A stretch of 64,000 bases of DNA from Cellulomonas palmilytica (GTDB lineage: Bacteria > Actinomycetota > Actinomycetes > Actinomycetales > Cellulomonadaceae): positions 1,426,001-1,490,000 of the forward strand of contig NZ_CP062221.1 of NCBI RefSeq assembly GCF_021590045.1, read 5' to 3'. Positions 1-64,000 of the stretch are shown piece after piece. The notes under the pieces were generated by a model. That model made no database searches. It worked only from the letters and a program-made list of their open reading frames with translations, and was not told the DNA's origin. The position numbers and the translations under genes were made by a program. Positions within the stretch are counted from its first letter, which is position 1; every line of letters starts with the position of its first letter.

Positions 1-1682
1 TCGCGAGTGCGCTCGCGGACGCCGACGCGCAGCTCGGGACGGTCCGCGAGGCGGTGAGCGCCGGGGACGTCGCCGCGGTCGGCGGTGTGCTGCCCGGGTT
101 GCAGGATTCGGCGGACCGCGCGAGCGCTGCGACGGGCGACCCGGTGTGGCGGGTCGCGGAGCACGCGCCGTGGCTGGGTGCGCAGCTGTCGGCGGTCTCG
201 GCCGCCACGGACGCCTTCGACGCGCTCGCGCACGACGCGCTGCCGCCGCTCGTCGACGTCGCCGGGGACTTCTCCACCGACGCGCTGACGCCGCAGGACG
301 GCCGGGTCGACGTGGCGTCGCTGACCGCGATGGCGCCGGCGGTGGCGCAGGCGTACGGCGCGGTCGACGCGGCCGTGGCGCAGCTCGACGCGGTCGACAC
401 GGACGCGCTCGTCCCGCAGCTCGCGGACCGGCTGGTCCCGGCACGCGAGCAGCTCGCCGAGCTGCGCGACCGGCTGGAGACGGCGGACACCGCGCTCGCG
501 ATCGTGCCGCCGCTGCTCGGTGCGGACGGCCCGCGCTCGTACCTGGTCCTGGTGCTCAACCCCGCGGAGCTGCGCAGCGCGGGCGGCATCGTGGGCTCGG
601 TGCTGGAGGTCCGCACGGACGCGGGCGTGATCACGGTGGGCGCGCAGCAGCCGGCGCGCACCATGGGTCGGCCGGACCAGCCCGCGGTCCCGCTCGACCC
701 GGCGGAGCGTGCGCTGCTGGGCGACGTGCCCGCGCGGTACATGCAGGCGGTGACGGCGACGCCGGACTTCGCGCGCACGGCCGAGCTCGCGAGCGCGCTG
801 TGGGAGCGCGAGACGGGCCGTCAGGTCGACGGCGTGCTCACGGTCGACCCGGTGGTCCTCGCGCGGCTGCTGGACGTGATCGGCCCGACGACGACGCCCG
901 ACGGCACCCGGCTCACGTCCGACGACGCGGTCGAGACGCTGCTGTCCGGCGCGTACGCGCGCTACCCGGACGCGACGGACTCGGACACGTTCTTCGCGCA
1001 GGTCGCGCAGTCCGTGGTGAGCGCGACGTTCGCGGGCGGGTACTCGGGCAAGGAGCTCGTCGACGCGGTCGGTGACGTGGTGGGGGAGGGCCGCGTCTCG
1101 GTGTGGACCGCCGACGACGACGTGCGCGAGCGCCTGCGCGACGTCGGGCTCGTGCACGACTTCCTCGCCGACGACGCCGCGGACGTCACGGCGGGCGTGT
1201 TCCTCAACGACACGACCGTCTCCAAGATGGACTACTACCTCGACACCGAGCTCACCGCGGACGACCTGACGTGCTCCGCGGACGGGGCGAGCGCGTGGCT
1301 GCACCTCACGCTCACGAGCACGGCCCCGGCGGACGCCGCGACGTCGCTGCCGCACTACGTGACGGGTGGCGGGGTCAACGGCACGCCCGCCGGGTCGTTC
1401 ACGACGCAGGTGCTGCTGTACTCGCCGCGCGGCGGGACGCTCGGCGAGATCCGCGTCGCGCGCGACGGCGGCGAGCCGCAGTCCGTCGGGCCCGGCCTGC
1501 AGGACCACGAGGGACGCCAGGCGGGCGCGCTCGCGGTGCGGCTCGCGCCCGGCGAGACCGCCACGGTCGACGTGCACGTGACCACCGCGACGGGAGCCGA
1601 CGAGGTGCGCGTCGAGCGCACGCCGACGCTGCAGCACGGTCGCACGGGCCCCGTCCTGACGTGCGGGACGACGACGCCCTGA
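1..1682 (+). CDS. DUF4012 domain protein, 5' end outside window
   Basis: The reading frame is open from the first bases of the window (it runs through position 3 with no stop), so the gene starts upstream; the GTG at 54 is internal. The visible 560 or so residues carry the DUF4012 core around nt 480-700: a YLVLVLNPAELRSAGG segment followed by a glycine-rich turn and a stretch rich in beta strands. DUF4012 proteins are membrane-anchored, largely extracytoplasmic proteins of unknown function, common in actinobacteria near cell-surface polysaccharide genes. That fits the EPS island starting 5 kb downstream, but here it sits directly before glmU. No catalytic motif is recognised. The N-terminal membrane anchor, if present, lies outside the window. 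Confidence 0.85.
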   Translation, partial: ASALADADAQLGTVREAVSAGDVAAVGGVLPGLQDSADRASAATGDPVWRVAEHAPWLGAQLSAVSAATDAFDALAHDALPPLVDVAGDFSTDALTPQDGRVDVASLTAMAPAVAQAYGAVDAAVAQLDAVDTDALVPQLADRLVPAREQLAELRDRLETADTALAIVPPLLGADGPRSYLVLVLNPAELRSAGGIVGSVLEVRTDAGVITVGAQQPARTMGRPDQPAVPLDPAERALLGDVPARYMQAVTATPDFARTAELASALWERETGRQVDGVLTVDPVVLARLLDVIGPTTTPDGTRLTSDDAVETLLSGAYARYPDATDSDTFFAQVAQSVVSATFAGGYSGKELVDAVGDVVGEGRVSVWTADDDVRERLRDVGLVHDFLADDAADVTAGVFLNDTTVSKMDYYLDTELTADDLTCSADGASAWLHLTLTSTAPADAATSLPHYVTGGGVNGTPAGSFTTQVLLYSPRGGTLGEIRVARDGGEPQSVGPGLQDHEGRQAGALAVRLAPGETATVDVHVTTATGADEVRVERTPTLQHGRTGPVLTCGTTTP

Positions 1683-1762
1683 CCTGCGGGACGACGCTGC
1701 GGTGTGACCCGTGACTCGGTCGCCACCCGGTCGTCACGGACGGGGGTGCCCGACCGCGGCGG

Positions 1763-1768
1763 TAGAGT
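1763..1768 (+). promoter_or_regulatory. Candidate -10 box (TAGAGT) for glmU
   Basis: TAGAGT matches the actinobacterial TANNNT -10 pattern and lies about 60 nt before the glmU start, in the 149-nt gap after the DUF4012 gene. No convincing -35 hexamer is visible at the right spacing, so this is a weak call. Confidence 0.3.
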
Positions 1769-1831
1769 GGCGGGCGCGCACGGATCCCACGCCCGGATCG
1801 TCGGGCACACCCTCGCGAGGAGCACCCACAG

Positions 1832-3535
1832 GTGACCGTCCCCCGCCCAGCCGCCGTCATCGTCCTCGCCGCAGGTGAGGGAACCAGGATGCGCTCGGCG
1901 ACCCCGAAGGTCCTGCACACGCTGGCCGGTCGCAGCATGCTCGGCCACGCGCTGGCCACCGCGCAGGCCCTCGACCCGGAGCGGGTCGTGGTCGTCGTCC
2001 GGCACGAGCGGGACAAGGTCGCGGCGCACGTGACCGAGATCGTCCCCACCGCGCTGGTCGCCGACCAGGACGCGATCCCCGGCACGGGCCGTGCGGTGCA
2101 GGTCGCGATGACGACGCTCGACGCGGCGGCGCAGGCGAGCGCGGTCGCGGCGCTCGACGGCCCTGGCGTGCCGGGCTCGGCGTCGGGCGTGCTGCTCGAG
2201 GGTGCGGTCGTCGTCGTCGCGGGCGACGTCCCGCTGCTCGACGCCGGGACGCTCGGCGAGCTGCTCGCGGCCCACCACGCGGACGGCAACGCCGTCACGG
2301 TGCTCACGACCGAGGTCGAGGACGCCACGGGCTACGGCCGCATCGTGCGCGAGCCGGGCACCGGTGACGTGCTGCGGATCGTCGAGCACAAGGACGCGAG
2401 CGACGCCGAGCGCGAGATCCGCGAGATCAACTCCTCCATCTACGTGTTCGACGCCGCGGTGCTGCGCAGCGCGCTCGGCAGGCTCGGCCGCGACAACGCG
2501 CAGGGCGAGGTCTACCTGACGGACGTGCTCGCGATCGCGCGCGGCGACGGCGGTCACGTGCGCGCGCTGCGCACCGACGACGCGTTCGTCGTCGAGGGCG
2601 TCAACGACCGCGTGCAGCTCGCGGCGCTCGCCGCGGAGCTCAACCGCCGCCTCCTCGAGGACTGGATGCGCGAGGGCGTCACGATCGTCGACCCCGCGAC
2701 GACGTGGGTGGACGTGGACGTCGAGCTCGAGCGCGACGTGACGCTCCTTCCGGGCACGCAGCTGCACGGCGCGACGGTCGTGCGCGAGGGCGCGACGGTC
2801 GGCCCGGACACCACGCTCACGGACGTCGAGGTCGGCCCGCGCGCCACGGTGGTGCGCACGCACGGCAGCCTCGCGGTCATCGGCGAGAAGGCCAGCGTCG
2901 GCCCGTTCGCGTACCTGCGTCCCGGCACGGTGCTCGGCCGCAAGGGCAAGATCGGCACGTTCGTCGAGACGAAGAACGCGCAGATCGGCGCGGGCTCGAA
3001 GGTCCCGCACCTGTCGTACATCGGTGACGCGACGATCGGCGAGCACTCGAACATCGGTGCCGCGTCGGTCACGGTCAACTACGACGGCGTGAACAAGCAC
3101 CGCACGACGATCGGCTCGCACGCCCGCACGGGCGCCGACAACATGTTCGTCGCGCCCGTGACGGTCGGAGACGGCGCGTACACGGGCGCCGGGTCGGTCA
3201 TCCGCCGCGACGTGCCGGCCGGTGCGCTCGGCGTGAGCGCGGGCGCGCAGCGGAACATCGAGGGCTGGGTGCAGCGCTCGCGCGCCGGGACGCCGGCCGC
3301 CGAGGCCGCCCAGGCCGCGACTGCCGCCGCCGGTCCCGCGCTCGACGAGTCGCTGTCGCCGCAGGCGCGCGCCGAGCTCGAGCGCGCCGCCACCGCCGCG
3401 CGCGGCATCCCCGTGACCCCGCCGCCCGGCCTGCCCGGCCAGCCGGCGCACCTGTCCGACCCGACCAGCCCCGCCGGCACCGGTGCGGGCCAGACCGCCG
3501 CGCAGCACGGCACTGAGGAGAAGAGCACGCGATGA
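1832..3535 (+). CDS. glmU: Bifunctional GlcNAc-1-P uridyltransferase / GlcN-1-P acetyltransferase GlmU
   Basis: Cytoplasmic enzyme making UDP-GlcNAc for peptidoglycan and surface glycans: the C-terminal half acetylates glucosamine-1-phosphate, the N-terminal half adds UMP. The 567-residue product has the nucleotidyltransferase loop LAAGEGTRM at residues 12-20 and then a left-handed beta-helix of hexapeptide repeats from about residue 290. His393, in [10 protein letters not shown], corresponds to the catalytic base of the acetyltransferase, and VNYDG follows it. The GTG start at 1832 is fixed by AGGAG at 1818-1822 and by the LAAGEG motif position. A proline/alanine-rich tail of about 90 residues after the helix (from about residue 475) is longer than in E. 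coli GlmU but common in actinobacteria. The stop overlaps the prs start by 4 nt (ATGA), so the two genes are translationally coupled. Confidence 0.97.
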
Positions 3536-4518
3536 CGGGGATCATCTCCCACGACGGAGAGAAGCGACTCGTCGTCGTCTCCGGCCGGGCGCACACCGAG
3601 CTCGCGCAGGCCGTGGTCGACGAGCTCGGCATCGAGCTCGTGCCGACCAGCGCGTACGACTTCGCCAACGGCGAGATCTACACGCGCTTCGGGGAGTCCG
3701 TGCGCGGCGCGGACGCGTTCGTGCTGCAGTCGCACGCGTCGCCCGTGATCAACAAGTGGATCATGGAGCAGCTGCTCATGGTCGACGCGCTCAAGCGCGC
3801 CTCGGCCAAGACCATCACCGTGATCGCGCCGTTCTACGGCTACGCGCGCCAGGACAAGAAGAGCCGCGGACGCGAGCCCATCTCCGCCCGCCTGCTGGCG
3901 GACATGTTCAAGACCGCGGGCGCCGACCGGATCATGTCGGTCGACCTGCACACGTCGCAGATCCAGGGCTTCTTCGACGGTCCCGTCGACCACCTGTGGG
4001 CCATGCCGATCCTCGTCGACTACGTGCGCTCGCGCGTCGACCTGACGAACGTCACGGTCGTCTCGCCGGACGCCGGCCGCATCCGCGTCGCGGAGCAGTG
4101 GGCCGCGAAGCTCGGCGGCGGTCCGCTCGCGTTCGTGCACAAGACGCGCGACGTGCGCACCGCGAACAAGGCCGTCGCGAACCGTGTCGTCGGCGACGTC
4201 GAGGGCCGCTCGTGCGTGCTCGTCGACGACCTGATCGACACCGGCGGCACGATCGCCGAGGCGGTGCGCGTCCTCAACGAGGCCGGTGCGAAGGACGTCA
4301 TCGTCGCCGCGACCCACGGCATCCTGTCCGAGCCGGCCGTCGGGCGGCTGTCGTCGTGCGGCGTGCGCGAGGTCGTCATCACCGACACCCTGCCCGTCGA
4401 GGACGAGAAGCGCTTCGAGCAGCTCACCGTCCTGTCGATCGCGCCGCTCATCGCCCGCGCGATCCGCGAGGTGTTCGACGACGGCTCGGTCACGAGCCTG
4501 TTCGACGGCAACGCCTGA
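3532..4518 (+). CDS. prs: Ribose-phosphate pyrophosphokinase (PRPP synthetase)
   Basis: Makes 5-phosphoribosyl-1-pyrophosphate from ribose-5-phosphate and ATP for nucleotide, histidine and tryptophan synthesis. The 328-residue product is the usual length for a class I enzyme. Visible motifs are [17 protein letters not shown] (flexible loop and ATP contacts), [12 protein letters not shown] (metal-binding His) and the PRPP-binding loop [12 protein letters not shown] near residue 230. The ATG at 3532 overlaps the glmU stop, and GAGGAGAAG lies just upstream inside glmU. The glmU-prs pair is a conserved actinobacterial arrangement; here both feed sugar-nucleotide supply. Confidence 0.97.
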
Positions 4519-4639
4519 CACCCCCGTCTCGACGGCCTGACCCGCAGGCCCGGCCCGCCGCTGCGACCCGCCACTTCGACCCGACCGTCACCCGAGACGC
4601 CCCGTGTGCCCGGCGGCGTCGGTGTGGGAGCCTGCACCC

Positions 4640-5119
4640 GTGCTGGTGCGGATCCTCGTGAGACTGTCGGGCGGCTGGTGGGCGCACCGCGAGCGGACGG
4701 TGCGCGCCCACGGCGTGCGGCGTCGGCTGCACGCGGCGCTGTACAAGCTGTACCTCGAGGAGTTCGGCGGGTACATCTCGCTGCTCACCACGTTCGCCGG
4801 CCCGCCGGAGTTCCCGCACAAGCCGATCGGCGTGTTCATCGCGCCCGGCGCGGTGATCGGGCGTGACGTGGTGATCTACCAGCAGGTCACCATCGGAAAG
4901 AACGACATCGAGACGAGCCCGCGGTTCGGCGCACCGACCATCGGGGACGGCGTGTACATCGGCGCGGGCGCGAAGATCATCGGCGCCGTCACGGTCGGCG
5001 CGGGTGCCCGCGTCGGCGCCGGCGCGGTCGTCGTGCGGGACGTGCCCGCGGGTGCGACCGTAGTCGCCGCGCCGGTGCGCGTGCTTGAGCGCCGCGACGA
5101 GCCCATGGCGGGTGACTGA
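4640..5119 (+). CDS. Hexapeptide-repeat acetyltransferase (serine acetyltransferase-like)
   Basis: A 159-residue left-handed beta-helix protein. From about residue 55 it has the CysE/colanic-acid acetyltransferase pattern: IGVFIAPGAVIGRDVVIYQQ, then VTIG, APTIGDGVYIGAGAKIIGAVTVG and GAGAVVVRDVPAG. These enzymes transfer acetyl from acetyl-CoA to a hydroxyl. The length is below that of a full CysE, which has an extra N-terminal helical domain, so the acceptor is uncertain: serine, a sugar or another small molecule. GTG 4640 is preferred over GTG 4604 because GGGAG at 4626-4630 gives a 9-nt spacing and the shorter protein starts at the amphipathic helix. It lies alone between prs and rplY with no cysteine-synthase neighbour. 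An O-acetyltransferase role in surface polysaccharide is an equal possibility. Confidence 0.8.
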   Translation: MLVRILVRLSGGWWAHRERTVRAHGVRRRLHAALYKLYLEEFGGYISLLTTFAGPPEFPHKPIGVFIAPGAVIGRDVVIYQQVTIGKNDIETSPRFGAPTIGDGVYIGAGAKIIGAVTVGAGARVGAGAVVVRDVPAGATVVAAPVRVLERRDEPMAGD

Positions 5120-5134
5120 GCCCACGCCGACGGG

Positions 5135-5164
5135 TTTCTGCGGGGCCCCGTGAGCGGGTAAGAT
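5135..5164 (+). promoter_or_regulatory. Candidate promoter for rplY with a long leader
   Basis: TTTCTG (5135-5140) and TAAGAT (5159-5164) are separated by 18 nt and resemble a sigma-70 promoter; the -10 is good, the -35 weak. It would give a leader of about 200 nt before rplY. I see no named riboswitch or conserved r-protein leader in it. Confidence 0.4.
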
Positions 5165-5371
5165 CGTCAGGTTGCCTCGGCGAGGGACGTCGGACGGTCC
5201 ACACCGCTTCCGGTCCGTGATCGACTGGGCGAGCGCCTCCGCGTGCGCCCGTCCTGCGCCCCGCGTCGAGGCCACCGGGCCCCTCGTCGGCCCGCCGCCA
5301 GACCACCGGCCCCGTGCCGCACCCGTTCTCGTACGTCGCGCCCCCGTGCGCCCAGCACCACTGGAGTCATC

Positions 5372-5968
5372 GTGTCCGAGGTCAAGCTCGCCGCCACCAC
5401 CCGCACCGAGTTCGGCAAGGGCGCCGCGCGCCGCCTGCGCCGCGCCGGCCAGATCCCCGCCGTCCTGTACGGGCACGGCACGGAGCCCGTCCACGTGTCG
5501 CTCCCGGGCCACGAGACGATGCTCGCGGTCAAGCACGCCAACGCCCTGTTCGAGATCCAGGTCGACGGCAAGCCGGTCCTCGCCCTCGCCAAGGACGTCC
5601 AGCGCGAGCCGGTCCGCCAGATCATCGAGCACGTCGACCTGCTCATCGTGAAGAAGGGCGAGAAGGTCTCCGTCGAGATCCCCGTCGTCATCGTCGGCGA
5701 GTCGGCCTCCGGCACCATCCACGTCGTCGAGACGCAGACGCTCGCGCTCGAGGCCGAGGCGACGCACCTGCCCGAGTCGGTCGAGGTCTCGATCGACGGC
5801 CTCGAGGACGGCGCGATCATCAAGGCCGGCGACGTCACGCTGCCGACCGGCTCGACCCTCGTCACGGACGCCGAGACGGTCGTCACGACGATCTCGACGC
5901 CGCGCGTCTCCGCCGAGGACCTCGGCGAGGAGTCGGACGAGGCCGCCGAGGCGCCGGCCGAGGCCTGA
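5372..5968 (+). CDS. rplY: 50S ribosomal protein L25, general stress (Ctc/TL5) form
   Basis: Binds 5S rRNA in the large subunit. The 198-residue product has the N-terminal L25 fold (residues 1-95: KLAATTRTEFGKGAARRLRR, then IPAVLYGHG) and the C-terminal TL5/CTC beta domain (about 100-180) with an acidic tail rich in Glu and Ala. Start GTG 5372 is chosen because GGAG lies at 5363-5366 and the L25 family begins at this SEVKLAA point; the frame stays open to 5243 but that extension is arginine/proline-rich noise. It precedes pth, the usual neighbour in high-GC Gram-positives, but a strong hairpin separates them. Confidence 0.95.
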   Translation: MSEVKLAATTRTEFGKGAARRLRRAGQIPAVLYGHGTEPVHVSLPGHETMLAVKHANALFEIQVDGKPVLALAKDVQREPVRQIIEHVDLLIVKKGEKVSVEIPVVIVGESASGTIHVVETQTLALEAEATHLPESVEVSIDGLEDGAIIKAGDVTLPTGSTLVTDAETVVTTISTPRVSAEDLGEESDEAAEAPAEA

Positions 5969-6004
5969 GACCTCCGACGCGGGCCCGGCCCGCGGACCTG
6001 CGAC

Positions 6005-6041
6005 CGACGCCCGGTACCGTCACGTGCGGTGCCGGGCGTCG
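6005..6041 (+). terminator. Hairpin between rplY and pth
   Basis: CGACGCCCGGTACC (6005-6018) pairs with GGTGCCGGGCGTCG (6028-6041): a 14-bp stem with one G-U pair and a 9-nt loop. There is no T tract, as is usual in high-GC actinobacteria. It may end rplY transcripts or only attenuate readthrough into pth, which starts 45 nt later. Confidence 0.6.
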
Positions 6042-6085
6042 GCGCACCCCGACGACTTCACGCACCCGACGACCGAGGAGGACCA

Positions 6086-6706
6086 GTGGCTGACGGACCG
6101 TGGCTCGTGGTGGGTCTGGGCAACCCCGGACCGCAGTACGCGGGCAACCGGCACAACGTCGGTCAGATGGTGCTCGACGAGCTCGCGCGGCGCACGGGCT
6201 CGTCGTTCGGGGCGCGCGCGAGCGGGCTGCTGTCCCGTCGCCCCCAGGCGGCCGTGGCCGAGACGCGGCTCGGCGTCCTGCCGGGCGGAGCGCCCGGCCC
6301 GCGGGTCGTGCTCGCCAAGCCGACGACGTACATGAACGTCTCCGGCGGCCCGGTCGCCGCGCTCGCGAAGTACTACGACGTCCCGGTGGACCGCGTCGTG
6401 ATGGTGCACGACGAGCTCGACATCCCGTTCGCGGACGTCCGCCTCAAGCGCGGCGGCGGCGAGGGCGGCCACAACGGGCTGCGCGACACGACGAAGGCGC
6501 TCGGCACCAAGGAGTACGTGCGGGTGCGGGTCGGCATCGGCCGCCCGCCCGGCCGCCAGGACCCGGCGGACTTCGTCCTCAAGGACTTCACGAAGACCGA
6601 GGCGAAGGACCTGGGCTGGCTCGTCGACCGCGCCGCGGACGCGGTCGAGGCCGTGGTCCTCGAGGGCCTCGAGGCGGCGCAGCAGCGGTTCCACACCAAG
6701 CCCTGA
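6086..6706 (+). CDS. pth: Peptidyl-tRNA hydrolase
   Basis: Recycles tRNA by cleaving peptidyl-tRNA released from stalled ribosomes. The 206-residue product opens with the signature [20 protein letters not shown] (catalytic His in RHNVG, Asn in GNPG), then has [20 protein letters not shown] and [12 protein letters not shown], all in family order. GTG 6086 is used because GAGGAGG lies at 6075-6081 and Met-Ala-Asp leads straight into the first beta strand. The gene is followed by a strong terminator. In many actinobacteria mfd is close downstream; here a 31-kb surface-polysaccharide island intervenes. Confidence 0.97.
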
Positions 6707-6712
6707 CGGCAC

Positions 6713-6750
6713 GACGCAGGGCGGCCGCTCGGGAGCGACCGCCCTGCGTC
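6713..6750 (+). terminator. Intrinsic terminator after pth
   Basis: GACGCAGGGCGGCCGCTC and GAGCGACCGCCCTGCGTC form an 18-bp stem with one mismatch and a 2-nt loop. It lies between the convergent ends of pth (+) and the beta-helix gene (-) and probably serves both. Confidence 0.85.
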
Positions 6751-6773
6751 GGAGCCCTGCGTGGGCGGCTGCG

Positions 6774-8981
6774 TCAGCCGCCCTGGCGGACGGCGACGGT
6801 CTTGCCGTCCTCGTAGTAGTTCGACGAGACCTTGGGGACCGTCGTCGAGGGCGAGATGATCGCGCAGCGGTCGACGCGGGTGTCGAGACCGAACGTGTTC
6901 TTGCTGAACACGAGCCCCTGGATCGGGCCGCGACCCTGCTCGGCGATGTTGACCGAGCACCCGCCGCCGTCGATCCAGTTGCCGGACACGGTCACGTCGG
7001 ACACCACGCCCAGGCCCGGGGAGTACATGATCGCGGCGTTGTAGGCGCCCTCGATCGTGTTGCCGGTGATGACGATGTCCGAGCCGCGCTGGATCTGGAT
7101 GTTGTCGTCGTGCGTCCCGTCCTCCTGGTAGGGCGCGCTGGCGTAGTGCAGGTTGTCGTGCAGCCACGACGCCTCGACGCGGACGTCGTCACCGGTGATG
7201 CGGACGGAGTCGATGACGTCGTGCACGTCGACGCGGCGCATCGTGATGTTCGCGCCGCGGACGCCGTCGATCCAGTACGACGGGGACGCCGCGAACAGCT
7301 CGCTGTCCTGGATCAGCAGCGGGGCGCCGTTGGTGTTCTGCACGAGCGAGCGGCCGGTGCTGACCTTGTAGCCGCGGATGATCGAGTTCTTGATCGTCAC
7401 GTTCGAGGCCCGGACGTCGACGAACCCGCGGATGTCGAGCCCGCTGATCACGGCGCCGTCCTCCTTGATGACGAGGTCGCCGTCGTGGACCTTGAGGGAC
7501 ACGCCCGACGGCACGCCGGTGTTGCTCGGTCCCGGCTTGCCGCCGGTCCCGGTGCTCGCGCTGGGCGACGGGGCGGGCGTCGTCGGCGCCGTGGTGGCGC
7601 GCGGCGAGCTCGTCGGTGACGGTGAGGAGGTGGGCTTGGCCGTCGCCGTCGCGGTCGGCTTGGGCGTCGCCGTGGCGGTCGCCTTGGCGGTGGCGGTGGC
7701 GGTGGCCGTGGCCTTCGCGGTGGCGGTGGCGGTCGCCTTGGTCGTCGCGCTCGTCGTGGCCGAGGTCGGCGCGACGGTGACGGTCTTGCCGCCCACCACC
7801 CAGCCGAGGACCTCGGGCGCGACCTTGACGCTCGCGGCGGTGTTCGTCAGCGTGACGGACTTCCCGCCGGAGCCGCCGAGGGGGATCACGGCGTCGCCGT
7901 AGGTCGGCGCCGACGACGAGGCGGTCACGAGGGACGTCGAGCGGCACCGCGCCGTGGCCGACGTGCCGGGGCAGGCGGCGACGACCGTCTCGCGCCACGC
8001 GCCGGAGACGCGGACGCGCAGGTGGACGGCGGTCGCGCCGCTCGGCGGCGAGAGCGTGAGCGTGGACGACGAGCCGGGGCTGATGACGCGGGCGTCGAGC
8101 GAGCCCGACGCGGGCGCGAGAAGGCCGCCGTCGGGGAGCGTGGACGCGGCGACGTAGAAGCCGTCGATGTCGATCGAGACGTCGGCGCTGCCGCCGGTGG
8201 CGTACAGGTTGACCTGCGACCCGTCACCGCCGAGGGCGACGACGCCGGAGGCCTGGGCGGCGCGCGACGTGCTGGGGTTGAGGAACGTGGTGCCGTTGCA
8301 CGTGGGCGAGCTGCCCGTCGCGCACGCGCCGATGTTCGTCGCGGTCGCGCCGGCGGCGCTGGTGAGGCGCACGACGGCGCCCGTGGCGTTCTTCGGCACG
8401 CCCGACAGCGAGACCGTGCGGGTCTTCTTGCTCGTGAGGGACACGGTCCCGGCGCGGCGGGGCTCGACGGGCAGGTACCGGGAGTCGCGCGCGTCGGTCT
8501 TCGTCGAGCGCAGCGACCAGCCGCGCACGTCTGCCCACACCTTCGCGCCGTCGAGCGCGGTGAGCGTGACCTTGCCCGACGAGGGCGCGACGAGGACCGA
8601 GCCGTTGGCGAACCCGCCGGCGGCCGTGACGGTCCGGGGGTTGCTGCACGTCGACGCGGTGCCGGGGCACACGCGGACGGTCGCGTTCGTCTTGCTGGGC
8701 TTGACGCTCACGTGCAGCTCGGCGGCGGTCGTGCCGCTGGGCACCGACGGCAGCGTGACGGTCGTGGACGCGCCGGCCGCGAGCGTGGTGCCCTTCAGGA
8801 CGCGCAGCGGGTCCGCGGGGCGGTGGACGGCGGTGTCGGCGGACGACGCCTGGGTCGCGATGGTCGTGGCGAGGACGACGGCCGCGCAGGCCATCGCAGC
8901 GACTGCGACGAGCTGGCGGCGGCGGGGGCTGTCGAGCGCGGTCGTGCGCGCACCTGGGGGAGCGGTGTGGCGTCCGGGCAC
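6774..8981 (-). CDS. Secreted right-handed beta-helix protein with Thr/Ala-rich linker (copy 1)
   Basis: About 735 residues. An N-terminal hydrophobic segment (about residues 23-42, after RRR) acts as a signal peptide or anchor. Residues about 50-415 form a beta-rich region with repeats of GTTLxAGASTTVTLP-like strands and VCPGTASTCSNP-type Cys pairs. A low-complexity linker of Thr, Ala, Pro, Lys and Ser follows, then a C-terminal domain of about 250 residues that looks like a right-handed parallel beta-helix (DGAVISGLDIRGFVDVRASN; NVTIKNSIIRGY; HDDNIQIQRG; ITGNTIEGAYNAAIM). Such folds occur in polysaccharide lyases and hydrolases, phage tailspikes and adhesins; no catalytic residues can be assigned by eye. 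Start GTG 8981 has AGGAGG five nt upstream; longer forms to 9086 lack a ribosome site. Probably acts outside the cell on, or as part of, the EPS. Confidence 0.8.
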   Translation of the reverse strand: MPGRHTAPPGARTTALDSPRRRQLVAVAAMACAAVVLATTIATQASSADTAVHRPADPLRVLKGTTLAAGASTTVTLPSVPSGTTAAELHVSVKPSKTNATVRVCPGTASTCSNPRTVTAAGGFANGSVLVAPSSGKVTLTALDGAKVWADVRGWSLRSTKTDARDSRYLPVEPRRAGTVSLTSKKTRTVSLSGVPKNATGAVVRLTSAAGATATNIGACATGSSPTCNGTTFLNPSTSRAAQASGVVALGGDGSQVNLYATGGSADVSIDIDGFYVAASTLPDGGLLAPASGSLDARVISPGSSSTLTLSPPSGATAVHLRVRVSGAWRETVVAACPGTSATARCRSTSLVTASSSAPTYGDAVIPLGGSGGKSVTLTNTAASVKVAPEVLGWVVGGKTVTVAPTSATTSATTKATATATAKATATATATAKATATATPKPTATATAKPTSSPSPTSSPRATTAPTTPAPSPSASTGTGGKPGPSNTGVPSGVSLKVHDGDLVIKEDGAVISGLDIRGFVDVRASNVTIKNSIIRGYKVSTGRSLVQNTNGAPLLIQDSELFAASPSYWIDGVRGANITMRRVDVHDVIDSVRITGDDVRVEASWLHDNLHYASAPYQEDGTHDDNIQIQRGSDIVITGNTIEGAYNAAIMYSPGLGVVSDVTVSGNWIDGGGCSVNIAEQGRGPIQGLVFSKNTFGLDTRVDRCAIISPSTTVPKVSSNYYEDGKTVAVRQGG
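7625..7745 (-). repeat. Low-complexity repeat coding a Thr/Ala/Lys linker
   Basis: Near-perfect six-base units (GGTGGC / GCCGTG on the plus strand) coding alternating Thr-Ala with occasional Lys or Pro. It links the two halves of the beta-helix protein and is likely to vary in length by slippage. Confidence 0.8.
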
Positions 8982-9077
8982 GAGCACCTCCTGGGTCTCG
9001 GGTTGGGCCGCTCGGGTGACGAGGACATCGGCGCGAATACGGCAGGTCGGGAGGATCGACCTCGGGCGGGTGCGCCG

Positions 9078-9097
9078 AACGTACAAGAATTCACCCG
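9078..9097 (-). promoter_or_regulatory. Shared motif plus -10 box upstream of beta-helix copy 1
   Basis: Read on the minus strand, CGGGTGAA (9097-9090) is followed after 6 nt by TACGTT (9083-9078), a TANNNT-type -10 box, about 100 nt before the gene start. The same GGGTGAA-N6-TACGNT layout is seen before the glycosyltransferase at 20896. Confidence 0.45.
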
Positions 9098-9200
9098 TTC
9101 GGCCGAGACCCTCTGCCCGTGACCAGGGACCGTTACCGCGTCGTGACCTTGCTGACCTGCGGCAGCGCCCACCTAGACAGTTGTCCGAAATGTGAGATTC

Positions 9201-10175
9201 TCACCGCCGTGAGACCCTGGCCAGGGCGCGACGCCCGACGTTGAGCACCCGGGCGGGCAGCTCGCGGATCTGCCGGCGACGCCGCTCACGGTCGTACCGG
9301 GCGCGCATCGACGCGACGAGCGCGACCCCGTCGGCCGGTGCGTCGACCAGCCCGCGCTCCGCCCAGAAGCCCGCGAGCTGCGCCGTCGCCTGCGGGTCGA
9401 GCCGGGGCACGGCGTCCCGGTGCAGGCCGAGCACCGGCAGGTCGCGGCCCGCGTCGAGCACCGCGCGCACGCCCTGCGGCGTCGCGAGCCGGGGCCACAC
9501 CACCGGGTTCGGCTCGTCGGTGAGCTCCAGGGTCCGTTCGAGCGTGCCGTCGCGCCGCGCCAGCCAACCCGCGTACAGGAAGAACTCGGTGAGGTCGTGC
9601 GCCAGGAACTCGCGCGCGAACGGGCGCCCCGCGGCCGACTCGACGTCCGCCAGCATCGCGAGCACGACCTCGCGGTCGAGCGTGAACGGCGTCGTCGTCG
9701 CCGCGAAGCGGCCCACGTGCTCGGCCGGGTCGAGGCCGAGGTACCGGCACACGCGCTCGAGCGCGGGCCGCAACGTGTGGTCGGTGTAGGAGTACGCGCG
9801 CACACGCGCGCGTCCGTCCGCCGCGACGAAGAACGCGTCGTCGGGCCGTGCGACGAAGTGGTTCTTCGCGTCGAGCGCGACGTAGTGCGGGGTCTCGACG
9901 AGCCGGGCCACCGCGAGCTTGAGGATCTGCTGGCTGCGCCAGCCGGACGTCGTCGGCAGGTCCGTGACGTCGGCCGGGCGCAGCACCCGCACGCGCGGGG
10001 CGAGCGCGCCGTACGCGCGGACCAGCGCGTCGACCTCCCGCAGGCCCCGGCGGGTGTTGTCCAGGACGACCACGCGGGCGTCGGACGGGGCGTGCCGCGC
10101 GAACGACCGCGCCTGCAGCCCGAGCAGCTGGACCTCCGCCTCGAAGACGGGGGTCACGAACGTGAGTGCCGGCAC
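9201..10175 (-). CDS. DUF6492 family putative glycosyltransferase
   Basis: The 324-residue soluble protein begins LTFVTPVFEAEVQLLGLQARSF and contains a short acidic-aromatic block, YVALDAKNHF, which is the hallmark of DUF6492. This family is thought to be GT-A-like glycosyltransferases, with the LDAKN Asp playing the role of the DxD metal ligand; that assignment is inference. Start GTG 10175 is supported by GGAAGGA 7 nt upstream. It lies between the two beta-helix genes on the same strand, with 110 nt and a strong terminator separating it from copy 2, so it has its own start signal. A role in adding a sugar to the island's polymer or to its secreted proteins is plausible. Confidence 0.65.
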   Translation of the reverse strand: MPALTFVTPVFEAEVQLLGLQARSFARHAPSDARVVVLDNTRRGLREVDALVRAYGALAPRVRVLRPADVTDLPTTSGWRSQQILKLAVARLVETPHYVALDAKNHFVARPDDAFFVAADGRARVRAYSYTDHTLRPALERVCRYLGLDPAEHVGRFAATTTPFTLDREVVLAMLADVESAAGRPFAREFLAHDLTEFFLYAGWLARRDGTLERTLELTDEPNPVVWPRLATPQGVRAVLDAGRDLPVLGLHRDAVPRLDPQATAQLAGFWAERGLVDAPADGVALVASMRARYDRERRRRQIRELPARVLNVGRRALARVSRR

Positions 10176-10220
10176 CGCGGGTCCTTCCAGTCACGGGTCC
10201 GGCGAGCGTAGCGAAGACGC

Positions 10221-10258
10221 GAGGGGACCGTCCCGGGTTTCCCCGGGACGGTCCCCTC
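10221..10258 (-). terminator. Perfect 17-bp terminator hairpin
   Basis: GAGGGGACCGTCCCGGG (10221-10237) and CCCGGGACGGTCCCCTC (10242-10258) pair perfectly around a 4-nt loop. It lies 28 nt after the stop of beta-helix copy 2 and before the DUF6492 start, so it insulates the two minus-strand genes. Confidence 0.85.
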
Positions 10259-10285
10259 GGCGTCAGCGGTCGACGGCCGCGCGGG

Positions 10286-11935
10286 TCAGCCCTTCTTCAG
10301 GGTGATGGCCGAGCCGTCCTCGTAGGTGTTCGAGGTGATGGTGCTCTTGCTCGTCGTCGTCGTCGGGGCGATGTACGCGCACCCCTTGCGGCTGTGCGAG
10401 CCGAACGTGTTGCCGCTCATCTGCAGGGCGATCGCGCCGCGACCGGACTCGGCCACGTTGACCGTGCAGGCGCCGTGGTCGAGGAAGTTGCGCTCGATGA
10501 CCAGGCCGGTCACGGTGCCGAGGCCCTGCGTCACCATGATGGCCGCGTTGTACGCGCCCTCCATGCGGTTGCCGATCAGCGAGATGTTCGCGCCCTTGAC
10601 GATCTGCACGTTGTCGTCGTGCGTCCCGTCGGAGTGGCTCGGGTCATTCTCGTAATGCAGCGTGTCGTGCAGCCAGGAAGCGGTCAGCTTCTTGTTGTCA
10701 CCGTAGAAGTGCACATTGTCGATGACGTCGTGGATGTTCAGTCGCGTCGCGTCGATGGTGCCGCTGCCGCGCAGGCCGTCGACCAGCCAGTTCGGCGTGG
10801 AGTTGTACAGCTCCGAGTCGGAGATCTTCAGCGACCCCGTGGACTCCACGACGACCAGGCCGCGCGCCACGTCGGTGGCACGGCCGCGCACGATCGTGTT
10901 CTGGATGACGACGTCCTTGGCCTTGACCGTGACGAAGCCCCGGATGTCCATGCCGTTGACGACCGTGCCGGCCTTCGTGATCGTGAGGTCACCGTTGTGG
11001 ACCTGGAGGTAGGTGCCGCGCGGGACGCCCGTGGTCGAGGCGCTCGGCACGTAGGTGCCGGGCTCGGGGGCGAGGGTCTTGTCGGCGCTCAGGTCGCGCG
11101 CGGCGTCGGTCGGGCCGGCCCACACGTCCGCGACCTGCGAGGTCACGGCGCCCGCCGTCGCGGGGGCGTACGTGGTGAACGCGACGCCGCCCGCGGTCTG
11201 CAGCGCGGCCGTCGAGTCGCTCGCGGTGAGCGTCCAGGCGTCGGGTTCCTGCGTGCCGGTCGGCCAGGCCTTGGCGGACACGACCGTGGGCGACGTGCCG
11301 GTCGCCTGGACGCGAACCTGCAGGTCAGCGGTGGGGTCGAGGCGCAGGCGCTCGGTCGTCGTGGCGATCGTCGAGGCGCTCGTGCCGTTCACCCGCAGCA
11401 GGCTGGGGACCACGGTGCCGTCCGTCTGGACCTTGAGCTTGAAGCGGTAGCCGGACGTCGTGTCCAGCGCGCGGGCGGTCGCGTACAGGTCCACGGTGCC
11501 GCTCTTCGGGAGCGCCGCGAGGCCGACCTGGGCCTGCAGCTCGGTGTCGGTCGACGACACGTCGAGGAAGGAGGACTGGTTGCCGCCCGTGCTGCCGAGC
11601 GCCGTGGTGGCGACGCCGCCCTCGGCCCGGAAGGCGGACGCCGCGGCGGAGTGCTCCCAGGCGCCGGACGACGCCTCGCCCCACCCGCTGGTGGTCTCGC
11701 GGTCGAACGTGTCGACGGCGTACGGCTGGGTCGACACGGCCTCGGACTCGGGGGCCGTGCTGTCGGGTGCGCCCCACGCCGAGGCGCTGGTGGTGCTCGT
11801 CACGACCATGCCGAGCGCGACGGCGGTCGCGGCACCGGCCGTCGCGAGAACGCGCCGGCGGGGATTCGATGAAGAAGTTGTGAATGCCGAGGTGGGGGAC
11901 GGCGAGGGGGACGGGACGCGCGTGGAAATGGGCAC
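10286..11935 (-). CDS. Secreted right-handed beta-helix protein with beta-sandwich N-domain (copy 2)
   Basis: The 549-residue protein has a signal peptide (RRR then VLATAGAATAVALGMVV, cleavage likely after SASA near residue 53). Residues about 72-270 are a beta-sandwich-like module (DTFDRETTSGWGEASSGAW ... DSTAALQTAGGVAF) also present twice in the 1,710-residue protein at 28624. Residues about 300-549 are a parallel beta-helix closely related to copy 1: shared blocks include SWLHD-LHY, DGTHDDN-QI, EGAYNAAIM and NVAE-GRG. Start GTG 11935 has AGGAGA five nt upstream. Copies 1 and 2 therefore share the C-terminal helix but carry unrelated N-terminal halves, which suggests the helix is the active or binding part. 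Likely acts in the extracellular matrix; no substrate is known. Confidence 0.8.
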   Translation of the reverse strand: MPISTRVPSPSPSPTSAFTTSSSNPRRRVLATAGAATAVALGMVVTSTTSASAWGAPDSTAPESEAVSTQPYAVDTFDRETTSGWGEASSGAWEHSAAASAFRAEGGVATTALGSTGGNQSSFLDVSSTDTELQAQVGLAALPKSGTVDLYATARALDTTSGYRFKLKVQTDGTVVPSLLRVNGTSASTIATTTERLRLDPTADLQVRVQATGTSPTVVSAKAWPTGTQEPDAWTLTASDSTAALQTAGGVAFTTYAPATAGAVTSQVADVWAGPTDAARDLSADKTLAPEPGTYVPSASTTGVPRGTYLQVHNGDLTITKAGTVVNGMDIRGFVTVKAKDVVIQNTIVRGRATDVARGLVVVESTGSLKISDSELYNSTPNWLVDGLRGSGTIDATRLNIHDVIDNVHFYGDNKKLTASWLHDTLHYENDPSHSDGTHDDNVQIVKGANISLIGNRMEGAYNAAIMVTQGLGTVTGLVIERNFLDHGACTVNVAESGRGAIALQMSGNTFGSHSRKGCAYIAPTTTTSKSTITSNTYEDGSAITLKKG

Positions 11936-11946
11936 AGAAATCTCCT

Positions 11947-12234
11947 GGGGGGATGCCTACTGCCGCGGTCCGGATCGGACCAGAGCGGGGGGGATGTGCT
12001 CTCCGCGGCCATTCCATGGTTACGCGTTGTTTGTCGGGACTTCTGGGGCGTAAGGACCAAGTCGGACGTGAGCCGAGCCACAATCCGCATTTCTGCGCTT
12101 TTTCACCCGCGCGCAATTCCGTGCGCACTCGGTCGAGTGACAGCGAACCGGGTGAAATCGGACGAACCGGTGTAGACAGGGACGGATCGCGCAGTAACCT
12201 CGCCGTACGCATGGGAACCCTGGGGGGGCTTGAC
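11947..12234. promoter_or_regulatory. Divergent regulatory region with two copies of the shared motif
   Basis: This 288-nt gap separates divergent genes (beta-helix copy 2 and the initiating sugar transferase). It holds TTTCACCCG at 12101-12109 and CGGGTGAAA at 12149-12157; each reads CGGGTGAAA in the direction of its own gene. A possible -10, TAACCT, lies near 12196. No other feature is seen. Confidence 0.5.
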
Positions 12235-13764
12235 ATGACGCTGACGGCCGACCGTGGTGGACCTGACGTCTACGAGTCGTTCGACCGCCGCGCCCGTTCG
12301 CGCGAGCCGCGCCGGTCGTGGGCGTCGACGCGACCCTTCGAACCGCGCAGGACGCCGTTCAACGCCCCGACGGTCGTCGCACGGACCTGGGCGGTGCGCT
12401 CGCGGCGCTCGCGCGCCCTGCTCGTCGTGACCGACGCGCTGTCGGCGTCGCTCGTGGCGCTCGCGCTCACCGCGACGACCATCGGCGTCGAGGGGGCGAC
12501 GCTCGCGTGGGCCGCGGCCGCCGGGGTCGTGCTGCCGGCCGCGATCGCGCTGACGCGCGGCTACGACGCCCGTCGGATCGGGGTCGGTGCGCAGGAGTTC
12601 CAGTCCGTCGTCACCGGCGGGCTGGCCGTGGCCGCGGCCGTGGTGGGCCTCGCCTTCACGTTCGAGCTGCCCGTCCCGCGCGCCGTGGTGTTCGCGGGCA
12701 TCCCGAGCGCCGTCGCGTTCGCCTGCCTGCTGCGGTACGCCGCGCGCAAGCGGCTGCACCACCGGCGTCAGCACGGCCTGGACATGCGCCGCACGCTCGT
12801 CGTCGGGCGGCCCCAGGACGCGTCCCGCGCGACGTACGAGCTCCAGCAGACCGCCTACGAGGGCTACGACGTCGTCGGGCTCTGCCTGCCGTCCGTCGAC
12901 GACCGCGCACCGCTCGTCGACGTCCCCGTGCTCGGGGCGGTCGCCGACATCGCGCAGGTCGTCTCCGACTACGCGATCGAGGTCGTCATCGTCACCAGCG
13001 GCACGCTGAGCGGGCCCGCCGCGCGCCGGCTCGGCTGGGCGCTCGACCGCGCGGGCGCCGAGATGGTGATGATGCCGGACCTCGTCGAGGTCAGCGGGCC
13101 GCGCCTGAGCGTGCGGCCCGTCGGGATCCTGCCGCTGCTCGAGGTGGAGGTGGCGCCGCCGCGACGGCGGATCGTCGCCAAGGCCGTGATGGACCGGATC
13201 CTGTCGCCGCTGTTCGCGCTCGCCGCCGCACCCGTCGTGCTGGTGCTCGCCGCAGCGGTCCGGCTCACCTCGGCCGGGCCCGCGTTCTACCGCAACACGC
13301 GGATCGGGGTCGACGGGCGCCCCTTCACCATGTGGAAGCTCCGCTCGATGTACGTCGACGCGGACGCCCGCCGGGCCGCGCTCGAGGCCTCCTCCGACGG
13401 CAACGGCGTGCTGTTCAAGATGCGCGACGACCCGCGCGTCACGCCGCTGGGCCGGTTCATGCGCAAGTACTCGCTCGACGAGCTCCCGCAGCTGTGGAAC
13501 GTGCTGCGGGGCGACATGTCGCTCGTCGGCCCCCGACCGCCGCTGCCCGGCGAGGTCAGCGAGTACGAGGACGAGGTGCACCGCCGCCTGCGCGTCAAGC
13601 CGGGGCTCACGGGCCTGTGGCAGGTCAGCGGACGCTCCGACCTCGACTGGGCCGACTCGGTGCGTCTGGACCTGCGGTACGCCGACAACTGGTCGTTCGC
13701 GATGGACCTCATGATCCTGTGGAAGACCGCGCGCGCCGTGTTCCTCTCCACCGGCGCCTACTGA
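12235..13764 (+). CDS. Polyprenyl glycosylphosphotransferase (WbaP/CpsE type) initiating EPS synthesis
   Basis: Transfers a sugar-1-phosphate from a UDP-sugar to undecaprenyl phosphate on the inner face of the membrane, the first step of a lipid-linked EPS repeat unit. The 509-residue protein has four to five N-terminal membrane segments (about 65-190), a CoA-binding-like domain (about 195-330) and the C-terminal catalytic domain: a membrane hairpin, FYRNTRIGVDGRPFTMWKLRSM, DPRVTPLGRFMRKYSLDELPQ and LVGPRPPLPGEV, then KPGLTGLWQVSGRSDL. These motifs define the family. ATG 12235 is preferred over ATG 12211 because a GGGGGG stretch precedes it by about 7 nt. It opens the plus-strand run and is followed by the acyltransferase 13 nt later. 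Confidence 0.93.
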   Translation: MTLTADRGGPDVYESFDRRARSREPRRSWASTRPFEPRRTPFNAPTVVARTWAVRSRRSRALLVVTDALSASLVALALTATTIGVEGATLAWAAAAGVVLPAAIALTRGYDARRIGVGAQEFQSVVTGGLAVAAAVVGLAFTFELPVPRAVVFAGIPSAVAFACLLRYAARKRLHHRRQHGLDMRRTLVVGRPQDASRATYELQQTAYEGYDVVGLCLPSVDDRAPLVDVPVLGAVADIAQVVSDYAIEVVIVTSGTLSGPAARRLGWALDRAGAEMVMMPDLVEVSGPRLSVRPVGILPLLEVEVAPPRRRIVAKAVMDRILSPLFALAAAPVVLVLAAAVRLTSAGPAFYRNTRIGVDGRPFTMWKLRSMYVDADARRAALEASSDGNGVLFKMRDDPRVTPLGRFMRKYSLDELPQLWNVLRGDMSLVGPRPPLPGEVSEYEDEVHRRLRVKPGLTGLWQVSGRSDLDWADSVRLDLRYADNWSFAMDLMILWKTARAVFLSTGAY

Positions 13765-13777
13765 GGGCCGGACCGCA

Positions 13778-15880
13778 GTGGCCGTGACGGCGACGAGCAG
13801 CGCCCGCCTCGCCGAGCAGGAGCGCGCCGACGACGTGCCGACCGCGCAGCGCCTGCGCGGGTCGGCGAGCGAGATCCGCCCCGAGATCCAGGCGCTGCGC
13901 GCGGTCGCGGTGCTGCTCGTGCTCGCGTACCACGTCGCGCCCGCACGCCTGCCGGGCGGCTACATCGGCGTCGACGTCTTCTTCGTCATCTCCGGGTTCC
14001 TCATCACGGCGCACATCGTCAAGCCGCTGCGCCGCGGGACCTTCACGTTCCGCGGCTTCTACGCGCGCCGCGCGGTGCGCCTGCTGCCCGCGTCGCTGCT
14101 GGTCCTGGCGTTCACGCTCGCCGTCACGCTCGCCGTCGTGCCGCAGAGCCGGTGGCCGCAGTTCGGGCAGCAGATCGCCGCGAGCGCCCTCTACGTCGAG
14201 AACTGGGTGCTCGCCGGCAACGCGACGGACTACTCGGCCCCGGCCGCGAACGTCAGCCCGGTCCAGCACTTCTGGTCGCTGTCGGCCGAGGAGCAGTTCT
14301 ACCTCGTGTGGCCGGCGCTCCTGCTGCTCGGGCTCCTGGTCTCGCGGCGCACCCGCTCGTGGCGCCTCGCGTTCGCTACCGTCCTCGTCCCGCTCGCGCT
14401 CGTCTCGCTCGCCTGGTCGGTGTACCGGACCGCGCAGGAGCCGTCGGCCGCGTACTTCGTCACGACGACGCGCGCGTGGGAGTTCGCCGCGGGCGGTCTG
14501 ACCTGGTTGGTCGCCGACCGGCTCGGGCTCCTGCCCCGCGACCGCCGCGCGCTCGCGAGCTGGGCGGGGCTCGCGGTGATCGGCGCCTGCGCGCTGCTGT
14601 TCTCGGCGCGCACCCCGTTCCCGGGGTGGGTCGCCGGCATCCCGGTGGTGGCCGCGGCCGCCGTCCTGGCGGCCGGTCTGCCCGAGACCCGGTGGGGGCC
14701 CGCGCGGATCATGCGGTGGCGTCCGGTGCAGGTCGTCGGCGACATGTCGTACTCGCTGTACCTGTGGCACTGGCCGCTGATCGTCCTGCTGCCGTACGTG
14801 GTGTCGCAGGCGTCCGGCGCGAGGGGACGCGTGGCCGCCGTCGCGTTGGCCTTCCCGCTCGCGTACCTGACCCGCCGGTACGTCGAGGTGCCGCTCATGG
14901 AGCGCTACCGCCCCGGCTCGGGGTCCGCCCACGTACGGCCCGGGGTCATCGGGGTGGCCGTCGCGTGCGCCATGGCGCTCGTCGCCGTCCCGGCCCTCGC
15001 GGCCGACCGCACGGTCGAGCACCGGCGGGAGCAGGCATGGGCGGAGCTCGACGCGCGCGTCGCCGCGGCGGGGGACTGCTTCGGCGCGGCGGCGCTGGAC
15101 GCGGACTGCGCGCCGGGCGGCGACGTCGTGCCGGACCCGGTCATCGCCGACCTGGACGACTTCGGCATCCTCAACCGCGGGTGCCAGGTGCGCAGCACCA
15201 CCACCGAGGCCCGCACGTGCACGTTCGGCGACCCGTCGGGCGCCACGTCCGTGGCGCTCGTGGGTGACTCCCACGCCGCGCAGTGGGCGCCCGCGCTCGA
15301 CCTCGTGGGCGAGGAGCGCGGCTGGAAGGTCACCACCTACCTGCGCTCGGGCTGCCCCGTGACGCAGACCCGCCCCGCGGGCCGGGGGACGTCGAACGAG
15401 GCGTGCGGCGTGTGGGAGCGCAACGTGCTGCGCGCGCTCGCCGAGGGCGACTTCGACGTGGTCGTGACCTCGGCCCTGGCGGGCACGGTCTACACCGAGG
15501 ACCCGTCCGGTGTGCAGGGGTTCACCGACGCGTGGGCGCCGCTGCTCGAGGCGGGCTCGCAGGTCGTCGCGATCCGCGACAACCCCGACCCGACCCACGC
15601 CGGGATCCCGAGCACGCCCGTCTGCGTCGAGGAGCGCGGGCCGCTGGGGTGCGGCACGGACCCCGGTCGGAGCCTTCGCGCGGACCCGCTCGTCGAGGCC
15701 GTCTCGCAGACCCCGGGCGCGGACCTCGTGGACCTGACCGACCGGTTCTGCGTCGAGGACACGTGCCCGGCCGTCATCGGCGACGTCCTCGTCTACCACC
15801 AGGCGCAGCACGTCACGACGACGTACATGCGCTCGCTCGCGCCGAGCCTGGGAGCCGCGCTCGACGAGGTGCTCGACTGA
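13778..15880 (+). CDS. Membrane acyltransferase (AT3) with C-terminal SGNH domain
   Basis: An OafA/OatA-like O-acyltransferase of 700 residues. The N-terminal AT3 domain has about ten membrane helices and the typical opening EIQALRAVAVLLVLAYHVAP, with the His in AYH, followed by GGYIGVDVFFVISGFLI. After a final helix near residue 400 comes an extracytoplasmic SGNH hydrolase-like domain with GDSHAAQW near residue 490. Such two-domain enzymes move acyl groups across the membrane and place them on glycans, so this protein probably acetylates the EPS repeat unit or the wall. GTG 13778 starts 13 nt after the sugar transferase stop, implying one operon. A hairpin ends the run. Confidence 0.9.
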   Translation: MAVTATSSARLAEQERADDVPTAQRLRGSASEIRPEIQALRAVAVLLVLAYHVAPARLPGGYIGVDVFFVISGFLITAHIVKPLRRGTFTFRGFYARRAVRLLPASLLVLAFTLAVTLAVVPQSRWPQFGQQIAASALYVENWVLAGNATDYSAPAANVSPVQHFWSLSAEEQFYLVWPALLLLGLLVSRRTRSWRLAFATVLVPLALVSLAWSVYRTAQEPSAAYFVTTTRAWEFAAGGLTWLVADRLGLLPRDRRALASWAGLAVIGACALLFSARTPFPGWVAGIPVVAAAAVLAAGLPETRWGPARIMRWRPVQVVGDMSYSLYLWHWPLIVLLPYVVSQASGARGRVAAVALAFPLAYLTRRYVEVPLMERYRPGSGSAHVRPGVIGVAVACAMALVAVPALAADRTVEHRREQAWAELDARVAAAGDCFGAAALDADCAPGGDVVPDPVIADLDDFGILNRGCQVRSTTTEARTCTFGDPSGATSVALVGDSHAAQWAPALDLVGEERGWKVTTYLRSGCPVTQTRPAGRGTSNEACGVWERNVLRALAEGDFDVVVTSALAGTVYTEDPSGVQGFTDAWAPLLEAGSQVVAIRDNPDPTHAGIPSTPVCVEERGPLGCGTDPGRSLRADPLVEAVSQTPGADLVDLTDRFCVEDTCPAVIGDVLVYHQAQHVTTTYMRSLAPSLGAALDEVLD

Positions 15881-15892
15881 CGGGACCACTCG

Positions 15893-15915
15893 CCGACGAA
15901 AAAGGGGCTCGTCGG
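15893..15915. terminator. Hairpin between convergent acyltransferase and flippase genes
   Basis: CCGACGA (15893-15899) and TCGTCGG (15909-15915) form a 7-bp stem with an A-rich loop (AAAAGGGGC). It is short, but it lies between two convergent stops. Confidence 0.45.
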
Positions 15916-15927
15916 GCGGTGCGGCCG

Positions 15928-17430
15928 TCAGGCGGCCGGCGCGGGGGCGGCGCTGCGCGTCCCGCGCGCCGTGTGCACCACGGACGCGACCTCGCTCAGG
16001 TCCTTGCGCACCCGCGGCACCGTCAGGTACCAGAGCGCGAACGCAGCGCCGACGCCGACGAGCGCGAGCGCCAGCTGCGCCCACGCGCCCGTCACGAGCG
16101 TCGAGGCGGCCCAGCCGGCGAGCGCGCAGGAACCGAACATGACGACCGCGCGCGTGCCGCCCGAGAGCAGCGCGCGCAGCGGGACGGGCGTGTGACGGGC
16201 GACCCACCACAGCGACAGCGGCCACGCGAGCATCGGCGCGACCGCGTACCCCGCCGCGACGCCGACGACCCCCCAGATGCTCCCGACGAGCACGCACGTG
16301 ATCCGGATCGACGCCGACACGAGCGTGTACCGCAGCAGGACGTTCGTCAGGCCCGTCGCGAGGTACACCCAGTAGCCGACGTACGCGAGCGTCTGGAACA
16401 CGCCCGCGGCCGCGAGGAACCGGAGCAGTGGCTCGGCGCCGAGCCACTGCGGGCCCAGCAGGATCGAGGTCAGCGGGCCGGCGGCCGCGATGACGAACGC
16501 GAGCCCGGCGACGAGCGTGTACGCGAGCGCGAGCTGGCCACGCCGGACGAACTCACCGAACCGCTCGGGCTGGTCGCGCAGCCGGGACAGGACGGGCAGC
16601 GCGACGGTCGTCGAGGGCGCGCGCAGCTGCGTGAGCGGCTGCATGAGCAGCGTGAACGCGCGGTTGTAGACGCCCAGGGGCTGCGCGCCGAACCGCAGAC
16701 CGATGGTGAGCGAGTCGACGTTGTTGCTCGCGTAACCCACGAGCTGGGTGCCCAGGAGGTTCCACCCGAACCGCACGAGCCCGGCCATCGGCTCGCCGCG
16801 TCGCGGGCGCCGGGGCAGCCAGCGCGCGGCGATCACCCCGCCCGCCGCGAGCGTCGCGGCGGTCATGACCTGCTGCCCGACGAGCGCCCACCACCCCGCG
16901 CCGGACACCGCGAGGACGATGCCCGCGACGAGGCCGAGCAGCGGGGAGGCCACGTCGACGGCCGCGAGCTGGGCGAAGCGCATGTGCCGTGTGAGGTGCG
17001 CCCGGTACTGCGTCGCCATGCCGTTGAGCAGGAACGTCAGGGCGAGCCCACGCGTGATCGGGACGAGGTCGGGCTCGTCGTACAGGGCCGCGACGAGCGG
17101 TGCGCACGCGAACGCGAGAACGCCGAGCAGCGCGCCGATCCCGGTGTTGAGCCAGAACAGGTTGTCGCGCTGCTGCCGGGTGAGGCGCTGCGCCTGGATC
17201 GCGGCGGACGACAGGCCGAAGTCCCGGAACAGGTCGCCGATGCCGACGACGGCGAGAGCCATGGCGACCAGGCCGTAGTCGTGCGGCGTGAGCAGGTGGG
17301 CGAGCACCACGACGCCGCCGACCTGCACGGCCATCCGGACGACCTGGCTGCCGACGGTCACGATCGCGCCGCGCGCGGCGCGCTTCCCGAGGGCCGGTCC
17401 GGCCTGCAGGACGTCGTCGTCGTCGGCCAC
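15928..17430 (-). CDS. Lipopolysaccharide/EPS flippase (Wzx/MOP family)
   Basis: The 500-residue protein is mostly hydrophobic, with 12 or more membrane helices, and starts with the MATE/MOP pattern RGAIVTVGSQVVRMAVQVGGVVVLAHLLTP. DYGLVAMALAVVG and GLRFGAQPLGVYNRAF match RfbX/Wzx relatives of the MOP exporter superfamily. It would move the undecaprenyl-linked repeat unit to the outer face. GTG 17430 lies 2 nt after the stop of the pyruvyl transferase, so the start is decided by coupling; the frame remains open far upstream but only across that gene. Transcribed with 17433 and 18570 on the minus strand. Confidence 0.9.
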   Translation of the reverse strand: MADDDDVLQAGPALGKRAARGAIVTVGSQVVRMAVQVGGVVVLAHLLTPHDYGLVAMALAVVGIGDLFRDFGLSSAAIQAQRLTRQQRDNLFWLNTGIGALLGVLAFACAPLVAALYDEPDLVPITRGLALTFLLNGMATQYRAHLTRHMRFAQLAAVDVASPLLGLVAGIVLAVSGAGWWALVGQQVMTAATLAAGGVIAARWLPRRPRRGEPMAGLVRFGWNLLGTQLVGYASNNVDSLTIGLRFGAQPLGVYNRAFTLLMQPLTQLRAPSTTVALPVLSRLRDQPERFGEFVRRGQLALAYTLVAGLAFVIAAAGPLTSILLGPQWLGAEPLLRFLAAAGVFQTLAYVGYWVYLATGLTNVLLRYTLVSASIRITCVLVGSIWGVVGVAAGYAVAPMLAWPLSLWWVARHTPVPLRALLSGGTRAVVMFGSCALAGWAASTLVTGAWAQLALALVGVGAAFALWYLTVPRVRKDLSEVASVVHTARGTRSAAPAPAA

Positions 17431-17432
17431 GG

Positions 17433-18503
17433 TCAGGCCAGCTTGCGCAGCGCGGCCTCGGCCGGCAGCAGCGCCGTGAGCGCCGTCTCGCGCACCCGCG
17501 CGGCCTGCGCGGCGAGCGTCGGGTCCGCGACGAGCGCGAGCGCGGTGGCCGCCGGGTCCGGGTCCTCGCGCAGGTCGACCGTCGCGTGCCAGCCGAGCGC
17601 CTCGAGCAGCGGGGCGAACTTGCGCGAGTAGGCGAGCGGGACCGCGGGCGTGCCCACGGACAGCGCGTTGAGGCACGCGTGCATGCGGGACCCGAGGACG
17701 ACGGTCGCGGACGCGACGACGCGCCGCACCTCGTCGAGGTCCTCGGGGACCACGGCCTCGAGGCCGCGCTCGGCCGCGAGCTCGCGCACCACGGGCACGT
17801 CGTCGTCGTGACCGCGGGACGCCAGGACGTGCGCGAGGAGCGTGACGCGGCGGCCCTGCGCCGTGAGCTCGTCGAGGATCGTGGTGACGGTCGTGCGGTA
17901 GCGGGTCGCGTCGACGTGCGGGCCGGGCTGCCACAGCAGGCCGGAGACGTTGAGGACGACGTCGCGGTCGCGCTCGACCTCGGGCACGGGCAGCGCGAAC
18001 ACGACGTCGGTCGTCAGGACGTCGACCTCGCGCCCGAGCGACGCGGCGGCCTGCGCGGAGAGGTGGTCGCGCGCCATGACGGTGGTCGCGCGTGCGAGGG
18101 ACCGACGGGCGACGGCCCGCCCGGCGAGCGTCGAGAACGGCCCGATGGTCTGCGGCCCGAGCACGACGGGCACGCCGGAGCGGGTCGCGAGCTCGGCCAT
18201 GAGCGACATCGTCGTGAGGCGCGGCAGGCCGTAGATGTCGGCGAAGCTGTCGCCCGAGCGCGTGTCGACCACCACGTCGTACCCGCTGATCCAGCGCCGC
18301 AGCCCGTGGTGCCCGGTCACGTGCTCGCGCACGAGCTGGCGCGGACCGCCGACGGGGACGGGCGCGACGCCGCGGCCCGAGCTCTGGAACTCGACCGTGA
18401 CGTCGTCGAACGCCCGCCTCAGGAGTGCCGCGGTGCCGTGCGCCAGGGCGCGGACCCCCAGGTTGGGTGACCTGTCGTCGGCCCACAGGACCAGTGCTCG
18501 CAC
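17433..18503 (-). CDS. Polysaccharide pyruvyl transferase family protein
   Basis: The 356-residue soluble enzyme resembles CsaB/WcaK. The N-terminus is LVLWADDRSPNLGVRALAHG, the middle has VVLGPQTIGPF (typical GPQTIGP block), and the C-terminal domain has VLGSRMHACLNALSVGTPAV, the conserved R-H region of the family. These enzymes transfer pyruvate from phosphoenolpyruvate to a sugar as a ketal, giving the polymer negative charge. GTG 18503 has an AGGTGAG sequence about 8 nt upstream. It sits between the flippase (2-nt gap) and the GT2-GT4 gene, so pyruvylation probably occurs on the lipid-linked repeat before export. Confidence 0.9.
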   Translation of the reverse strand: MRALVLWADDRSPNLGVRALAHGTAALLRRAFDDVTVEFQSSGRGVAPVPVGGPRQLVREHVTGHHGLRRWISGYDVVVDTRSGDSFADIYGLPRLTTMSLMAELATRSGVPVVLGPQTIGPFSTLAGRAVARRSLARATTVMARDHLSAQAAASLGREVDVLTTDVVFALPVPEVERDRDVVLNVSGLLWQPGPHVDATRYRTTVTTILDELTAQGRRVTLLAHVLASRGHDDDVPVVRELAAERGLEAVVPEDLDEVRRVVASATVVLGSRMHACLNALSVGTPAVPLAYSRKFAPLLEALGWHATVDLREDPDPAATALALVADPTLAAQAARVRETALTALLPAEAALRKLA

Positions 18504-18569
18504 GTCTGTCTCACCTCTCGCCGGGCCCGGTACCGGGTCGAGGCCCCGGCGCCGTCGACCCGGACGAAT

Positions 18570-20720
18570 CTACACAAAGGGTTCGAGCTCGCCGTCCGGC
18601 GTGCGGGTGAACTTGGGGGTGCTCGCGGGGTCGCCCACGGGGGTGGTCGCCGTGGTGCTCCCCGGGGTGCTCGCCCGGTTGGTCGCGTCCCCGGCGGTGC
18701 CGGTCACGGCCGCCACGACGTCGTCGGCGTAGCGCCGCAACGAGAACCGCTCGTGCGCGTCGTCCTCGCCCGTGGACGCGAGCGTGCGGCGGCGCTGCTC
18801 GTCGTGCAGCAGGGCCGCGACCGCGTCGGCGAGGGCGTGCGCGTCTCCGGGTGGGACGAGCAGGCCGGTGGTGCCGTCGCGGACCACCTCGGCCAGGCCC
18901 TGCACGTCGGACGCGACGAGCGGGCGGCGCGCGAGGAGCGCCTCGACGGCGGTGTTGCCGAACGGCTCCGCGCGCGAGGGGACGAGCACGACGTCCGCGG
19001 ACGCCAGCAGGTCCCAGGTCGGGTGCACGTACCCGAGGAGCTCGACGCGCCCCGCGAGGTCCGGCTGCCGCGCGCGGGTCCGTAGCTCGTCCTCGAACCA
19101 CTCGTAGCCCGCGAACGTCGTCCCCGCGACGGACAGCCGCACGTCCTCGCCCGCGGCCACGAGCAGCGCGACCGCCTCGAGCGCGACGTCCGTCCCCTTG
19201 CGGGGCGACAGCCGCCCGACGGAGACCAGGTGCCACGGTGCGCCCGGGGCGCGCTCGGCGTCCGTCGGGGCGTCGACGGGGCCGTCGGGCGGGCCGGCGA
19301 CGCCGTTGTGCACGACGAGCGTGCGACGGGCCAGGCGCGGGACGGCGCGCACGAGCGCCTCGCGGGCCGCCGCGGAGTTCGCGACGACGGTCCGGGACGC
19401 GAGGACCGGCAGCGCGAGCGCGGTCGCGACCATGCGGTTGCCGTCCTCGGCCTCGTGCACGTGCGTGAGCGTCGGGACTCCCGCGAGGCGGCCCGCGGCC
19501 GCCCACACGGGGATGGTCACCGTGTTGACGTACAGCACGTCCGGCCGGTCGGAGCGCAGCCGGCGGGCCGCCCGGAGCGTCGCGGTGAGCGAGCCCCATA
19601 GCAGCCGCGGCAGGCGCGTGGGGGCGAGCTCGGACTTGCGCAGCACGGGGAAGCCCGCGATCCGCACCTGCGCGCCCGCGTCGACGACGAGCGGCACGAG
19701 CGGACCCTCGTGGGGGAGCACGACCGTCACGCGGTGCCCGCGCGCGGTGAGCGCGCGCAGCGACTCGAGCAGCTGGCGGTCGGAGCCGTACAGGTCCGGC
19801 GACGGGTGCGCCACGACCACGCGCAGCGGGCGCTCGGCCGCGGGCCGGCGTGCGCCGCGGCGCACGAACCGGGCACCCTCGAGCGTGCCGCGCAGCGCGG
19901 CGAGCACCGGTCCGGGCGACCGCAGCAGCTGGCGGCGCCCGCCGCGCAGGACGACGTCGCGCGCGTACCGCGGCGCCGAGCGCACCCACCGCCGCGCGAG
20001 CTCCGGCTCGAGGTTGCGCGCCGCGAACACCAGCCGGCCGCGGCAGTTGTGCCGGTAGTAGAGGTCGGACTTGCGGCGCGACCCGCCGTGCTCCTGCGTC
20101 CCGCCGACGTCGTGCACCGCGGTGGTGGGCGCGACGAGCAGGTGGCCGCCCGCGGCGGCGACGCGCACCGAGAGGTCGATGTCCTCCCAGTACATGAAGA
20201 AGTCCTCGCTGAACCCCCCGACCCGGTCCCACAGGTCGACGTGCACCGCGAGGCACGCGCCGGTGAGCCAGTCGGGCTCGTCGCCCACCAGCTCCGGCCG
20301 GGTGCGGGTCCGGCCGGTGGTCCGGTCGAGCAGGCCGCCCTGGGACCAGACGGAGCCGTCGGGGCGCAGCACGTGCGGCGCGACGAGCGCGTCGTGGTCG
20401 GCCCGGGCGAGGTCGAGCAGCTCGCGGGCGCCGGCGGGTGTGAGCGTCAGGTCGGGGTTGAGCACGAGGAACGCCGACGCACCCAGCGCGCGGGCGGCCT
20501 CGACGCCGCGGTTGACGCCCGCGCCGAACCCGTCGTTCGGCGCGGTGACGAGGTGCCAGCCGCGCTCGCGGGCGAGCCGGGAGACCGCGGCGCGTTCGTC
20601 GTCGTCGGAGAAGTTGTCCACGACGACGACCGTGGCCTCCAGGCCGTCCGTCGTCGCGGCCAGGTACGTCGCGAGGAGTGCGTGCGAACGGTGGTTCACG
20701 ACGACGACCGCGTCGGTCAC
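18570..20720 (-). CDS. Two-domain glycosyltransferase (GT2 fused to GT4)
   Basis: The 716-residue protein joins two glycosyltransferases. Residues 1-280 are a GT2 rhamnosyl-like domain (VVVVNHRSHALL, VVVDNFSDD, FLVLNPDLTL as the D-x-D equivalent, FFMYWEDIDLSVR). Residues about 300-665 are a GT4 domain (VVVAHPSPDLYGSDRQLLE, HVHEAEDGNRM, LVSVGRLSPRKGTDVALEA, VPSRAEPFGNTAVEALLARRPLVASD). The last 50 residues are a Thr/Pro-rich tail. GTG 20720 is chosen because GGGAGG precedes it by 8 nt; the in-frame GTG at 20729 overlaps that ribosome site. The fusion would let one protein add two consecutive sugars of the repeat unit. The head of the three-gene minus-strand operon. Confidence 0.9.
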   Translation of the reverse strand: MTDAVVVVNHRSHALLATYLAATTDGLEATVVVVDNFSDDDERAAVSRLARERGWHLVTAPNDGFGAGVNRGVEAARALGASAFLVLNPDLTLTPAGARELLDLARADHDALVAPHVLRPDGSVWSQGGLLDRTTGRTRTRPELVGDEPDWLTGACLAVHVDLWDRVGGFSEDFFMYWEDIDLSVRVAAAGGHLLVAPTTAVHDVGGTQEHGGSRRKSDLYYRHNCRGRLVFAARNLEPELARRWVRSAPRYARDVVLRGGRRQLLRSPGPVLAALRGTLEGARFVRRGARRPAAERPLRVVVAHPSPDLYGSDRQLLESLRALTARGHRVTVVLPHEGPLVPLVVDAGAQVRIAGFPVLRKSELAPTRLPRLLWGSLTATLRAARRLRSDRPDVLYVNTVTIPVWAAAGRLAGVPTLTHVHEAEDGNRMVATALALPVLASRTVVANSAAAREALVRAVPRLARRTLVVHNGVAGPPDGPVDAPTDAERAPGAPWHLVSVGRLSPRKGTDVALEAVALLVAAGEDVRLSVAGTTFAGYEWFEDELRTRARQPDLAGRVELLGYVHPTWDLLASADVVLVPSRAEPFGNTAVEALLARRPLVASDVQGLAEVVRDGTTGLLVPPGDAHALADAVAALLHDEQRRRTLASTGEDDAHERFSLRRYADDVVAAVTGTAGDATNRASTPGSTTATTPVGDPASTPKFTRTPDGELEPFV

Positions 20721-20819
20721 TGGGGGCACCTCCCGGCTCGTCGTCTGCGGGGTCGGTTCTGGAACCGCCCCCGGCCAGCGACCCTAGCGACCCCGGAGGG
20801 CCGGAGCGGGCCTCCGCGA

Positions 20820-20838
20820 GGGTGAACATCGGTACGAT
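20820..20838 (+). promoter_or_regulatory. GGGTGAA motif plus -10 box before the 20896 glycosyltransferase
   Basis: GGGTGAA (20820-20826), a 6-nt gap and TACGAT (20833-20838) lie in the 175-nt gap between divergent genes. The arrangement repeats that upstream of beta-helix copy 1. Confidence 0.5.
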
Positions 20839-20895
20839 CCGGACACCGCCGGGGGACGACGACAGGGCGCGCGCACGCGCCGGGAGGGATGGACC

Positions 20896-21921
20896 GTGAC
20901 CCGTCACGACGACCGTCCGCCCGTCGTCCTGCAGTCGTTCGGCGAGCCCCGTCCGTCGACGAACCCCCACATGACGCTGCTGCTGCAGGGGCTGCGCGAG
21001 CACCTCGACGTGCGGACGTTCAGCTGGCGCGAGGCGCTGCTCGGGCGGTACCACGTGCTGCACGTGCAGTGGCCGGAGGTCGTCGTCACCAAGTCGAGCG
21101 CGTGGCGCAGCGTGCTCGCGTCGGCCGCGTTCGTCGTGGTCCTCGCGCGCTGCGCGGTGCGGCGGACCGCCGTCGTGCGGACGCTGCACAACCTCGCGCC
21201 GCACGAGCGCCAGCCGTGGTGGGGCCGGGTCGCGTTGCGGGTGTGCGACCGGCGCACCACGTGGTGGGTGCGGCTCAACGACACGACGCCGGTGCCCGAC
21301 GAGGCGCGCTCGTCGACCATCCCGCTCGCGGACTACGGCGACTGGTACGCGGCGCACCCGCTGCCCGCCGCCACGCCGGGCCGTGTGGCCTACGTCGGGC
21401 TGGTCCGGCCGTACAAGGGCGTGCTCGACCTGGTCCACGCGTTCCGCGGGCTCGACGACCCGGAGGCGAGCCTGCGGGTCGCCGGCAGGCCCGCCGGGCC
21501 GACGGCCGCCGACGAGATCGAGGCCGCCGCGGGCGACGACCCCCGCGTCGGCACCGAGCTGCGGCACCTCACCGACGCCGAGCTGGTCGCCGAGGTCGGT
21601 GCCGCGCAGCTCGTCGCGCTGCCGTACCGCGCGATGCACAACTCCGGTGCGGTGCTGCTGGCCCTCACGCTCGGTCGGCCCGTGCTCGTCCCGGCGAACG
21701 AGGTCACGGACGCGCTCGCGCGCGAGGTGGGGGCGTGGTGGGTCCAGCGGTTCGACGGGCCGCTGACCGCCGACGCGCTCGCGGCGGCGCTCAAGGCCAC
21801 CGCGGACGGGCCGGTCGACGCCCCTGACCTGAGCCGACGCTCGTGGGCCGAGGTGGTCGAGCGGCACCGCGAGGTCTACGCGTCCGCGCTGCGCGCGGTG
21901 CGGCGACGCGCGATCAGGTGA
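20896..21921 (+). CDS. Glycosyltransferase, GT-B fold (GT4/mannosyltransferase-like)
   Basis: The 341-residue protein has an N-terminal acceptor half (VVLQSFGEPRPSTNPHMTLL, YHVLHVQWPE, VRTLHNLAPHE) and a C-terminal donor half (VAYVGLVRPYKGVLDLVHAF, VALPYRAMHNSGAVLLALTLGRPVLVP). HVQWPE, TLHNL and the PYR-NSGA-L-AL-GRPV block are typical of bacterial beta-1,4-mannosyltransferase-like GT-B enzymes of EPS clusters. It presumably adds a sugar to the lipid-linked repeat at the inner membrane face. GTG 20896 has GGGAGGG about 7 nt upstream. The gene is alone under its own promoter region, divergent from the GT2-GT4 gene. Confidence 0.85.
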   Translation: MTRHDDRPPVVLQSFGEPRPSTNPHMTLLLQGLREHLDVRTFSWREALLGRYHVLHVQWPEVVVTKSSAWRSVLASAAFVVVLARCAVRRTAVVRTLHNLAPHERQPWWGRVALRVCDRRTTWWVRLNDTTPVPDEARSSTIPLADYGDWYAAHPLPAATPGRVAYVGLVRPYKGVLDLVHAFRGLDDPEASLRVAGRPAGPTAADEIEAAAGDDPRVGTELRHLTDAELVAEVGAAQLVALPYRAMHNSGAVLLALTLGRPVLVPANEVTDALAREVGAWWVQRFDGPLTADALAAALKATADGPVDAPDLSRRSWAEVVERHREVYASALRAVRRRAIR

Positions 21922-21967
21922 CACCGCGGCCGCCAGGGCCGCCACAGTGGTGAATCGTGACGACCAG

Positions 21968-21996
21968 CGGGCGAAAAACGGGTGGATTCGTACCGT
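21968..21996 (+). promoter_or_regulatory. Tandem motif and -10 box before the 22057 glycosyltransferase
   Basis: CGGGCGAA (21968-21975) and CGGGTGGA (21979-21986) lie in tandem, followed after 4 nt by TACCGT (21991-21996). This appears to be a variant of the island motif beside a TANNNT -10. Confidence 0.45.
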
Positions 21997-22056
21997 TCGT
22001 CCGACTCCGGGGGCACACTCGACCCGTCTGTGAGGTCGATCCGAGGAGAGCGCCAC

Positions 22057-23247
22057 GTGACATCCCATCGTCCCCACGTCGCACTGGTCGGCACGCGCGG
22101 TGTGCCGGCGCGCTACGGGGGCTTCGAGACCGCGGCGGAGGAGATCGGGCGCCGGCTGGTCGCGGCGGGACACCCCGTGACCGTCTACTGCCGGCCCGTC
22201 GCGGGTGAGCCGCGGCTCACCGAGCACCTCGGGATGCGGCTCGTGCACCTGCCCGCGCTGCGGCACCGCGCGCTCGAGACGCTCTCCCACACCGGGCTCT
22301 CGGTCGGCCACCTGCTCGGCCACCGGGCGGACGCGGTGATCCTGTTCAACGCCGCGAACGCGCCGTGGCTCCCGGTGCTCCGAGCCGCGCGGATGCCGGT
22401 CGCGACGCACGTCGACGGGCTCGAGTGGAAGCGCTCCAAGTGGTCGGGGACCGGCCGGCGGTACTACCGCAACGCCGAGGCGCTGGCCGTGCGCTGGTCG
22501 GACGCGCTCATCGCGGACGCGCAGGGCATCGCGGACTACTACCAGCGCGAGTTCGCGGCGCCCACCGAGATCATCGCGTACGGCGCACCCCGCCTCGGTG
22601 ACGTCCCGGCGGACCGGCTCACCGAGCTGGGGCTCACGTCGGGCGGCTACCACCTGGTCGTCGCGCGGTTCGAGCCCGAGAACCACGTGGACGTCGCCGT
22701 CGAGGGCTACGTCGCGAGCGGGTGCCGCGAGCCCCTGGTGGTCGTCGGCTCCGCCCCGTACGCCGCGGAGTACACGCGCCGCGTCGAGTCGCTCGCGGAC
22801 GACCGGGTCCGCCTGCTCGGGGGCGTGTGGGACCAGGAGCTGCTCGACACCCTGTACGCCCACGCACTCACGTACGTGCACGGCCACAGCGTCGGCGGCA
22901 CCAACCCCTCGCTCCTGCGCGCGATCGGCGCGGGCACGGCGACCCTCGCGTTCGACGTCTCGTTCAACCGCGAGGTGCTCGGCGACGCCGGCCGCTACTT
23001 CACGACCCCCGCGGACGTCGCGCGCGAGCTCACCGCCGCCGAGCGGGACCCCGACGGGTGCCGCGACCGCGGCCGGGACCTCGCGCGCCGCGCGCTCGAC
23101 TACGACTGGGACGACGTCGCCGCACGGTACTCGGACCTGGCCGTCCGGCTCGCGGAGCGTCGGGTACGGCGCCCCCGCGGGCTCGGCCGCCGGCGCCCGG
23201 CGCCCGAGCCGCAGCCGCTCGCGGCCGCCGCGGTGGAGGCGTCATGA
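22057..23247 (+). CDS. GT4 glycosyltransferase with DUF1972 N-terminal domain (rhamnosyltransferase-like)
   Basis: The 396-residue protein opens with HVALVGTRGVPARYGGFETA, the diagnostic start of DUF1972 proteins such as putative rhamnosyltransferases of EPS clusters. The middle holds HVDGLEWKRSKWSG and ALIADAQGIADYY, and the donor half has VVARFEPENHVDVAVEGY and HGHSVGGTNPSLLRAI. Start GTG 22057 is set by GAGGAGAG at 22043-22050. The tail overlaps the next ORF by 4 nt (ATGA), starting a tightly coupled three-gene operon with the CDP-alcohol phosphotransferase and a GT2 enzyme. Its C-terminal 25 residues are Arg/Pro/Ala-rich and probably unstructured. Confidence 0.9.
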   Translation: MTSHRPHVALVGTRGVPARYGGFETAAEEIGRRLVAAGHPVTVYCRPVAGEPRLTEHLGMRLVHLPALRHRALETLSHTGLSVGHLLGHRADAVILFNAANAPWLPVLRAARMPVATHVDGLEWKRSKWSGTGRRYYRNAEALAVRWSDALIADAQGIADYYQREFAAPTEIIAYGAPRLGDVPADRLTELGLTSGGYHLVVARFEPENHVDVAVEGYVASGCREPLVVVGSAPYAAEYTRRVESLADDRVRLLGGVWDQELLDTLYAHALTYVHGHSVGGTNPSLLRAIGAGTATLAFDVSFNREVLGDAGRYFTTPADVARELTAAERDPDGCRDRGRDLARRALDYDWDDVAARYSDLAVRLAERRVRRPRGLGRRRPAPEPQPLAAAAVEAS

Positions 23248-24032
23248 GCCGCTACACCGATGCCCTCCGCGAGCTCAAGGACGCACAGAAGGCCGCGGCC
23301 CGGTCCGCGCCCGCCTACTCGCGCTTCGTCAACCGGCGCCTCGGCCGGTTCCTCGCCGCGGGTGCGCACGTCGCCGGGCTCAGCCCGAACCAGGTGACCG
23401 GCATCAGCGCGCTGTTCACGCTCGCGGGCATCGTCGGCCTCGCGACGCTCCCGCTCACGTGGGGCACGGGCGTGGCCGTCGCCGCCGCGCTCGTCCTCGG
23501 GTACGCGCTCGACTCCGCCGACGGCCAGGTCGCCCGGCTCCAGCGCCGCGGGTCGAGCGCCGGGGAGTGGCTCGACCACGTGGTCGACGCCGGCAAGTCC
23601 GTGATGCTCCCGCTCGGGCTGCTCGTCGGGCTGTGGCGCGCGCCCGACGTCGACGACCGGTGGCTCGCCGTCCCGCTCGTCTCCGCCGTGGTCACCAGCG
23701 TCCTGTTCTTCGCGATGATCCTCACCGAGCAGCTGCGCCGCGCCCGGGGCGTCCAGTCACGCGCACCCGAGGGCGGCCGCGGTGCGTCGCTGCGCTCCCT
23801 GCTCGTGCTGCCCATGGACTACGGCGTGCTGTGCTGGTCGTTCGTGCTGATCGGCGCGCTGCCCGTCTTCCTCGTGGCGTACACGCTCATCACCGCCGCG
23901 TCCGCGGCGTTCCTCGTGCTCGCGTGCGGCAAGTGGTACGCCGAGCTCAAGGCGCTCGACCAGGGCGCCCGGCCCGCGGTCACGCCGGACGCGGGTCCCG
24001 CCGCCGGCCGGGTGCAGGTGTCGACGCCGTGA
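23244..24032 (+). CDS. CDP-alcohol phosphatidyltransferase family membrane enzyme
   Basis: The 262-residue integral membrane protein has about six helices and a complete CDP-alcohol phosphotransferase motif, D-x2-DG-x2-AR-x8-G-x3-D-x3-D, at residues 90-115 (Asp90, Asp93, Gly94, Ala97, Arg98, Gly107, Asp111, Asp115). The family transfers a phospho-alcohol from a CDP-activated donor to a hydroxyl acceptor with release of CMP. In this context the donor is likely a CDP-polyol made by the cytidylyltransferase at 25115, and the acceptor the EPS lipid intermediate; alternatively it makes a phospholipid. ATG 23244 overlaps the stop of the upstream GT. The following GT2 start overlaps this stop. Confidence 0.88.
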   Translation: MSRYTDALRELKDAQKAAARSAPAYSRFVNRRLGRFLAAGAHVAGLSPNQVTGISALFTLAGIVGLATLPLTWGTGVAVAAALVLGYALDSADGQVARLQRRGSSAGEWLDHVVDAGKSVMLPLGLLVGLWRAPDVDDRWLAVPLVSAVVTSVLFFAMILTEQLRRARGVQSRAPEGGRGASLRSLLVLPMDYGVLCWSFVLIGALPVFLVAYTLITAASAAFLVLACGKWYAELKALDQGARPAVTPDAGPAAGRVQVSTP

Positions 24033-24982
24033 CCGAGACGAGCCAGCAGCTGGCCGAGCAGGACCGCACGCGCGCCCTCACGGTCGTCGTCGCGGTGCTC
24101 ACCTACCGCCGCCCCGACGACCTCGCAGCCGTGCTCGAGTCGCTGCGCACGCAGGTCGGGTCCGTGGACGACGAGGTGAGCGTCCTCGTCGTCGACAACG
24201 ACCCCGACGCGGGCGCGCGCGAGACGGTCGTGGGCCCGCACGTCCGCTACGTGCACGAGCCACGCCCGGGCATCGCCGCGGCACGCAACCGCGCGCTCGA
24301 CGAGGTGGGGGACGCCGACGTGCTCGTCTTCCTCGACGACGACGAGCGACCCGTCGAGGACTGGCTCGCGCAGCTGCTCGCGACGCACCGCCGCACGGAT
24401 GCGTGCGTCGTCGGCCCGGTCGTCTCGCGCTTCGAGGTCGAGCCCGACGCCTGGGTGCGAGCGGGCCGGTTCTTCGACCGCCGCCGACTGCGCACCGGGA
24501 CGCCCGTCGTCGTCGCCGCGACCAACAACCTGCTGCTCGACCTGCCCCCCGTGCGGGCGTCCGGGGTCCGGTTCGACGAGGCGTTCGGCCTGAGCGGCGG
24601 CTCCGACACCCTGTTCACGCGCCGCCTGGTCGCCGCCGGCATCCCCATGGTGTGGTGCGACGAGGCGCTCGTGACCGACGAGGTCCCCGCCGCCCGGGCG
24701 ACGCGCGCGTGGGTGCTGCACCGCGCGTCCCGCAGCGGGAACTCGGCCACGCGTTGCGACGTCGCGCTCGCGAGCGGCGCCGCCGGCCGGACCGTGGCCC
24801 GCGGCCGCGGGATCGCCCTCGGCTCGGCGCGCGTCCTCGCGGGCGGGGTCCGTGCGCTCGTCGGCACGCTCACACGCTCCCCGGAGCACCACGCGCGCGG
24901 TCTGCGGACCGTCGCGCGAGGTCGCGGCATGGTGACCGGTGCGTTCGGGCGGGTCGTCTACGACTATGCGCGGGGGACCTGA
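24029..24982 (+). CDS. GT2 family glycosyltransferase
   Basis: The 317-residue GT-A enzyme has TVVVAVLTYRRPDDLAAVLES at the N-terminus, VLVVDNDPD, the acceptor loop GIAAARNRALDEV, and VFLDDDERPVEDW, which supplies the DxD metal site. GGSDTLFTRRL follows in place of the usual ED loop. The last 70 residues are helical and basic and may bind the membrane. GTG 24029 overlaps the previous stop (GTGA), so it is the third cistron of the 22057 operon. It probably extends the polymer repeat; the sugar is unknown. Confidence 0.9.
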   Translation: MTETSQQLAEQDRTRALTVVVAVLTYRRPDDLAAVLESLRTQVGSVDDEVSVLVVDNDPDAGARETVVGPHVRYVHEPRPGIAAARNRALDEVGDADVLVFLDDDERPVEDWLAQLLATHRRTDACVVGPVVSRFEVEPDAWVRAGRFFDRRRLRTGTPVVVAATNNLLLDLPPVRASGVRFDEAFGLSGGSDTLFTRRLVAAGIPMVWCDEALVTDEVPAARATRAWVLHRASRSGNSATRCDVALASGAAGRTVARGRGIALGSARVLAGGVRALVGTLTRSPEHHARGLRTVARGRGMVTGAFGRVVYDYARGT

Positions 24983-25000
24983 CGTGCCCACCGCGAACCG

Positions 25001-25051
25001 TTTCTTCACCCGACCGACACCCTGTCGCCATGTCCGGAATGTCGGTAACGT
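25001..25051 (+). promoter_or_regulatory. Island motif and candidate -10 before the cytidylyltransferase
   Basis: TTCACCCG at 25005-25012 and TAACGT at 25046-25051 lie in the 132-nt gap. Here the motif is in the opposite orientation to the gene. No clear -35 box is seen. Confidence 0.35.
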
Positions 25052-25114
25052 CCGAGCGTCAGCCACCCACAACGGCGCGGGTCCGGGACGAATCATCGTG
25101 GAAGGGAAGTCTCG

Positions 25115-25561
25115 ATGACCATTGGATACGCGCCGGGTGCCTACGACCTGTTCCACGTCGGGCACCTCAACCTGCTGCGGCACGCCGCGGCGCACTGCGA
25201 CCGTCTCATCGCGGGGGTCGTGGACGACGACGTGCTGGAGCTGACCAAGGGCATCCGTCCGGTCGTCCCCGCGCACGAGCGGCTCGAGATCGTCCGCGCG
25301 CTGTCGATCGTGGACGAGGCCGTGATCGAGGACGTGCCGAGCAAGCTGGCGATGTGGGAGCGGCTCCGCTTCGACGTCATCTTCAAGGGCGACGACTGGC
25401 GTGGCACCGCCAAGGGGCGCGCGCTCGAGGAGCAGTTCGCGGCGGTCGGCGTCGAGGTCGCCTACTTCCCCTACACGATGCACACCTCGAGCACGGCGCT
25501 GCGCCGCGCCCTCGCGCTCCTCGAGCCCGAGGCGGCCACGCTCACCGAGGCGGTGCGCTGA
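25115..25561 (+). CDS. Glycerol-3-phosphate cytidylyltransferase-like enzyme (TagD family)
   Basis: The 148-residue protein is a minimal cytidylyltransferase. It begins IGYAPGAYDLFHVGHLNLL, with the HxGH nucleotide-binding motif at residues 14-17, and has VIFKGDDWRGTAKG and a C-terminal TMHTSSTALRR segment equivalent to the RTxGISTT block. Relatives make CDP-glycerol from CTP and glycerol-3-phosphate; a related polyol phosphate is possible. The AAGGGAAG ribosome site lies just before ATG 25115. With the CDP-alcohol phosphotransferase at 23244 it forms a synthesis-and-transfer pair, suggesting a phosphoglycerol or similar group on the polymer. A strong terminator follows. Confidence 0.85.
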   Translation: MTIGYAPGAYDLFHVGHLNLLRHAAAHCDRLIAGVVDDDVLELTKGIRPVVPAHERLEIVRALSIVDEAVIEDVPSKLAMWERLRFDVIFKGDDWRGTAKGRALEEQFAAVGVEVAYFPYTMHTSSTALRRALALLEPEAATLTEAVR

Positions 25562-25582
25562 CCCGAGCGCCTTCACCGGTAC

Positions 25583-25619
25583 CGACGCCCGGGTACCCCA
25601 CGCGGGGACCCGGGCGTCG
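25583..25619. terminator. Strong terminator between convergent cytidylyltransferase and BY-kinase genes
   Basis: CGACGCCCGGGT (25583-25594) and ACCCGGGCGTCG (25608-25619) pair perfectly over 12 bp; the loop itself can pair further (CCCC with GGGG). Confidence 0.8.
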
Positions 25620-25625
25620 TCGTCG

Positions 25626-25667
25626 GTGCGGGAGTCGGTGCTGAAGTCCGTGCGGGAGTCGGTGCTG
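25626..25667 (-). repeat. 24-bp-period direct repeat just after the BY-kinase stop
   Basis: GTGCGGGAGTCGGTGCTG occurs at 25626-25643 and 25650-25667. Read on the minus strand in the frame of the upstream gene it would code Ala-Pro-Thr-Pro repeats, continuing that gene's Pro/Thr-rich tail beyond its stop codon. Confidence 0.8.
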
Positions 25668-25680
25668 GAGTGGGTCTGTG

Positions 25681-27474
25681 TCACGCGTCGGCGCGGGAGT
25701 GCGCGCCCTCCGGCGACGTCCGTGACGGCTCCGGTGCCCGGGTGGGCTCCGACGATCGCGCGTGCGTGGGCTCCGGCTCCGGTTCCGGCGTCGGCAGGGG
25801 CGTGGGCTCGGGCGACGGTGCGCGCGTCGGCTCCGTCGTCTCCGTCGCGTCGGCGGTGGTCACCGGTGCACGGGTCTCCTCGGGGCCGGCGGCCCGCTCG
25901 TGGTCCGGCGCGGCAGGCGACCGGACGGACCCGACGTACGGTCGGGTCGGCTCGACGGACAGCCGGTCCAGCTCGAGCGACGGTCCGGCCGGTTCCACGG
26001 GCGGTCGGGTCGGGCCGACGGGCGCCCGGTCCGGCGTCTCGTCGTGCGCGTGGCGGGACGTCGCCGAGGTGACCGGCACGTCGGGGCGGCCGCCCCGACG
26101 CCGGGGACGACGAGGCGGGGCCAGACGGCGGCCGGTCGGTTCCATGTACCCGTACGACGTCGCTCGCCGTCGGCGCTGCGCGCCGTTGAGCACCACGCCG
26201 AGGCAGGCCGCACCGAGCGCGTCGAGCTCGTCGAGCGACTCGGCGAGCTCGCGCCTGCTCACCTTGCGCGCGCGTGCGACGAGGATCGCGCCGCTCGTGC
26301 GGCGCGCGAGGACAGCGCCGTCCGACACGGCGAGCAGGGGCGAGGTGTCGACGATGACCATGTCGTACGCCTCCTGCGCGTGCGCGAGCAGGTCCGCGAA
26401 CGCCGTGGAGTCGATCAGCTGCGTCGGGTTCGGCGGGACCGGACCGGACGGCAGGACGTGCAGGTTCTCGAGCCGCCACTGCTGGGTGACCTGCTCGAGC
26501 GTGGCCCGCCGCGCGAGGATCGTCGTGAGACCGACCGCCGACTCGATCCCGAGCACGTTGGCGATGTTGGGTCGGCGCAGGTCCGCGTCGATCAGCAGGA
26601 CGCGCCGGCCGGTGTCGGCGAGCGCGAGCGCGAGGCTCACGGAGACCGTCGACTTCCCCTCGCCGGGGAGGGTCGAGGTCACGACGAACCCGCGGACCGG
26701 TTCGGTCGAGTCGAGGAAGTCGAGGTTCGCGCGCACGCGCCGGTAGCCCTCGGCGAGCGCACTGCGGGGCTGGTCGAGCACGGAGCCGGGACCGTCGCGG
26801 GTCACGGCCCGGTCGTGCGGGACCTCACCGAGGACGACGCGGCCGTCCGGCAGGTCGCGCGTCGTGCGCACGCGGGTGTCGAGCCGCACCCACGCGAGCG
26901 CGACGAGCACGCCGAGCCCGAGCCCGACGGCACCGCCGGTCGCGACGAGCAGCTTGGTGTTGGGGGCGAACGGCGCCGCCGCGGGGGTCGCGGGGCCCAC
27001 GAGCGTGATCTGCACGGTCGCCTGGCCCTCGGCCGAGGTGGGTGTGAGCTGCTCGACCGCCGTGGCGAGCTGCCCGGCGACCGCGTTCGCGATGTCCGCG
27101 GCGCGCGTCGCGCTGCGGCTCGTCGCCGAGATCTCGATGATCATCGAGTCCATGGGGGCCTCGGCCGAGACCACGGCCGCGAGCTGGCGGGAGGTGACCG
27201 TCAGCCCGAGGTCCTGGATCACGGGCTCGAGCACGAGCGGCACCGTCGTCAGCTGGACGTACGACTCGACAAGGTTGCGGGTGTACGTCGAGCCCTGCAC
27301 GAGCTCGGTGACGTCGCTGCCCTGCGCGAGGGAGACCCAGACCTTGGCGGTCGACCGGTAGAGGGGAGTGGCGCCCGACGCCTGCACGTACCCGAGACCG
27401 GCACCGAGGACGGCGAGCAGCGCGACCGCCCACCAGCGCTTGCGCAGCGCGGTCAGGTAGTCGCCGATCTCCAT
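25681..27474 (-). CDS. Wzz-type chain-length regulator fused to bacterial tyrosine kinase (Wzc/CpsCD-like)
   Basis: Controls polymer length and export in Wzy-dependent EPS synthesis. The 597-residue protein has a Wzz domain (residues 1-200) bounded by membrane helices at about 14-32 and 178-196, then a BY-kinase domain: Walker A GEGKST at 271-276, Walker A' LLIDADLRRP at 293-302 and Walker B VIVDTSP at 373-379. The usual C-terminal tyrosine cluster is reduced to Tyr441 and Tyr443. Residues from about 455 to the end are an unusual 140-residue Pro/Thr/Glu-rich tail. AAGGAGAG precedes ATG 27474. The TGA stop interrupts this tail: the frame continues with the same composition for about 30 codons. 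No cognate phosphatase gene is in the window. Confidence 0.92.
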   Translation of the reverse strand: MEIGDYLTALRKRWWAVALLAVLGAGLGYVQASGATPLYRSTAKVWVSLAQGSDVTELVQGSTYTRNLVESYVQLTTVPLVLEPVIQDLGLTVTSRQLAAVVSAEAPMDSMIIEISATSRSATRAADIANAVAGQLATAVEQLTPTSAEGQATVQITLVGPATPAAAPFAPNTKLLVATGGAVGLGLGVLVALAWVRLDTRVRTTRDLPDGRVVLGEVPHDRAVTRDGPGSVLDQPRSALAEGYRRVRANLDFLDSTEPVRGFVVTSTLPGEGKSTVSVSLALALADTGRRVLLIDADLRRPNIANVLGIESAVGLTTILARRATLEQVTQQWRLENLHVLPSGPVPPNPTQLIDSTAFADLLAHAQEAYDMVIVDTSPLLAVSDGAVLARRTSGAILVARARKVSRRELAESLDELDALGAACLGVVLNGAQRRRRATSYGYMEPTGRRLAPPRRPRRRGGRPDVPVTSATSRHAHDETPDRAPVGPTRPPVEPAGPSLELDRLSVEPTRPYVGSVRSPAAPDHERAAGPEETRAPVTTADATETTEPTRAPSPEPTPLPTPEPEPEPTHARSSEPTRAPEPSRTSPEGAHSRADA

Positions 27475-27549
27475 GACTCTCCTTCGTGGTGCTGCCGACC
27501 CCCGGAACGGTAGGTGGTGATCCGGACAATTCTCGCACCCACGGGGAAA

Positions 27550-27608
27550 TTCACCCGGATGCGGACCGGGCGAACTCGGTCCGGGTGACCCCCCGTCGTC
27601 TCTACACT
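27550..27608. promoter_or_regulatory. Divergent region with three motif copies
   Basis: TTCACCCG (27550-27557) reads CGGGTGAA towards the BY-kinase gene; CGGGCGAA (27567-27574) and CGGGTGAC (27582-27589) read towards the plus-strand gene, followed by TACACT (27603-27608), a TANNNT -10 box. Confidence 0.5.
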
Positions 27609-27670
27609 GACCCGAGCCCTGGCGCCGTCGGGGACCCGGTCGGCTGTCGTTCGGATCCTGGGGGTGTGTC

Positions 27671-28390
27671 GTGACGGAGGCTGAGACCGCCTCGGCAGGT
27701 GGGCGCATGCGGACGGTGTGGATCGCGGCCGCTGCCGGCGTCGTCGTCCTCGCCGTCCTGGTCGTCCTCGCGGTGACCTCCGGGCGCTCCGACGACGGTG
27801 CGGACCCGACGAGCGCTCCCTCGACCGCCCTCGCGTCGACCGCAGGGTCGACCCCAGGCTCGACCCCGGCCGCGTCGACACCGGCACCCGGGCCGACCGT
27901 CTCGGACGCGCCGACGACACCGGCCGCGTCGGCCGAGCCGTCGAGCGCCGCCCCGGGCGCGCTGCCCACGCCGACCCCGCGGCCCGACGGCCGGGCGGTC
28001 ACGCTCGCCCCGATCGAGTCCACGGCCGAGCCGTCGCCCGGCGTGACGGCGCGCGTCGCCTCGATCCGGGCGGTCACCGGGAAGGCCGAGCTGCCGGGTG
28101 AGGTCGGCGGTCCGGCGCTCGAGGTGACGGTCGAGGTGCACAACGGCACCGACGAGCCGCTCGACCTGTCGCTCGCGGTCCTGAACGTCTACTCCGGCCC
28201 CGGGCTGACTCCCGAGCTCCCGCTGTCCACCGGCTCGCGCGCGTTCCCGGGCGAGGTCGCGCCGGGTGCGGACGCGACGGGAGTGTTCGTCCACACGGTC
28301 GCGGTCGCCGACCGGGGCGACGTGACGATCGAGCTGGACCTCGGCGTGGGCACGACGATCGCGCTGTTCCGGGGGCCCGCGGGCGTCTGA
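27671..28390 (+). CDS. Membrane-anchored hypothetical protein with DUF4352-like domain
   Basis: The 239-residue protein has one N-terminal membrane segment (about residues 15-36, VWIAAAAGVVVLAVLVVLAV), a linker of about 75 residues rich in Ser, Thr, Ala and Pro, and a C-terminal beta-sandwich of about 120 residues (GGPALEVTVEVHNGTDEPLDLSLAVLNVYSG, split into strands). The VHNGTDEPL strand resembles DUF4352/immunoglobulin-like extracellular domains. No enzyme motif is visible. GTG 27671 fits the predicted -10 TACACT at 27603 with a 60-nt leader. It is divergent from the Wzz/BY-kinase and shares its motif-bearing region, so a structural or accessory role at the cell surface is likely; this is inference. 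Confidence 0.6.
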   Translation: MTEAETASAGGRMRTVWIAAAAGVVVLAVLVVLAVTSGRSDDGADPTSAPSTALASTAGSTPGSTPAASTPAPGPTVSDAPTTPAASAEPSSAAPGALPTPTPRPDGRAVTLAPIESTAEPSPGVTARVASIRAVTGKAELPGEVGGPALEVTVEVHNGTDEPLDLSLAVLNVYSGPGLTPELPLSTGSRAFPGEVAPGADATGVFVHTVAVADRGDVTIELDLGVGTTIALFRGPAGV

Positions 28391-28425
28391 GCCCCGAGTC
28401 CGCCCCGGGGTCTCGCCCGGGGCTC
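28389..28425 (+). terminator. Hairpin terminator after the 27671 gene
   Basis: GAGCCCCG (28389-28396) and CGGGGCTC (28418-28425) form an 8-bp stem overlapping the stop codon; the loop contains CCCCGGGG, which can also pair. Confidence 0.55.
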
Positions 28426-28498
28426 ACGCGGGTCGGCGGACGGGCCTATCACCCGGTCGGATGACGCCGCACGCCTCAAACCGGTACACAAGCCCGTT

Positions 28499-28565
28499 TT
28501 CACCCGCGGCACACGCCGGTTCACCCGATCGCCCAGGTCCCGATATGTCCCTTTCGCCCTAGAGT
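28499..28565 (+). promoter_or_regulatory. Tandem TTCACCCG motifs and -10 box before the giant secreted protein
   Basis: TTCACCCG at 28499-28506 and again at 28520-28527 are 21 bp apart, about two helical turns, and TAGAGT (28560-28565) is a TANNNT -10 box. A partial copy (ATCACCCG) lies at 28448-28455. The spacing fits dimers of one regulator binding the same DNA face. Confidence 0.55.
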
Positions 28566-28623
28566 CGGGCCGATCGTCGCACCCGCGACGCCTCCGCGCC
28601 CGCCTGTTCGGGAGGACACGCAC

Positions 28624-31600
28624 ATGGCCGTCACCAGCCGCCTCGCGCGCACCATCGGGTTCCTGGCCGCGTGCGCGGTGACGTCGACGCTGGCCGTCGT
28701 CGTCGCGCCGTCGGCGCTCGCCGACACCGCGCCGCCGAACCCCGACAACCCCGTGACCGTCTCGGCCGACGGGCTCCCCACCGCGCAGGTCAACGGCGTC
28801 GTGTGGAACCTGCAGCCCGCCGGCGACAAGGTGTACGTCGGGGGTGAGTTCACGCGGGCCCGGCCGCCGGGTGCGGCCCCGGGCACCAGCGAGGTCGTCC
28901 GGAACAACATGATGGCGTTCAACCTGACGACCGGTGCGCTGGACAGCTCCTTCGCGCCCGACCTGAACGCGGAGGTCGACGACCTCGCGCTCTCGCCGGA
29001 CGGCACGCGGCTGTACGCGGTGGGGAACTTCACGTCGGTGAACGGGCAGGCCCGCTACCGGATCGCGGCGTTCGACACCGCGACCGGCGCGCTGATCTCG
29101 ACGTTCCGGCCGACGGTGAACTCCGGGATCAACGCGGTGGCGGTCACCAACTCGACCGTCTACATCGGTGGCAACTTCTCGAGCGTCAACGGGCAGACGC
29201 GCCAGCGGTTCGCGGCGCTGCGCGCCTCGGACGGCGGGAACCTGCCGCTGACCGCGACGATCGACGGCGGCGCGATCCAGGCGCTCGTCGTCGCCCCCGA
29301 CGGCGAGTCGGTCGTGCTCGGCGGCGCGTTCACGTCGGTGAACGGCTCGTCCAACCCGGGCTACGGGCTCGCGCGCCTCGCGACCGACGGCACGCTGCTC
29401 CCGCTGCCGGTCAACACCCAGATCCGCAACGGCGGCACCGAGTCCGCGATCCTCAGCCTCGAGACCGACGGCGAGAACTTCTACGGCACCGGCTACCACT
29501 TCGGTGGCGGCGGGAACGTCGAGGGCACGTTCGCGGCGGACTGGGCGACCGGGTCCGAGCTGTGGGTCGAGGACTGCCACGGCGACACGTACTCGTCGTA
29601 TCCGATGGGTGACGTCGTCTACTCGGCGAGCCACAAGCACTACTGCGGCAACTCGGGCGGCTTCCCGCAGACGACGCCGTGGTCGGTGTACCGCGCGACC
29701 GCGCTCACGAAGTGGGCGACGCGCATCAACACCCCCGACATCTACGGGTACCCGGACCACGACGGCGAGCCCTCGCCGACCATCCTGAACTGGTACCCGA
29801 CGATCAACGCCGGCACGTACACCGGCAAGTCGCAGGGCCCGTGGACGGTCACCGCGAAGGACGACTACGTCGTGTTCGGCGGCGAGTTCACGCAGGTCAA
29901 CGGCACGGGCCAGCAGGGTCTCGTGCGGTTCACGACGATCGACAAGGCGCCCATGAAGCAGGGTCCGCGCCTGTCCGGGTCGAACTACCCCGTTACCGCG
30001 ACCTCGGTGCAGGCGGGCGAGGTGCGCGTCTCCTGGAAGTCGAACTACGACCGGGACAACGAGACGCTGACCTACGCCGTCTACCGGCAGACGCAGAACA
30101 ACCCGCCGGTGCACGTCGAGACGCTGTCGACGACGTTCTGGAACGTCAGGACGATGCGGTTCACGGACCGTGACCCGTCCCTGACACCGGGCACGACGAC
30201 GAGGTACCGCGTGGTCGTGACGGACCCGTTCGGGAACTCGGCCTCGTCCGCGTGGACCTCGGTCACCGTGAGCGACAAGACGCTCGGCGCGTACGGCACG
30301 AAGGTGCTCGACGACGGCGCCGCGCACTTCTGGCGCCTGTCCGAGCCGGCCGGGACGACGACCGTGACGGACTACGCGGGCGGTGAGGACGCCGTGGCGT
30401 CCGCGGGCGTCACGCGCGGCGCGGCCGGTGCCGTCGTCGGTGACACCGACACGGCATCGACGTTCAGCGGGTCGTCGAACGGTCTGGCCGCCACGCAGAC
30501 CGCGGTCCCCGGGCCGCAGACCTTCGCGATCGAGGGCTGGTTCAAGACGACGACGCGGGCCGGCGGCAAGATCGTCGGATTCGGCAACCGGAACACCGGG
30601 AGCTCGACGAGCTACGACCGGCACGTCTACATGGACACCTCCGGTCGCGTCCTGTTCGGCGTGTACCCGGGCTCGTCGCAGACCGTCCAGAGCGCGACCG
30701 GCTTCAACGACGGCGCGTGGCACCACGTGGTGGCGTCGCTCGGCCCGGACGGCATGAAGCTGTTCCTGGACGGCAAGCGCGTCGCGCAGAAGACGAGCGT
30801 CACCAGCGCGCAGAGCTACGACGGCTACTGGCGCATCGGTGGCGACAGCCCGTGGACCGCTGCCGCGTACTTCAACGGCACGATCGACGACGTCGCGATC
30901 TACGACGAGCCGCTCACCGCGGCCCAGGTGGACGCGCACTGGGTGGCCTCCGGGCGCACCTCGAGCGTCACGCCGGTGCCGGCAGACGCGTACGGCGCCG
31001 CTGTACGCGCGGCGAACCCCGACCTGTACTGGCGCCTCGGTGAGGCGGCGGGTGCCACGGCGGCCGACACCGGTCCGCTGTCCTACCCGGGCACGTACAG
31101 CGGCGGCTTGACGCGCGGTGTGGCGGGTGCGCTCACCGGGACGAGCAACACCGCGGTGACGTTCGGCGGCACGAACGGGCTGGTCGCGAGCCAGGCCGAC
31201 TTCAACGGCCCCGACGTCTACTCCGAGGAGCTGTGGTTCAGGACCACCACCACGGCGGGCGGCAAGCTCATCGGGTTCGGTGACGCCGCCACCGGGACGA
31301 GCAGCAACTACGACCGTCACGTGTACATGGAGGAGGACGGCAAGCTGACGTTCGGCGTGTGGACCGGCGAGGAGAACACCATCACGACGCCCGCGTCGTA
31401 CAACGACGGCGTCTGGCACCACATGGTCGCCACGCAGGGCCCGGACGGCATGAAGCTGTACGTCGACGGCGTGCTCCGCGGGACCCACGCGCAGACCTCG
31501 CAGCAGGTGTACACCGGCTACTGGCGCGTCGGTGGGGACTCCACCTGGGGTCCGCAGCCGTGGTTCGCGGGCAGCATCGACGAGGTCGCGGTGTACGGCA

Positions 31601-33756
31601 GCGTCCTCGACGCCGCGACCGTCGCGCACCACTACTCGGTCGGTTCGGGCACCCCGGTGCCGAACCAGCCGCCGACGGCCGCGTTCGACGTCGAGGCGGA
31701 CCACCTCGCGGTGTCCGTCGACGGCTCGGCCTCGGCCGACGCCGACGGGACCGTCGCGAGCTGGTCGTGGGCCTGGGGCGACGGCACGACGTCCACGGGT
31801 GCGACCGCGACCCACACGTACGCCACCGGCGGCACGAAGTCGATCACGCTCACCGTGACCGACGACGACGGCGCGACCGCGAGCGTCACGCACGAGGTCA
31901 CGGTCGCGGCGAACCAGGCGCCGGTCGCGGCGTTCACCTCTGAGGTCCAGCACCTGGGCGTCTCGGTCGACGGCACCGGGTCGAGCGACCCGGACGGGTC
32001 GGTCGCGTCCTGGTCGTGGAGCTGGGGCGACGGGACGGCGGACGGGTCCGGCTCGACGGCGACGCACACGTACGCGACGCCGGGCGACAAGACCATCACG
32101 CTGACCGTGACGGACGACGACGGTGCGGCCGCCAGCGTCACGCACGAGGTGACGGTCACCGAGCCGCCGGCGGACGCGCCGTTCGTCCGCGACGACTTCG
32201 CACGGACCGCGAGCAACGGCTGGGGCACCGCCCCGGTGGGTGGCGCGTGGACCGCCGTCGGTGCGGCGAGCCGGCTGTCGGTCGCGGGCGGCGTGGGTGT
32301 CATCACGGCCCCGCGCGGGGCGACGAGCGGGGCGGTGCTCGGCGACGTCGCCGCGAGCGACACGGCCCTGACGGGCAAGGTTTCGCTGGGCGCCCTGTCG
32401 ACCGGCAACTCCTTCGTCACCTTCCAGGCTCGTCGCGTCGACGCCGACTCCTACGGCGGCCGGCTGCGGCTCGCCGCGGACGGCTCCGTCCAGCTGCACG
32501 TGACGCGCGAGGTGGGTGGCACGACCACGGCGATCTCCGGCGGTGCCGTGTCCGGCCTGACGTACTCGCCGGGTGCCGCGATCGCGGTCCGCGTCGAGGC
32601 CGAGGGCACGAACCCGACGCTGATCCGGGCGAAGGCGTGGCCCGCGGGCTCCCCGGAGCCGGCGGCCTGGCGGGTCCAGACGACGGACTCCACCGCGGCG
32701 CTGCAGACCGCCGGCGGCGTGGGCGTGGTCGCGTACCACGGCGGCGCGACCGGTGCACCGTCGCTCGTGTTCTCGGTCGACGACCTGCTCGCGCAGCGCG
32801 TCGGTGCCGAGGCGCCCGAGGAGCCCGAGGAGCCGGAGGAGCCCGAGCCGCCCGTGAACACCGCGCCCACCGCGGCGTTCACGAGCAGCGCCGCCGGGCT
32901 GACGGTGTCCGTCAACGGCTCCGGCTCCTCCGACGCGGAGGGCGCGATCGCGTCGTACAGCTGGACGTGGGGTGACGACTCGGCGCCCACGACCGGCACG
33001 AGCGCGACCGCGTCGCACACCTACGCCGAGGCGGGCACCTACGAGGTGCGGCTGACCGTCATGGACGCCGGTGGGCTGACCGCCACGGTCGCGCACGACG
33101 TGACGGTCACCGCGCCGGCGCCCGGCGGCCCGTTCGCGCAGGACGCGTTCGGCCGCACCGCGTCCAACGGCTGGGGCGACGCCCAGGTCGGCGGCGCGTG
33201 GACCTCGGTCGGTCCCGGCGCCCGCCTGACCGTCTCGGGCGGCAAGGGCGTCATGACGGTGCCGCGCGGCGGGACCACGGGCGCCCGGCTCAACTCCGTC
33301 TCGCAGGAGTCGACCGACGCGGTGGCGACGCTCGACCTCGACCGCCTGCCGGGCGGCACGTCGTTCGCGACGCTGCAGGGCCGGACCGTCGGTGACGCGG
33401 CGTACGGCGGGCGCGTGCGCATCGCGGCCGACGGCACCGTCCAGCTGCACGCGGTGCGGACGGTCGGTGGCACGACGACGGCGATCTCGGGCGGCGCGGT
33501 CGCCGGGCTCGTGGTCGAGCCGGGCACGCCCCTGTCGGTCCGCGTCCAGGTGACCGGGACCTCGCCGACGACGATCCGGGCCAAGGTCTGGGTCGCCGGA
33601 CAGCCGGAGCCCGAGCAGTGGCGCGTCTCGACGACGGACGGCAACGCGGCGCTGCAGGAGCCCGGTGGGGTCGGGTTCGAGGTCTACCACGGTGGCGCGA
33701 CCGGCGACCCGTCGCTGGTGTTCCTCTGGGACGACCTGGTGGCGCGCGCGGTCTGA
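28624..33756 (+). CDS. Secreted 1,710-residue multidomain surface protein (delta-60 propeller, FN3, LamG, PKD, beta-sandwich)
   Basis: A signal peptide ends near SALA (residue 36). Residues about 50-440 hold delta-60-type repeats (VYVGGEFTRA, LYAVGNFTSVNGQ, VYIGGNFSSVNGQ, VVLGGAFTSVNG), likely a beta-propeller. Then follow FN3 (about 443-554), two LamG-like lectin domains (557-781 and 789-1009, each with YDRHVYM and YWRVGGDS-type blocks), two PKD domains (1014-1179, SWSWGDGT), a beta-sandwich module (1183-1390), a Glu/Pro spacer, a third PKD (1413-1496) and a second copy of the beta-sandwich (1503-1710). No LPxTG or membrane anchor ends the protein, so it is released or held by binding. ATG 28624 has GGAGG upstream. 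An adhesin or matrix scaffold is the likely role. Confidence 0.85.
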   Translation: MAVTSRLARTIGFLAACAVTSTLAVVVAPSALADTAPPNPDNPVTVSADGLPTAQVNGVVWNLQPAGDKVYVGGEFTRARPPGAAPGTSEVVRNNMMAFNLTTGALDSSFAPDLNAEVDDLALSPDGTRLYAVGNFTSVNGQARYRIAAFDTATGALISTFRPTVNSGINAVAVTNSTVYIGGNFSSVNGQTRQRFAALRASDGGNLPLTATIDGGAIQALVVAPDGESVVLGGAFTSVNGSSNPGYGLARLATDGTLLPLPVNTQIRNGGTESAILSLETDGENFYGTGYHFGGGGNVEGTFAADWATGSELWVEDCHGDTYSSYPMGDVVYSASHKHYCGNSGGFPQTTPWSVYRATALTKWATRINTPDIYGYPDHDGEPSPTILNWYPTINAGTYTGKSQGPWTVTAKDDYVVFGGEFTQVNGTGQQGLVRFTTIDKAPMKQGPRLSGSNYPVTATSVQAGEVRVSWKSNYDRDNETLTYAVYRQTQNNPPVHVETLSTTFWNVRTMRFTDRDPSLTPGTTTRYRVVVTDPFGNSASSAWTSVTVSDKTLGAYGTKVLDDGAAHFWRLSEPAGTTTVTDYAGGEDAVASAGVTRGAAGAVVGDTDTASTFSGSSNGLAATQTAVPGPQTFAIEGWFKTTTRAGGKIVGFGNRNTGSSTSYDRHVYMDTSGRVLFGVYPGSSQTVQSATGFNDGAWHHVVASLGPDGMKLFLDGKRVAQKTSVTSAQSYDGYWRIGGDSPWTAAAYFNGTIDDVAIYDEPLTAAQVDAHWVASGRTSSVTPVPADAYGAAVRAANPDLYWRLGEAAGATAADTGPLSYPGTYSGGLTRGVAGALTGTSNTAVTFGGTNGLVASQADFNGPDVYSEELWFRTTTTAGGKLIGFGDAATGTSSNYDRHVYMEEDGKLTFGVWTGEENTITTPASYNDGVWHHMVATQGPDGMKLYVDGVLRGTHAQTSQQVYTGYWRVGGDSTWGPQPWFAGSIDEVAVYGSVLDAATVAHHYSVGSGTPVPNQPPTAAFDVEADHLAVSVDGSASADADGTVASWSWAWGDGTTSTGATATHTYATGGTKSITLTVTDDDGATASVTHEVTVAANQAPVAAFTSEVQHLGVSVDGTGSSDPDGSVASWSWSWGDGTADGSGSTATHTYATPGDKTITLTVTDDDGAAASVTHEVTVTEPPADAPFVRDDFARTASNGWGTAPVGGAWTAVGAASRLSVAGGVGVITAPRGATSGAVLGDVAASDTALTGKVSLGALSTGNSFVTFQARRVDADSYGGRLRLAADGSVQLHVTREVGGTTTAISGGAVSGLTYSPGAAIAVRVEAEGTNPTLIRAKAWPAGSPEPAAWRVQTTDSTAALQTAGGVGVVAYHGGATGAPSLVFSVDDLLAQRVGAEAPEEPEEPEEPEPPVNTAPTAAFTSSAAGLTVSVNGSGSSDAEGAIASYSWTWGDDSAPTTGTSATASHTYAEAGTYEVRLTVMDAGGLTATVAHDVTVTAPAPGGPFAQDAFGRTASNGWGDAQVGGAWTSVGPGARLTVSGGKGVMTVPRGGTTGARLNSVSQESTDAVATLDLDRLPGGTSFATLQGRTVGDAAYGGRVRIAADGTVQLHAVRTVGGTTTAISGGAVAGLVVEPGTPLSVRVQVTGTSPTTIRAKVWVAGQPEPEQWRVSTTDGNAALQEPGGVGFEVYHGGATGDPSLVFLWDDLVARAV

Positions 33757-33770
33757 ACCGCACGGACGAG

Positions 33771-33805
33771 GAGGCCCGGGGTGGGCAGGTCCCGCCCCGG
33801 GCCTC
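33771..33805. terminator. Bidirectional terminator between the giant protein and the polymerase genes
   Basis: GAGGCCCGGGG (33771-33781) and CCCCGGGCCTC (33795-33805) pair perfectly over 11 bp between two convergent stops. Confidence 0.8.
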
Positions 33806-33828
33806 GCCGTACCTGTGGGGGACGCGGG

Positions 33829-35139
33829 TCAGCGGGCGGGGAGGCGGCGCTCGGGTCGGGCGCCGCGCTCGTCGTCGGACACCTGCTGGACGACCTCCCC
33901 GGTGAGGTCCGGGGGCGACGAGGCGGCGACGCGACGCACGGCCAGGAGACCGAGCGTGAGGGCGAGCAGCGTGGTCGAGCTCGACAGCGGGCTGAACGCG
34001 AGGTTCCACAGCGTGCGGACGGCCAGGTACGTCAGCAGGGCGCTCGCGGTGTGCGTGGCGATCGCGCCCGTGTACCCGCGGACCACCAGCCACGCCGCCC
34101 ACAGCGCCAGCAGCACGCCGGCGAACCCGAAGCGGACCCACAGGTCGGCCGCGGTGGAGTGCAGCTCGAAGCCGCTGCCGAACATGTACTTCTCGACGTA
34201 GCCGTTGTGCGGGTCGTAGTTGAGCTCGGCCATCCCGGTCTTCGCGACGAACACGTCGCGCGTGCCCGGCAGCGTCCCGGAGCCGAAGCCCGAGGGATGG
34301 GCGACGACGAGCGCGCGGGTCGCCCCGCTCTCGGGTCGGGCGCCGGCGAGCAGCGAGCCCGACAGCGCGATCTGCGCCTCGGTGCGCTCCTGCGCGTCCT
34401 GTCCGAGGTACCCGTCGAGGATCGCGACCTGCCCGAGCTGGTACAGGGCGGCCACGAGGCTCGTGATGATGAGCAGCGCGCGCACGCGCGAGCCCGCGCG
34501 CGTCGTCGCGCGGCGCGCGGTCTGCTGGATGGTCACGGCGGCGGCCAGCACGAGCATGGCGGACGTCGAGCGGCCGCCGTTCATCACCGAGACGCCCGCG
34601 AGCCCGAGCGCGGTGACGACCTGCAGCCACCCGCGGCCGGACGCCCACGCGAGGCCGAGCAGCAGCACGATGAGCGGCACGGAGAAGCCGAACCGCCAGG
34701 GGTTCTCCAGGAACCGCCCGCCGGTGCTGATGCCGAGCAGCATCCCCACGCCGAACCACGCGGCGACCACGGGGTCCCGCAGCACGGTGCGCGCCCACGC
34801 GACGACCGCCGCGCCGAGCACCGCGTCGAGGACCGTCGAGGTGTTGCCGACCAGCAGGTTCGTCGAGGTCGCGTGGTCGGCCTCGTGGAACCACGTGAGC
34901 CACACGCCGACGACCGCGGCGAGGCCGCCCAGGCCGACGAGCGTCCGGATCCCGACGAGGTCGCGCACGGGACGCCACCAGATCGGCAGCAGCGCGACCG
35001 CGACGATCGTCCCCAGGGTGACGGACTTGACCATGACCCGGCCGCTGCCGACGGCCAGCAGCGAGACGACGACGAGGACGTGGGGCGCGGAGACCCGCGC
35101 CGTCAGCCACGCGGGCGCCGAGGTCGCCGTCCGGGACAC
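33829..35139 (-). CDS. O-antigen ligase/polymerase-like membrane protein (Wzy)
   Basis: The 436-residue protein has about ten to twelve hydrophobic helices and a large extracytoplasmic loop at about residues 270-345, the topology of the Wzy/WaaL family. The loop holds DPHNGYVEKYMFGSGF, with the HNGY-type His found in O-antigen ligases and polymerases, followed by a helix with LWVRFGFAGVLLALW. It would polymerise the repeat units outside the membrane. GTG 35139 is chosen because GGGAGG precedes it; the frame is open to 35349 but that extension is arginine-rich. It is convergent with the giant secreted protein gene and divergent from the acyltransferase pair. Confidence 0.8.
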   Translation of the reverse strand: MSRTATSAPAWLTARVSAPHVLVVVSLLAVGSGRVMVKSVTLGTIVAVALLPIWWRPVRDLVGIRTLVGLGGLAAVVGVWLTWFHEADHATSTNLLVGNTSTVLDAVLGAAVVAWARTVLRDPVVAAWFGVGMLLGISTGGRFLENPWRFGFSVPLIVLLLGLAWASGRGWLQVVTALGLAGVSVMNGGRSTSAMLVLAAAVTIQQTARRATTRAGSRVRALLIITSLVAALYQLGQVAILDGYLGQDAQERTEAQIALSGSLLAGARPESGATRALVVAHPSGFGSGTLPGTRDVFVAKTGMAELNYDPHNGYVEKYMFGSGFELHSTAADLWVRFGFAGVLLALWAAWLVVRGYTGAIATHTASALLTYLAVRTLWNLAFSPLSSSTTLLALTLGLLAVRRVAASSPPDLTGEVVQQVSDDERGARPERRLPAR

Positions 35140-35236
35140 GTCCCTCCCCGAGGTCGGTCGAGACCGGCACCCGTGCGGCCCGGTTCCGCCACATCGTCGC
35201 ACCCGCACCCTCGTGACCCGGACGGGTGTGCCGTTT

Positions 35237-35281
35237 TTCGCCCGTCTGGCCCCTGTTTCGCCCGTTCTGCCCGCATAGACT
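35237..35281 (+). promoter_or_regulatory. Tandem TTCGCCCG motifs and leaderless -10 box
   Basis: TTCGCCCG at 35237-35244 and 35257-35264 are 20 bp apart. TAGACT at 35276-35281 ends 7 nt before ATG 35289, which would give a leaderless mRNA, common in actinobacteria. Confidence 0.5.
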
Positions 35282-35288
35282 CGCTCGC

Positions 35289-36452
35289 ATGCGCAGCGCT
35301 GGACCGCCCTCGGGGCCCGCGAAGCCGGGTGTCGTCGAGGCGACGGCACCGGCTCCCGTGCAGGCCGCTGCGGAGGGTGAGGCGGTGCCCGACGCCCCGC
35401 GGCCCCGCCGTCCGCGCGTCGAGTGGGTCGACACCGGCCGCGGCATCGCGATCTCGCTCGTCGTGCTGTTCCACTCGTCGAACTGGCTGCTCGGCGCGGG
35501 CGCGCACGTCAGGCCCTGGGTCGAGGCGAACGTCGTCGTCTCGTCGCTGCGGATGCCGCTGTTCTTCACGCTCGCCGGGCTGTTCGCGGGCAAGTGGGTG
35601 CGCGGCGCGTGGACCGCGCTGTGGCACTCCAAGATCCGGCTGTACCTGTGGGTCTTCCTCGTGTGGGGTGCGGTCGGCTCGCTCGCGTACTACGTGGGCG
35701 TGCGCATGCGGGGGACCGGCTCGTTCCTGTCGAACGTGCTGCAGCCGTACGTGCTCTCGCCGTTCGTCCCGCGGCTCGAGCTGTGGTTCATCTGGGCGCT
35801 CGCGCTGTTCTTCGTCGTCGCCAAGCTGACGCGCCGGGTGCCCGTGGCCGTCCAGATCGGCGTCGCCGCCGTCGGCTCCGCGATCGCGCTGTCCGGGTGG
35901 GAGACAGCGAGCCCCGGGTGGAACGGCTCGGTCAAGTACTACGTGTTCTTCCTCGTCGGCCTCCACCTGCGCGACGTGGTGCTGCGGCGCGGCTCCGAGG
36001 CGCGCGTGCTGCCGATGGTCGGCGTCGTCGCGCTGTGGGCGGCGGTCGCGTTCGGGCTGTGGGCCGCGGACCTGCGTGAGGCACCCGGGCTGTACTTCGT
36101 GAACTGCGTCCTGGGGGTCGCCGCCGGGATCGCGGTCAGCCGGGCGCTGTCCCGGTCGCACGTGCTCCGGGACCTGGGCGCACGGACCCTGCCGGTCTAC
36201 CTCGCGCACACGCCGCTCATCATCGTGACCGCCGCGCTGCTCAAGAGCTGGGGCGCGGTCGACTCGCCCGCCGTCGCGGTGCTCGGCCCCCCGCTGCTCG
36301 CCGCCGCCGCGATCGTCGCGACGCTCGCCCTCGAACGCGGCGCGAAGCGCGTCGGCGCCGGGTGGCTGTACGAGCCGCCCGCGTGGTTCGACGTCGCCGC
36401 ACGGCGGCGGGCCGCACGCGCGTCGCGTGCCGCGACCCGGCCCGGGGGGTGA
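35289..36452 (+). CDS. Acyltransferase 3 family membrane protein
   Basis: The 387-residue integral membrane protein has a 50-residue Pro/Ala-rich cytoplasmic N-terminus and then about ten helices. It begins RVEWVDTGRGIAISLVVLFHSSNW, the AT3 pattern with His in LFHS, and has RMPLFFTLAGLFAGK (SGF-like segment) and TLPVYLAHTPLIIV near the end. It likely transfers acetyl or succinyl groups to the EPS repeat unit; there is no SGNH domain. The start is supported by the -10 box spacing for leaderless translation. The stop overlaps the next acyltransferase start by 4 nt (GTGA), so the two similar enzymes are co-translated. Confidence 0.88.
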   Translation: MRSAGPPSGPAKPGVVEATAPAPVQAAAEGEAVPDAPRPRRPRVEWVDTGRGIAISLVVLFHSSNWLLGAGAHVRPWVEANVVVSSLRMPLFFTLAGLFAGKWVRGAWTALWHSKIRLYLWVFLVWGAVGSLAYYVGVRMRGTGSFLSNVLQPYVLSPFVPRLELWFIWALALFFVVAKLTRRVPVAVQIGVAAVGSAIALSGWETASPGWNGSVKYYVFFLVGLHLRDVVLRRGSEARVLPMVGVVALWAAVAFGLWAADLREAPGLYFVNCVLGVAAGIAVSRALSRSHVLRDLGARTLPVYLAHTPLIIVTAALLKSWGAVDSPAVAVLGPPLLAAAAIVATLALERGAKRVGAGWLYEPPAWFDVAARRRAARASRAATRPGG

Positions 36453-37594
36453 GCGCGCTGGCCGCGCGAGACGTCGCCCCGGCGCGCACCGCTCCCATGG
36501 TCGGTCGGCTCGAGTGGGTCGACGCGGTCCGCGGGTACTCCGTGGTCGCCGTCGTGCTCGCGCACGTCGTGCTCTGGCACCTGCTCGCCGTGGACGCACC
36601 CACCGCGGACGCCGGGGAGTCGGTGTGGGGCCGGGTGTACGGGGTGCTCGGCAGCGCGCGCATGCCGGTGCTCCTGGCCGTCTCCGGCCTCGTCGTCGCG
36701 CGTCGGGTGCGGCTCGGGTGGCGGCCGGGCGGCCTGACGCTGCGCGTCGCGCGCAACTACTACCTGTACGTCGTGTGGCTGCTGCTGTACGCCGTGTTCT
36801 ACGCGGTGGTGCGGGACCCGAGCCTGCCGCACCGGGTCGACGGCGTCGGTGACCTGCTGCGCCAGCTCGTCGTTCCGGAGACGACGCTCTGGTACGTGTT
36901 CGCGCTCGCCGTGTACATCGCGGTGCTCGGGGCGTTGCACCGCGTGCCCCCGTGGGCCGTGCTGTCGGGGCTCGTCGCGCTGTGCCTGGCGACGCACGTC
37001 CTGACGTCGTCGGACCAGATGTGGGCCAAGGTGCCGGAGATGTTCCTGTTCTTCGCCGTCGGCGTGTACGGCGCCGGCCCGCTGCGCCGGCTGGGCGAGC
37101 GGGCGTCGTGGGGCGCGCTGCTCCTCGCGGCGGGCCTCGCTGTCGCCGCCACCGCGTCGGGGCGGCTCGCCGAGGGGGTGGAGCTCGCCGAGGCCGTGGT
37201 GTTCGTCGTGCGGTGCCTGGCGTTCCTGGTGCTCGCGGTGCTCGTCGTCGTCCTCGCGGTCCGGTGGGAGCCGCTGCGTCGGCTCGGCCTCCTCCTCGGG
37301 CGCCAGACGCTGCCGATCTACGTGCTGCACCCGCTGTGGCTCGCGCTGCTGCTCGCGTACGCGGGCGGGCTCGCGCGCGACGTCACGGCGACGACCGTCG
37401 GGTCGTTGCTGTACCCGCCGGTCGTCACCACGCTCGTCGTCGTGCTGAGCCTCACGGTGCACGCGGGGGCGCGGCACGCGCACGCGCTCGTCCCGGCGTT
37501 CGCGATGCCGCGCCGGTGGGAGGAGCGGCTGGCCGCGGTCGACGCGCGCGCGCCGGGACGCCCGGCGCCCGTGGACTCCGGTCGCGGCGCCTGA
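36449..37594 (+). CDS. Acyltransferase 3 family membrane protein (second of a pair)
   Basis: The 381-residue paralogue of the upstream gene has LEWVDAVRGYSVVAVVLAHVVLW at residues about 20-42 (catalytic His in LAHV), RMPVLLAVSGLVVARRV, an ALAVYIAVLGAL helix and TLPIYVLHPLWLALL near the C-terminus. About ten membrane helices are visible. GTG 36449 overlaps the preceding stop, so it is coupled; upstream in-frame codons to 36362 are only a shadow of the first gene. Two adjacent AT3 enzymes suggest either two acyl positions on the polymer or a heterodimer. No clear terminator follows before mfd. Confidence 0.88.
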   Translation: MSALAARDVAPARTAPMVGRLEWVDAVRGYSVVAVVLAHVVLWHLLAVDAPTADAGESVWGRVYGVLGSARMPVLLAVSGLVVARRVRLGWRPGGLTLRVARNYYLYVVWLLLYAVFYAVVRDPSLPHRVDGVGDLLRQLVVPETTLWYVFALAVYIAVLGALHRVPPWAVLSGLVALCLATHVLTSSDQMWAKVPEMFLFFAVGVYGAGPLRRLGERASWGALLLAAGLAVAATASGRLAEGVELAEAVVFVVRCLAFLVLAVLVVVLAVRWEPLRRLGLLLGRQTLPIYVLHPLWLALLLAYAGGLARDVTATTVGSLLYPPVVTTLVVVLSLTVHAGARHAHALVPAFAMPRRWEERLAAVDARAPGRPAPVDSGRGA

Positions 37595-37632
37595 CGCACG
37601 TCCGCACCCGGGACGGTGTCGGTCGCGGCTCG

Positions 37633-37638
37633 TACACT
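37633..37638 (+). promoter_or_regulatory. Candidate -10 box (TACACT) upstream of mfd
   Basis: TACACT fits TANNNT in the 199-nt gap before mfd and would give a leader of about 150 nt. The rest of this gap shows no RNA gene or conserved element. Confidence 0.35.
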
Positions 37639-37793
37639 GACGACGCCCCCTGACCCCGCGTGGCAGCGGTGCGCGCCGACCGGTTCGCCCGGTCCCGCGC
37701 CCTCGTCGTCGCCGGAGCAGGGGTGCTCGTGCTGCCCGCGGCACTCCCGAGGAGCCCCGCGACCGCTGCCCGCCCGACGAACGTGAAGGACCC

Positions 37794-40700
37794 ATGGACC
37801 TCACCGGACTGCTGCCCGCCCTGCTCGCCGACCCGGCCGCCGCCGCGGCTCTCGAGGCCGTGCCCGCGCGGGGCGAGGTCGACGTCGTCGGACCGGCGGG
37901 CATCCGGCCCCCGCTGCTCGCGGCGCTCGCCGGCGCGGGCGGGCACGTGGCCGGGCGTCCGCTCGTCGTGACGACCGCGACGGGACGCGACGCCGACGAG
38001 CTCGCCGACGCGCTGCGCTGCTACCTGCCGGACGACGACGTCGCGGTGCTGCCCGCGTGGGAGACGCTGCCGCACGAGCGGCTGTCGCCGCGAGCCGACA
38101 CCGTCGCGCGGCGCCTCGCGGTGTTCCGCCGGCTCGCGAACCCGACGCCCGAGCGAGGCCCCGCGGGGCCGATCCGCGTGCTCGTCGTGCCCGTGCGCGC
38201 GCTCCTGCAGCCCGTCGTCGACGGGCTCGGCGAGCTGCGGCCCGTCGAGGTCGCGGTCGGCGACACGGTCGACATGGACGACCTCACGCAGCGGCTCGCG
38301 GACGCCGCGTACAGCCGCGTGGACATGGTCGAGAAGCGCGGGGAGTTCGCCGTGCGCGGCGGGATCGTCGACGTGTTCCCGCCGACCGAGTCGCACCCGC
38401 TGCGCGTCGAGCTGTGGGGCGAGGAGGTCGAGGAGATCCGCTGGTTCTCCGTGGCGGACCAGCGCTCGCTCGAGGTCGCGGACCACGGCCTGTGGGCCCC
38501 GCCGTGCCGCGAGATCCTGCTGACCGACGCGGTGCGGGAGCGGGCGGCCTCGCTCGTGCCGCAGCTGCCGGGTGCGATCGACATGCTCGACAAGCTCGCG
38601 GCGGGCATCGCGGTCGAGGGCATGGAGTCCCTCGCGCCCGTGCTGGTCGACCGCATGGTCCCGGTGCTGGACCTCGTGCCCGACGACGCGCTGCTGGTGC
38701 TCGCCGACCCCGAGCGCATCCGGCGGCGCGCGCACGACCTCGTCGCTACCACGCAGGAGTTCCTCGAGGCCGCGTGGACGTCGGCCGCGGCCGGTGCCGC
38801 GACGCCGCTCGACCTGTCCGCCGCGTCGTTCGCGACGTTCGCGGAGGTCCGCGCGCTCTCGCAGGTGCGCGGGCTGGGCTGGTGGACGCTGTCCGGCTTC
38901 ACGCTCGACGCGGGGGCCGACGACGAGAGCGCCGCCGCACCCGTGCGCGACACCGACGGCGTGGAGACGCTCGTCGTCGCCGCCCGCGAGGTCGAGCGCT
39001 ACCGCGGCGAGGTCGCGCGCGCCGTCGCCGACGTGCGCGAGCTGCAGCGCGCCGGCTGGCGGCTCGTGCTCGCGACCGAGGGGCACGGCCCCGCGCAGCG
39101 CATGGTCGAGCAGCTCAAGGCCGCCGACTGCCCCGCGCGGCTCGTCGCGACCATCGACTCCGAGCCGTCCGGCGGCGTCGTGCTCGTCACGCCCGCGCCC
39201 GTCGGACCCGGCTTCGTCGCCGAGGCCCAGCGCCTCGCGGTGTTCTCCGAGGCGGACCTCACCGGGCGCGCGGGCTCGTCCACGCGCGACATGCGCCGCA
39301 TGCCGAGCCGGCGCCGCAACGTCGTCGACCCGCTCCAGCTGCGCGCGGGCGACTTCGTCGTGCACGAGCAGCACGGCGTCGGGCGGTTCGTCGAGCTCGT
39401 GCAGCGCACCATCGGCTCCGGCGCGGCCGCCGCGACGCGCGAGTACCTCGTCATCGAGTACGCGTCGTCCAAGCGCGGGCAGCCCGGCGACCGCCTGTAC
39501 GTGCCCACCGACCAGCTCGACCAGGTCACCAAGTACGTCGGAGGCGAGGCGCCCAGCCTCAACCGCATGGGCGGCGCGGACTGGGCCAAGACCAAGGGCC
39601 GTGCGCGCAAGGCCGTCAAGGAGATCGCGTCCGAGCTCATCCGCCTGTACTCGGCGCGCATGGCGACGCCCGGGCACGCGTTCGGCGCGGACACCCCGTG
39701 GCAGCGCGAGCTCGAGGACGCGTTCGCGTACGTCGAGACCCCGGACCAGCTCGCCACGATCGACGAGGTCAAGGCCGACATGGAGAAACCGATCCCCATG
39801 GACCGGCTCGTGTGCGGCGACGTCGGCTACGGCAAGACCGAGATCGCCGTGCGCGCCGCGTTCAAGGCCGTGCAGGACGGCAAGCAGGTCGCCGTACTCG
39901 TCCCGACGACCCTGCTCGTCCAGCAGCACTACGACACGTTCGCCGAGCGGTACTCGCCGTACCCCGTGACCGTGAAGGCCCTGTCGCGGTTCCAGACCGC
40001 CAAGGAGAGCAAGGAGATCCTCGACGGCCTGGCCGACGGGTCCGTCGACGTCGTCATCGGCACGCACCGCCTCATCACCGGCGGCGTGCGGTTCAAGGAC
40101 CTCGGGCTCGTCGTCATCGACGAGGAGCAGCGGTTCGGCGTCGAGCACAAGGAGACGCTCAAGGCGCTGCGCACCAACGTCGACGTCCTCGCGATGTCCG
40201 CCACCCCGATCCCGCGCACGCTCGAGATGGCCGTCACCGGCATCCGCGAGATGTCCACGCTCGCGACCCCGCCGGAGGAGCGGCACCCCGTGCTCACGTT
40301 CGTCGGACCGTACGAGGAGAAGCAGATCTCCGCGGCCATCCGACGTGAGCTGCTGCGCGAGGGCCAGGTGTTCTACGTGCACAACCGCGTCGAGTCCATC
40401 GAACGGGTCGCGTCCCGGCTCAACGAGCTCGTGCCCGAGGCCCGCATCGCCGTCGCGCACGGGAAGATGGGCGAGCACCAGCTCGAGCGCGTCATCGTCG
40501 ACTTCTGGGAGAAGAGGTTCGACGTCCTGGTCTGCACGACGATCGTCGAGACCGGCCTCGACATCTCCAACGCGAACACCCTCATCCTTGAGAGCGCCGA
40601 CCGCCTCGGCCTGTCCCAGCTGCACCAGCTGCGCGGCCGCGTCGGCCGTGGCCGTGAACGCGCCTACGCCTACTTCCTGTACCCGCCGGAGAAGCCGCTC

Positions 40701-41408
40701 ACCGAGACCGCGCACGACCGGCTGCAGACCATCGCCGCGAACACCGACCTCGGCGCCGGCATGGCGGTGGCCATGAAGGACCTCGAGATCCGCGGCGCCG
40801 GGAACCTGCTCGGCGGCGAGCAGTCCGGGCACATCGAGGGCGTCGGCTTCGACCTGTACATCCGGATGGTCGGCGAGGCCGTCGCCGCGTTCCGCGACGA
40901 CGTGCCCGAGGAGCTGCCCGACGTCACCATCGAGCTGCCCGTCGACGCGCACATCCCGCACGACTACATCGCGCACGAGCGCCTGCGCCTCGAGGCGTAC
41001 CGCAAGATCGCCGTCGCCGCCGACGACACCGCGCTGCGCGAGGTCCACGCCGAGCTCGTCGACCGCTACGGGCCCGTGCCCGAGGCCGTCGACAACCTGT
41101 TCGAGGTCGCGCAGTTCCGCCAGCACGCCCGACGAGCGGGTCTGTCGGACATCACCGCGCAGGGCAAGTTCGTGCGCTTCGCGCCCGTCGAGCTGCCCGA
41201 GTCCGCGCAGCTGCGGCTCAAGCGCCTCTACCCGGGGTCGGTGCTCAAGCCCGCGCTGCGCACCGTGCTCGTCCCGTTCCCGACGACCGCACGCATCGGC
41301 GGCAAGCCGCTGCACGGCCGCGACGTCCTGACCTGGTGCCGTCAGCTCATCGACGCGGTGGTCCTCAACGACGTCTCCGCCGCCGCGAAGGTGGGCACGA
41401 CCCGCTGA
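37794..41408 (+). CDS. mfd: Transcription-repair coupling factor
   Basis: Removes RNA polymerase stalled at DNA lesions and recruits UvrAB. The 1,204-residue protein has the full Mfd layout: UvrB-homology N-terminus (VVTTATGRDADELADALRCY, LPAWETLPHERLSP), a CarD-like RNA-polymerase interaction domain (DFVVHEQHGVGRFVEL near residue 520), a RecG-like translocase with Walker A GDVGYGKTE near 676-684, DEEQ at 776-779, SATPIPRTL, and QLRGRVGRG near 950, and the C-terminal TRCF domain that masks UvrA binding. ATG 37794 is preceded by GAAGGA. Composition matches the housekeeping genes, so it marks the right border of the EPS island. Confidence 0.97.
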   Translation: MDLTGLLPALLADPAAAAALEAVPARGEVDVVGPAGIRPPLLAALAGAGGHVAGRPLVVTTATGRDADELADALRCYLPDDDVAVLPAWETLPHERLSPRADTVARRLAVFRRLANPTPERGPAGPIRVLVVPVRALLQPVVDGLGELRPVEVAVGDTVDMDDLTQRLADAAYSRVDMVEKRGEFAVRGGIVDVFPPTESHPLRVELWGEEVEEIRWFSVADQRSLEVADHGLWAPPCREILLTDAVRERAASLVPQLPGAIDMLDKLAAGIAVEGMESLAPVLVDRMVPVLDLVPDDALLVLADPERIRRRAHDLVATTQEFLEAAWTSAAAGAATPLDLSAASFATFAEVRALSQVRGLGWWTLSGFTLDAGADDESAAAPVRDTDGVETLVVAAREVERYRGEVARAVADVRELQRAGWRLVLATEGHGPAQRMVEQLKAADCPARLVATIDSEPSGGVVLVTPAPVGPGFVAEAQRLAVFSEADLTGRAGSSTRDMRRMPSRRRNVVDPLQLRAGDFVVHEQHGVGRFVELVQRTIGSGAAAATREYLVIEYASSKRGQPGDRLYVPTDQLDQVTKYVGGEAPSLNRMGGADWAKTKGRARKAVKEIASELIRLYSARMATPGHAFGADTPWQRELEDAFAYVETPDQLATIDEVKADMEKPIPMDRLVCGDVGYGKTEIAVRAAFKAVQDGKQVAVLVPTTLLVQQHYDTFAERYSPYPVTVKALSRFQTAKESKEILDGLADGSVDVVIGTHRLITGGVRFKDLGLVVIDEEQRFGVEHKETLKALRTNVDVLAMSATPIPRTLEMAVTGIREMSTLATPPEERHPVLTFVGPYEEKQISAAIRRELLREGQVFYVHNRVESIERVASRLNELVPEARIAVAHGKMGEHQLERVIVDFWEKRFDVLVCTTIVETGLDISNANTLILESADRLGLSQLHQLRGRVGRGRERAYAYFLYPPEKPLTETAHDRLQTIAANTDLGAGMAVAMKDLEIRGAGNLLGGEQSGHIEGVGFDLYIRMVGEAVAAFRDDVPEELPDVTIELPVDAHIPHDYIAHERLRLEAYRKIAVAADDTALREVHAELVDRYGPVPEAVDNLFEVAQFRQHARRAGLSDITAQGKFVRFAPVELPESAQLRLKRLYPGSVLKPALRTVLVPFPTTARIGGKPLHGRDVLTWCRQLIDAVVLNDVSAAAKVGTTR

Positions 41409-41429
41409 CCGGGCCGTCATGCGACCGCG

Positions 41430-41463
41430 CCTGCGCGCCCGGGAGGGGGTCCGGGCGCGCAGG
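41430..41463. terminator. Bidirectional terminator after mfd
   Basis: CCTGCGCGCCCGG (41430-41442) and CCGGGCGCGCAGG (41451-41463) form a perfect 13-bp stem between the convergent mfd and DUF1508 genes. Confidence 0.85.
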
Positions 41464-41468
41464 TGGGG

Positions 41469-41639
41469 TCACGCCTCGACGACGGCGGCGTCCGCCGCGT
41501 TCTTCTTGATCGACTCGACCGTCGACTTCGCCGACGCCTTCTCCGTGTACTGCTGGCTGTGGGCGAGGACGTTGCCGTTCTGCGCGACGATCCGGAAGAA
41601 CCACTTGCCGTTGTCGCTCTTGACGATCTCGAACTTCAT
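41469..41639 (-). CDS. DUF1508 (YegP-like) small protein
   Basis: The 56-residue protein MKFEIVKSDNGKWFFRIVAQ onward is a single YegP/DUF1508 repeat: a three-stranded sheet (KFEIVKS, WFFRIVA, GNVLAHS) followed by a helix with the typical YTEKASAKSTVESIKKNA pattern. E. coli YegP has two such repeats; actinobacteria often have this one-repeat form. The function of the family is unknown, although expression in stress is reported for relatives. ATG 41639 is the only sensible start; the open frame upstream to 41927 lacks family similarity. A TTTCACCCG motif lies at 41723-41731 upstream, as before several EPS genes. Confidence 0.85.
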   Translation of the reverse strand: MKFEIVKSDNGKWFFRIVAQNGNVLAHSQQYTEKASAKSTVESIKKNAADAAVVEA

Positions 41640-41927
41640 CGGGCTGCTCCATCCACGCGCCGTTGCATGACGCTGCCCAGCCAACACCCGCGGTCCGCGC
41701 CCGAGGCAGACGGCTCCCGCGCTTTCACCCGTGTGGGCGGGGTCCTGTGCCGTGCTCTCGCGTCCGCGAGGTGACGCCTGTCGCCTGGTTATCCACAGAT
41801 AGCGACGACGTTGCCGTCCCGTTTGTCGGGCTGTGACTAGTTTTCGAGTCGGCCGGATGGGATCGTTCCCACCGGCGAGCGGCGCAGAGCTGCGCTGCTC
41901 CCATCGAAGGACAGGCAGGGGGAACAC
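41640..41927. promoter_or_regulatory. Intergenic region between DUF1508 and the small exported protein
   Basis: It holds one island-type motif (TTTCACCCG, 41723-41731, reading CGGGTGAAA towards DUF1508) and a DnaA-box-like TTATCCACA at 41789-41797. Sequence here has more A and T than its neighbours. No gene is seen. Confidence 0.4.
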
Positions 41928-42262
41928 ATGGGTACACCTATGTCCAAGCGGCGCCGAGTGATGGCGGTGATCGCCGTCGTCGTCGGCATCGCCGTCTGCG
42001 GGCCGGCCGCCGGCGCGGTGGCGGTCGGCTACGCGACCAAGGCTGCTCCGCAGGTCGCCAAGGGCTACGGCAGCACGGGCAAGACGTACGGGAACTGGCT
42101 GGCGGTCAAGGGCTCGGCGAGCGCGACCTCCACACGTACTCGGTCACGGCGAAGCCGGTCACCGTCCGCATCGACGCGTGGGTCAAGAGCTGCCTGAACA
42201 TCCCGTCGCGTCCGGACGTCTGTTCGTCGGGCAAGTCGCTGTACGCGTACCTCAACTACTAG
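41928..42262 (+). pseudogene. Small exported Cys-containing protein, frameshifted
   Basis: ATG 41928, behind GGGGGAA, opens a protein with a basic N-terminus (KRRR), a hydrophobic core (VMAVIAVVVGIAV) and a likely signal-peptide cleavage after GAVA. The frame is protein-like up to about nt 42122 (GYGSTGKTYGNWLAVKGSASA) and then turns into an Arg/Ser-rich artefact. One base further on, in another frame, convincing sequence resumes from nt 42125: DLHTYSVTAKPVTVRIDAW, then two cysteines and a YAYLNY end at TAG 42260-42262. One missing base near 42123 explains this; the intact form would be about 111 residues. It lies just before an ABC transporter operon, so an exported peptide is plausible. The product is not recognised. 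A sequencing error is an alternative. Confidence 0.7.
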
Positions 42263-42323
42263 TCGCAAGGGTCGTGCGGTGGCGTCCGGCGGACGCCACC
42301 GCACGACGTGGGGGGGAGTCGAG

Positions 42324-43043
42324 ATGGTCGTGCTCGAGGACGTGATCGTCCGACGAGGCAGGTTCGAGCTCGGACCTGTGAACGCGGAGTTCCCGGTAGG
42401 GGTCACGGCGCTGCTCGGTGCGAACGGAGCGGGCAAGTCGACGCTCATGGGCGCCGTCGTCGGCGTCCTGGCGCCCGCTCGGGGGCGCGTCGATGTCCGC
42501 GAGGGACGGGGGGTCGGGGCCGTACCCGGATACCTGCCACAGGACTTCGACGCACCACGCCGGGTGCGCGTCGTGGACTACTTGAGGTTCGTGGCCTGGT
42601 GCCGAAGCAGTCGTCGGAGCCCGATCGCTGATGGAGACGTCGCGACCGCCCTGCGAGCGGTCGGCCTCGAGGACCGTGCAGGCTGGCGCTTCGGTGCACT
42701 GTCGGGCGGGATGCGGCGGAGGGTCGGCGTCGCACAGGCTCTGCTCGGATCTCCGAGCGTGGTCGTGCTCGACGAACCGACGGTCGGGCTCGACCCGGTG
42801 CAACGCATGGAGCTGCGCGATCTCATCGCGACTCTCGGGCGTGACCGTTCGGTCATCGTCTCGACGCACCTCGCCGAAGACGTGGCGGCCGTGGCGGAGC
42901 GTGTGGTGATTCTCGCCGAGGGCACAGAGGTCTTTCAGGGCACCGTCATGGCGCTCGCAGAGCGCGGAGGGCACGACGGTGTGACGTCGGAGGCCGTCGA
43001 ACGCGGCTTTCTGTCCGTCCTCGGGGCGCGGGTGCCGGCATGA
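42324..43043 (+). CDS. ABC transporter ATP-binding protein
   Basis: The 239-residue ATPase has Walker A GANGAGKST at 32-40, a Q-loop in GYLPQDFD, the signature LSGGM at 126-130, Walker B VVVLDEP at 146-152 and the H-loop STH at 180-182. It resembles the drug/antibiotic or lantibiotic-immunity subgroup of ABC-2 systems (single ATPase partnered with separate membrane proteins). ATG 42324 has GGGGGGAG about 7 nt upstream. The end overlaps the next ORF by 4 nt (ATGA). Its partners are the membrane proteins downstream; the substrate may be the small exported protein encoded just before it, but that is inference. Confidence 0.9.
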   Translation: MVVLEDVIVRRGRFELGPVNAEFPVGVTALLGANGAGKSTLMGAVVGVLAPARGRVDVREGRGVGAVPGYLPQDFDAPRRVRVVDYLRFVAWCRSSRRSPIADGDVATALRAVGLEDRAGWRFGALSGGMRRRVGVAQALLGSPSVVVLDEPTVGLDPVQRMELRDLIATLGRDRSVIVSTHLAEDVAAVAERVVILAEGTEVFQGTVMALAERGGHDGVTSEAVERGFLSVLGARVPA

Positions 43044-44353
43044 GCAAGGACGTGTCCGTGGCGCTCACTCTCGCGCCGCCACCCCTCGCCACGGAACGCG
43101 GTGACCGACCCGTGCGACTCGCGACGAGCACGCGCGGCGCACTCTGGTTCGTCGCCCGGAACGGTCTGCTTCCCTGGGCGATGCTGATCGTCGCTGCCAT
43201 CTGTGCCGGGGTGCTGGCCATGCATGGCGCTCCCTGGCGGGCAGACCTCCTGTGGATCGTCGACTGGGTCCCGATCGGGCACCTCGCGATCGCGCCCGTC
43301 GTCGCAGGCTCGGCTGCGATCGACGCCGCACGGCTGAGCGTCGGCACACGTCACCTCGAGGACTCCAGATGGTGGCGGTCGCCTGGGGCTGCAGTCGTGC
43401 TCGCGTACAGCGCGGGGATCAGCGCCGTCTACGCGCTTGCGATCGTTGTTGCCGTCGTCGTGGACCTGCCGCCCGCTTTCGATCCGCGAGTTCTGCTCGC
43501 GGTAGCCGTGCAGCTTCTCATGCTGGCCTTTCTCGCCACTGTCGGAACGGCAGTCGGCCGCCTCGTCAACCCTGTCCTCGGGGGGATCATCGGCGCCTTG
43601 GTCGCGCTGCTCGCCATCTACCTGACGTCGGCCCGCACCGAGCACATCGCACTGCTCTACGCCGGCTCGTCTCTGCTGTCCAGAGTCGGGCGCAGCTACG
43701 ACGTCACCTACCTCGGGGCCCAGGCCGTGCTCTTGACCGCACTGGTCCTGGGGGGTCTCATGTGGCGGCCGGGAGTGTGGGGCCGGTGGCGCCGCTCTGC
43801 AGAGCATGCGGCACTCGTCCTGGCTATCGCGCTGGTCGCGATCGCCGGCACGACGGGTCCGAGCAGTCGCCTGACGTACACCGGTTCGCCGCCCGACCTC
43901 TGCTCCGACGTCGAGGGAGTGAGGGTGTGCCTGTATCCCGAGCACGCTCGTGTTCAGGACGAGGTGAACGGCCACCTACGCGGGATGTTCGTCGCCGCGA
44001 GAGACGCCGGGTACGGCGCGCTCGTGCCACCCGAGGTGCGCGAGGTGCCCGTCAGCGGTGTGAGCGACTGGCGCGGAGCACTGCTCACGATCGACGAGCC
44101 GCTCAGCGGGGCGCCCGTCGACGTTCGAGGGCTCATCCAGGAGCTGGTCGAGCCCCTGCACTGCGAGCAGCTCGGACGACCGGAGCCGCCCTCTGATCGG
44201 TACACGAACGACGTCAGCAACGTGATGGGCACGTGGATGGAGCTCGTCGACCCTGCGCTCACGGTCGACTGGGGATGGACGTACCAACCGTTGGAACCGG
44301 CTGAGGTGTCCAGGATCGTGACGGAGCTCCGCACGTGCACACACTCCTTCTGA
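43040..44353 (+). CDS. ABC-associated membrane protein with extracytoplasmic C-terminal domain (copy 1)
   Basis: The 437-residue protein has about seven membrane helices between residues 43 and 280 and then a soluble C-terminal region of about 150 residues that carries several cysteines (DLCSDVEGVRVCLYPEH, LHCEQLG, RTCTHSF). It does not match a named permease family that I can recall, but its coupling to the ATPase by an ATGA overlap makes it the likely permease or immunity partner. The segment WRADLLWIVDWVPIGHLAIAP is repeated almost exactly in the next gene, showing tandem duplication. Codons here end in A or T more often than in the housekeeping genes. Confidence 0.7.
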   Translation: MSKDVSVALTLAPPPLATERGDRPVRLATSTRGALWFVARNGLLPWAMLIVAAICAGVLAMHGAPWRADLLWIVDWVPIGHLAIAPVVAGSAAIDAARLSVGTRHLEDSRWWRSPGAAVVLAYSAGISAVYALAIVVAVVVDLPPAFDPRVLLAVAVQLLMLAFLATVGTAVGRLVNPVLGGIIGALVALLAIYLTSARTEHIALLYAGSSLLSRVGRSYDVTYLGAQAVLLTALVLGGLMWRPGVWGRWRRSAEHAALVLAIALVAIAGTTGPSSRLTYTGSPPDLCSDVEGVRVCLYPEHARVQDEVNGHLRGMFVAARDAGYGALVPPEVREVPVSGVSDWRGALLTIDEPLSGAPVDVRGLIQELVEPLHCEQLGRPEPPSDRYTNDVSNVMGTWMELVDPALTVDWGWTYQPLEPAEVSRIVTELRTCTHSF

Positions 44354-44497
44354 GCTCGCCGCGGCGCCGGTCGGCTGCAACGGGTGCCGGCATGACGGGC
44401 GCCCCGGCGGCATCGGCTGAGATGTCAGCGGCGGTCCGGCCACCCGTCGACCCCAGCGACGGGACGGGGCGACCCGCCATGGGTCCTCCTCGGACCC

Positions 44498-45373
44498 GTG
44501 CGGTTCGTGCTGCGCAACGGCGTCCTTCCCTGGACGATGCTCGTCGTCGCGAGCGTGTGCGCGGCCGTCCTCGCCATGCGTGGGGCACCGTGGCGGGCGG
44601 ACCTGCTGTGGATCGTGGACTGGATCCCGATCGGTCACATCGCGCTCGCTCCCGTGATCGCAGGAACGGCGGCTGTCGACGTGGCGCGACTGGGGGTCGG
44701 CACCCGGCATCTCGAAGGGGCACGCTGGTGGCGGTCCCCGGGCGCAGCGGTCGCGCTCGCGTACGCCGTGTGCGTCGGCGGGACCTACGTCGCCGCGATC
44801 CTCGTCGCGGCGCTGGTCGAGCTACCGCCAGCGATGGATCCCCGGGTGCTGCTGGCAGTCGCTGTCCAGCTGCTCATGCTGACGTTGTTCGCCGTGATCG
44901 GGGTGACGATCGGCCGGATTCTCCCGCCGGTGCTCGGGGGTGTCATCGCGGCGGTCGTCGCGCTCGTCGGGATCTATCTAGTGGCCGTCAACGCGCAGCT
45001 CGCCAGGCTGTTCGATGCCGCGCGCGGCGCTGGATACGACTCGCTCGTACCGGCGGAGGTGCGTGAGGTGACCGGTGGTGACATCGAGTGGTACGGGGCG
45101 TCGCTCCTCATCGACGAGCCGCTCAGCGGCGCACCCGTCACACCCAGCACGCTTGTCCTGGATCTGGTCGATCCGTCGTACTGCGACGAGCGAGGCGGTG
45201 AGGAGCCGATGTCGGACGCCTTCTCTGCCGAGTCGTACAACGTGGAGAGCACGTGGCTCGAGCTCGTCGATCCAGCGCTCGTGGCGGAGCGAGAGGCGTA
45301 CAGGACCTTGGAGCCCGACGAGGTGGACCGACTGATGAGGGAGTTCCGGACATGCACGTACCCGTTCCGATGA
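44498..45373 (+). CDS. Tandem duplicate of the ABC-associated membrane protein, internally deleted (copy 2)
   Basis: The 291 residues align with copy 1 from RNGVLPWTMLVV onward (MRGAPWRADLLWIVDWIPIG, then GTRHLEGARWWRSPGAAVALAY) and again in the C-terminal domain (AARGAGYDSLVPAEVREV, LLIDEPLSGAPV, FRTCTYPF). Between them about 110 residues of copy 1, including two membrane helices and the DLCSDVEG Cys region, are missing in frame. The GTG at 44498 has no ribosome site. A better start, ATG 44392, shares 15 nt (CGGGTGCCGGCATGA) with the copy 1 start but is one base out of frame, so the N-terminus is probably frameshifted. The gene may be decaying or may produce a short form. Confidence 0.6.
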   Translation: MRFVLRNGVLPWTMLVVASVCAAVLAMRGAPWRADLLWIVDWIPIGHIALAPVIAGTAAVDVARLGVGTRHLEGARWWRSPGAAVALAYAVCVGGTYVAAILVAALVELPPAMDPRVLLAVAVQLLMLTLFAVIGVTIGRILPPVLGGVIAAVVALVGIYLVAVNAQLARLFDAARGAGYDSLVPAEVREVTGGDIEWYGASLLIDEPLSGAPVTPSTLVLDLVDPSYCDERGGEEPMSDAFSAESYNVESTWLELVDPALVAEREAYRTLEPDEVDRLMREFRTCTYPFR

Positions 45374-46005
45374 CCGCGGCTCGGGGCGTCCGGGCGCTGC
45401 GGCTGGTGCGGGCGGTGCTCGCCTCGACGGGGTGGTACTCGACCGTGCCCGTGCTGGCGCTCGCGGTGGTGCTGACCGTGGCGTTCCCGGACGGGCGGAT
45501 CTCGCACTTCGGTCCGCTCGAGCTGAACCCTCAGCTGCGGGTGCTCGTCGCCGTGCCGCTGCTCATGGCCGTGGCGGTGGGGATCTCCCAGGGCATCGCA
45601 CCCATACCGATCGTGTTCCGCAACGGACGGGTCCTCACGGTGCGGGCGGCGTGCTACGCGCTGACGCTGATCGTCAGCTGGGGGATCGTGCTGCTCGGGT
45701 CGCGGCTCGGCACGGCACTGCCGCTGGCGGCGTGCCTGCGCAACCTCCTGCTGCTGAGCGGGATCTGCGCGGCGGTCGGCGCGCTCGCCGGACCCGTGTA
45801 CGTGTTCATCCCCGCGGTGGTGGCGCTCGCGGCGGCGATGGTCACGCCCGGCGAGAGCTCGGAGTGGGCACCGTGGTCGATGTCGTTCCGTGAGACCGCG
45901 TCGACCGAGCAGCTCGTCGTCGCGGCGATCGTCGCGGTGATCGGGCTGGCGCTCGCGGTCTGGGACCCGCGCAGCCCCGGCTACCTGCGACGTGCTCGAC
46001 GCTGA
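45352..46005 (+). CDS. Hypothetical membrane protein of the ABC operon
   Basis: The 217-residue protein has about five to six hydrophobic helices (STVPVLALAVVLTVAF, LRVLVAVPLLMAVAV, CYALTLIVSWGIVLLG, LLLLSGICAAVGALAG, VAAIVAVIGLALAV). It starts inside the preceding gene (22-nt overlap) with GAGGGAG 8 nt before ATG 45352. No family is recognised. Its place as the last gene of the run suggests a second membrane component of the ABC system. It is convergent, with only 9 nt of gap, with the MmyB-type regulator. Confidence 0.6.
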   Translation: MHVPVPMTAARGVRALRLVRAVLASTGWYSTVPVLALAVVLTVAFPDGRISHFGPLELNPQLRVLVAVPLLMAVAVGISQGIAPIPIVFRNGRVLTVRAACYALTLIVSWGIVLLGSRLGTALPLAACLRNLLLLSGICAAVGALAGPVYVFIPAVVALAAAMVTPGESSEWAPWSMSFRETASTEQLVVAAIVAVIGLALAVWDPRSPGYLRRARR

Positions 46006-46014
46006 GCGAGTAAG

Positions 46015-46872
46015 TCAGGGCGCCGCGGTCGTCTGGCGGGGGCCGAGGACGGTGAGGAGGGCGAGCTTGTCGGCGTCGGGTGTGCCGGGCGTCGCGGTGA
46101 AGACGAGGAGACGCTGGCCCGTGTCGGTGTCGAGGAGGGTCTGGCAGTCCAGGGTCAGCACGCCGAGGTCGGGGTGCTGCATGCGCTTGGTACGGCCGCG
46201 CTTGTCCTCCACCTCGTGCCGCGCCCACAGGGCGGCGAACTCCTCGCCGGGCTCGCCGCCACGGTCGAGGAGCGCGTCGACGAGGCGCGCGGCGCGGGAG
46301 CCCGGGCCGCCGCGCGCGTAGGCGGCGCGGAGTTCCGCGACGAACGTCGCGGCACGCTCGTCGTGGTCCTCGGGCGGGTAGACGTCGCGGGACGCCGGGT
46401 CCGTGAACCAGCGGAACACCGTCGAACGCGCGGGGCCGGCGAAACGGGTCTGGTCGCCGAGCAGCGCCATCGCGGCGGGCGTCTGCACCAAGGTCTCGCC
46501 CGTCTCGGTGACGACCATCGCCGGGGTGTCCTGCAACCGGTCGAGGATGCGCTGCACGGCGGGTGCGACGTGGTCGGCGCGGCTCGCGCGGTCGGGGGCG
46601 TGGTGACCCGCGAGGCGGAACAGGTGGTCCCGCTCCGCGAGCGTGAGGTGCAGGCCGCGTGCGATCGCGGCGAGCATCGGCTCCGACGGCTGCGGGCCAC
46701 GGCCCTGCTCGAGCCGTCCGTAGTAGTCGGCGGACATGCCGCACAGGGCGGCGACCTCCTCGCGGCGCAGCCCGGCGGTGCGGCGACGCTGCCCGCGAGG
46801 CAGACCGACGTCCTCGGGTTGCAGGGCGGTGCGTCGCGCGCGCAGGAAGTCGGCGAGCTGCGGTCGGTCCAT
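46015..46872 (-). CDS. XRE-family regulator with MmyB-like ligand-binding domain
   Basis: The 285-residue protein has an N-terminal helix-turn-helix (QLADFLRARRTALQPEDVGL, GLRREEVAALCGMSADYYGRLEQGRGPQPS) and a C-terminal MLTR/MmyB PAS-like domain (about 110-270, including VFRWFTDPASRDVYP). The GLRREEVAxLxGxSxxYYxRLEQGR pattern is diagnostic. Members bind fatty acids or similar ligands and usually control an adjacent short-chain dehydrogenase, as here, where the divergent gene at 47014 encodes one. ATG 46872 is the first Met at the family start. A palindrome (46906-46926) in the 141-nt divergent region is the likely operator. Confidence 0.92.
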   Translation of the reverse strand: MDRPQLADFLRARRTALQPEDVGLPRGQRRRTAGLRREEVAALCGMSADYYGRLEQGRGPQPSEPMLAAIARGLHLTLAERDHLFRLAGHHAPDRASRADHVAPAVQRILDRLQDTPAMVVTETGETLVQTPAAMALLGDQTRFAGPARSTVFRWFTDPASRDVYPPEDHDERAATFVAELRAAYARGGPGSRAARLVDALLDRGGEPGEEFAALWARHEVEDKRGRTKRMQHPDLGVLTLDCQTLLDTDTGQRLLVFTATPGTPDADKLALLTVLGPRQTTAAP

Positions 46873-46905
46873 GCGTGCATCGTCGCGCGCACCGCGAGCC
46901 CGGAG

Positions 46906-46926
46906 CCAGGGATCGCCGGTCCCTGG
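46906..46926. promoter_or_regulatory. Candidate operator for the MmyB-like regulator
   Basis: CCAGGGA (46906-46912) and TCCCTGG (46920-46926) form a perfect inverted repeat with a 7-nt spacer, 34 nt upstream of the regulator start; a partial second copy (CCTGGATG) follows near 46940. Confidence 0.5.
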
Positions 46927-47013
46927 ATGACTGCGGCCTGGATGCGCCACCCGCGGCGCCGCACGGTGAAGGCGTGCCCGGCACCGGGCGACACCACCAG
47001 GGAAGGAACGCAC

Positions 47014-47769
47014 ATGACTCGCACCGCACTCGTCACGGGTGGCTCACGGGGACTCGGCCGGGCGACCGCGCTCGCGCTCGCGGCGGACGGCACGGACGTC
47101 GTCGTGACGTACGTGCGCGGCGCGGCGTCGGCCGACGAGGTCGTCGCGCAGATCCAGGCGGGCGGCGGCCGTGCGGCGTCGCTCGCGCTCGACACCTCCG
47201 CACCGGAGACGTTCGGCACGTTCGTCGTCGCGCTGCGCGGGGTGCTCGCCGAGTGGGGTGCGCCCGGGCTCGACGTGCTCGTCAACAACGCCGGTATCGC
47301 GGGGAGCACGCCGCTCGGCGGGACCACGGCCGCGGCGGTCGACGAGCTCTACGCGATCCACGTGCGCGGGCCAGTCCTGCTGACGCAGGAGGTCGCGCCG
47401 CTGCTCCTCGACGGTGGGCACGTCCTCAACGTGTCGACCGGTCTGACGCGGTTCGTCGGCGCGCCCGGCTACAGCGTGTACGCGGCGATGAAGGGCGCGG
47501 TCGAGGTGTGGACCCGGTACCTCGCCAAGGAGCTCGGCCCGCGGCGGATCGCCGTCAACGCGATCGCACCCGGAGCGACGGCCACGGACTTCGGCGGCGG
47601 CGTCATCCGCGACGACGAGCGGTACCGCTCGATGATCGAGAGCTCGAGCGCGATGGGTCGTGTGGGGGAGCCCGACGACATCGGCCGCGCCGCCGCCGCG
47701 ATCGTCTCGTCGTCCCTCTCCTGGGTCACGGGCCAGCGCATCGAGGCCTCGGGCGGCCAGCTCCTCTGA
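47014..47769 (+). CDS. Short-chain dehydrogenase/reductase
   Basis: The 251-residue classical SDR has the cofactor loop TGGSRGLGRA at residues 8-17, NNAG near 93, the catalytic Ser in LNVSTG, the YxxxK pair in YSVYAAMKGAVE, and a C-terminal dimer strand GQRIEASGG. NADPH use is suggested by the Arg in the glycine loop. The substrate is unknown; such genes next to MmyB-type regulators are common in actinobacteria. GGAAGGA lies about 6 nt before ATG 47014. It is probably controlled by the divergent regulator. Confidence 0.93.
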   Translation: MTRTALVTGGSRGLGRATALALAADGTDVVVTYVRGAASADEVVAQIQAGGGRAASLALDTSAPETFGTFVVALRGVLAEWGAPGLDVLVNNAGIAGSTPLGGTTAAAVDELYAIHVRGPVLLTQEVAPLLLDGGHVLNVSTGLTRFVGAPGYSVYAAMKGAVEVWTRYLAKELGPRRIAVNAIAPGATATDFGGGVIRDDERYRSMIESSSAMGRVGEPDDIGRAAAAIVSSSLSWVTGQRIEASGGQLL

Positions 47770-47801
47770 CGGGCCCGTCCGGCTGGCCCGACCCATTCCG
47801 A

Positions 47802-48070
47802 CGAGCCCGCCGTCGCTCCGGCTCAGCCCCTCCATGCCCGGAGCAACCGCGGTCTCGTCGTCCCCGGCCCGACGACCCCGTCGTTCCTCCGGCTCCGACG
47901 CGGGAGGGCCGGAGGAATGACGGTCTCGTGGGCCGGACGACCGCGACCCCGTCGTTCCTCCGGCTTCGGTGCTCTTTGGCCGGAGGAATGACGGGGTCGG
48001 TGGGGAACGGTCGGGCGACCCCGCGGTTCCTCCGGCTCAGGGGACTGGGAGCCGGAGCAACCGCGGGGTC
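47802..48070. repeat. Array of four ~72-bp units, each an imperfect palindrome
   Basis: The 330-nt gap between the convergent SDR and malate synthase genes holds four hairpin units with starts near 47802, 47874, 47945 and 48017. The best, 47945-47998, pairs GACCCCGTCGTTCCTCCGGC with GCCGGAGGAATGACGGGGTC (20 bp, one G-U). Units 2 and 4 vary by a few paired bases; unit 1 is the most degraded. It resembles a REP/BIME-like intergenic palindrome and may also end both transcripts. Confidence 0.8.
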
Positions 48071-48099
48071 GCGGGAAGGCTGGGATTGGGATCAGCGGG

Positions 48100-49764
48100 T
48101 CAGCGGGTGACCAGGTGCTGGGTGTAGGCCGGGACGGTCAGGAACGTCGGGAAGTCGTCGGCCAGCGCGACCTGCTCGAACAGCGCCGCGGCGTCGTCGA
48201 ACCGGTCCTGCGGGGAACGGGGCAGGTCGGCCAGGACGGACGCGAGCACCGAGCGGACGTGGTCCTCGGTGATGCGCGTCCCGGACGAGGTCCGGACCTC
48301 CTGGTGCACCCACTGCCAGACCTGCGAGCGGGAGATCTCGGCGGTCGCGGCGTCCTCCATGAGGTTGTCGATCGCCGCGGCCCCGACGCCACGCAGCCAG
48401 GACTCGAGGTACCGGACGGCCACGGACACGTTGCCGCGCAGGCCCTCGTCGGTGACGGAGCCGGGCTCGGCACCGCCCGCGGACGGGATGTCGAGCAGTT
48501 GCGCCTCGGTGACGTGCACGTCCTCACGCAGCCGGTGCCGCTGGTCGGTGCGGTCGCCGAACGCCTCGTCGAACACCTCACGGGCGACGGGCACGAGGTC
48601 CGGGTGCGCGACCCACGTGCCGTCGAACCCCTGGCCGGCCTCGCGCTGCTTGTCGGCGCGGACCTGCTCGAGGGCACGCGCGGTGACCTCGGGGGAGCGG
48701 CGGTTCGGGATGAAGGCGCTCATCCCGCCGATCGCCTGCGCGCCGCGCCGGTGGCACGTGGAGACGAGCAGCTCGGTGTAGGCCTGCATGAACGGCACGG
48801 TCATGGTGACGCGCGACCGGTCGGGCAGGACGAACCGCGGGCCACGGTTCCGGAAGTTCTTGATGACGCTGAAGATGTAGTCCCAGCGTCCGGCGTTGAG
48901 GCCCGCGCAGTGGTCGCGCAGCTCGTAGAGGATCTCCTCCATCTCGAACGCGGCCGTGATGGTCTCGATGAGCACGGTCGCGCGGATGGTGCCGTGGCGC
49001 AGGCCGAGGTACGTCTCGGTGAACCGGAAGACCTCGTCCCACAGCCGCGCCTCGAGGTGGCCCTCGAGCTTCGGCAGGTACAGGTACGGGCCGCGGCCGG
49101 AGTCGATGAGCGCCTGCGCGTTGTGGAACAGGTACAGGCCGGCGTCGACGAGCGAGGCGGACGACGACGAGCGCATGCCGGCCCGGTCGAAGTACGCGAT
49201 GTGCTTCTCGGTGAGGTGCCAGCCGCGCGGGCGGAACACGATCGTCGGGGTCTGCTTGCCGACGCGGTACTCCTTGCCCTCGGGCGAGGTGAAGTCGACC
49301 TGGCCGCGGATCGCGTCGAACAGGTTGAGCTGCCCGCCGACGACGTTGGCCCACGTGGGGCTCATGGCGTCCTCGTGGTCCGCGAGCCAGACCTTCGCGC
49401 CGGAGTTGAGCGCGTTGACGGTCATCTTGCGGTCGGTGGGGCCGGTGATCTCGACGCGCCGGTCCTCCAGGCCGGGCCCGGGGCCCGCGACGCGCCACGT
49501 GGGGTCGGCGCGGATGCCGGCGGTGAGCGGCAGGAAGCCGGGGTCGGCGCCGTTGGACCAGCGGTCGCGGCGGTGCTGGCGCGCGAGCAGCAGGTCGTGG
49601 CGGCGGCCGGCGAACCGGGCGTGCAGGTCGGTGAGGAAGTCGAGCGCCTCGGGCGTGAGGATCTCGTCGGTGCCCGTGGTGCGAGGTCCGGTGACCTCGA
49701 GGCGTGGGCGGGACAGGGGGTCGGTCAGCAGCGTGCGGCTGGCCAGGGGCGTGATCACGGTCAT
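48100..49764 (-). CDS. aceB: Malate synthase A
   Basis: Second enzyme of the glyoxylate shunt: glyoxylate plus acetyl-CoA to malate, allowing growth on acetate or fatty acids. The 554-residue length fits the A form. Visible blocks are VNALNSGAKVWLADHEDAMS, GYRVGKQTPTIVFRPRGWHL-like, YLYLPKLEGHLEARLW, TIRATVLIETITAAFEMEEI and LNAGRWDYIFSVIKNF, and catalytic Asp lies in the NLMEDAATAEISRSQVWQW region. ATG 49764 has GGAG upstream. It lies 119 nt after aceA on the same strand, so aceA-aceB are probably co-transcribed from the regulator-controlled promoter before aceA. Confidence 0.97.
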   Translation of the reverse strand: MTVITPLASRTLLTDPLSRPRLEVTGPRTTGTDEILTPEALDFLTDLHARFAGRRHDLLLARQHRRDRWSNGADPGFLPLTAGIRADPTWRVAGPGPGLEDRRVEITGPTDRKMTVNALNSGAKVWLADHEDAMSPTWANVVGGQLNLFDAIRGQVDFTSPEGKEYRVGKQTPTIVFRPRGWHLTEKHIAYFDRAGMRSSSSASLVDAGLYLFHNAQALIDSGRGPYLYLPKLEGHLEARLWDEVFRFTETYLGLRHGTIRATVLIETITAAFEMEEILYELRDHCAGLNAGRWDYIFSVIKNFRNRGPRFVLPDRSRVTMTVPFMQAYTELLVSTCHRRGAQAIGGMSAFIPNRRSPEVTARALEQVRADKQREAGQGFDGTWVAHPDLVPVAREVFDEAFGDRTDQRHRLREDVHVTEAQLLDIPSAGGAEPGSVTDEGLRGNVSVAVRYLESWLRGVGAAAIDNLMEDAATAEISRSQVWQWVHQEVRTSSGTRITEDHVRSVLASVLADLPRSPQDRFDDAAALFEQVALADDFPTFLTVPAYTQHLVTR

Positions 49765-49883
49765 GTCGGGTCTCCGGGGGAGAAGTCAGGTGGGACGACG
49801 GGGTGCGCGCGGAGCCCGGGCACGAGGAGCTGTGCGGGTGGCCGGGTGGGGCCGTTCCGGGCCCCGCGCGGGTCGTCGGCGGC

Positions 49884-51221
49884 TCAGTGCGTGAACTGGG
49901 CCGCCTCGGTGGACCCGGCGAGCGCGAGGGTGGCGCTCTGCGGGGTGATCGCGGTCGCGACGCGGTCGAAGTAGCCGGTGCCGACCTCGCGCTGGTGGCG
50001 CGTGGCGGTGTAGCCGTCCGGCTCGGACGCGAACTCGGCCTCCTGCAGCTCGACGTAGGCGCTCATGCCGCGCTCGGCGTAGCCGCGGGCGAGCTGGAAC
50101 ATCGAGTGGTTGAGGGCGTGGAAGCCGGCGAGGGTGATGAACTGGAACGCGTACCCGTGGCTCGCGAGCTCGCGCTGGAAGCGCGCGATCTCGTCGTCGG
50201 GCAGGGCCGCTCGCCAGTTGAACGACGGCGAGCAGTTGTACGCGAGGAGCTTGCCGGGGTACTCGTCGTGGATCCGCTCCGCGAACTCGATGGCGAGGTG
50301 GATGTCCGGCGTCGACGTCTCGACCCACAGCAGGTCGGCGTACGGCGCGTACGCCTTCTGCCGCGCGACGACCGCGTCGAGCCCGGGGCGGACCCGGTGG
50401 TACCCCTCGACGGTGCGCTCGCCGGTGAGGAACTCGTGGTCGCGCTCGTCGGCGTCGCTGGTGAGCAGGTCCGCGCCGAGAGCGTCGGTGCGGGCGACGA
50501 TCACGGACGGGACCCCGGCGACGTCGGCGGCGAGCCGCGCGGCGGACAGGGTGCGCACGTGCTGGTTCGTCGGGACGAGCACCTTGCCGCCCAGGTGGCC
50601 GCACTTCTTCTCGGCGGCGAGCTGGTCCTCCCAGTGCACGCCCGCCGCGCCGGCCGCGATCATCGCGTGCATGAGCTCGTACGCGTTCAGCGGGCCGCCG
50701 AAGCCGGCCTCGGCGTCCGCGACGATCGGCGCGAGCCACTCGCGGGTGCGGCGGCCGTTCTCCTGGACGTCGATCTGGTCGGCGCGCAGGAGCGCGTTGT
50801 TGATGCGCCGGACCACGGCGGGCACGGAGTTCGCGGGGTAGAGCGACTGGTCGGGGTAGGTCTGCCCGGACAGGTTCGCGTCGGCGGCGACCTGCCAGCC
50901 GGAGAGGTAGATGGCCTCGAGGCCCGCCTTGACCTGCTGGACGGCCTGGTTGCCGGTCAGCGCGCCGAGCGCGGGGACGTGGGTGCGGGTGTGCAGCAGC
51001 TCCCACAGCCGCTCGGCCCCCCTGCGGGCGAGCGTGTGCTCCTCACGGACGGAGCCGCGCAGCGCGACGACGTCGGCCGCCGTGTGGCTGCGGCGGATGC
51101 CGGCCCACCGCGGGTCGAGCTGCCAGGCGGCCTCGAGCTGCTCGGCAGTGGTCGTCTGGTCGCCGGGGCGGTGAGCCGACGTGCCCGTGGGGGCGACGGT
51201 CGGGTCCGTCTGCGTGGTCAT
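49884..51221 (-). CDS. aceA: Isocitrate lyase
   Basis: First glyoxylate-shunt enzyme, splitting isocitrate into succinate and glyoxylate. The 445-residue protein carries the catalytic KKCGH motif at 205-209 (Cys207), preceded by HWEDQLAAE, with [12 protein letters not shown] for metal and substrate binding and [11 protein letters not shown] in the C-terminal half. ATG 51221 is fixed by GGAGGAG immediately upstream; a longer open frame to 51311 lacks family similarity. It is divergent from an ScfR/RamB-type regulator with a 151-nt shared region, which suggests direct control by acetate or short-chain acyl-CoA status. Confidence 0.97.
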
Positions 51222-51324
51222 GGCTCCTCCGGGGTCTTCCTCGGTTCTTCCGGCCGGGGTGGCCGTGGACACCACGCTGAGGCACGAGCAAGGGTTCTTC
51301 ACCGCCCTCAAGGGAAGAAGATCA

Positions 51325-51338
51325 GCGAAACTTCTGCG
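51325..51338. promoter_or_regulatory. Possible regulator site between aceA and its ScfR gene
   Basis: GCGAAACTTCTGCG lies in the divergent region. A related GCGAAAC-x-CTG is found before the second ScfR gene at 55822. The match is short; the call is tentative. Confidence 0.3.
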
Positions 51339-51372
51339 TGACAGAATCCGTGGCGAGTGTGACGCTGGTCAT

Positions 51373-52908
51373 GTGACGACGACCGTTCCGCACCGCACGC
51401 CCCAGACCGCCCCCCGGCGCCCCGCCCCGCGGGCCGACGAGCGGTCGGACCCCCGTCAGGACCAGCCCGCCGGCTCGGGCGGCATCGACACGCTCGTGCT
51501 CGGGCGCCGCATCCGGCACCTGCGCACGCAGCGCGGCATGACGCTCGACGACCTGGGCGCCGCGATCGGCCGCGCGCCCTCGCAGGTGTCGATGCTCGAG
51601 AACGGGCACCGCGAGCCGCGCCTGAGCCTGCTCGGCCAGATCGCCGAGGCGCTCGGCGTGCCGCTCGCGGAGCTGCTGCGCACCGAGGCCCCGAGCCGCC
51701 GCGCCGCGCTCGAGGTCGAGCTCGAGCGCGCGCAGCGCGGGCCGCTGTTCGCGCAGCTCGGCCTGCCGACCGTCAAGGTCGCCAAGTCGCTGCCGAGCGA
51801 CGCGCTCGAGGCGCTCGTCGCGCTGCAGCACGAGGTCGAGCGCCTGCTGACGGAGCACGCGGCCACGCCCGAGGAGGCGCGCCGCGCGAACGCGGAGCTG
51901 CGGGCGCAGATGCGTGAGCGGGACAACTACTTCCCGGAGCTCGAGGAGCACGCCCGCGCGCTGCTCACCGCGATCGGACACGACGGCGGCCCGCTGTCGC
52001 AGCGCGCGACCTCGGACGTCGCGGCGCACCTGGGCTTCACGCTGCACCACGTGCCGGACCTCCCGCGTTCCGTGCGGTCGGTGACGGACCACGCGCACGG
52101 GCGCATCTACCTGCCGCAGATCGGCGGCGGCTTCAACGACTCGCGCTCGCCGCTGCTGCAGGCGCTCGCGAGCCACGTGCTGGAGCACGCCGAGCCGCGC
52201 GACTACCGCGACTTCCTGCGGCAGCGCGTCGAGGCGAACTACCTGGCGGCGGCGCTGATGCTGCCCGAGGACGGCGCGGTGCGGTTCCTGACCGCGGCGA
52301 AGGAGGAGCGGCGCCTGTCGGTCGAGGACCTGCGCGACGCGTTCGCGGTGCCGTACGAGACCGCCGCGCACCGGTTCACGAACCTCGCGACGCGGCGCCT
52401 GGGCCTGCCGGTGCACTTCATGAAGGTCCACGAGGGCGGCACGCTGCACAAGGCGTACGAGAACGACGGCGTGGCCTTCCCGTCGGACCCGCTGGGCGCG
52501 ATCGAGGGTCAGCCGGTGTGCCGGTACTGGACGGCGCGCGCGGTGTTCAGCTGCGAGGACCGGTTCTCGCCGTACTACCAGTACACGGACACCTCGTCGG
52601 GCACGTACTGGTGCACCTCACGCGTGCAGCCGTCGTCGCAGGGGGCGTTCTCGGTGTCGGTGGGCGTGCCGTTCGCGCACGTGCGCTGGTTCCGTGGACG
52701 GGAGACGACGATCCGCTCGTCGTCGTCGTGCCCGGACCCGTCGTGCTGCCGCATGCCCCCGGAGCCGCTCGCGCAGCGCTGGGAGGGCGTCGCGTGGCCG
52801 TCGGCGCGCCCGCACGCGTCGTTGCTCGCGGCGCTCCCGGTGGGCGTGTTCCCGGGCGTGGACACCACGGAGGTCTACGAGTTCCTGGAGCGGCACGCCC
52901 CCGCGTGA
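51373..52908 (+). CDS. ScfR-family (RamB-like) transcriptional regulator
   Basis: The 511-residue regulator has a 35-residue Pro/Arg-rich leader, an XRE helix-turn-helix at 43-100 (LGRRIRHLRTQRGMTLDDLG, then APSQVSMLENGHREPRLSLL), a central IrrE-like region with ANYLAAALMLPEDG, and the C-terminal Cys-rich ScfR domain (VCRYWTARAVFSCEDRF, SSCPDPSCC). RamB of Corynebacterium, of this type, controls aceA, aceB and other acetate genes, so the divergent position beside aceA is strong support. GTG 51373 is the first start after the aceA promoter region; an ATG one base earlier is out of frame. Probably autoregulated. Confidence 0.9.
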   Translation: MTTTVPHRTPQTAPRRPAPRADERSDPRQDQPAGSGGIDTLVLGRRIRHLRTQRGMTLDDLGAAIGRAPSQVSMLENGHREPRLSLLGQIAEALGVPLAELLRTEAPSRRAALEVELERAQRGPLFAQLGLPTVKVAKSLPSDALEALVALQHEVERLLTEHAATPEEARRANAELRAQMRERDNYFPELEEHARALLTAIGHDGGPLSQRATSDVAAHLGFTLHHVPDLPRSVRSVTDHAHGRIYLPQIGGGFNDSRSPLLQALASHVLEHAEPRDYRDFLRQRVEANYLAAALMLPEDGAVRFLTAAKEERRLSVEDLRDAFAVPYETAAHRFTNLATRRLGLPVHFMKVHEGGTLHKAYENDGVAFPSDPLGAIEGQPVCRYWTARAVFSCEDRFSPYYQYTDTSSGTYWCTSRVQPSSQGAFSVSVGVPFAHVRWFRGRETTIRSSSSCPDPSCCRMPPEPLAQRWEGVAWPSARPHASLLAALPVGVFPGVDTTEVYEFLERHAPA

Positions 52909-52914
52909 CGCGCG

Positions 52915-53757
52915 TCAGGTGAGGTCGTCGTGGTCGCCGCGCGTCCAGGCGGCGTGGCGCTGCGCGGACCGTACGACGACCGCGCGGGCGTCCTGCGGGA
53001 CCACGCCCGCGAAGTTGTTGTAGAGCCGGTCGAACGGGCGCCGGGCCGCGTGCTCGGCGATGCGCTCCGCGACACGCCCGGACAGCGGGATGCGGTTGGG
53101 GTAGCTGCGCATGAAGCTGACCGACGTGCGGTCGGGGTTGGCGAAGATCGTGTCGCCCGACAGCAGCACACCGCGCCCGCCGGCGCCCGCGGCCCAGTGC
53201 ACGACCGCCGAGCCGGGGAAGTGCCCGCCGGGCTGGCTCAGCACCACGCCGGGCAGGACCTCGAGCTCTCCGCTCCACGTGCGGATCGCCGCGTCCGGGC
53301 GCGCGACCCAGGACGCGTCCGGCTCGCTGACGAGCACCGGCACCTCCCGTCCGAGCGCGGCGGCGGCCCGGCGGCTCCACTCGACCTGGACGCCGAACAT
53401 GTGGGGGTGGCTCGCGGCGACGACGAGCGTGCGCGACGGCCCGGCGGCCGCGACGACCGTGGCGATCCCGGCGTCGTCGACGTACCCCAGCGGGTCCCAC
53501 AGCAGCGCGCCCGCCTCGGTGCGCAGCAGCTTGGACTGCTGCTCGATGCCGATGCCCGGCGCCTCGAGCGCGAGGAGGTCGGGCTCGAGCTCGTGCACCG
53601 CGACGGCCACGCCCTCGGCGGCGAGCTCGTCGAGCGTCGCCCACGCCTGCCCGGTCGCGGGCACCCACTGCCGCTCGTCGGCGCAGATCGCGCACACCTC
53701 GACCCGCTCGGCGTGCTCGACCCCGCACGTCCGGCACACCCAGACCTCGTCCGTCAC
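52915..53757 (-). CDS. MBL-fold hydrolase-like protein with N-terminal zinc ribbon
   Basis: The 280-residue protein begins WVCRTCGVEHAERVEVCAICADERQW, a CxxC-x11-CxxC zinc ribbon, and continues as a metallo-beta-lactamase-like fold (GIGIEQQSKLLRTEAGALLWD, PGGHFPGSAVVHW, GVLLSGDTIF). The canonical HxHxDH metal motif is altered to SHPHMFG, so metal binding and catalysis may differ from glyoxalase II; GGHFPGS and SGDT supply the later ligands. The function is unknown; the family occurs in actinobacteria as stand-alone genes. GTG 53757 has GGTGGGGG upstream. It ends 7 nt from the stop of the convergent ScfR gene. Confidence 0.75.
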   Translation of the reverse strand: MTDEVWVCRTCGVEHAERVEVCAICADERQWVPATGQAWATLDELAAEGVAVAVHELEPDLLALEAPGIGIEQQSKLLRTEAGALLWDPLGYVDDAGIATVVAAAGPSRTLVVAASHPHMFGVQVEWSRRAAAALGREVPVLVSEPDASWVARPDAAIRTWSGELEVLPGVVLSQPGGHFPGSAVVHWAAGAGGRGVLLSGDTIFANPDRTSVSFMRSYPNRIPLSGRVAERIAEHAARRPFDRLYNNFAGVVPQDARAVVVRSAQRHAAWTRGDHDDLT

Positions 53758-53817
53758 GCCCCCACCCTGTCCTGACCGCCGGCCCCTCGCAACGCCCGCG
53801 TCGCCGCGCACGACGAC

Positions 53818-53856
53818 GGGTGGACCTCCGCTCACCAGGCGAGCGGAAGTCCACCC
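53818..53856 (-). terminator. Terminator after pckG
   Basis: GGGTGGACCTCCGCTC and GAGCGGAAGTCCACCC form a 16-bp stem with one mismatch and a 7-nt loop, 30 nt downstream of the pckG stop. Confidence 0.8.
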
Positions 53857-53885
53857 GTTGCGTGGTCCGTGCGGAGCAGACGGGG

Positions 53886-55745
<1,860 letters not shown>

Positions 55746-55821
55746 GGGTCGGCTCCTGGGCGAGTCCGGTCGGGTGGTCCTGCCTTTCGATCGTGTGTCA
55801 ATCCGTACCCCCGGTGCCAAG

Positions 55822-55860
55822 GCGAAACGCTGTCAATTTTCGCGCTTCTTGACGTACCGT
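55822..55860 (+). promoter_or_regulatory. Candidate promoter and operator between pckG and the second ScfR gene
   Basis: TGTCAA (55831-55836) and TACCGT (55855-55860) have an 18-nt spacer. GCGAAA (55822-55827) and TTTCGC (55838-55843) flank the -35 as an inverted repeat. The -10 ends 7 nt before GTG 55868, giving a leaderless message. Confidence 0.45.
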
Positions 55861-55867
55861 GAGGACC

Positions 55868-57313
55868 GTGCCTTCCGACGACGTCCTCACGACCGGCCGA
55901 CGCCTGCGTCACCTGCGGACCGTGCGCGGACTCACGCTCGAGGCGCTCGGCGCGCAGGTCGGCGTCACCCCCAGCATGCTCTCGCTCGTCGAGAACGGGC
56001 GGCGCGAGCCGCGCCTGTCCCTCCTGCGCGACCTCGCCGCGGCCCTCGGCGTCACCGTCAACGAGCTCATCGACCCCGAGCCGCCCACACGCCGCGCCGC
56101 ACTGGAGATCGAGCTCGACAAGGCCCAGCGTTCGCCGTCGTTCCAGCGCCTCGGCCTGCCGCAGGTCCGCCCCGGACGCACGCTTCCCACACCCGTGCTC
56201 GAGCAGCTCGTCGGGCTGCACGCCGAGCTCGCGCGCCGTGACCGTGAGGCGGTCGCCACGCCCGAGGAGGCGCGCCGCGCCAACACCGCGCTGCGCGTCG
56301 CGCGGCAGCAGCGCGACAACTACTTCCCGGAGCTCGAGGTCGTCGCCGAGCGCATGGTCCGCGACGCGGGCTACACCTCCGGCCCGCTCACGCACCGCAC
56401 CGTGTGGCGCATGGCCGAGCGCCTCGGCTTCGAGATCCGCCACGTCGACGACCTGCCGCGCTCCACCCGCACCGTCACCGACCTGGAGAACGGGCGCATC
56501 TACCTGCCGCCGGCCTCGACCCCCGGCGGGCACGGCCTGCGCTCGCTCGCGCTGCAGGCCATGGCCCACCGCGTGCTCGACCACGACCGCCCGCGCACGT
56601 ACGAGGAGTTCCTCCACCAGCGCATGGAGATCACGTACTTCGCGTCGTCGTGCCTCATGCCGCAGTCCGCGTCGGTCGAGTTCCTCGCGGCGCGCAAGCG
56701 CTCGCGCGAGCTCGCGATCGAGGACTTCCGTGACGCGTTCGGCGTCACGCACGAGGCCGCCGCGCAACGGTTCACGTCGTTGGGGACCCACCACCTCGAC
56801 ATCCGCGTGCACTTCCTGCGCATCAACGAGGACGGCTCGATCTACCGCGCGTACGCCAACGACGGGCTGCCCCTGCCCGTCGACGTGACCGGCGCGATCG
56901 AGGGCCAGGTCGTGTGCCGGCGCTGGGGCGTGCGCGAGGCGCTGTCCCGCCGGGACCACGCGACCGAGTCGTACCAGTACACCGACACCCCCGCGGGCAC
57001 GTTCTGGTGCTCGACGCAGCCCGGGGTCGCGCCCACGGGCCGGTTCGCGCTCGCGGTCGGGGTGCCGTTCTCGGCGGCGCGGTGGTTCCGCGGGCGGGAC
57101 ACGCAGGTGCGCCGCACGAGCACGTGCCCCGACCCGGCGTGCTGCCGCCGGCCCGACGAGAGCGCCGCGGCCCGGTGGGAGCAGGCGTCCTGGCCGAGTG
57201 CGCGCATCCACCAGCACGTGTTCGCACCGCTGCCGTCGGGGCTGTTCCCGGGAGTGGACGCCGCGGAGATGTACGCGTTCCTCGACCGGCACGCACCCTC
57301 GTCGGACGCCTGA
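55868..57313 (+). CDS. ScfR-family transcriptional regulator (second paralogue)
   Basis: The 481-residue paralogue of the 51373 regulator has the helix-turn-helix at about 8-65 (GRRLRHLRTVRGLTLEALG, TPSMLSLVENGRREPRLSLL), the central IrrE-like region (ITYFASSCLMPQSASVEFLA) and the C-terminal Cys-rich domain (VVCRRWGVREALS, STCPDPACC). It lacks the 35-residue Pro-rich leader of its relative. GTG 55868 suits a leaderless transcript from the -10 at 55855; GTG 55859 is a possible alternative. Divergent from pckG, which it probably controls; ligand likely an acyl-CoA or related metabolite, by family inference. Confidence 0.88.
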   Translation: MPSDDVLTTGRRLRHLRTVRGLTLEALGAQVGVTPSMLSLVENGRREPRLSLLRDLAAALGVTVNELIDPEPPTRRAALEIELDKAQRSPSFQRLGLPQVRPGRTLPTPVLEQLVGLHAELARRDREAVATPEEARRANTALRVARQQRDNYFPELEVVAERMVRDAGYTSGPLTHRTVWRMAERLGFEIRHVDDLPRSTRTVTDLENGRIYLPPASTPGGHGLRSLALQAMAHRVLDHDRPRTYEEFLHQRMEITYFASSCLMPQSASVEFLAARKRSRELAIEDFRDAFGVTHEAAAQRFTSLGTHHLDIRVHFLRINEDGSIYRAYANDGLPLPVDVTGAIEGQVVCRRWGVREALSRRDHATESYQYTDTPAGTFWCSTQPGVAPTGRFALAVGVPFSAARWFRGRDTQVRRTSTCPDPACCRRPDESAAARWEQASWPSARIHQHVFAPLPSGLFPGVDAAEMYAFLDRHAPSSDA

Positions 57314-57409
57314 CGGGGACCCCGAGGCGGACGCTGTGCGAGGACGCCGTGCCGGTGGGCCTACGATGGCGCCCGTCGACGAGGTCGTCGCGAGGATGCG
57401 GGAGGTCAG

Positions 57410-57967
57410 GTGCACGCCAGCACGCCTACGAACCGGATGACGCGCGCGCGGGCGGTGCTGCTCGCGGGAGGTGCGGTGCTCGCCGCCCTGCTGGGCGCGT
57501 GCTCGGGAACGCCCGGGGCGGCCGCCGTGGTCGACGGGCGCGTCATCACGGCGGACCAGGTGCAGTCCGCCACGGACCAGCTCACCGAGCTCGGCCAGCA
57601 GTTCGACGTGCCGACCGTGCTGTCGATCCTCATCCAGGAGCCGACGATGACGCGGTTCGCGGCGGACGAGGGTGTGGCGGTGTCCGACGAGGACGCGGTC
57701 GGGCTGCTCGACCAGGTCTCGCAGTCGGTGGGCATCGACGTCGGCGAGTACAGCCCGGCGACGATCGCGATCGCGCGGTACTCGCTCGCGTCGGGCAACC
57801 TGCAGGACACGGGTGACCTGGAGGCGCTGGGCCAGGAGGTCGCGGAGCGGCTGGGCTCGCTGGACGTCGAGGTCAACCCGCGGTTCGGGACGCTCGGCGA
57901 GACCGCGGCGGTCGAGGGTGCTGCCGCGCGCCCGTGGATCGTGACGCCCGAGGCGGACGCGTCCTGA
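57410..57967 (+). CDS. Lipoprotein with SurA-N-like fold
   Basis: The 185-residue protein has a lipoprotein signal peptide: basic N-terminus (RMTRAR), hydrophobic core (AVLLAGGAVLAALL) and lipobox LGAC near residue 31, giving a lipid-anchored extracytoplasmic protein. The mature part begins AAAVVDGRVITADQVQSATDQL, the start typical of SurA/PrsA N-terminal chaperone domains, but no PPIase domain follows. GTG 57410 is assumed; GGAGG sits only 4 nt before it, and ATG 57437 would still leave the signal peptide. TACGAT (57362-57367) is a possible -10. The neighbour is mazG, 8 nt later, so they may be co-transcribed. Confidence 0.75.
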   Translation: MHASTPTNRMTRARAVLLAGGAVLAALLGACSGTPGAAAVVDGRVITADQVQSATDQLTELGQQFDVPTVLSILIQEPTMTRFAADEGVAVSDEDAVGLLDQVSQSVGIDVGEYSPATIAIARYSLASGNLQDTGDLEALGQEVAERLGSLDVEVNPRFGTLGETAAVEGAAARPWIVTPEADAS

Positions 57968-57975
57968 GCCCGTCG

Positions 57976-58659
57976 GTGACGGACGTGCCCTCGTCGGGTC
58001 ACGTGGACGCGGGCGCGACGAGCGCGCTCGACGAGCTCGTCGCGGTCATGGACCGCCTGCGCTCGCCGGGCGGCTGCCCGTGGGACGCGGAGCAGACGCA
58101 CGCGTCGCTCGCGCCGTACGCGCTCGAGGAGGCCCACGAGCTCGTCGAGGCGATCGAGCACGACGACCGGGCGGGGCTGCGCGAGGAGCTGGGCGACCTG
58201 CTGCTGCAGGTCGTGTTCCACGCGCGCGTCGCGCAGGAGCACGCCGACGACCCGTTCGACGTGCAGGACGTCGCGGCGGACCTCGTCGCGAAGCTCGTCC
58301 GGCGGCACCCGCACGTGTTCGCCGACGAGCAGGCGGCGCCCGACGACGAGGGGCGCGACGTCGCGTGGGACCGCATCAAGCGCGCGGAGAAGGACCGGGC
58401 GTCGGCGCTCGACGGCGTGCCGCTCGCGCTGGGGGCGCTGGCCCGGACGCAGAAGCTGGTCGCGCGCGCGGAGCGTGCGGGCGTCGCGGCCGACGACCCG
58501 GACGGCGACGATCTGGGTGCGCGGCTGTTCGCGCTCGTGCGCGAGGCACGTGCCGCGGGGCTGGACGCGGAGGGCGAGCTGCGCCGTACGGCCGCGCGCT
58601 GGGAGGCGCAGGTGCGGGCGCGGGAGGCTGCCGCACCGCGTCCGGATCCGGGCACTTAG
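57976..58659 (+). CDS. mazG: Nucleoside triphosphate pyrophosphohydrolase MazG
   Basis: House-cleaning enzyme hydrolysing (d)NTPs to NMP and pyrophosphate. The 227-residue protein has the single-domain MazG core: MDRLRSPGGCPWDAEQTHAS, the helical metal site EEAHELVEAIEHDD, and REELGDLLLQVVFHARVAQE, followed by RRHPHVFAD and DVAWDRIKRAEK. The C-terminus has an Asp/Arg-rich tail. GTG 57976 is the first start after the lipoprotein stop, though no strong ribosome site precedes it. In related genomes mazG lies between mfd and eno. Confidence 0.93.
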   Translation: MTDVPSSGHVDAGATSALDELVAVMDRLRSPGGCPWDAEQTHASLAPYALEEAHELVEAIEHDDRAGLREELGDLLLQVVFHARVAQEHADDPFDVQDVAADLVAKLVRRHPHVFADEQAAPDDEGRDVAWDRIKRAEKDRASALDGVPLALGALARTQKLVARAERAGVAADDPDGDDLGARLFALVREARAAGLDAEGELRRTAARWEAQVRAREAAAPRPDPGT

Positions 58660-58662
58660 TCC

Positions 58663-58691
58663 CTGGAAAGCGCTATCCGCCCAGGTAGTCT
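58663..58691 (+). promoter_or_regulatory. pntAB promoter with LacI-type operator in the spacer
   Basis: CTGGAA (58663-58668) and TAGTCT (58686-58691) have an exact 17-nt spacer. GGAAAGCGCTATCC (58665-58678) is a near-perfect palindrome with central CG, like LacI-family operators, and overlaps the -35. It would give repression by steric block. Confidence 0.6.
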
Positions 58692-58769
58692 CTGTGCGCC
58701 GGTATCCCACCGGCCTGTGGCGAGCACCCTCGCGCACCCGCGCGAGACCCCGACGACGAGGAGGCGCGC

Positions 58770-60332
58770 GTGGCGAGCATCGGCATCCCCCGCGAGGCGC
58801 AGGGACAACGGCTCGTGGCGGCGACGCCCGCGACGGTGGGCAAGCTGGTCGCCCTCGGCTACGACGTGCTCGTCGAGGCCGGCGCGGGCGAGGCGGCCAC
58901 GTTCGCCGACGACGCGTACGCCGCGGCCGGCGCGCAGGTCGTCGACACCGCGCAGGCGTGGGGCGCGGACGTCGTCACCGCCGTGGACGCGCCGTCCGAC
59001 GAGCAGGTCGCGCTGCTGCGCGAGGGCGCGGTGCTCGTCGCCCAGCTCCAGCCCGCCCAGCGTCCCGAGCTCGTCACGGCCCTCGCGGAGCGCGGCGTCA
59101 CCGCGCTCGCGCTCGACGCGGTCCCGCGCATCTCCCGCGCGCAGGCGCTCGACGTGCTCTCGAGCATGGCGAACGTGGCCGGCTACCGCGCGGTCGTCGA
59201 GGCCGCCGGCGAGTTCGGCGGCATGTTCGCCGGGCAGGTCACCGCCGCCGGCAAGACGCCGCCCGCCAAGGTCTTCGTCATCGGCGCGGGCGTCGCGGGG
59301 CTCGCCGCGATCGGCACCGCCGACTCCCTCGGCGCGCAGGTCCGCGCGTTCGACGTGCGGCCCGAGGTCGGCGAGCAGATCGAGTCCATGGGCGCGACGT
59401 TCGTCCGCGCACCCGAGGCGCAGCAGGAGATCAGCGCCGACGGCTACGCCAAGCCGCTCACCGAGGAGCAGGCGGCCGCGGCGCTCGACGTCTACGCGCG
59501 CGAGTGCGCGGACGCGGACATCGTCGTGACCACCGCGCTCGTGCGCGGCACCGCGCCCACGACCATCACGGCCGCCGCCGTCGCGGGCATGCGGCCGGGC
59601 TCCGTCGTCGTCGACCTCGCCGCCACCGGCGGTGGCAACTGCGAGCTCACCGTGCCGGGCGAACGCGTCGTGACCGAGAACGGCGTGGTCGTCCTCGGCT
59701 TCACGGACCTGCCGGGACGCATGCCGCAGCACTCGTCGCAGCTGCTCGGCACGAACGTCGTGCACCTGCTGCAGCTGCTCACGCCCGGCAAGGACGGCGA
59801 GCTCGTGCTCGACCTCGAGGACCCGGTGCAGCGCGGCATGACCGTCGCGCACGCCGGCGACGTGACGTGGCCGCCGCCGCCCGTCGCCGTCTCGGCCGCG
59901 CCGCCATCGACGACCGGCCCGCCACCGCCCAGCCCGCAGGAGGTCGCCGCGCGGCAGGCCGAGCAGGCCGAGCGTGCGAAGGTCCGAGCGCAGCGGCGCA
60001 CGGTCGCGTACGCGTTCGGCGCCCTGCTGCTCACGCTCGGCATCTCGTACGCGCCCAGCGACTTCCTCGCGCACTTCTCCGTGTTCGTGCTCGCCGTGTT
60101 CGTCGGCTACTACGTGATCTCCAACGTGTCGCACTCGCTGCACACGCCGCTCATGGCCCAGACCAACGCGATCTCCGGGATCATCCTCGTCGGCGCCCTG
60201 CTGCAGATCGGGTCCGACGACCCCGTGGTCACCGTGCTCGCGTGCGTCGCCGCCGCGGTCGCGTCCATCAACATCTTCGGCGGGTTCCTGGTCGCGAACC
60301 GGATGCTCCGCATGTTCCGACGGGGGGCCTGA
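58770..60332 (+). CDS. pntA: NAD(P) transhydrogenase subunit alpha (fused alpha1-alpha2)
   Basis: Part of the membrane proton-translocating transhydrogenase that makes NADPH from NADH. The 520-residue protein has the soluble NAD-binding domain (residues 1-380; [38 protein letters not shown] near 168-190, [18 protein letters not shown]), a Pro-rich linker and four C-terminal membrane helices (about 405-510; [20 protein letters not shown]). This is the E. coli-type fusion rather than the split PntAA/PntAB form. GTG 58770 has GAGGAGG upstream. It is 1 nt from pntB and shares its promoter. Confidence 0.96.
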
Positions 60333-60333
60333 C

Positions 60334-61731
60334 ATGACTCTCGTGTCGCTCACGAACGCGACGTACCTGCTCGCCGCCGTGCTGTTCGTGCTGTCGCTCG
60401 CCGGCCTGTCCAAGCAGGAGACCGCGCGGCGCGGCAACGTGCTCGGGATGGTCGGCATGGGTCTGGCCCTCGCCGCCGTCATCGCGCGCGCCCTGGACGA
60501 GTCCCAGCGGTCCGTGGCCGTGACCGCGCTGCTCATCGCGCTCGTGCTCGGGATCGGGGTGGTCGTCGGGACGTGGCGCGCGCGCAGCGTCGAGATGACG
60601 CAGATGCCCGAGCTCATCGCGATCCTGCACTCGTTCGTCGGCATCGCGGCCGTGCTCGTCGGCTACAACTCCTACCTGACGGGGGAGCACGACGGCGTGC
60701 ACCTCGTCGAGGTGTTCCTCGGCGTGCTCATCGGTGCCGTGACGTTCACCGGGTCGGTCGTCGCGTTCCTCAAGCTCTCGGCCCGCATCAAGAGCGCGCC
60801 GCTCACGCTGCCCGGCCGGAACCTGCTCAACCTCGCGGCCGTGCTCGTCTCCTTCGGTCTGCTCGCGTGGTTCCTCGCGGAGCCGTCGATCTGGCCCCTC
60901 GCGCTCATGACCGTCATCGCGCTCGCGCTCGGCTGGCACCTGGTCGCGGCCATCGGCGGCGGCGACATGCCCGTCGTCGTGTCGATGCTCAACTCGTACT
61001 CCGGGTGGGCCGCCGCGGCCGCGGGCTTCATGCTCAGCAACGACCTGCTCATCGTCACGGGCGCCCTCGTCGGCGCGTCCGGTGCGATCCTCTCCTACAT
61101 CATGTGCCGGGCGATGAACCGGTCGTTCGTCTCGGTGATCCTCGGAGGCTTCGGAGCTGAGGAGGGCGCCGCGGCGCCCGCCGCCGGCGGACCGGTCGGG
61201 GAGCACCGCGAGATGTCCGCGGCGGACGTCGCGGAGGCGCTCGCCGGTGCGCGGTCCGTGGTCATCACGCCCGGCTACGGCATGGCCGTCGCCAAGGCGC
61301 AGTACCCCGTCGCGGACCTCGTCGAGAAGCTGCGCGCGCGTGGCGTGCAGGTGCGGTTCGGCGTGCACCCCGTCGCCGGGCGTCTGCCCGGGCACATGAA
61401 CGTGCTGCTCGCCGAGGCCAAGGTGCCGTACGACATCGTCCTCGAGATGGACGAGATCAACGACGACTTCGACGAGACCGACGTCGTCCTCGTGATCGGC
61501 GCGAACGACACGGTCAACCCCGCGGCGCTCGACGACCCGTCCTCGCCGATCGCGGGCATGCCCGTGCTCGAGGTCTGGAACGCCAAGCAGGTCGTCGTGT
61601 TCAAGCGGTCGATGGCCACCGGGTACGCGGGCGTGCAGAACCCGCTGTTCTTCCGGGACAACACCGCGATGCTGTTCGGCGACGCGCGGGACCAGACCGA
61701 GAAGATCGTCGCGGCGCTCGCGCAGGGCTGA
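60334..61731 (+). CDS. pntB: NAD(P) transhydrogenase subunit beta
   Basis: The 465-residue partner has nine membrane helices (residues about 1-265; [39 protein letters not shown]) and a C-terminal NADP-binding domain with [54 protein letters not shown] and [19 protein letters not shown], the latter two being signature NADP contacts. ATG 60334 overlaps the pntA end by a 1-nt gap, so translation is coupled. With pntA it would supply NADPH for biosynthesis. Confidence 0.97.
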
Positions 61732-61741
61732 CTGTCGGGCT

Positions 61742-61772
61742 CCGGGACGAAACGGTTCACTCGTCGTCCCGG
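61742..61772 (+). terminator. Hairpin after pntB with operator-like loop
   Basis: CCGGGACGA (61742-61750) and TCGTCCCGG (61764-61772) form a 9-bp stem. The 13-nt loop holds part of GAAACGGTTC (61749-61758), a LacI-operator-like palindrome upstream of the xylanase. Confidence 0.6.
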
Positions 61773-61843
61773 GGTTCGCGCCCTCCCTAGTGTCCGGGCT
61801 GACCGGCGGACGGTGCCGTCGGCATGCCCTCAGGAGCGATGCG

Positions 61844-63940
61844 ATGCCTCGCCGTGCCCACTTCCCCCTCGACCCCCGCGCGCGGACCGCGCCCGCGCGC
61901 GCGACCGCGCTGTCCGTGAGCAGCCTCGCGGCGCTCGTCGTCGCGGCCCTCGTCGCGACCCTCGCGCTCGTCGCGCAGGCCGCGACCCCCGCGCACGCCG
62001 CCGCGACCGTCGTCCTGCAGGCCGACTTCGAGGACGGCCTCGACGGCTGGACGGGACGCGGCGCCGCGACCGTCGCGCTGTCGACCCAGGGCGCGCGCGG
62101 GACGCAGAGCCTGCTGGCGACCGGCCGTGCGGAGTCGTGGAACGGCGCCTCGGTCGACGTGACCGACACGTTCGAGCCCGGCGTCACCCACCAGGTCTCG
62201 CTGTGGCTGCGCCTGCCCGCCACGGGCAGCGGCTACGCCGACCTGCGCGTCTCCGCGCAGCGGGACATCGACGGCACGTCGTCGTACGAGACCATCGCCA
62301 CGGCCACGGGCGTCACGAGCGGCTCGTGGACGCAGGTCAGCGCGAGCTACACGCCGGGGCTGTTCGACACCGCGTCCCTGTACGTCGAGTCGACGTCGTC
62401 GCTCACGGACTTCCTCGTCGACGACGTGACCGTCACGACCGAGAAGGTGCGGCCCGACCTGTCGCTCCCGCAGCTCGACGAGACGCTCGAGCCGTGGTTC
62501 CCGTTCGGCATCGCGGTCGAGCCGGCCGACGTGCTCGCGGGCCGCGGCGAGCTCGTCGCGCACCACGCCGCGCAGATCACGCCGGGCAACCAGATGAAGC
62601 CCGACGCGATCCAGCCCACCGAGGGCACGTTCCGGTTCGGCCCCGCCGACCAGCTCGTGGACTTCGCCGTCGAGCACGGGCAGCGCGTCTACGGCCACAC
62701 CCTGGTGTGGCACCAGCAGACGCCCGACTGGTTCTTCCAGCGGGACGGCGCCGCGCTCACGACGAGCTCGGCCGACCAAGCGCTGCTGCGCTCGCGGCTG
62801 AAGGCGCACATCGAGGCCATCGCGGACCACTACCGCACCACGTACGGCGAGTTCGGCACAACGGGCAACCCGATCTTCGCGTTCGACGTGGTCAACGAGG
62901 TCATCGACGAGAACCAGAGCGACGGCCTGCGCCGCAGCGAGTGGTACCGGATCCTCGGGTCGTCCTACATCGCCGACGCGTTCCGCTACGCGCGCGACGC
63001 GTTCGGTCCCGACGTGCTGCTGTTCATCAACGACTACAACAGCGAGTACCCGAACAAGCGCGCCCCGTACCTCGCGCTCGTGAAGTCGCTGCTCGCGCAG
63101 GGCGTGCCGGTCGACGGCGTGGGCCACCAGCTGCACGTCGAGGTCGGGCGCTCGCTCGAGTACGTCGAGGGCACGATCAGCGCGTTCGAGGCGCTGCCGG
63201 TCACGCAGGCCGTCACCGAGCTCGACGTCTCGACCTACCAGCACGGCGGCGAGTCGTGGACGAACCCGCCTGCGGACCGGCTGCTGCAGCAGGCGTACTA
63301 CTACCGCGACCTCGTCGCGGTGCTCAAGCGGCACGCCTCGTCGTTCGAGTCCGTGACGGTCTGGGGCGTCGACGACTCGCGCACGTGGCTGCGTGCGGGC
63401 GCCGCGCCGCTGCTGTTCGACGGGCAGCTCCAGGCGAAGGACGCGTTCTGGGGCGTCGTCGACCCGTCCCGCATCGGCACGACGCCGACCGCCACCCCGA
63501 CACCGGACGAGACGCCGACGCCCGACGACACGCCGACGCCGGACGACACCCCGACGCCGGACGACACCCCGACGCCGGAGGAGACCCCGACGCCCGAGGA
63601 CACGCCCACGCCGGACCCCGCGGGCGCGTGCGCGGTGCGCTGGACGGCCAACGCGTGGAACACGGGCCTGACCGCGAACGTCCGGGTCACCAACACCGGC
63701 ACGACGACGCTCGACGGCTGGAGGCTGACGTTCACGTTCGGCGGCGGCCAGAAGGTCACGCAGGGCTGGAGCGCCGACTGGACGCAGTCCGGCACGACCG
63801 TCACCGCGACGAACGCGCCGTGGAACGGCCGGCTCGCGCCGGGTGCGAGCGTCGAGATCGGCTTCAACGCCTCCCACCCCGGGACGCCCACCACGCCGAC
63901 GGGCTTCGCGCTCGACGGCGCGGCGTGCACGGCCGGCTGA
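61844..63940 (+). CDS. Secreted endo-1,4-beta-xylanase, GH10 with CBM4/9 and CBM2 domains
   Basis: Hydrolyses xylan outside the cell. The 698-residue protein has a signal peptide ending near PAHA (residue 52), a CBM4/9 domain (about 53-195; LQADFEDGLDGWTGRG, LWLRLPATGSGYADLRVSAQ), the GH10 TIM barrel (about 206-545; TPGNQMKPDAIQP, GHTLVWHQQTPDW), with acid/base Glu352 in DVVNEV and nucleophile Glu459 in TELDVS, a PTPDDT repeat linker, and a CBM2 (about 600-698; CAVRWTANAWNTGLTANV) with paired cysteines at its ends. AGGAG at 61832-61836 fixes ATG 61844; the upstream in-frame codons are not a signal peptide. A -10 TAGTGT at 61788-61793 and an operator-like palindrome precede it, suggesting sugar-responsive control. 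Confidence 0.96.
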   Translation: MPRRAHFPLDPRARTAPARATALSVSSLAALVVAALVATLALVAQAATPAHAAATVVLQADFEDGLDGWTGRGAATVALSTQGARGTQSLLATGRAESWNGASVDVTDTFEPGVTHQVSLWLRLPATGSGYADLRVSAQRDIDGTSSYETIATATGVTSGSWTQVSASYTPGLFDTASLYVESTSSLTDFLVDDVTVTTEKVRPDLSLPQLDETLEPWFPFGIAVEPADVLAGRGELVAHHAAQITPGNQMKPDAIQPTEGTFRFGPADQLVDFAVEHGQRVYGHTLVWHQQTPDWFFQRDGAALTTSSADQALLRSRLKAHIEAIADHYRTTYGEFGTTGNPIFAFDVVNEVIDENQSDGLRRSEWYRILGSSYIADAFRYARDAFGPDVLLFINDYNSEYPNKRAPYLALVKSLLAQGVPVDGVGHQLHVEVGRSLEYVEGTISAFEALPVTQAVTELDVSTYQHGGESWTNPPADRLLQQAYYYRDLVAVLKRHASSFESVTVWGVDDSRTWLRAGAAPLLFDGQLQAKDAFWGVVDPSRIGTTPTATPTPDETPTPDDTPTPDDTPTPDDTPTPEETPTPEDTPTPDPAGACAVRWTANAWNTGLTANVRVTNTGTTTLDGWRLTFTFGGGQKVTQGWSADWTQSGTTVTATNAPWNGRLAPGASVEIGFNASHPGTPTTPTGFALDGAACTAG

Positions 63941-64000
63941 TCGAGGGCTCGACGCGGGTGGCGTGACGCCGCCGCGGGTGCGTCGGGACACCGCCGTAGG
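63941..64000. other. Window end, no feature seen
   Basis: The last 60 nt after the xylanase stop carry no recognisable gene or terminator. Confidence 0.5.

Follow-up and report, generated by a model that had tools for sequence, protein, structure and literature searches.

A conserved GGGTGAA-containing box with a fixed promoter distance as a putative operator of EPS genes in Cellulomonas

Introduction

The exopolysaccharide (EPS) island of Cellulomonas palmilytica contains a recurrent GGGTGAA-containing word, which raises the question of whether its copies form the operator of one EPS regulon. It was studied here in a window, namely the whole 64-kb stretch of DNA analysed, and in related genomes. 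The original prediction took a single regulator of EPS production as the simplest reading. This view stands for the conserved core described below and does not extend to all sites with the bare octamer, and for the regulator there are only candidates. By sequence, the longer box GGGTGAAAWCGGRCRnA is probably (about 0.78) an operator marking an EPS regulon of Cellulomonas and its close relatives; an activator would bind it upstream of the -35 region. Among the top-ranked matches in the open-licence literature, no EPS regulon or EPS promoter element was found described in Cellulomonas, though a description in print may exist.

Distribution of the octamer in the window and the genome

Rechecking of the window confirmed the positions proposed for all eight exact intergenic copies of the octamer CGGGTGAA and for all seven variants, while two genic copies (11388 and 18604) had been overlooked. 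The ten copies of the whole window compare with 1.42 (sd 1.27), and a maximum of six, in 100 dinucleotide shuffles. Eight of them fall in the 3,147 bp of island intergenic DNA (within 6707-41900) and none in the 4,601 bp of intergenic DNA of 1-6706 and 43001-64000, positions 41901-43000 being excluded from this comparison. Genes were called by a crude caller relying on codon log-odds trained on the window, and since its errors affect all intergenic fractions, permuted words in the same DNA were used as control. In island intergenic DNA, CGGGTGAA and its 839 permutations average 0.11 copies and the second-highest word reaches two. The extended reading CGGGTGAARAACGG suggested for several copies was found exactly at no site; CGGGCGAAAAACGG occurs at two, 21968 and 35231.

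Genome-wide, CGGGTGAA has 125 copies, and 72 of the first 100 are intergenic, compared with 26% for permuted 8-mers counted in those stretches. A tandem PHO box next to pstS accounts for at least one copy. As an EPS signature, the bare octamer thus lacks specificity, being mostly intergenic throughout the genome, and it is the longer core that is linked to EPS. Two of the first 100 copies (loci L050 and L067) lie in identical sequence.

The extended core and its conservation

Unseeded k-mer counting returned GGGTGAA as the top 7-mer (52 vs 5.7 expected); a de novo search of intergenic DNA by EM strayed into codon periodicity and was abandoned. The 14-mer core GGGTGAAAWCGGRC has 62 matches in 43 of 60 genus genomes, own genome included, with one match for the reversed control; the exact core is absent from the other 17 and from seven of the eight sampled family genomes outside the genus. 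The own genome contains exactly two matches, both inside the EPS island. All 62 sites were classified (61 in retrieved loci and window site 28492), and by our own count 53 adjoin polysaccharide or island-type genes. These are 39 transferase sites, three PKD sites, the PKD site of the window, L150, which was assigned by the upstream pth and the contig end, and nine sites assigned by neighbour Pfam (L112, L138, L144, L145, L156, L157, L160, L161 and L166). At L156, L157, L160 and L161 the neighbour gene is divergent and the box is reversed relative to it. The nine remaining sites (L124, L129, L135, L137, L139, L141, L146, L148 and L163) are otherwise placed.

Conservation upstream of orthologous EPS genes, on which the original prediction had staked its reading, was tested and held. 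In 14 close relatives, found by the transferase protein and not by the motif, the box precedes the transferase gene in every case, with the exact 14-mer in 13 and TANNNT at 44-46 nt in all. Four of them are also among the genus genomes of the 14-mer search, and the 12 more distant of 26 relative loci were left out; NCBI classifies one relative, Pengzhenrongella, outside Cellulomonadaceae. In the intergenic DNA of the 14 loci, GGGTGAA occurs 40 times on the EPS side (19,394 bp, 2.06/kb) and once on the housekeeping side (14,962 bp, 0.07/kb).

This contrast bears on the idea that GGGTGAA is a general intergenic word of a GC-rich genome and its island cluster incidental. The intergenic excess of the octamer speaks for it, as do the many CGGGTGAA copies that precede genes without evident EPS role, but with the contrast between the two sides, an extended core confined to the island in the own genome and a fixed spacing, it is highly improbable. 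By its distribution, GGGTGAAAWCGGRC and not the bare octamer appears to be the part specific to EPS genes.

Promoter geometry and anatomy of the core

In all 39 transferase promoters with the 14-mer, a TANNNT -10 element starts 45 (n=17) or 46 (n=22) nt from the core start, a constancy of which much reflects shared descent because most of the conservation is among orthologous transferase promoters. Such a constant distance is that of a predicted sigma-70-type promoter below a putative activator site, and a spacing of about 45-46 nt is common to several non-orthologous EPS promoters. Among the 19 "other" sites, chosen by the 14-mer alone, six have TANNNT at 44-47 nt, namely L112 (hexapeptide acyltransferase), L124 (RCC1-repeat protein), L144, L145 and L166 (GT2-GtrA) and L150, the L144 and L145 promoters being identical in sequence; 13 are without the conserved spacing.

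A geometry pattern at three spacings gave 62 matches in 47 of the 60 genomes (reversed control 3), compared with 39 matches (reversed control 9) over 12 other spacings. Thirty-seven of the 62 are 14-mer sites, one is the own DUF4012 site (in L188), 20 are newly found (L191-L210) and four stand outside the classification (G016, G030, G044 and G057:799602). Ten of the 20 new matches precede a conserved FAD oxidoreductase gene divergent from a GT2 gene; both were domain-scanned in L191 and the other nine were assigned by like protein start. The rest comprise two DUF1972 GT4, two transferase and one DUF4012 match, L203, which precedes a PadR-type gene adjoining a PKD/LamG-protein homologue, and four without island-type gene. 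The layout of GGGTGAA, 6 nt and TACGNT described earlier is real at 9090 and 20820 and is not general, being present at only two of 87 intergenic sites examined; a TACGNT -10 at 13 nt was dropped as the general layout, the conserved geometry being 44-46 nt. In the -35 region, a weak CTGA trace was observed at positions 22-25 (C 73%, T 49%, G 46%, A 65%), and TTGACA was matched in at least four of six positions, with 16-18 bp spacers, in 8/37 transferase promoters vs about 3 in shuffles. The box lies 84-186 bp from the start codon.

Across 37 non-redundant transferase promoters, the conserved core is 17 bp long and asymmetric, with the blocks GGGTGA and CGGRCA, and among positions -1 to -5 of the 5' flank only -3 (A 68%) and -4 (A 46%) are conserved at all. 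Direct copies at -20 to -22 are present in 15/37 promoters, and a GGGTGAA unit matching at least 5/7 lies at -11 in 7/37 and at -10 to -12 in 11/37. Offsets of -9 (5/37), +29 (5) and +18 to +20 (4 each) are also above expectation, and the phasing of half-sites is not clean. An AraC/XylS-type regulator, binding as a monomer through two HTH motifs, would recognize a single asymmetric site some 17 bp long, in whichever orientation, with repeats about 20-21 bp apart; the araI spacing is the comparison for a site of this type. The two-block core, the sites in both orientations and the direct copies, which stand 20 and 21 bp apart in the window, are in line with it, but the copy spacing is variable (9, 11, 20-22, and by eye 13 in L106 and L121), and such a regulator is very doubtful.

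Boxes of the island

The features are collected in Table 1. The full conserved core is present at only two window sites and six sites have the heptamer alone. The conserved -10 spacing was found at three promoters of the own genome, those of the transferase, the BY-kinase and DUF4012. Ahead of the PKD, acyltransferase and cytidylyltransferase genes, the boxes have the opposite orientation and are without this spacing; the PKD-gene box is conserved in position and orientation in L106, L121 and L140. DUF1972 orthologue promoters in L202 and L205 contain the box. The earlier statement that the motif flanks the EPS units of the island has an exception at 41724, which adjoins a DUF1508 gene for which no EPS tie was found here. 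Rfam gave no match at the gathering threshold for the window and four LuxR-gene loci.

Table 1. Features of the window and the candidate regulator gene (window positions, except those marked G000)
Feature	Position	Strand	Remarks
DUF4012 gene	144..1682	+	box at G000:1425605, 396 bp before window; TAGCCT at spacing 45
Box before beta-helix protein gene	9090..9097	-	heptamer only
Genic CGGGTGAA copy	11388..11395	-	probably chance
Box facing 10286-11935 gene	12102..12109	-	heptamer only
Full EPS box GGGTGAAATCGGACGAA, before initiating sugar transferase	12150..12166	+	exact 14-mer core; box in 14/14 relatives
-10-like TAACCT, transferase promoter	12195..12200	+	45 nt downstream (conserved spacing)
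Initiating sugar transferase, EPS polyprenyl glycosylphosphotransferase	12235..13764	+	PF02397; TIGR03025 404 bits (cut-off 296)
Genic CGGGTGAA copy	18604..18611	+	probably chance
GGGTGAA before 20896 glycosyltransferase	20820..20826	+	heptamer only
Tandem variants CGGGCGAA and CGGGTGGA, before DUF1972 glycosyltransferase	21968..21986	+	11 bp apart
DUF1972/GT4 glycosyltransferase	22057..23247	+	
Box GGGTGAAGAAACGG, before cytidylyltransferase-like gene	25005..25012	-	
Cytidylyltransferase-like protein	25115..25561	+	PF01467
Wzz-like/BY-kinase fusion	25681..27474	-	Pfam Wzz and AAA_31; TIGR01007 181 bits (cut-off 108)
-10-like TACCGT, BY-kinase promoter	27507..27512	-	
BY-kinase box TTCACCCG	27550..27557	-	minus-strand GGGTGAA with TACCGT 44 nt downstream
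Divergent variants CGGGCGAA and CGGGTGAC, before 27671/27707 gene	27567..27589	+	TACACT 35 nt after GGGCGAA
Full core GGGTGAAAACGGGC	28492..28505	-	exact 14-mer core; reversed relative to downstream PKD/LamG secreted protein
Second GGGTGAA copy	28520..28527	-	21 bp off the PKD-side core
Large secreted PKD/LamG protein	28624..33756	+	Pfam
Variant box CGGGCGAAAAACGG, before acyltransferase gene	35231..35244	-	
Second CGGGCGAA copy	35257..35264	-	20 bp from 35231 box, before TAGACT
Acyltransferase PF01757	35385..36452	+	Pfam; upstream start near 35290 possible
Box near DUF1508 gene	41724..41731	-	heptamer only, membership doubtful
Candidate LuxR-type protein, 76 aa	G000:886410-886637		HTH only

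Relation to PHO boxes and BldM sites

The boxes could be PHO-type operators of a PhoP/RegX3-like regulator beside pstS, or of an OmpR-family paralogue, EPS genes then answering a phosphate or two-component signal. GTTCACC is the most conserved motif of the S. coelicolor PHO box, and PhoB acts at the Rhizobium EPS gene pssA (PMC4415409). The GGGTGAA word is common to the actinobacterial PHO box and the EPS box, and in this genus it also occurs as a tandem by pstS: 15 of 18 matches to the tandem PHO pattern lie between a MTRILxVEDE-type response-regulator gene and a pstS-like gene (one lies by a lipoprotein gene, in L180, and two by DUF4956-type genes), pstS-like meaning N-terminus likeness to the PstS of the own genome, the one PstS domain-scanned. 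GGGTGAACNNNGGGTGAAC also adjoins pstS-like genes in this genus, and the GGGTGAA-like units at 10-12 bp noted above, seven of them at exactly 11, point the same way.

However, the 11-bp tandem of the PHO box is not obligatory in the EPS box, whose unit at 11 bp is absent from 30/37 promoters. In the EPS core, GGGTGAA is followed by A instead of C, giving GGTGAAA in 37/37 promoters in place of GGTGAAC, the A being invariant by construction in an alignment anchored on GGGTGAAA; each of the 14 protein-found relatives has a GGTGAAA-type site at the conserved spacing. The EPS core has in addition the conserved CGGRCA, and targets differ, since exact PHO and EPS patterns pick different genes and no pstS-like neighbour was found among 61 EPS-core sites. 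A PHO-type identity is thus possible without being probable. The PhoB-pssA case of Rhizobium leguminosarum likewise places control at the first EPS step, but in an unrelated bacterium and with several regulators (PMC4415409). A caution is that the GGGTGAA words of these genomes come from a mixture of two or more regulons, among them those for EPS and for phosphate.

BldM is of the NarL/LuxR type. Streptomyces BldM and BldM-WhiI sites are given as TCACcCgnncGgGTGA and TGnnCCGnnCGGGTGA (PMC4125116); the CGGGTGA half-site is common to them and the EPS box, and the second half of the non-palindromic class resembles TG..CCG. The EPS box differs from these published sites by a second block on the opposite side of GGGTGA with another spacing, and by a 2-nt-centred palindrome that lies outside the conserved core. 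Membership in the BldM or BldM-WhiI class, with its 16-bp site and second half 5' of CGGGTGA, was rejected, the conserved block being 3' of GGGTGAA.

Proposed mechanism and significance

For the EPS box as an operator of its own, a DNA-binding activator would occupy it immediately upstream of the -35 region. With a core start 45-46 nt before the TANNNT -10, the operator would span about -57 to -41 from the start point, and the activator may aid RNA polymerase where the -35 is weak (CTGA-like trace, 17-18 bp spacer). Upstream GGGTGAA-like half-sites (mostly at about 11 and 20-22 bp; inverted, 33-34 bp) may aid cooperative binding. Since the signal keeps a fixed distance at sugar-coat genes, one switch protein probably co-activates them; protein binding, activation and one protein for all sites are what we infer from the sequence.

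Conserved box and fixed geometry would together define a Cellulomonas EPS regulon and join the transferase, BY-kinase, DUF4012, PKD/LamG secreted protein, FAD oxidoreductase and glycosyltransferases in one putative circuit. The box may serve as bait for isolating the regulator, and the promoter could allow assigning unknown genes to EPS.

Candidate regulators

A GerE-like standalone LuxR-type protein that would bind GGGTGAA both in its own promoter and in those of EPS genes is a tentative and somewhat unlikely candidate. Close relatives (best E 3.8e-27 or better) occur in 40/40 genus genomes. At E<=1e-15 it was found in 11 of 149 order genomes, i.e. 11/11 of the family and 0/138 others, and occurrences of the 14-mer core in an EPS context were also limited to this family, which in this sample is one clade. 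GGGTGAA lies within 330 bp upstream of the candidate gene in 20/30 genus loci (shuffled 2.2%), and in 18 of those 20 it stands 32-34 nt before TATCW. The CGGGTGA half-site of the Streptomyces response regulator BldM also fits (PMC4125116). Nevertheless, the candidate is tied to EPS by the shared heptamer alone, and its promoter shows no conservation of the CGGRCA half. The heptamer is missing in 10/30 genus loci, and among the best loci of other family genera it is missing in 5/8 and differently placed in three. Moreover, seven family genomes that lack the exact core have the protein, and each genus genome has 10-31 related LuxR domains.

Among solved structures, GerE (1fse) ranks first by sequence likeness to the candidate and VpsT fourth. 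Bacillus GerE resembles the candidate in size and domain and is the model, while function and site of the Cellulomonas protein are predicted; no GerE site was found in the accessible part of PMC517825. It is unlikely that this 76-residue, family-confined protein would be a self-controlling master EPS activator acting through asymmetric half-sites in both orientations, outside two-component and c-di-GMP schemes.

Inspection by eye of the genes listed for the 14 relatives gave no obvious dedicated regulator within the EPS clusters. On the housekeeping side, a TetR-like gene with a DEVDRI-type neighbour was observed upstream of glmU in eight loci.

GGGTGAA in the window and in the genome

The recurrence of CGGGTGAA and TTCACCCG ahead of the genes of the exopolysaccharide (EPS) island was described in the original prediction, and all of its coordinates were confirmed on re-reading of the window. 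Ten exact copies of CGGGTGAA are found there, eight intergenic and two genic, as compared with 1.42 expected from shuffles. Intergenic DNA of the island contains eight, for a mean of 0.11 across the word and its 839 permutations, and none was observed in intergenic DNA of positions 1-6706 and 43001-64000. The genome itself, a single contig of 3.83 Mb of which the window covers bases 1426001-1490000, holds 125 copies. Among the first 100 listed, 72 are intergenic according to a crude gene caller, against 26% for permuted words in the same stretches. Given this high intergenic share, the bare CGGGTGAA word probably serves more than one function.

Site 9090 falls, on the minus strand, within an inverted repeat CCGAACG...CGTTCGG read by eye at window 9078-9103. 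Elsewhere in this genome (G000), two GGGTGAA copies 22 bp apart precede a low-molecular-weight phosphotyrosine phosphatase gene (locus L026, G000:872267), whose product is a plausible partner of the island's BY-kinase.

Exact copies and core sites, by position, locus (L numbers, the sequence stretches compared) or neighbouring gene
Feature	Location or neighbour	Remark
Genic CGGGTGAA copies	11388 and 18604	exact match
Six other core sites with spacing of 44-47 nt	L112, L124, L144, L145, L150, L166	L144 and L145 identical in sequence
Nine other core sites adjoining polysaccharide-type genes	hexapeptide acyltransferase 1, GT2 1, GT2-GtrA 3, nucleotidyl transferase 2, GNAT/FemAB-like acetyltransferase 2	

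Conservation of the box in relatives

A query with the EPS initiating sugar transferase against named genomes gave 26 loci, of which the 14 closest were used: eight Cellulomonas (one MAG), four Actinotalea, Pengzhenrongella frigida and one Actinomycetales MAG. In the NCBI taxonomy, Actinotalea belongs to Cellulomonadaceae and Pengzhenrongella is incertae sedis in Micrococcales. Conservation ahead of orthologous EPS genes had been set beforehand as a test, and the box was found upstream of the transferase in all 14 relatives, as GGGTGAAA followed by WCGGRC (13) or TAGGAC (1), 84 to 186 bp upstream of the start of the transferase match. When the loci were divided into EPS and housekeeping sides at the gene preceding the transferase, GGGTGAA was counted 40 times in 19.4 kb of EPS-side intergenic DNA and once in 15.0 kb of its housekeeping-side counterpart; within genes it amounts to about 0.09/kb on either side. 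None of nine permuted 7-mers tested displayed a comparable contrast. The biggest EPS-side excess was that of AGGGTGA (9 vs 2 matches), which overlaps the motif, and two gave a contrast in the opposite direction.

The longer core GGGTGAAAWCGGRC, which contains the heptamer, was matched 62 times, over 43 of the 60 genomes of the genus, as compared with a single match of the reversed control; exactly two of the 62 lie in the C. palmilytica genome, at window 12150 and 28492. The 61 sites read in loci comprise 39 ahead of the transferase, three that, like the one in the window, lie reversed before PKD/LamG secreted-protein homologues, and 19 other sites. One of these 19 is inferred to be a transferase promoter truncated by a contig end and nine adjoin polysaccharide-type genes. 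By our own count, including the window's second site, 53 of the 62 are polysaccharide- or island-type and nine are not. The box is real and conserved.

A sample of 149 genomes from the order was scanned, and 14 contained the core (17 matches; reversed control 4). Four of these belong to the family, which has 11 genomes in the sample, and the other 10 are non-family genomes with 11 places between them. No called gene next to any of these 11 places resembles an island protein, two of the places being without any called neighbour and two inside genes; the EPS box therefore looks confined to Cellulomonadaceae and very close relatives.

At about 17,100 in L081, L084 and L086, an inverted repeat TTCACCC-N9/10-GGGTGAA (spacer by eye) followed by AAATGTCCG was observed before a sugar dehydrogenase-like operon.

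Promoter geometry and anatomy of the site

A TANNNT -10 element begins 44, 45 or 46 nt downstream of the core start in 14/14 relatives, and across the genus in 39/39 transferase promoters, at 45 nt in 17 and 46 nt in 22. Because these 39 are orthologues, the other cases weigh more: six of the 19 other core sites, picked regardless of spacing, have TANNNT at 44-47 nt and 13 do not. In the C. palmilytica genome, 87 intergenic sites were compared (matches to GGGYGAA within the window, to GGGTGAA in the examined stretches), and the conserved spacing occurs at only three: those of the transferase, of the BY-kinase (27550) and of a DUF4012 gene, the last with its box 396 bp upstream of the window start.

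A search by geometry only in the 60 genus genomes gave 62 matches at three spacings (reversed control 3); 12 other spacings gave 39, four of them upstream tandem copies of the EPS box (reversed control 9). Of 20 new matches read, 10 precede a conserved FAD-dependent oxidoreductase (400-407 aa; L191-L200, PF01266 shown in L191), whose gene is transcribed divergently to that of a GT2 and carries the EPS-type promoter in 10 genomes of the genus. The rest precede a DUF1972 glycosyltransferase (two), the transferase (two), DUF4012 (one), a PadR-type gene adjoining a PKD/LamG homologue (one) or no island-type gene (four).

The alignment of 37 non-redundant transferase promoters (from 53 windows, 49 distinct) revealed a conserved 17-bp block, GGGTGAAAWCGGRCRnA. 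From there to the following strong block, TANNNT, conservation is limited to a weak trace of CTGA at -35. The location and conservation of the 17-bp block most likely point to an activator, which would bind it at about -57 to -41 and, once bound, would compensate for the poor -35. Further GGGTGAA-like copies occur at -10 to -12 in 11 promoters and at -20 to -22 in 15, and inverted ones at -33/-34 in 14, for a chance expectation of 0.49 per single offset. As offsets -9, +18 to +20 and +29 likewise exceed expectation, helical phasing is only suggestive. Reverse-orientation copies occur in pairs in the window: the two upstream of the PKD protein are separated by 21 bp, those upstream of the acyltransferase by 20 bp. 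A GATATGTCC-like element is present downstream in three of four reverse-orientation promoters (L106, L121 and the window), and the fourth (L140) has GATATGCCC instead.

In three other genomes (G027:C1:897471, G033:C15:227112 and G035:C13:234161), a promoter-like GGGTGAAAG...CCCGAATCGGACAATTGGG...TAGCCT retains the CGGACA half, with GGGTGAA shifted upstream.

Phosphate boxes and candidate regulators

The CGGGTGAA copy at genome position 1185910 belongs to a tandem GGGTGAACCCTGGGTGAAC that has an OmpR-type response regulator gene on one side and pstS on the other. This pattern has 18 matches in 16 of 60 genus genomes. Fifteen are flanked by an MTRILxVEDE-type response-regulator gene and a gene like pstS; one (L180) adjoins a lipoprotein gene and two adjoin DUF4956-type genes (one of the two scanned). 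Judged by the GTTCACC motif published for the PHO box (PMC4415409), the tandem is a PHO box. One EPS regulator, as proposed for CGGGTGAA and TTCACCCG, is the simplest explanation for the conserved core with its fixed geometry, which appears to define an EPS regulon with a putative activator operator, a known kind of element; the bare word, also found in the PHO box, is no EPS signature.

GGGTGAA(C) boxes were also seen before a small membrane protein gene in L186, L187 and L011 (G000:83701), tandem in L186 and L187 and with DUF4956 in L186; this gene is perhaps a further phosphate-regulon member.

The word common to EPS and phosphate boxes makes a PhoP/RegX3-like response regulator, or a paralogue, one lead for the protein predicted to bind the EPS box, although EPS boxes differ in tandem structure, in the base after GGGTGAA and in target genes. 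Another lead is a 76-aa GerE-like LuxR protein (G000:886410). A close relative (best E 3.8e-27 or better) is encoded in 40/40 genus genomes; with a cut-off of E<=1e-15, 11/11 family members and 0/138 other genomes of the order sample have one. Upstream of this LuxR gene, GGGTGAA is present in 20 of 30 genus loci, 32-34 nt ahead of TATCW in 18 of the 20. However, the heptamer is absent from the other 10 and from five of the eight best loci of other family genera, the CGGRCA half shows no conservation upstream of the gene, and seven family genomes have the protein without the exact core.

A further candidate, seen in one genome only, is encoded by a PadR-type regulator gene (118 aa; L203, G008:C1:1152691) that has GGGTGAA and a TAGCCT spaced as in the EPS promoters. 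A long conserved leader (L211-L240), without Rfam match in the four loci scanned, precedes the 76-aa LuxR gene itself; across many loci of the genus it carries the blocks GTTCATTGTGG, GCGTCATRG and CTCTCATCCGGTACGCAGCC, and it possibly corresponds to a structured 5' UTR or to a pair of promoters.
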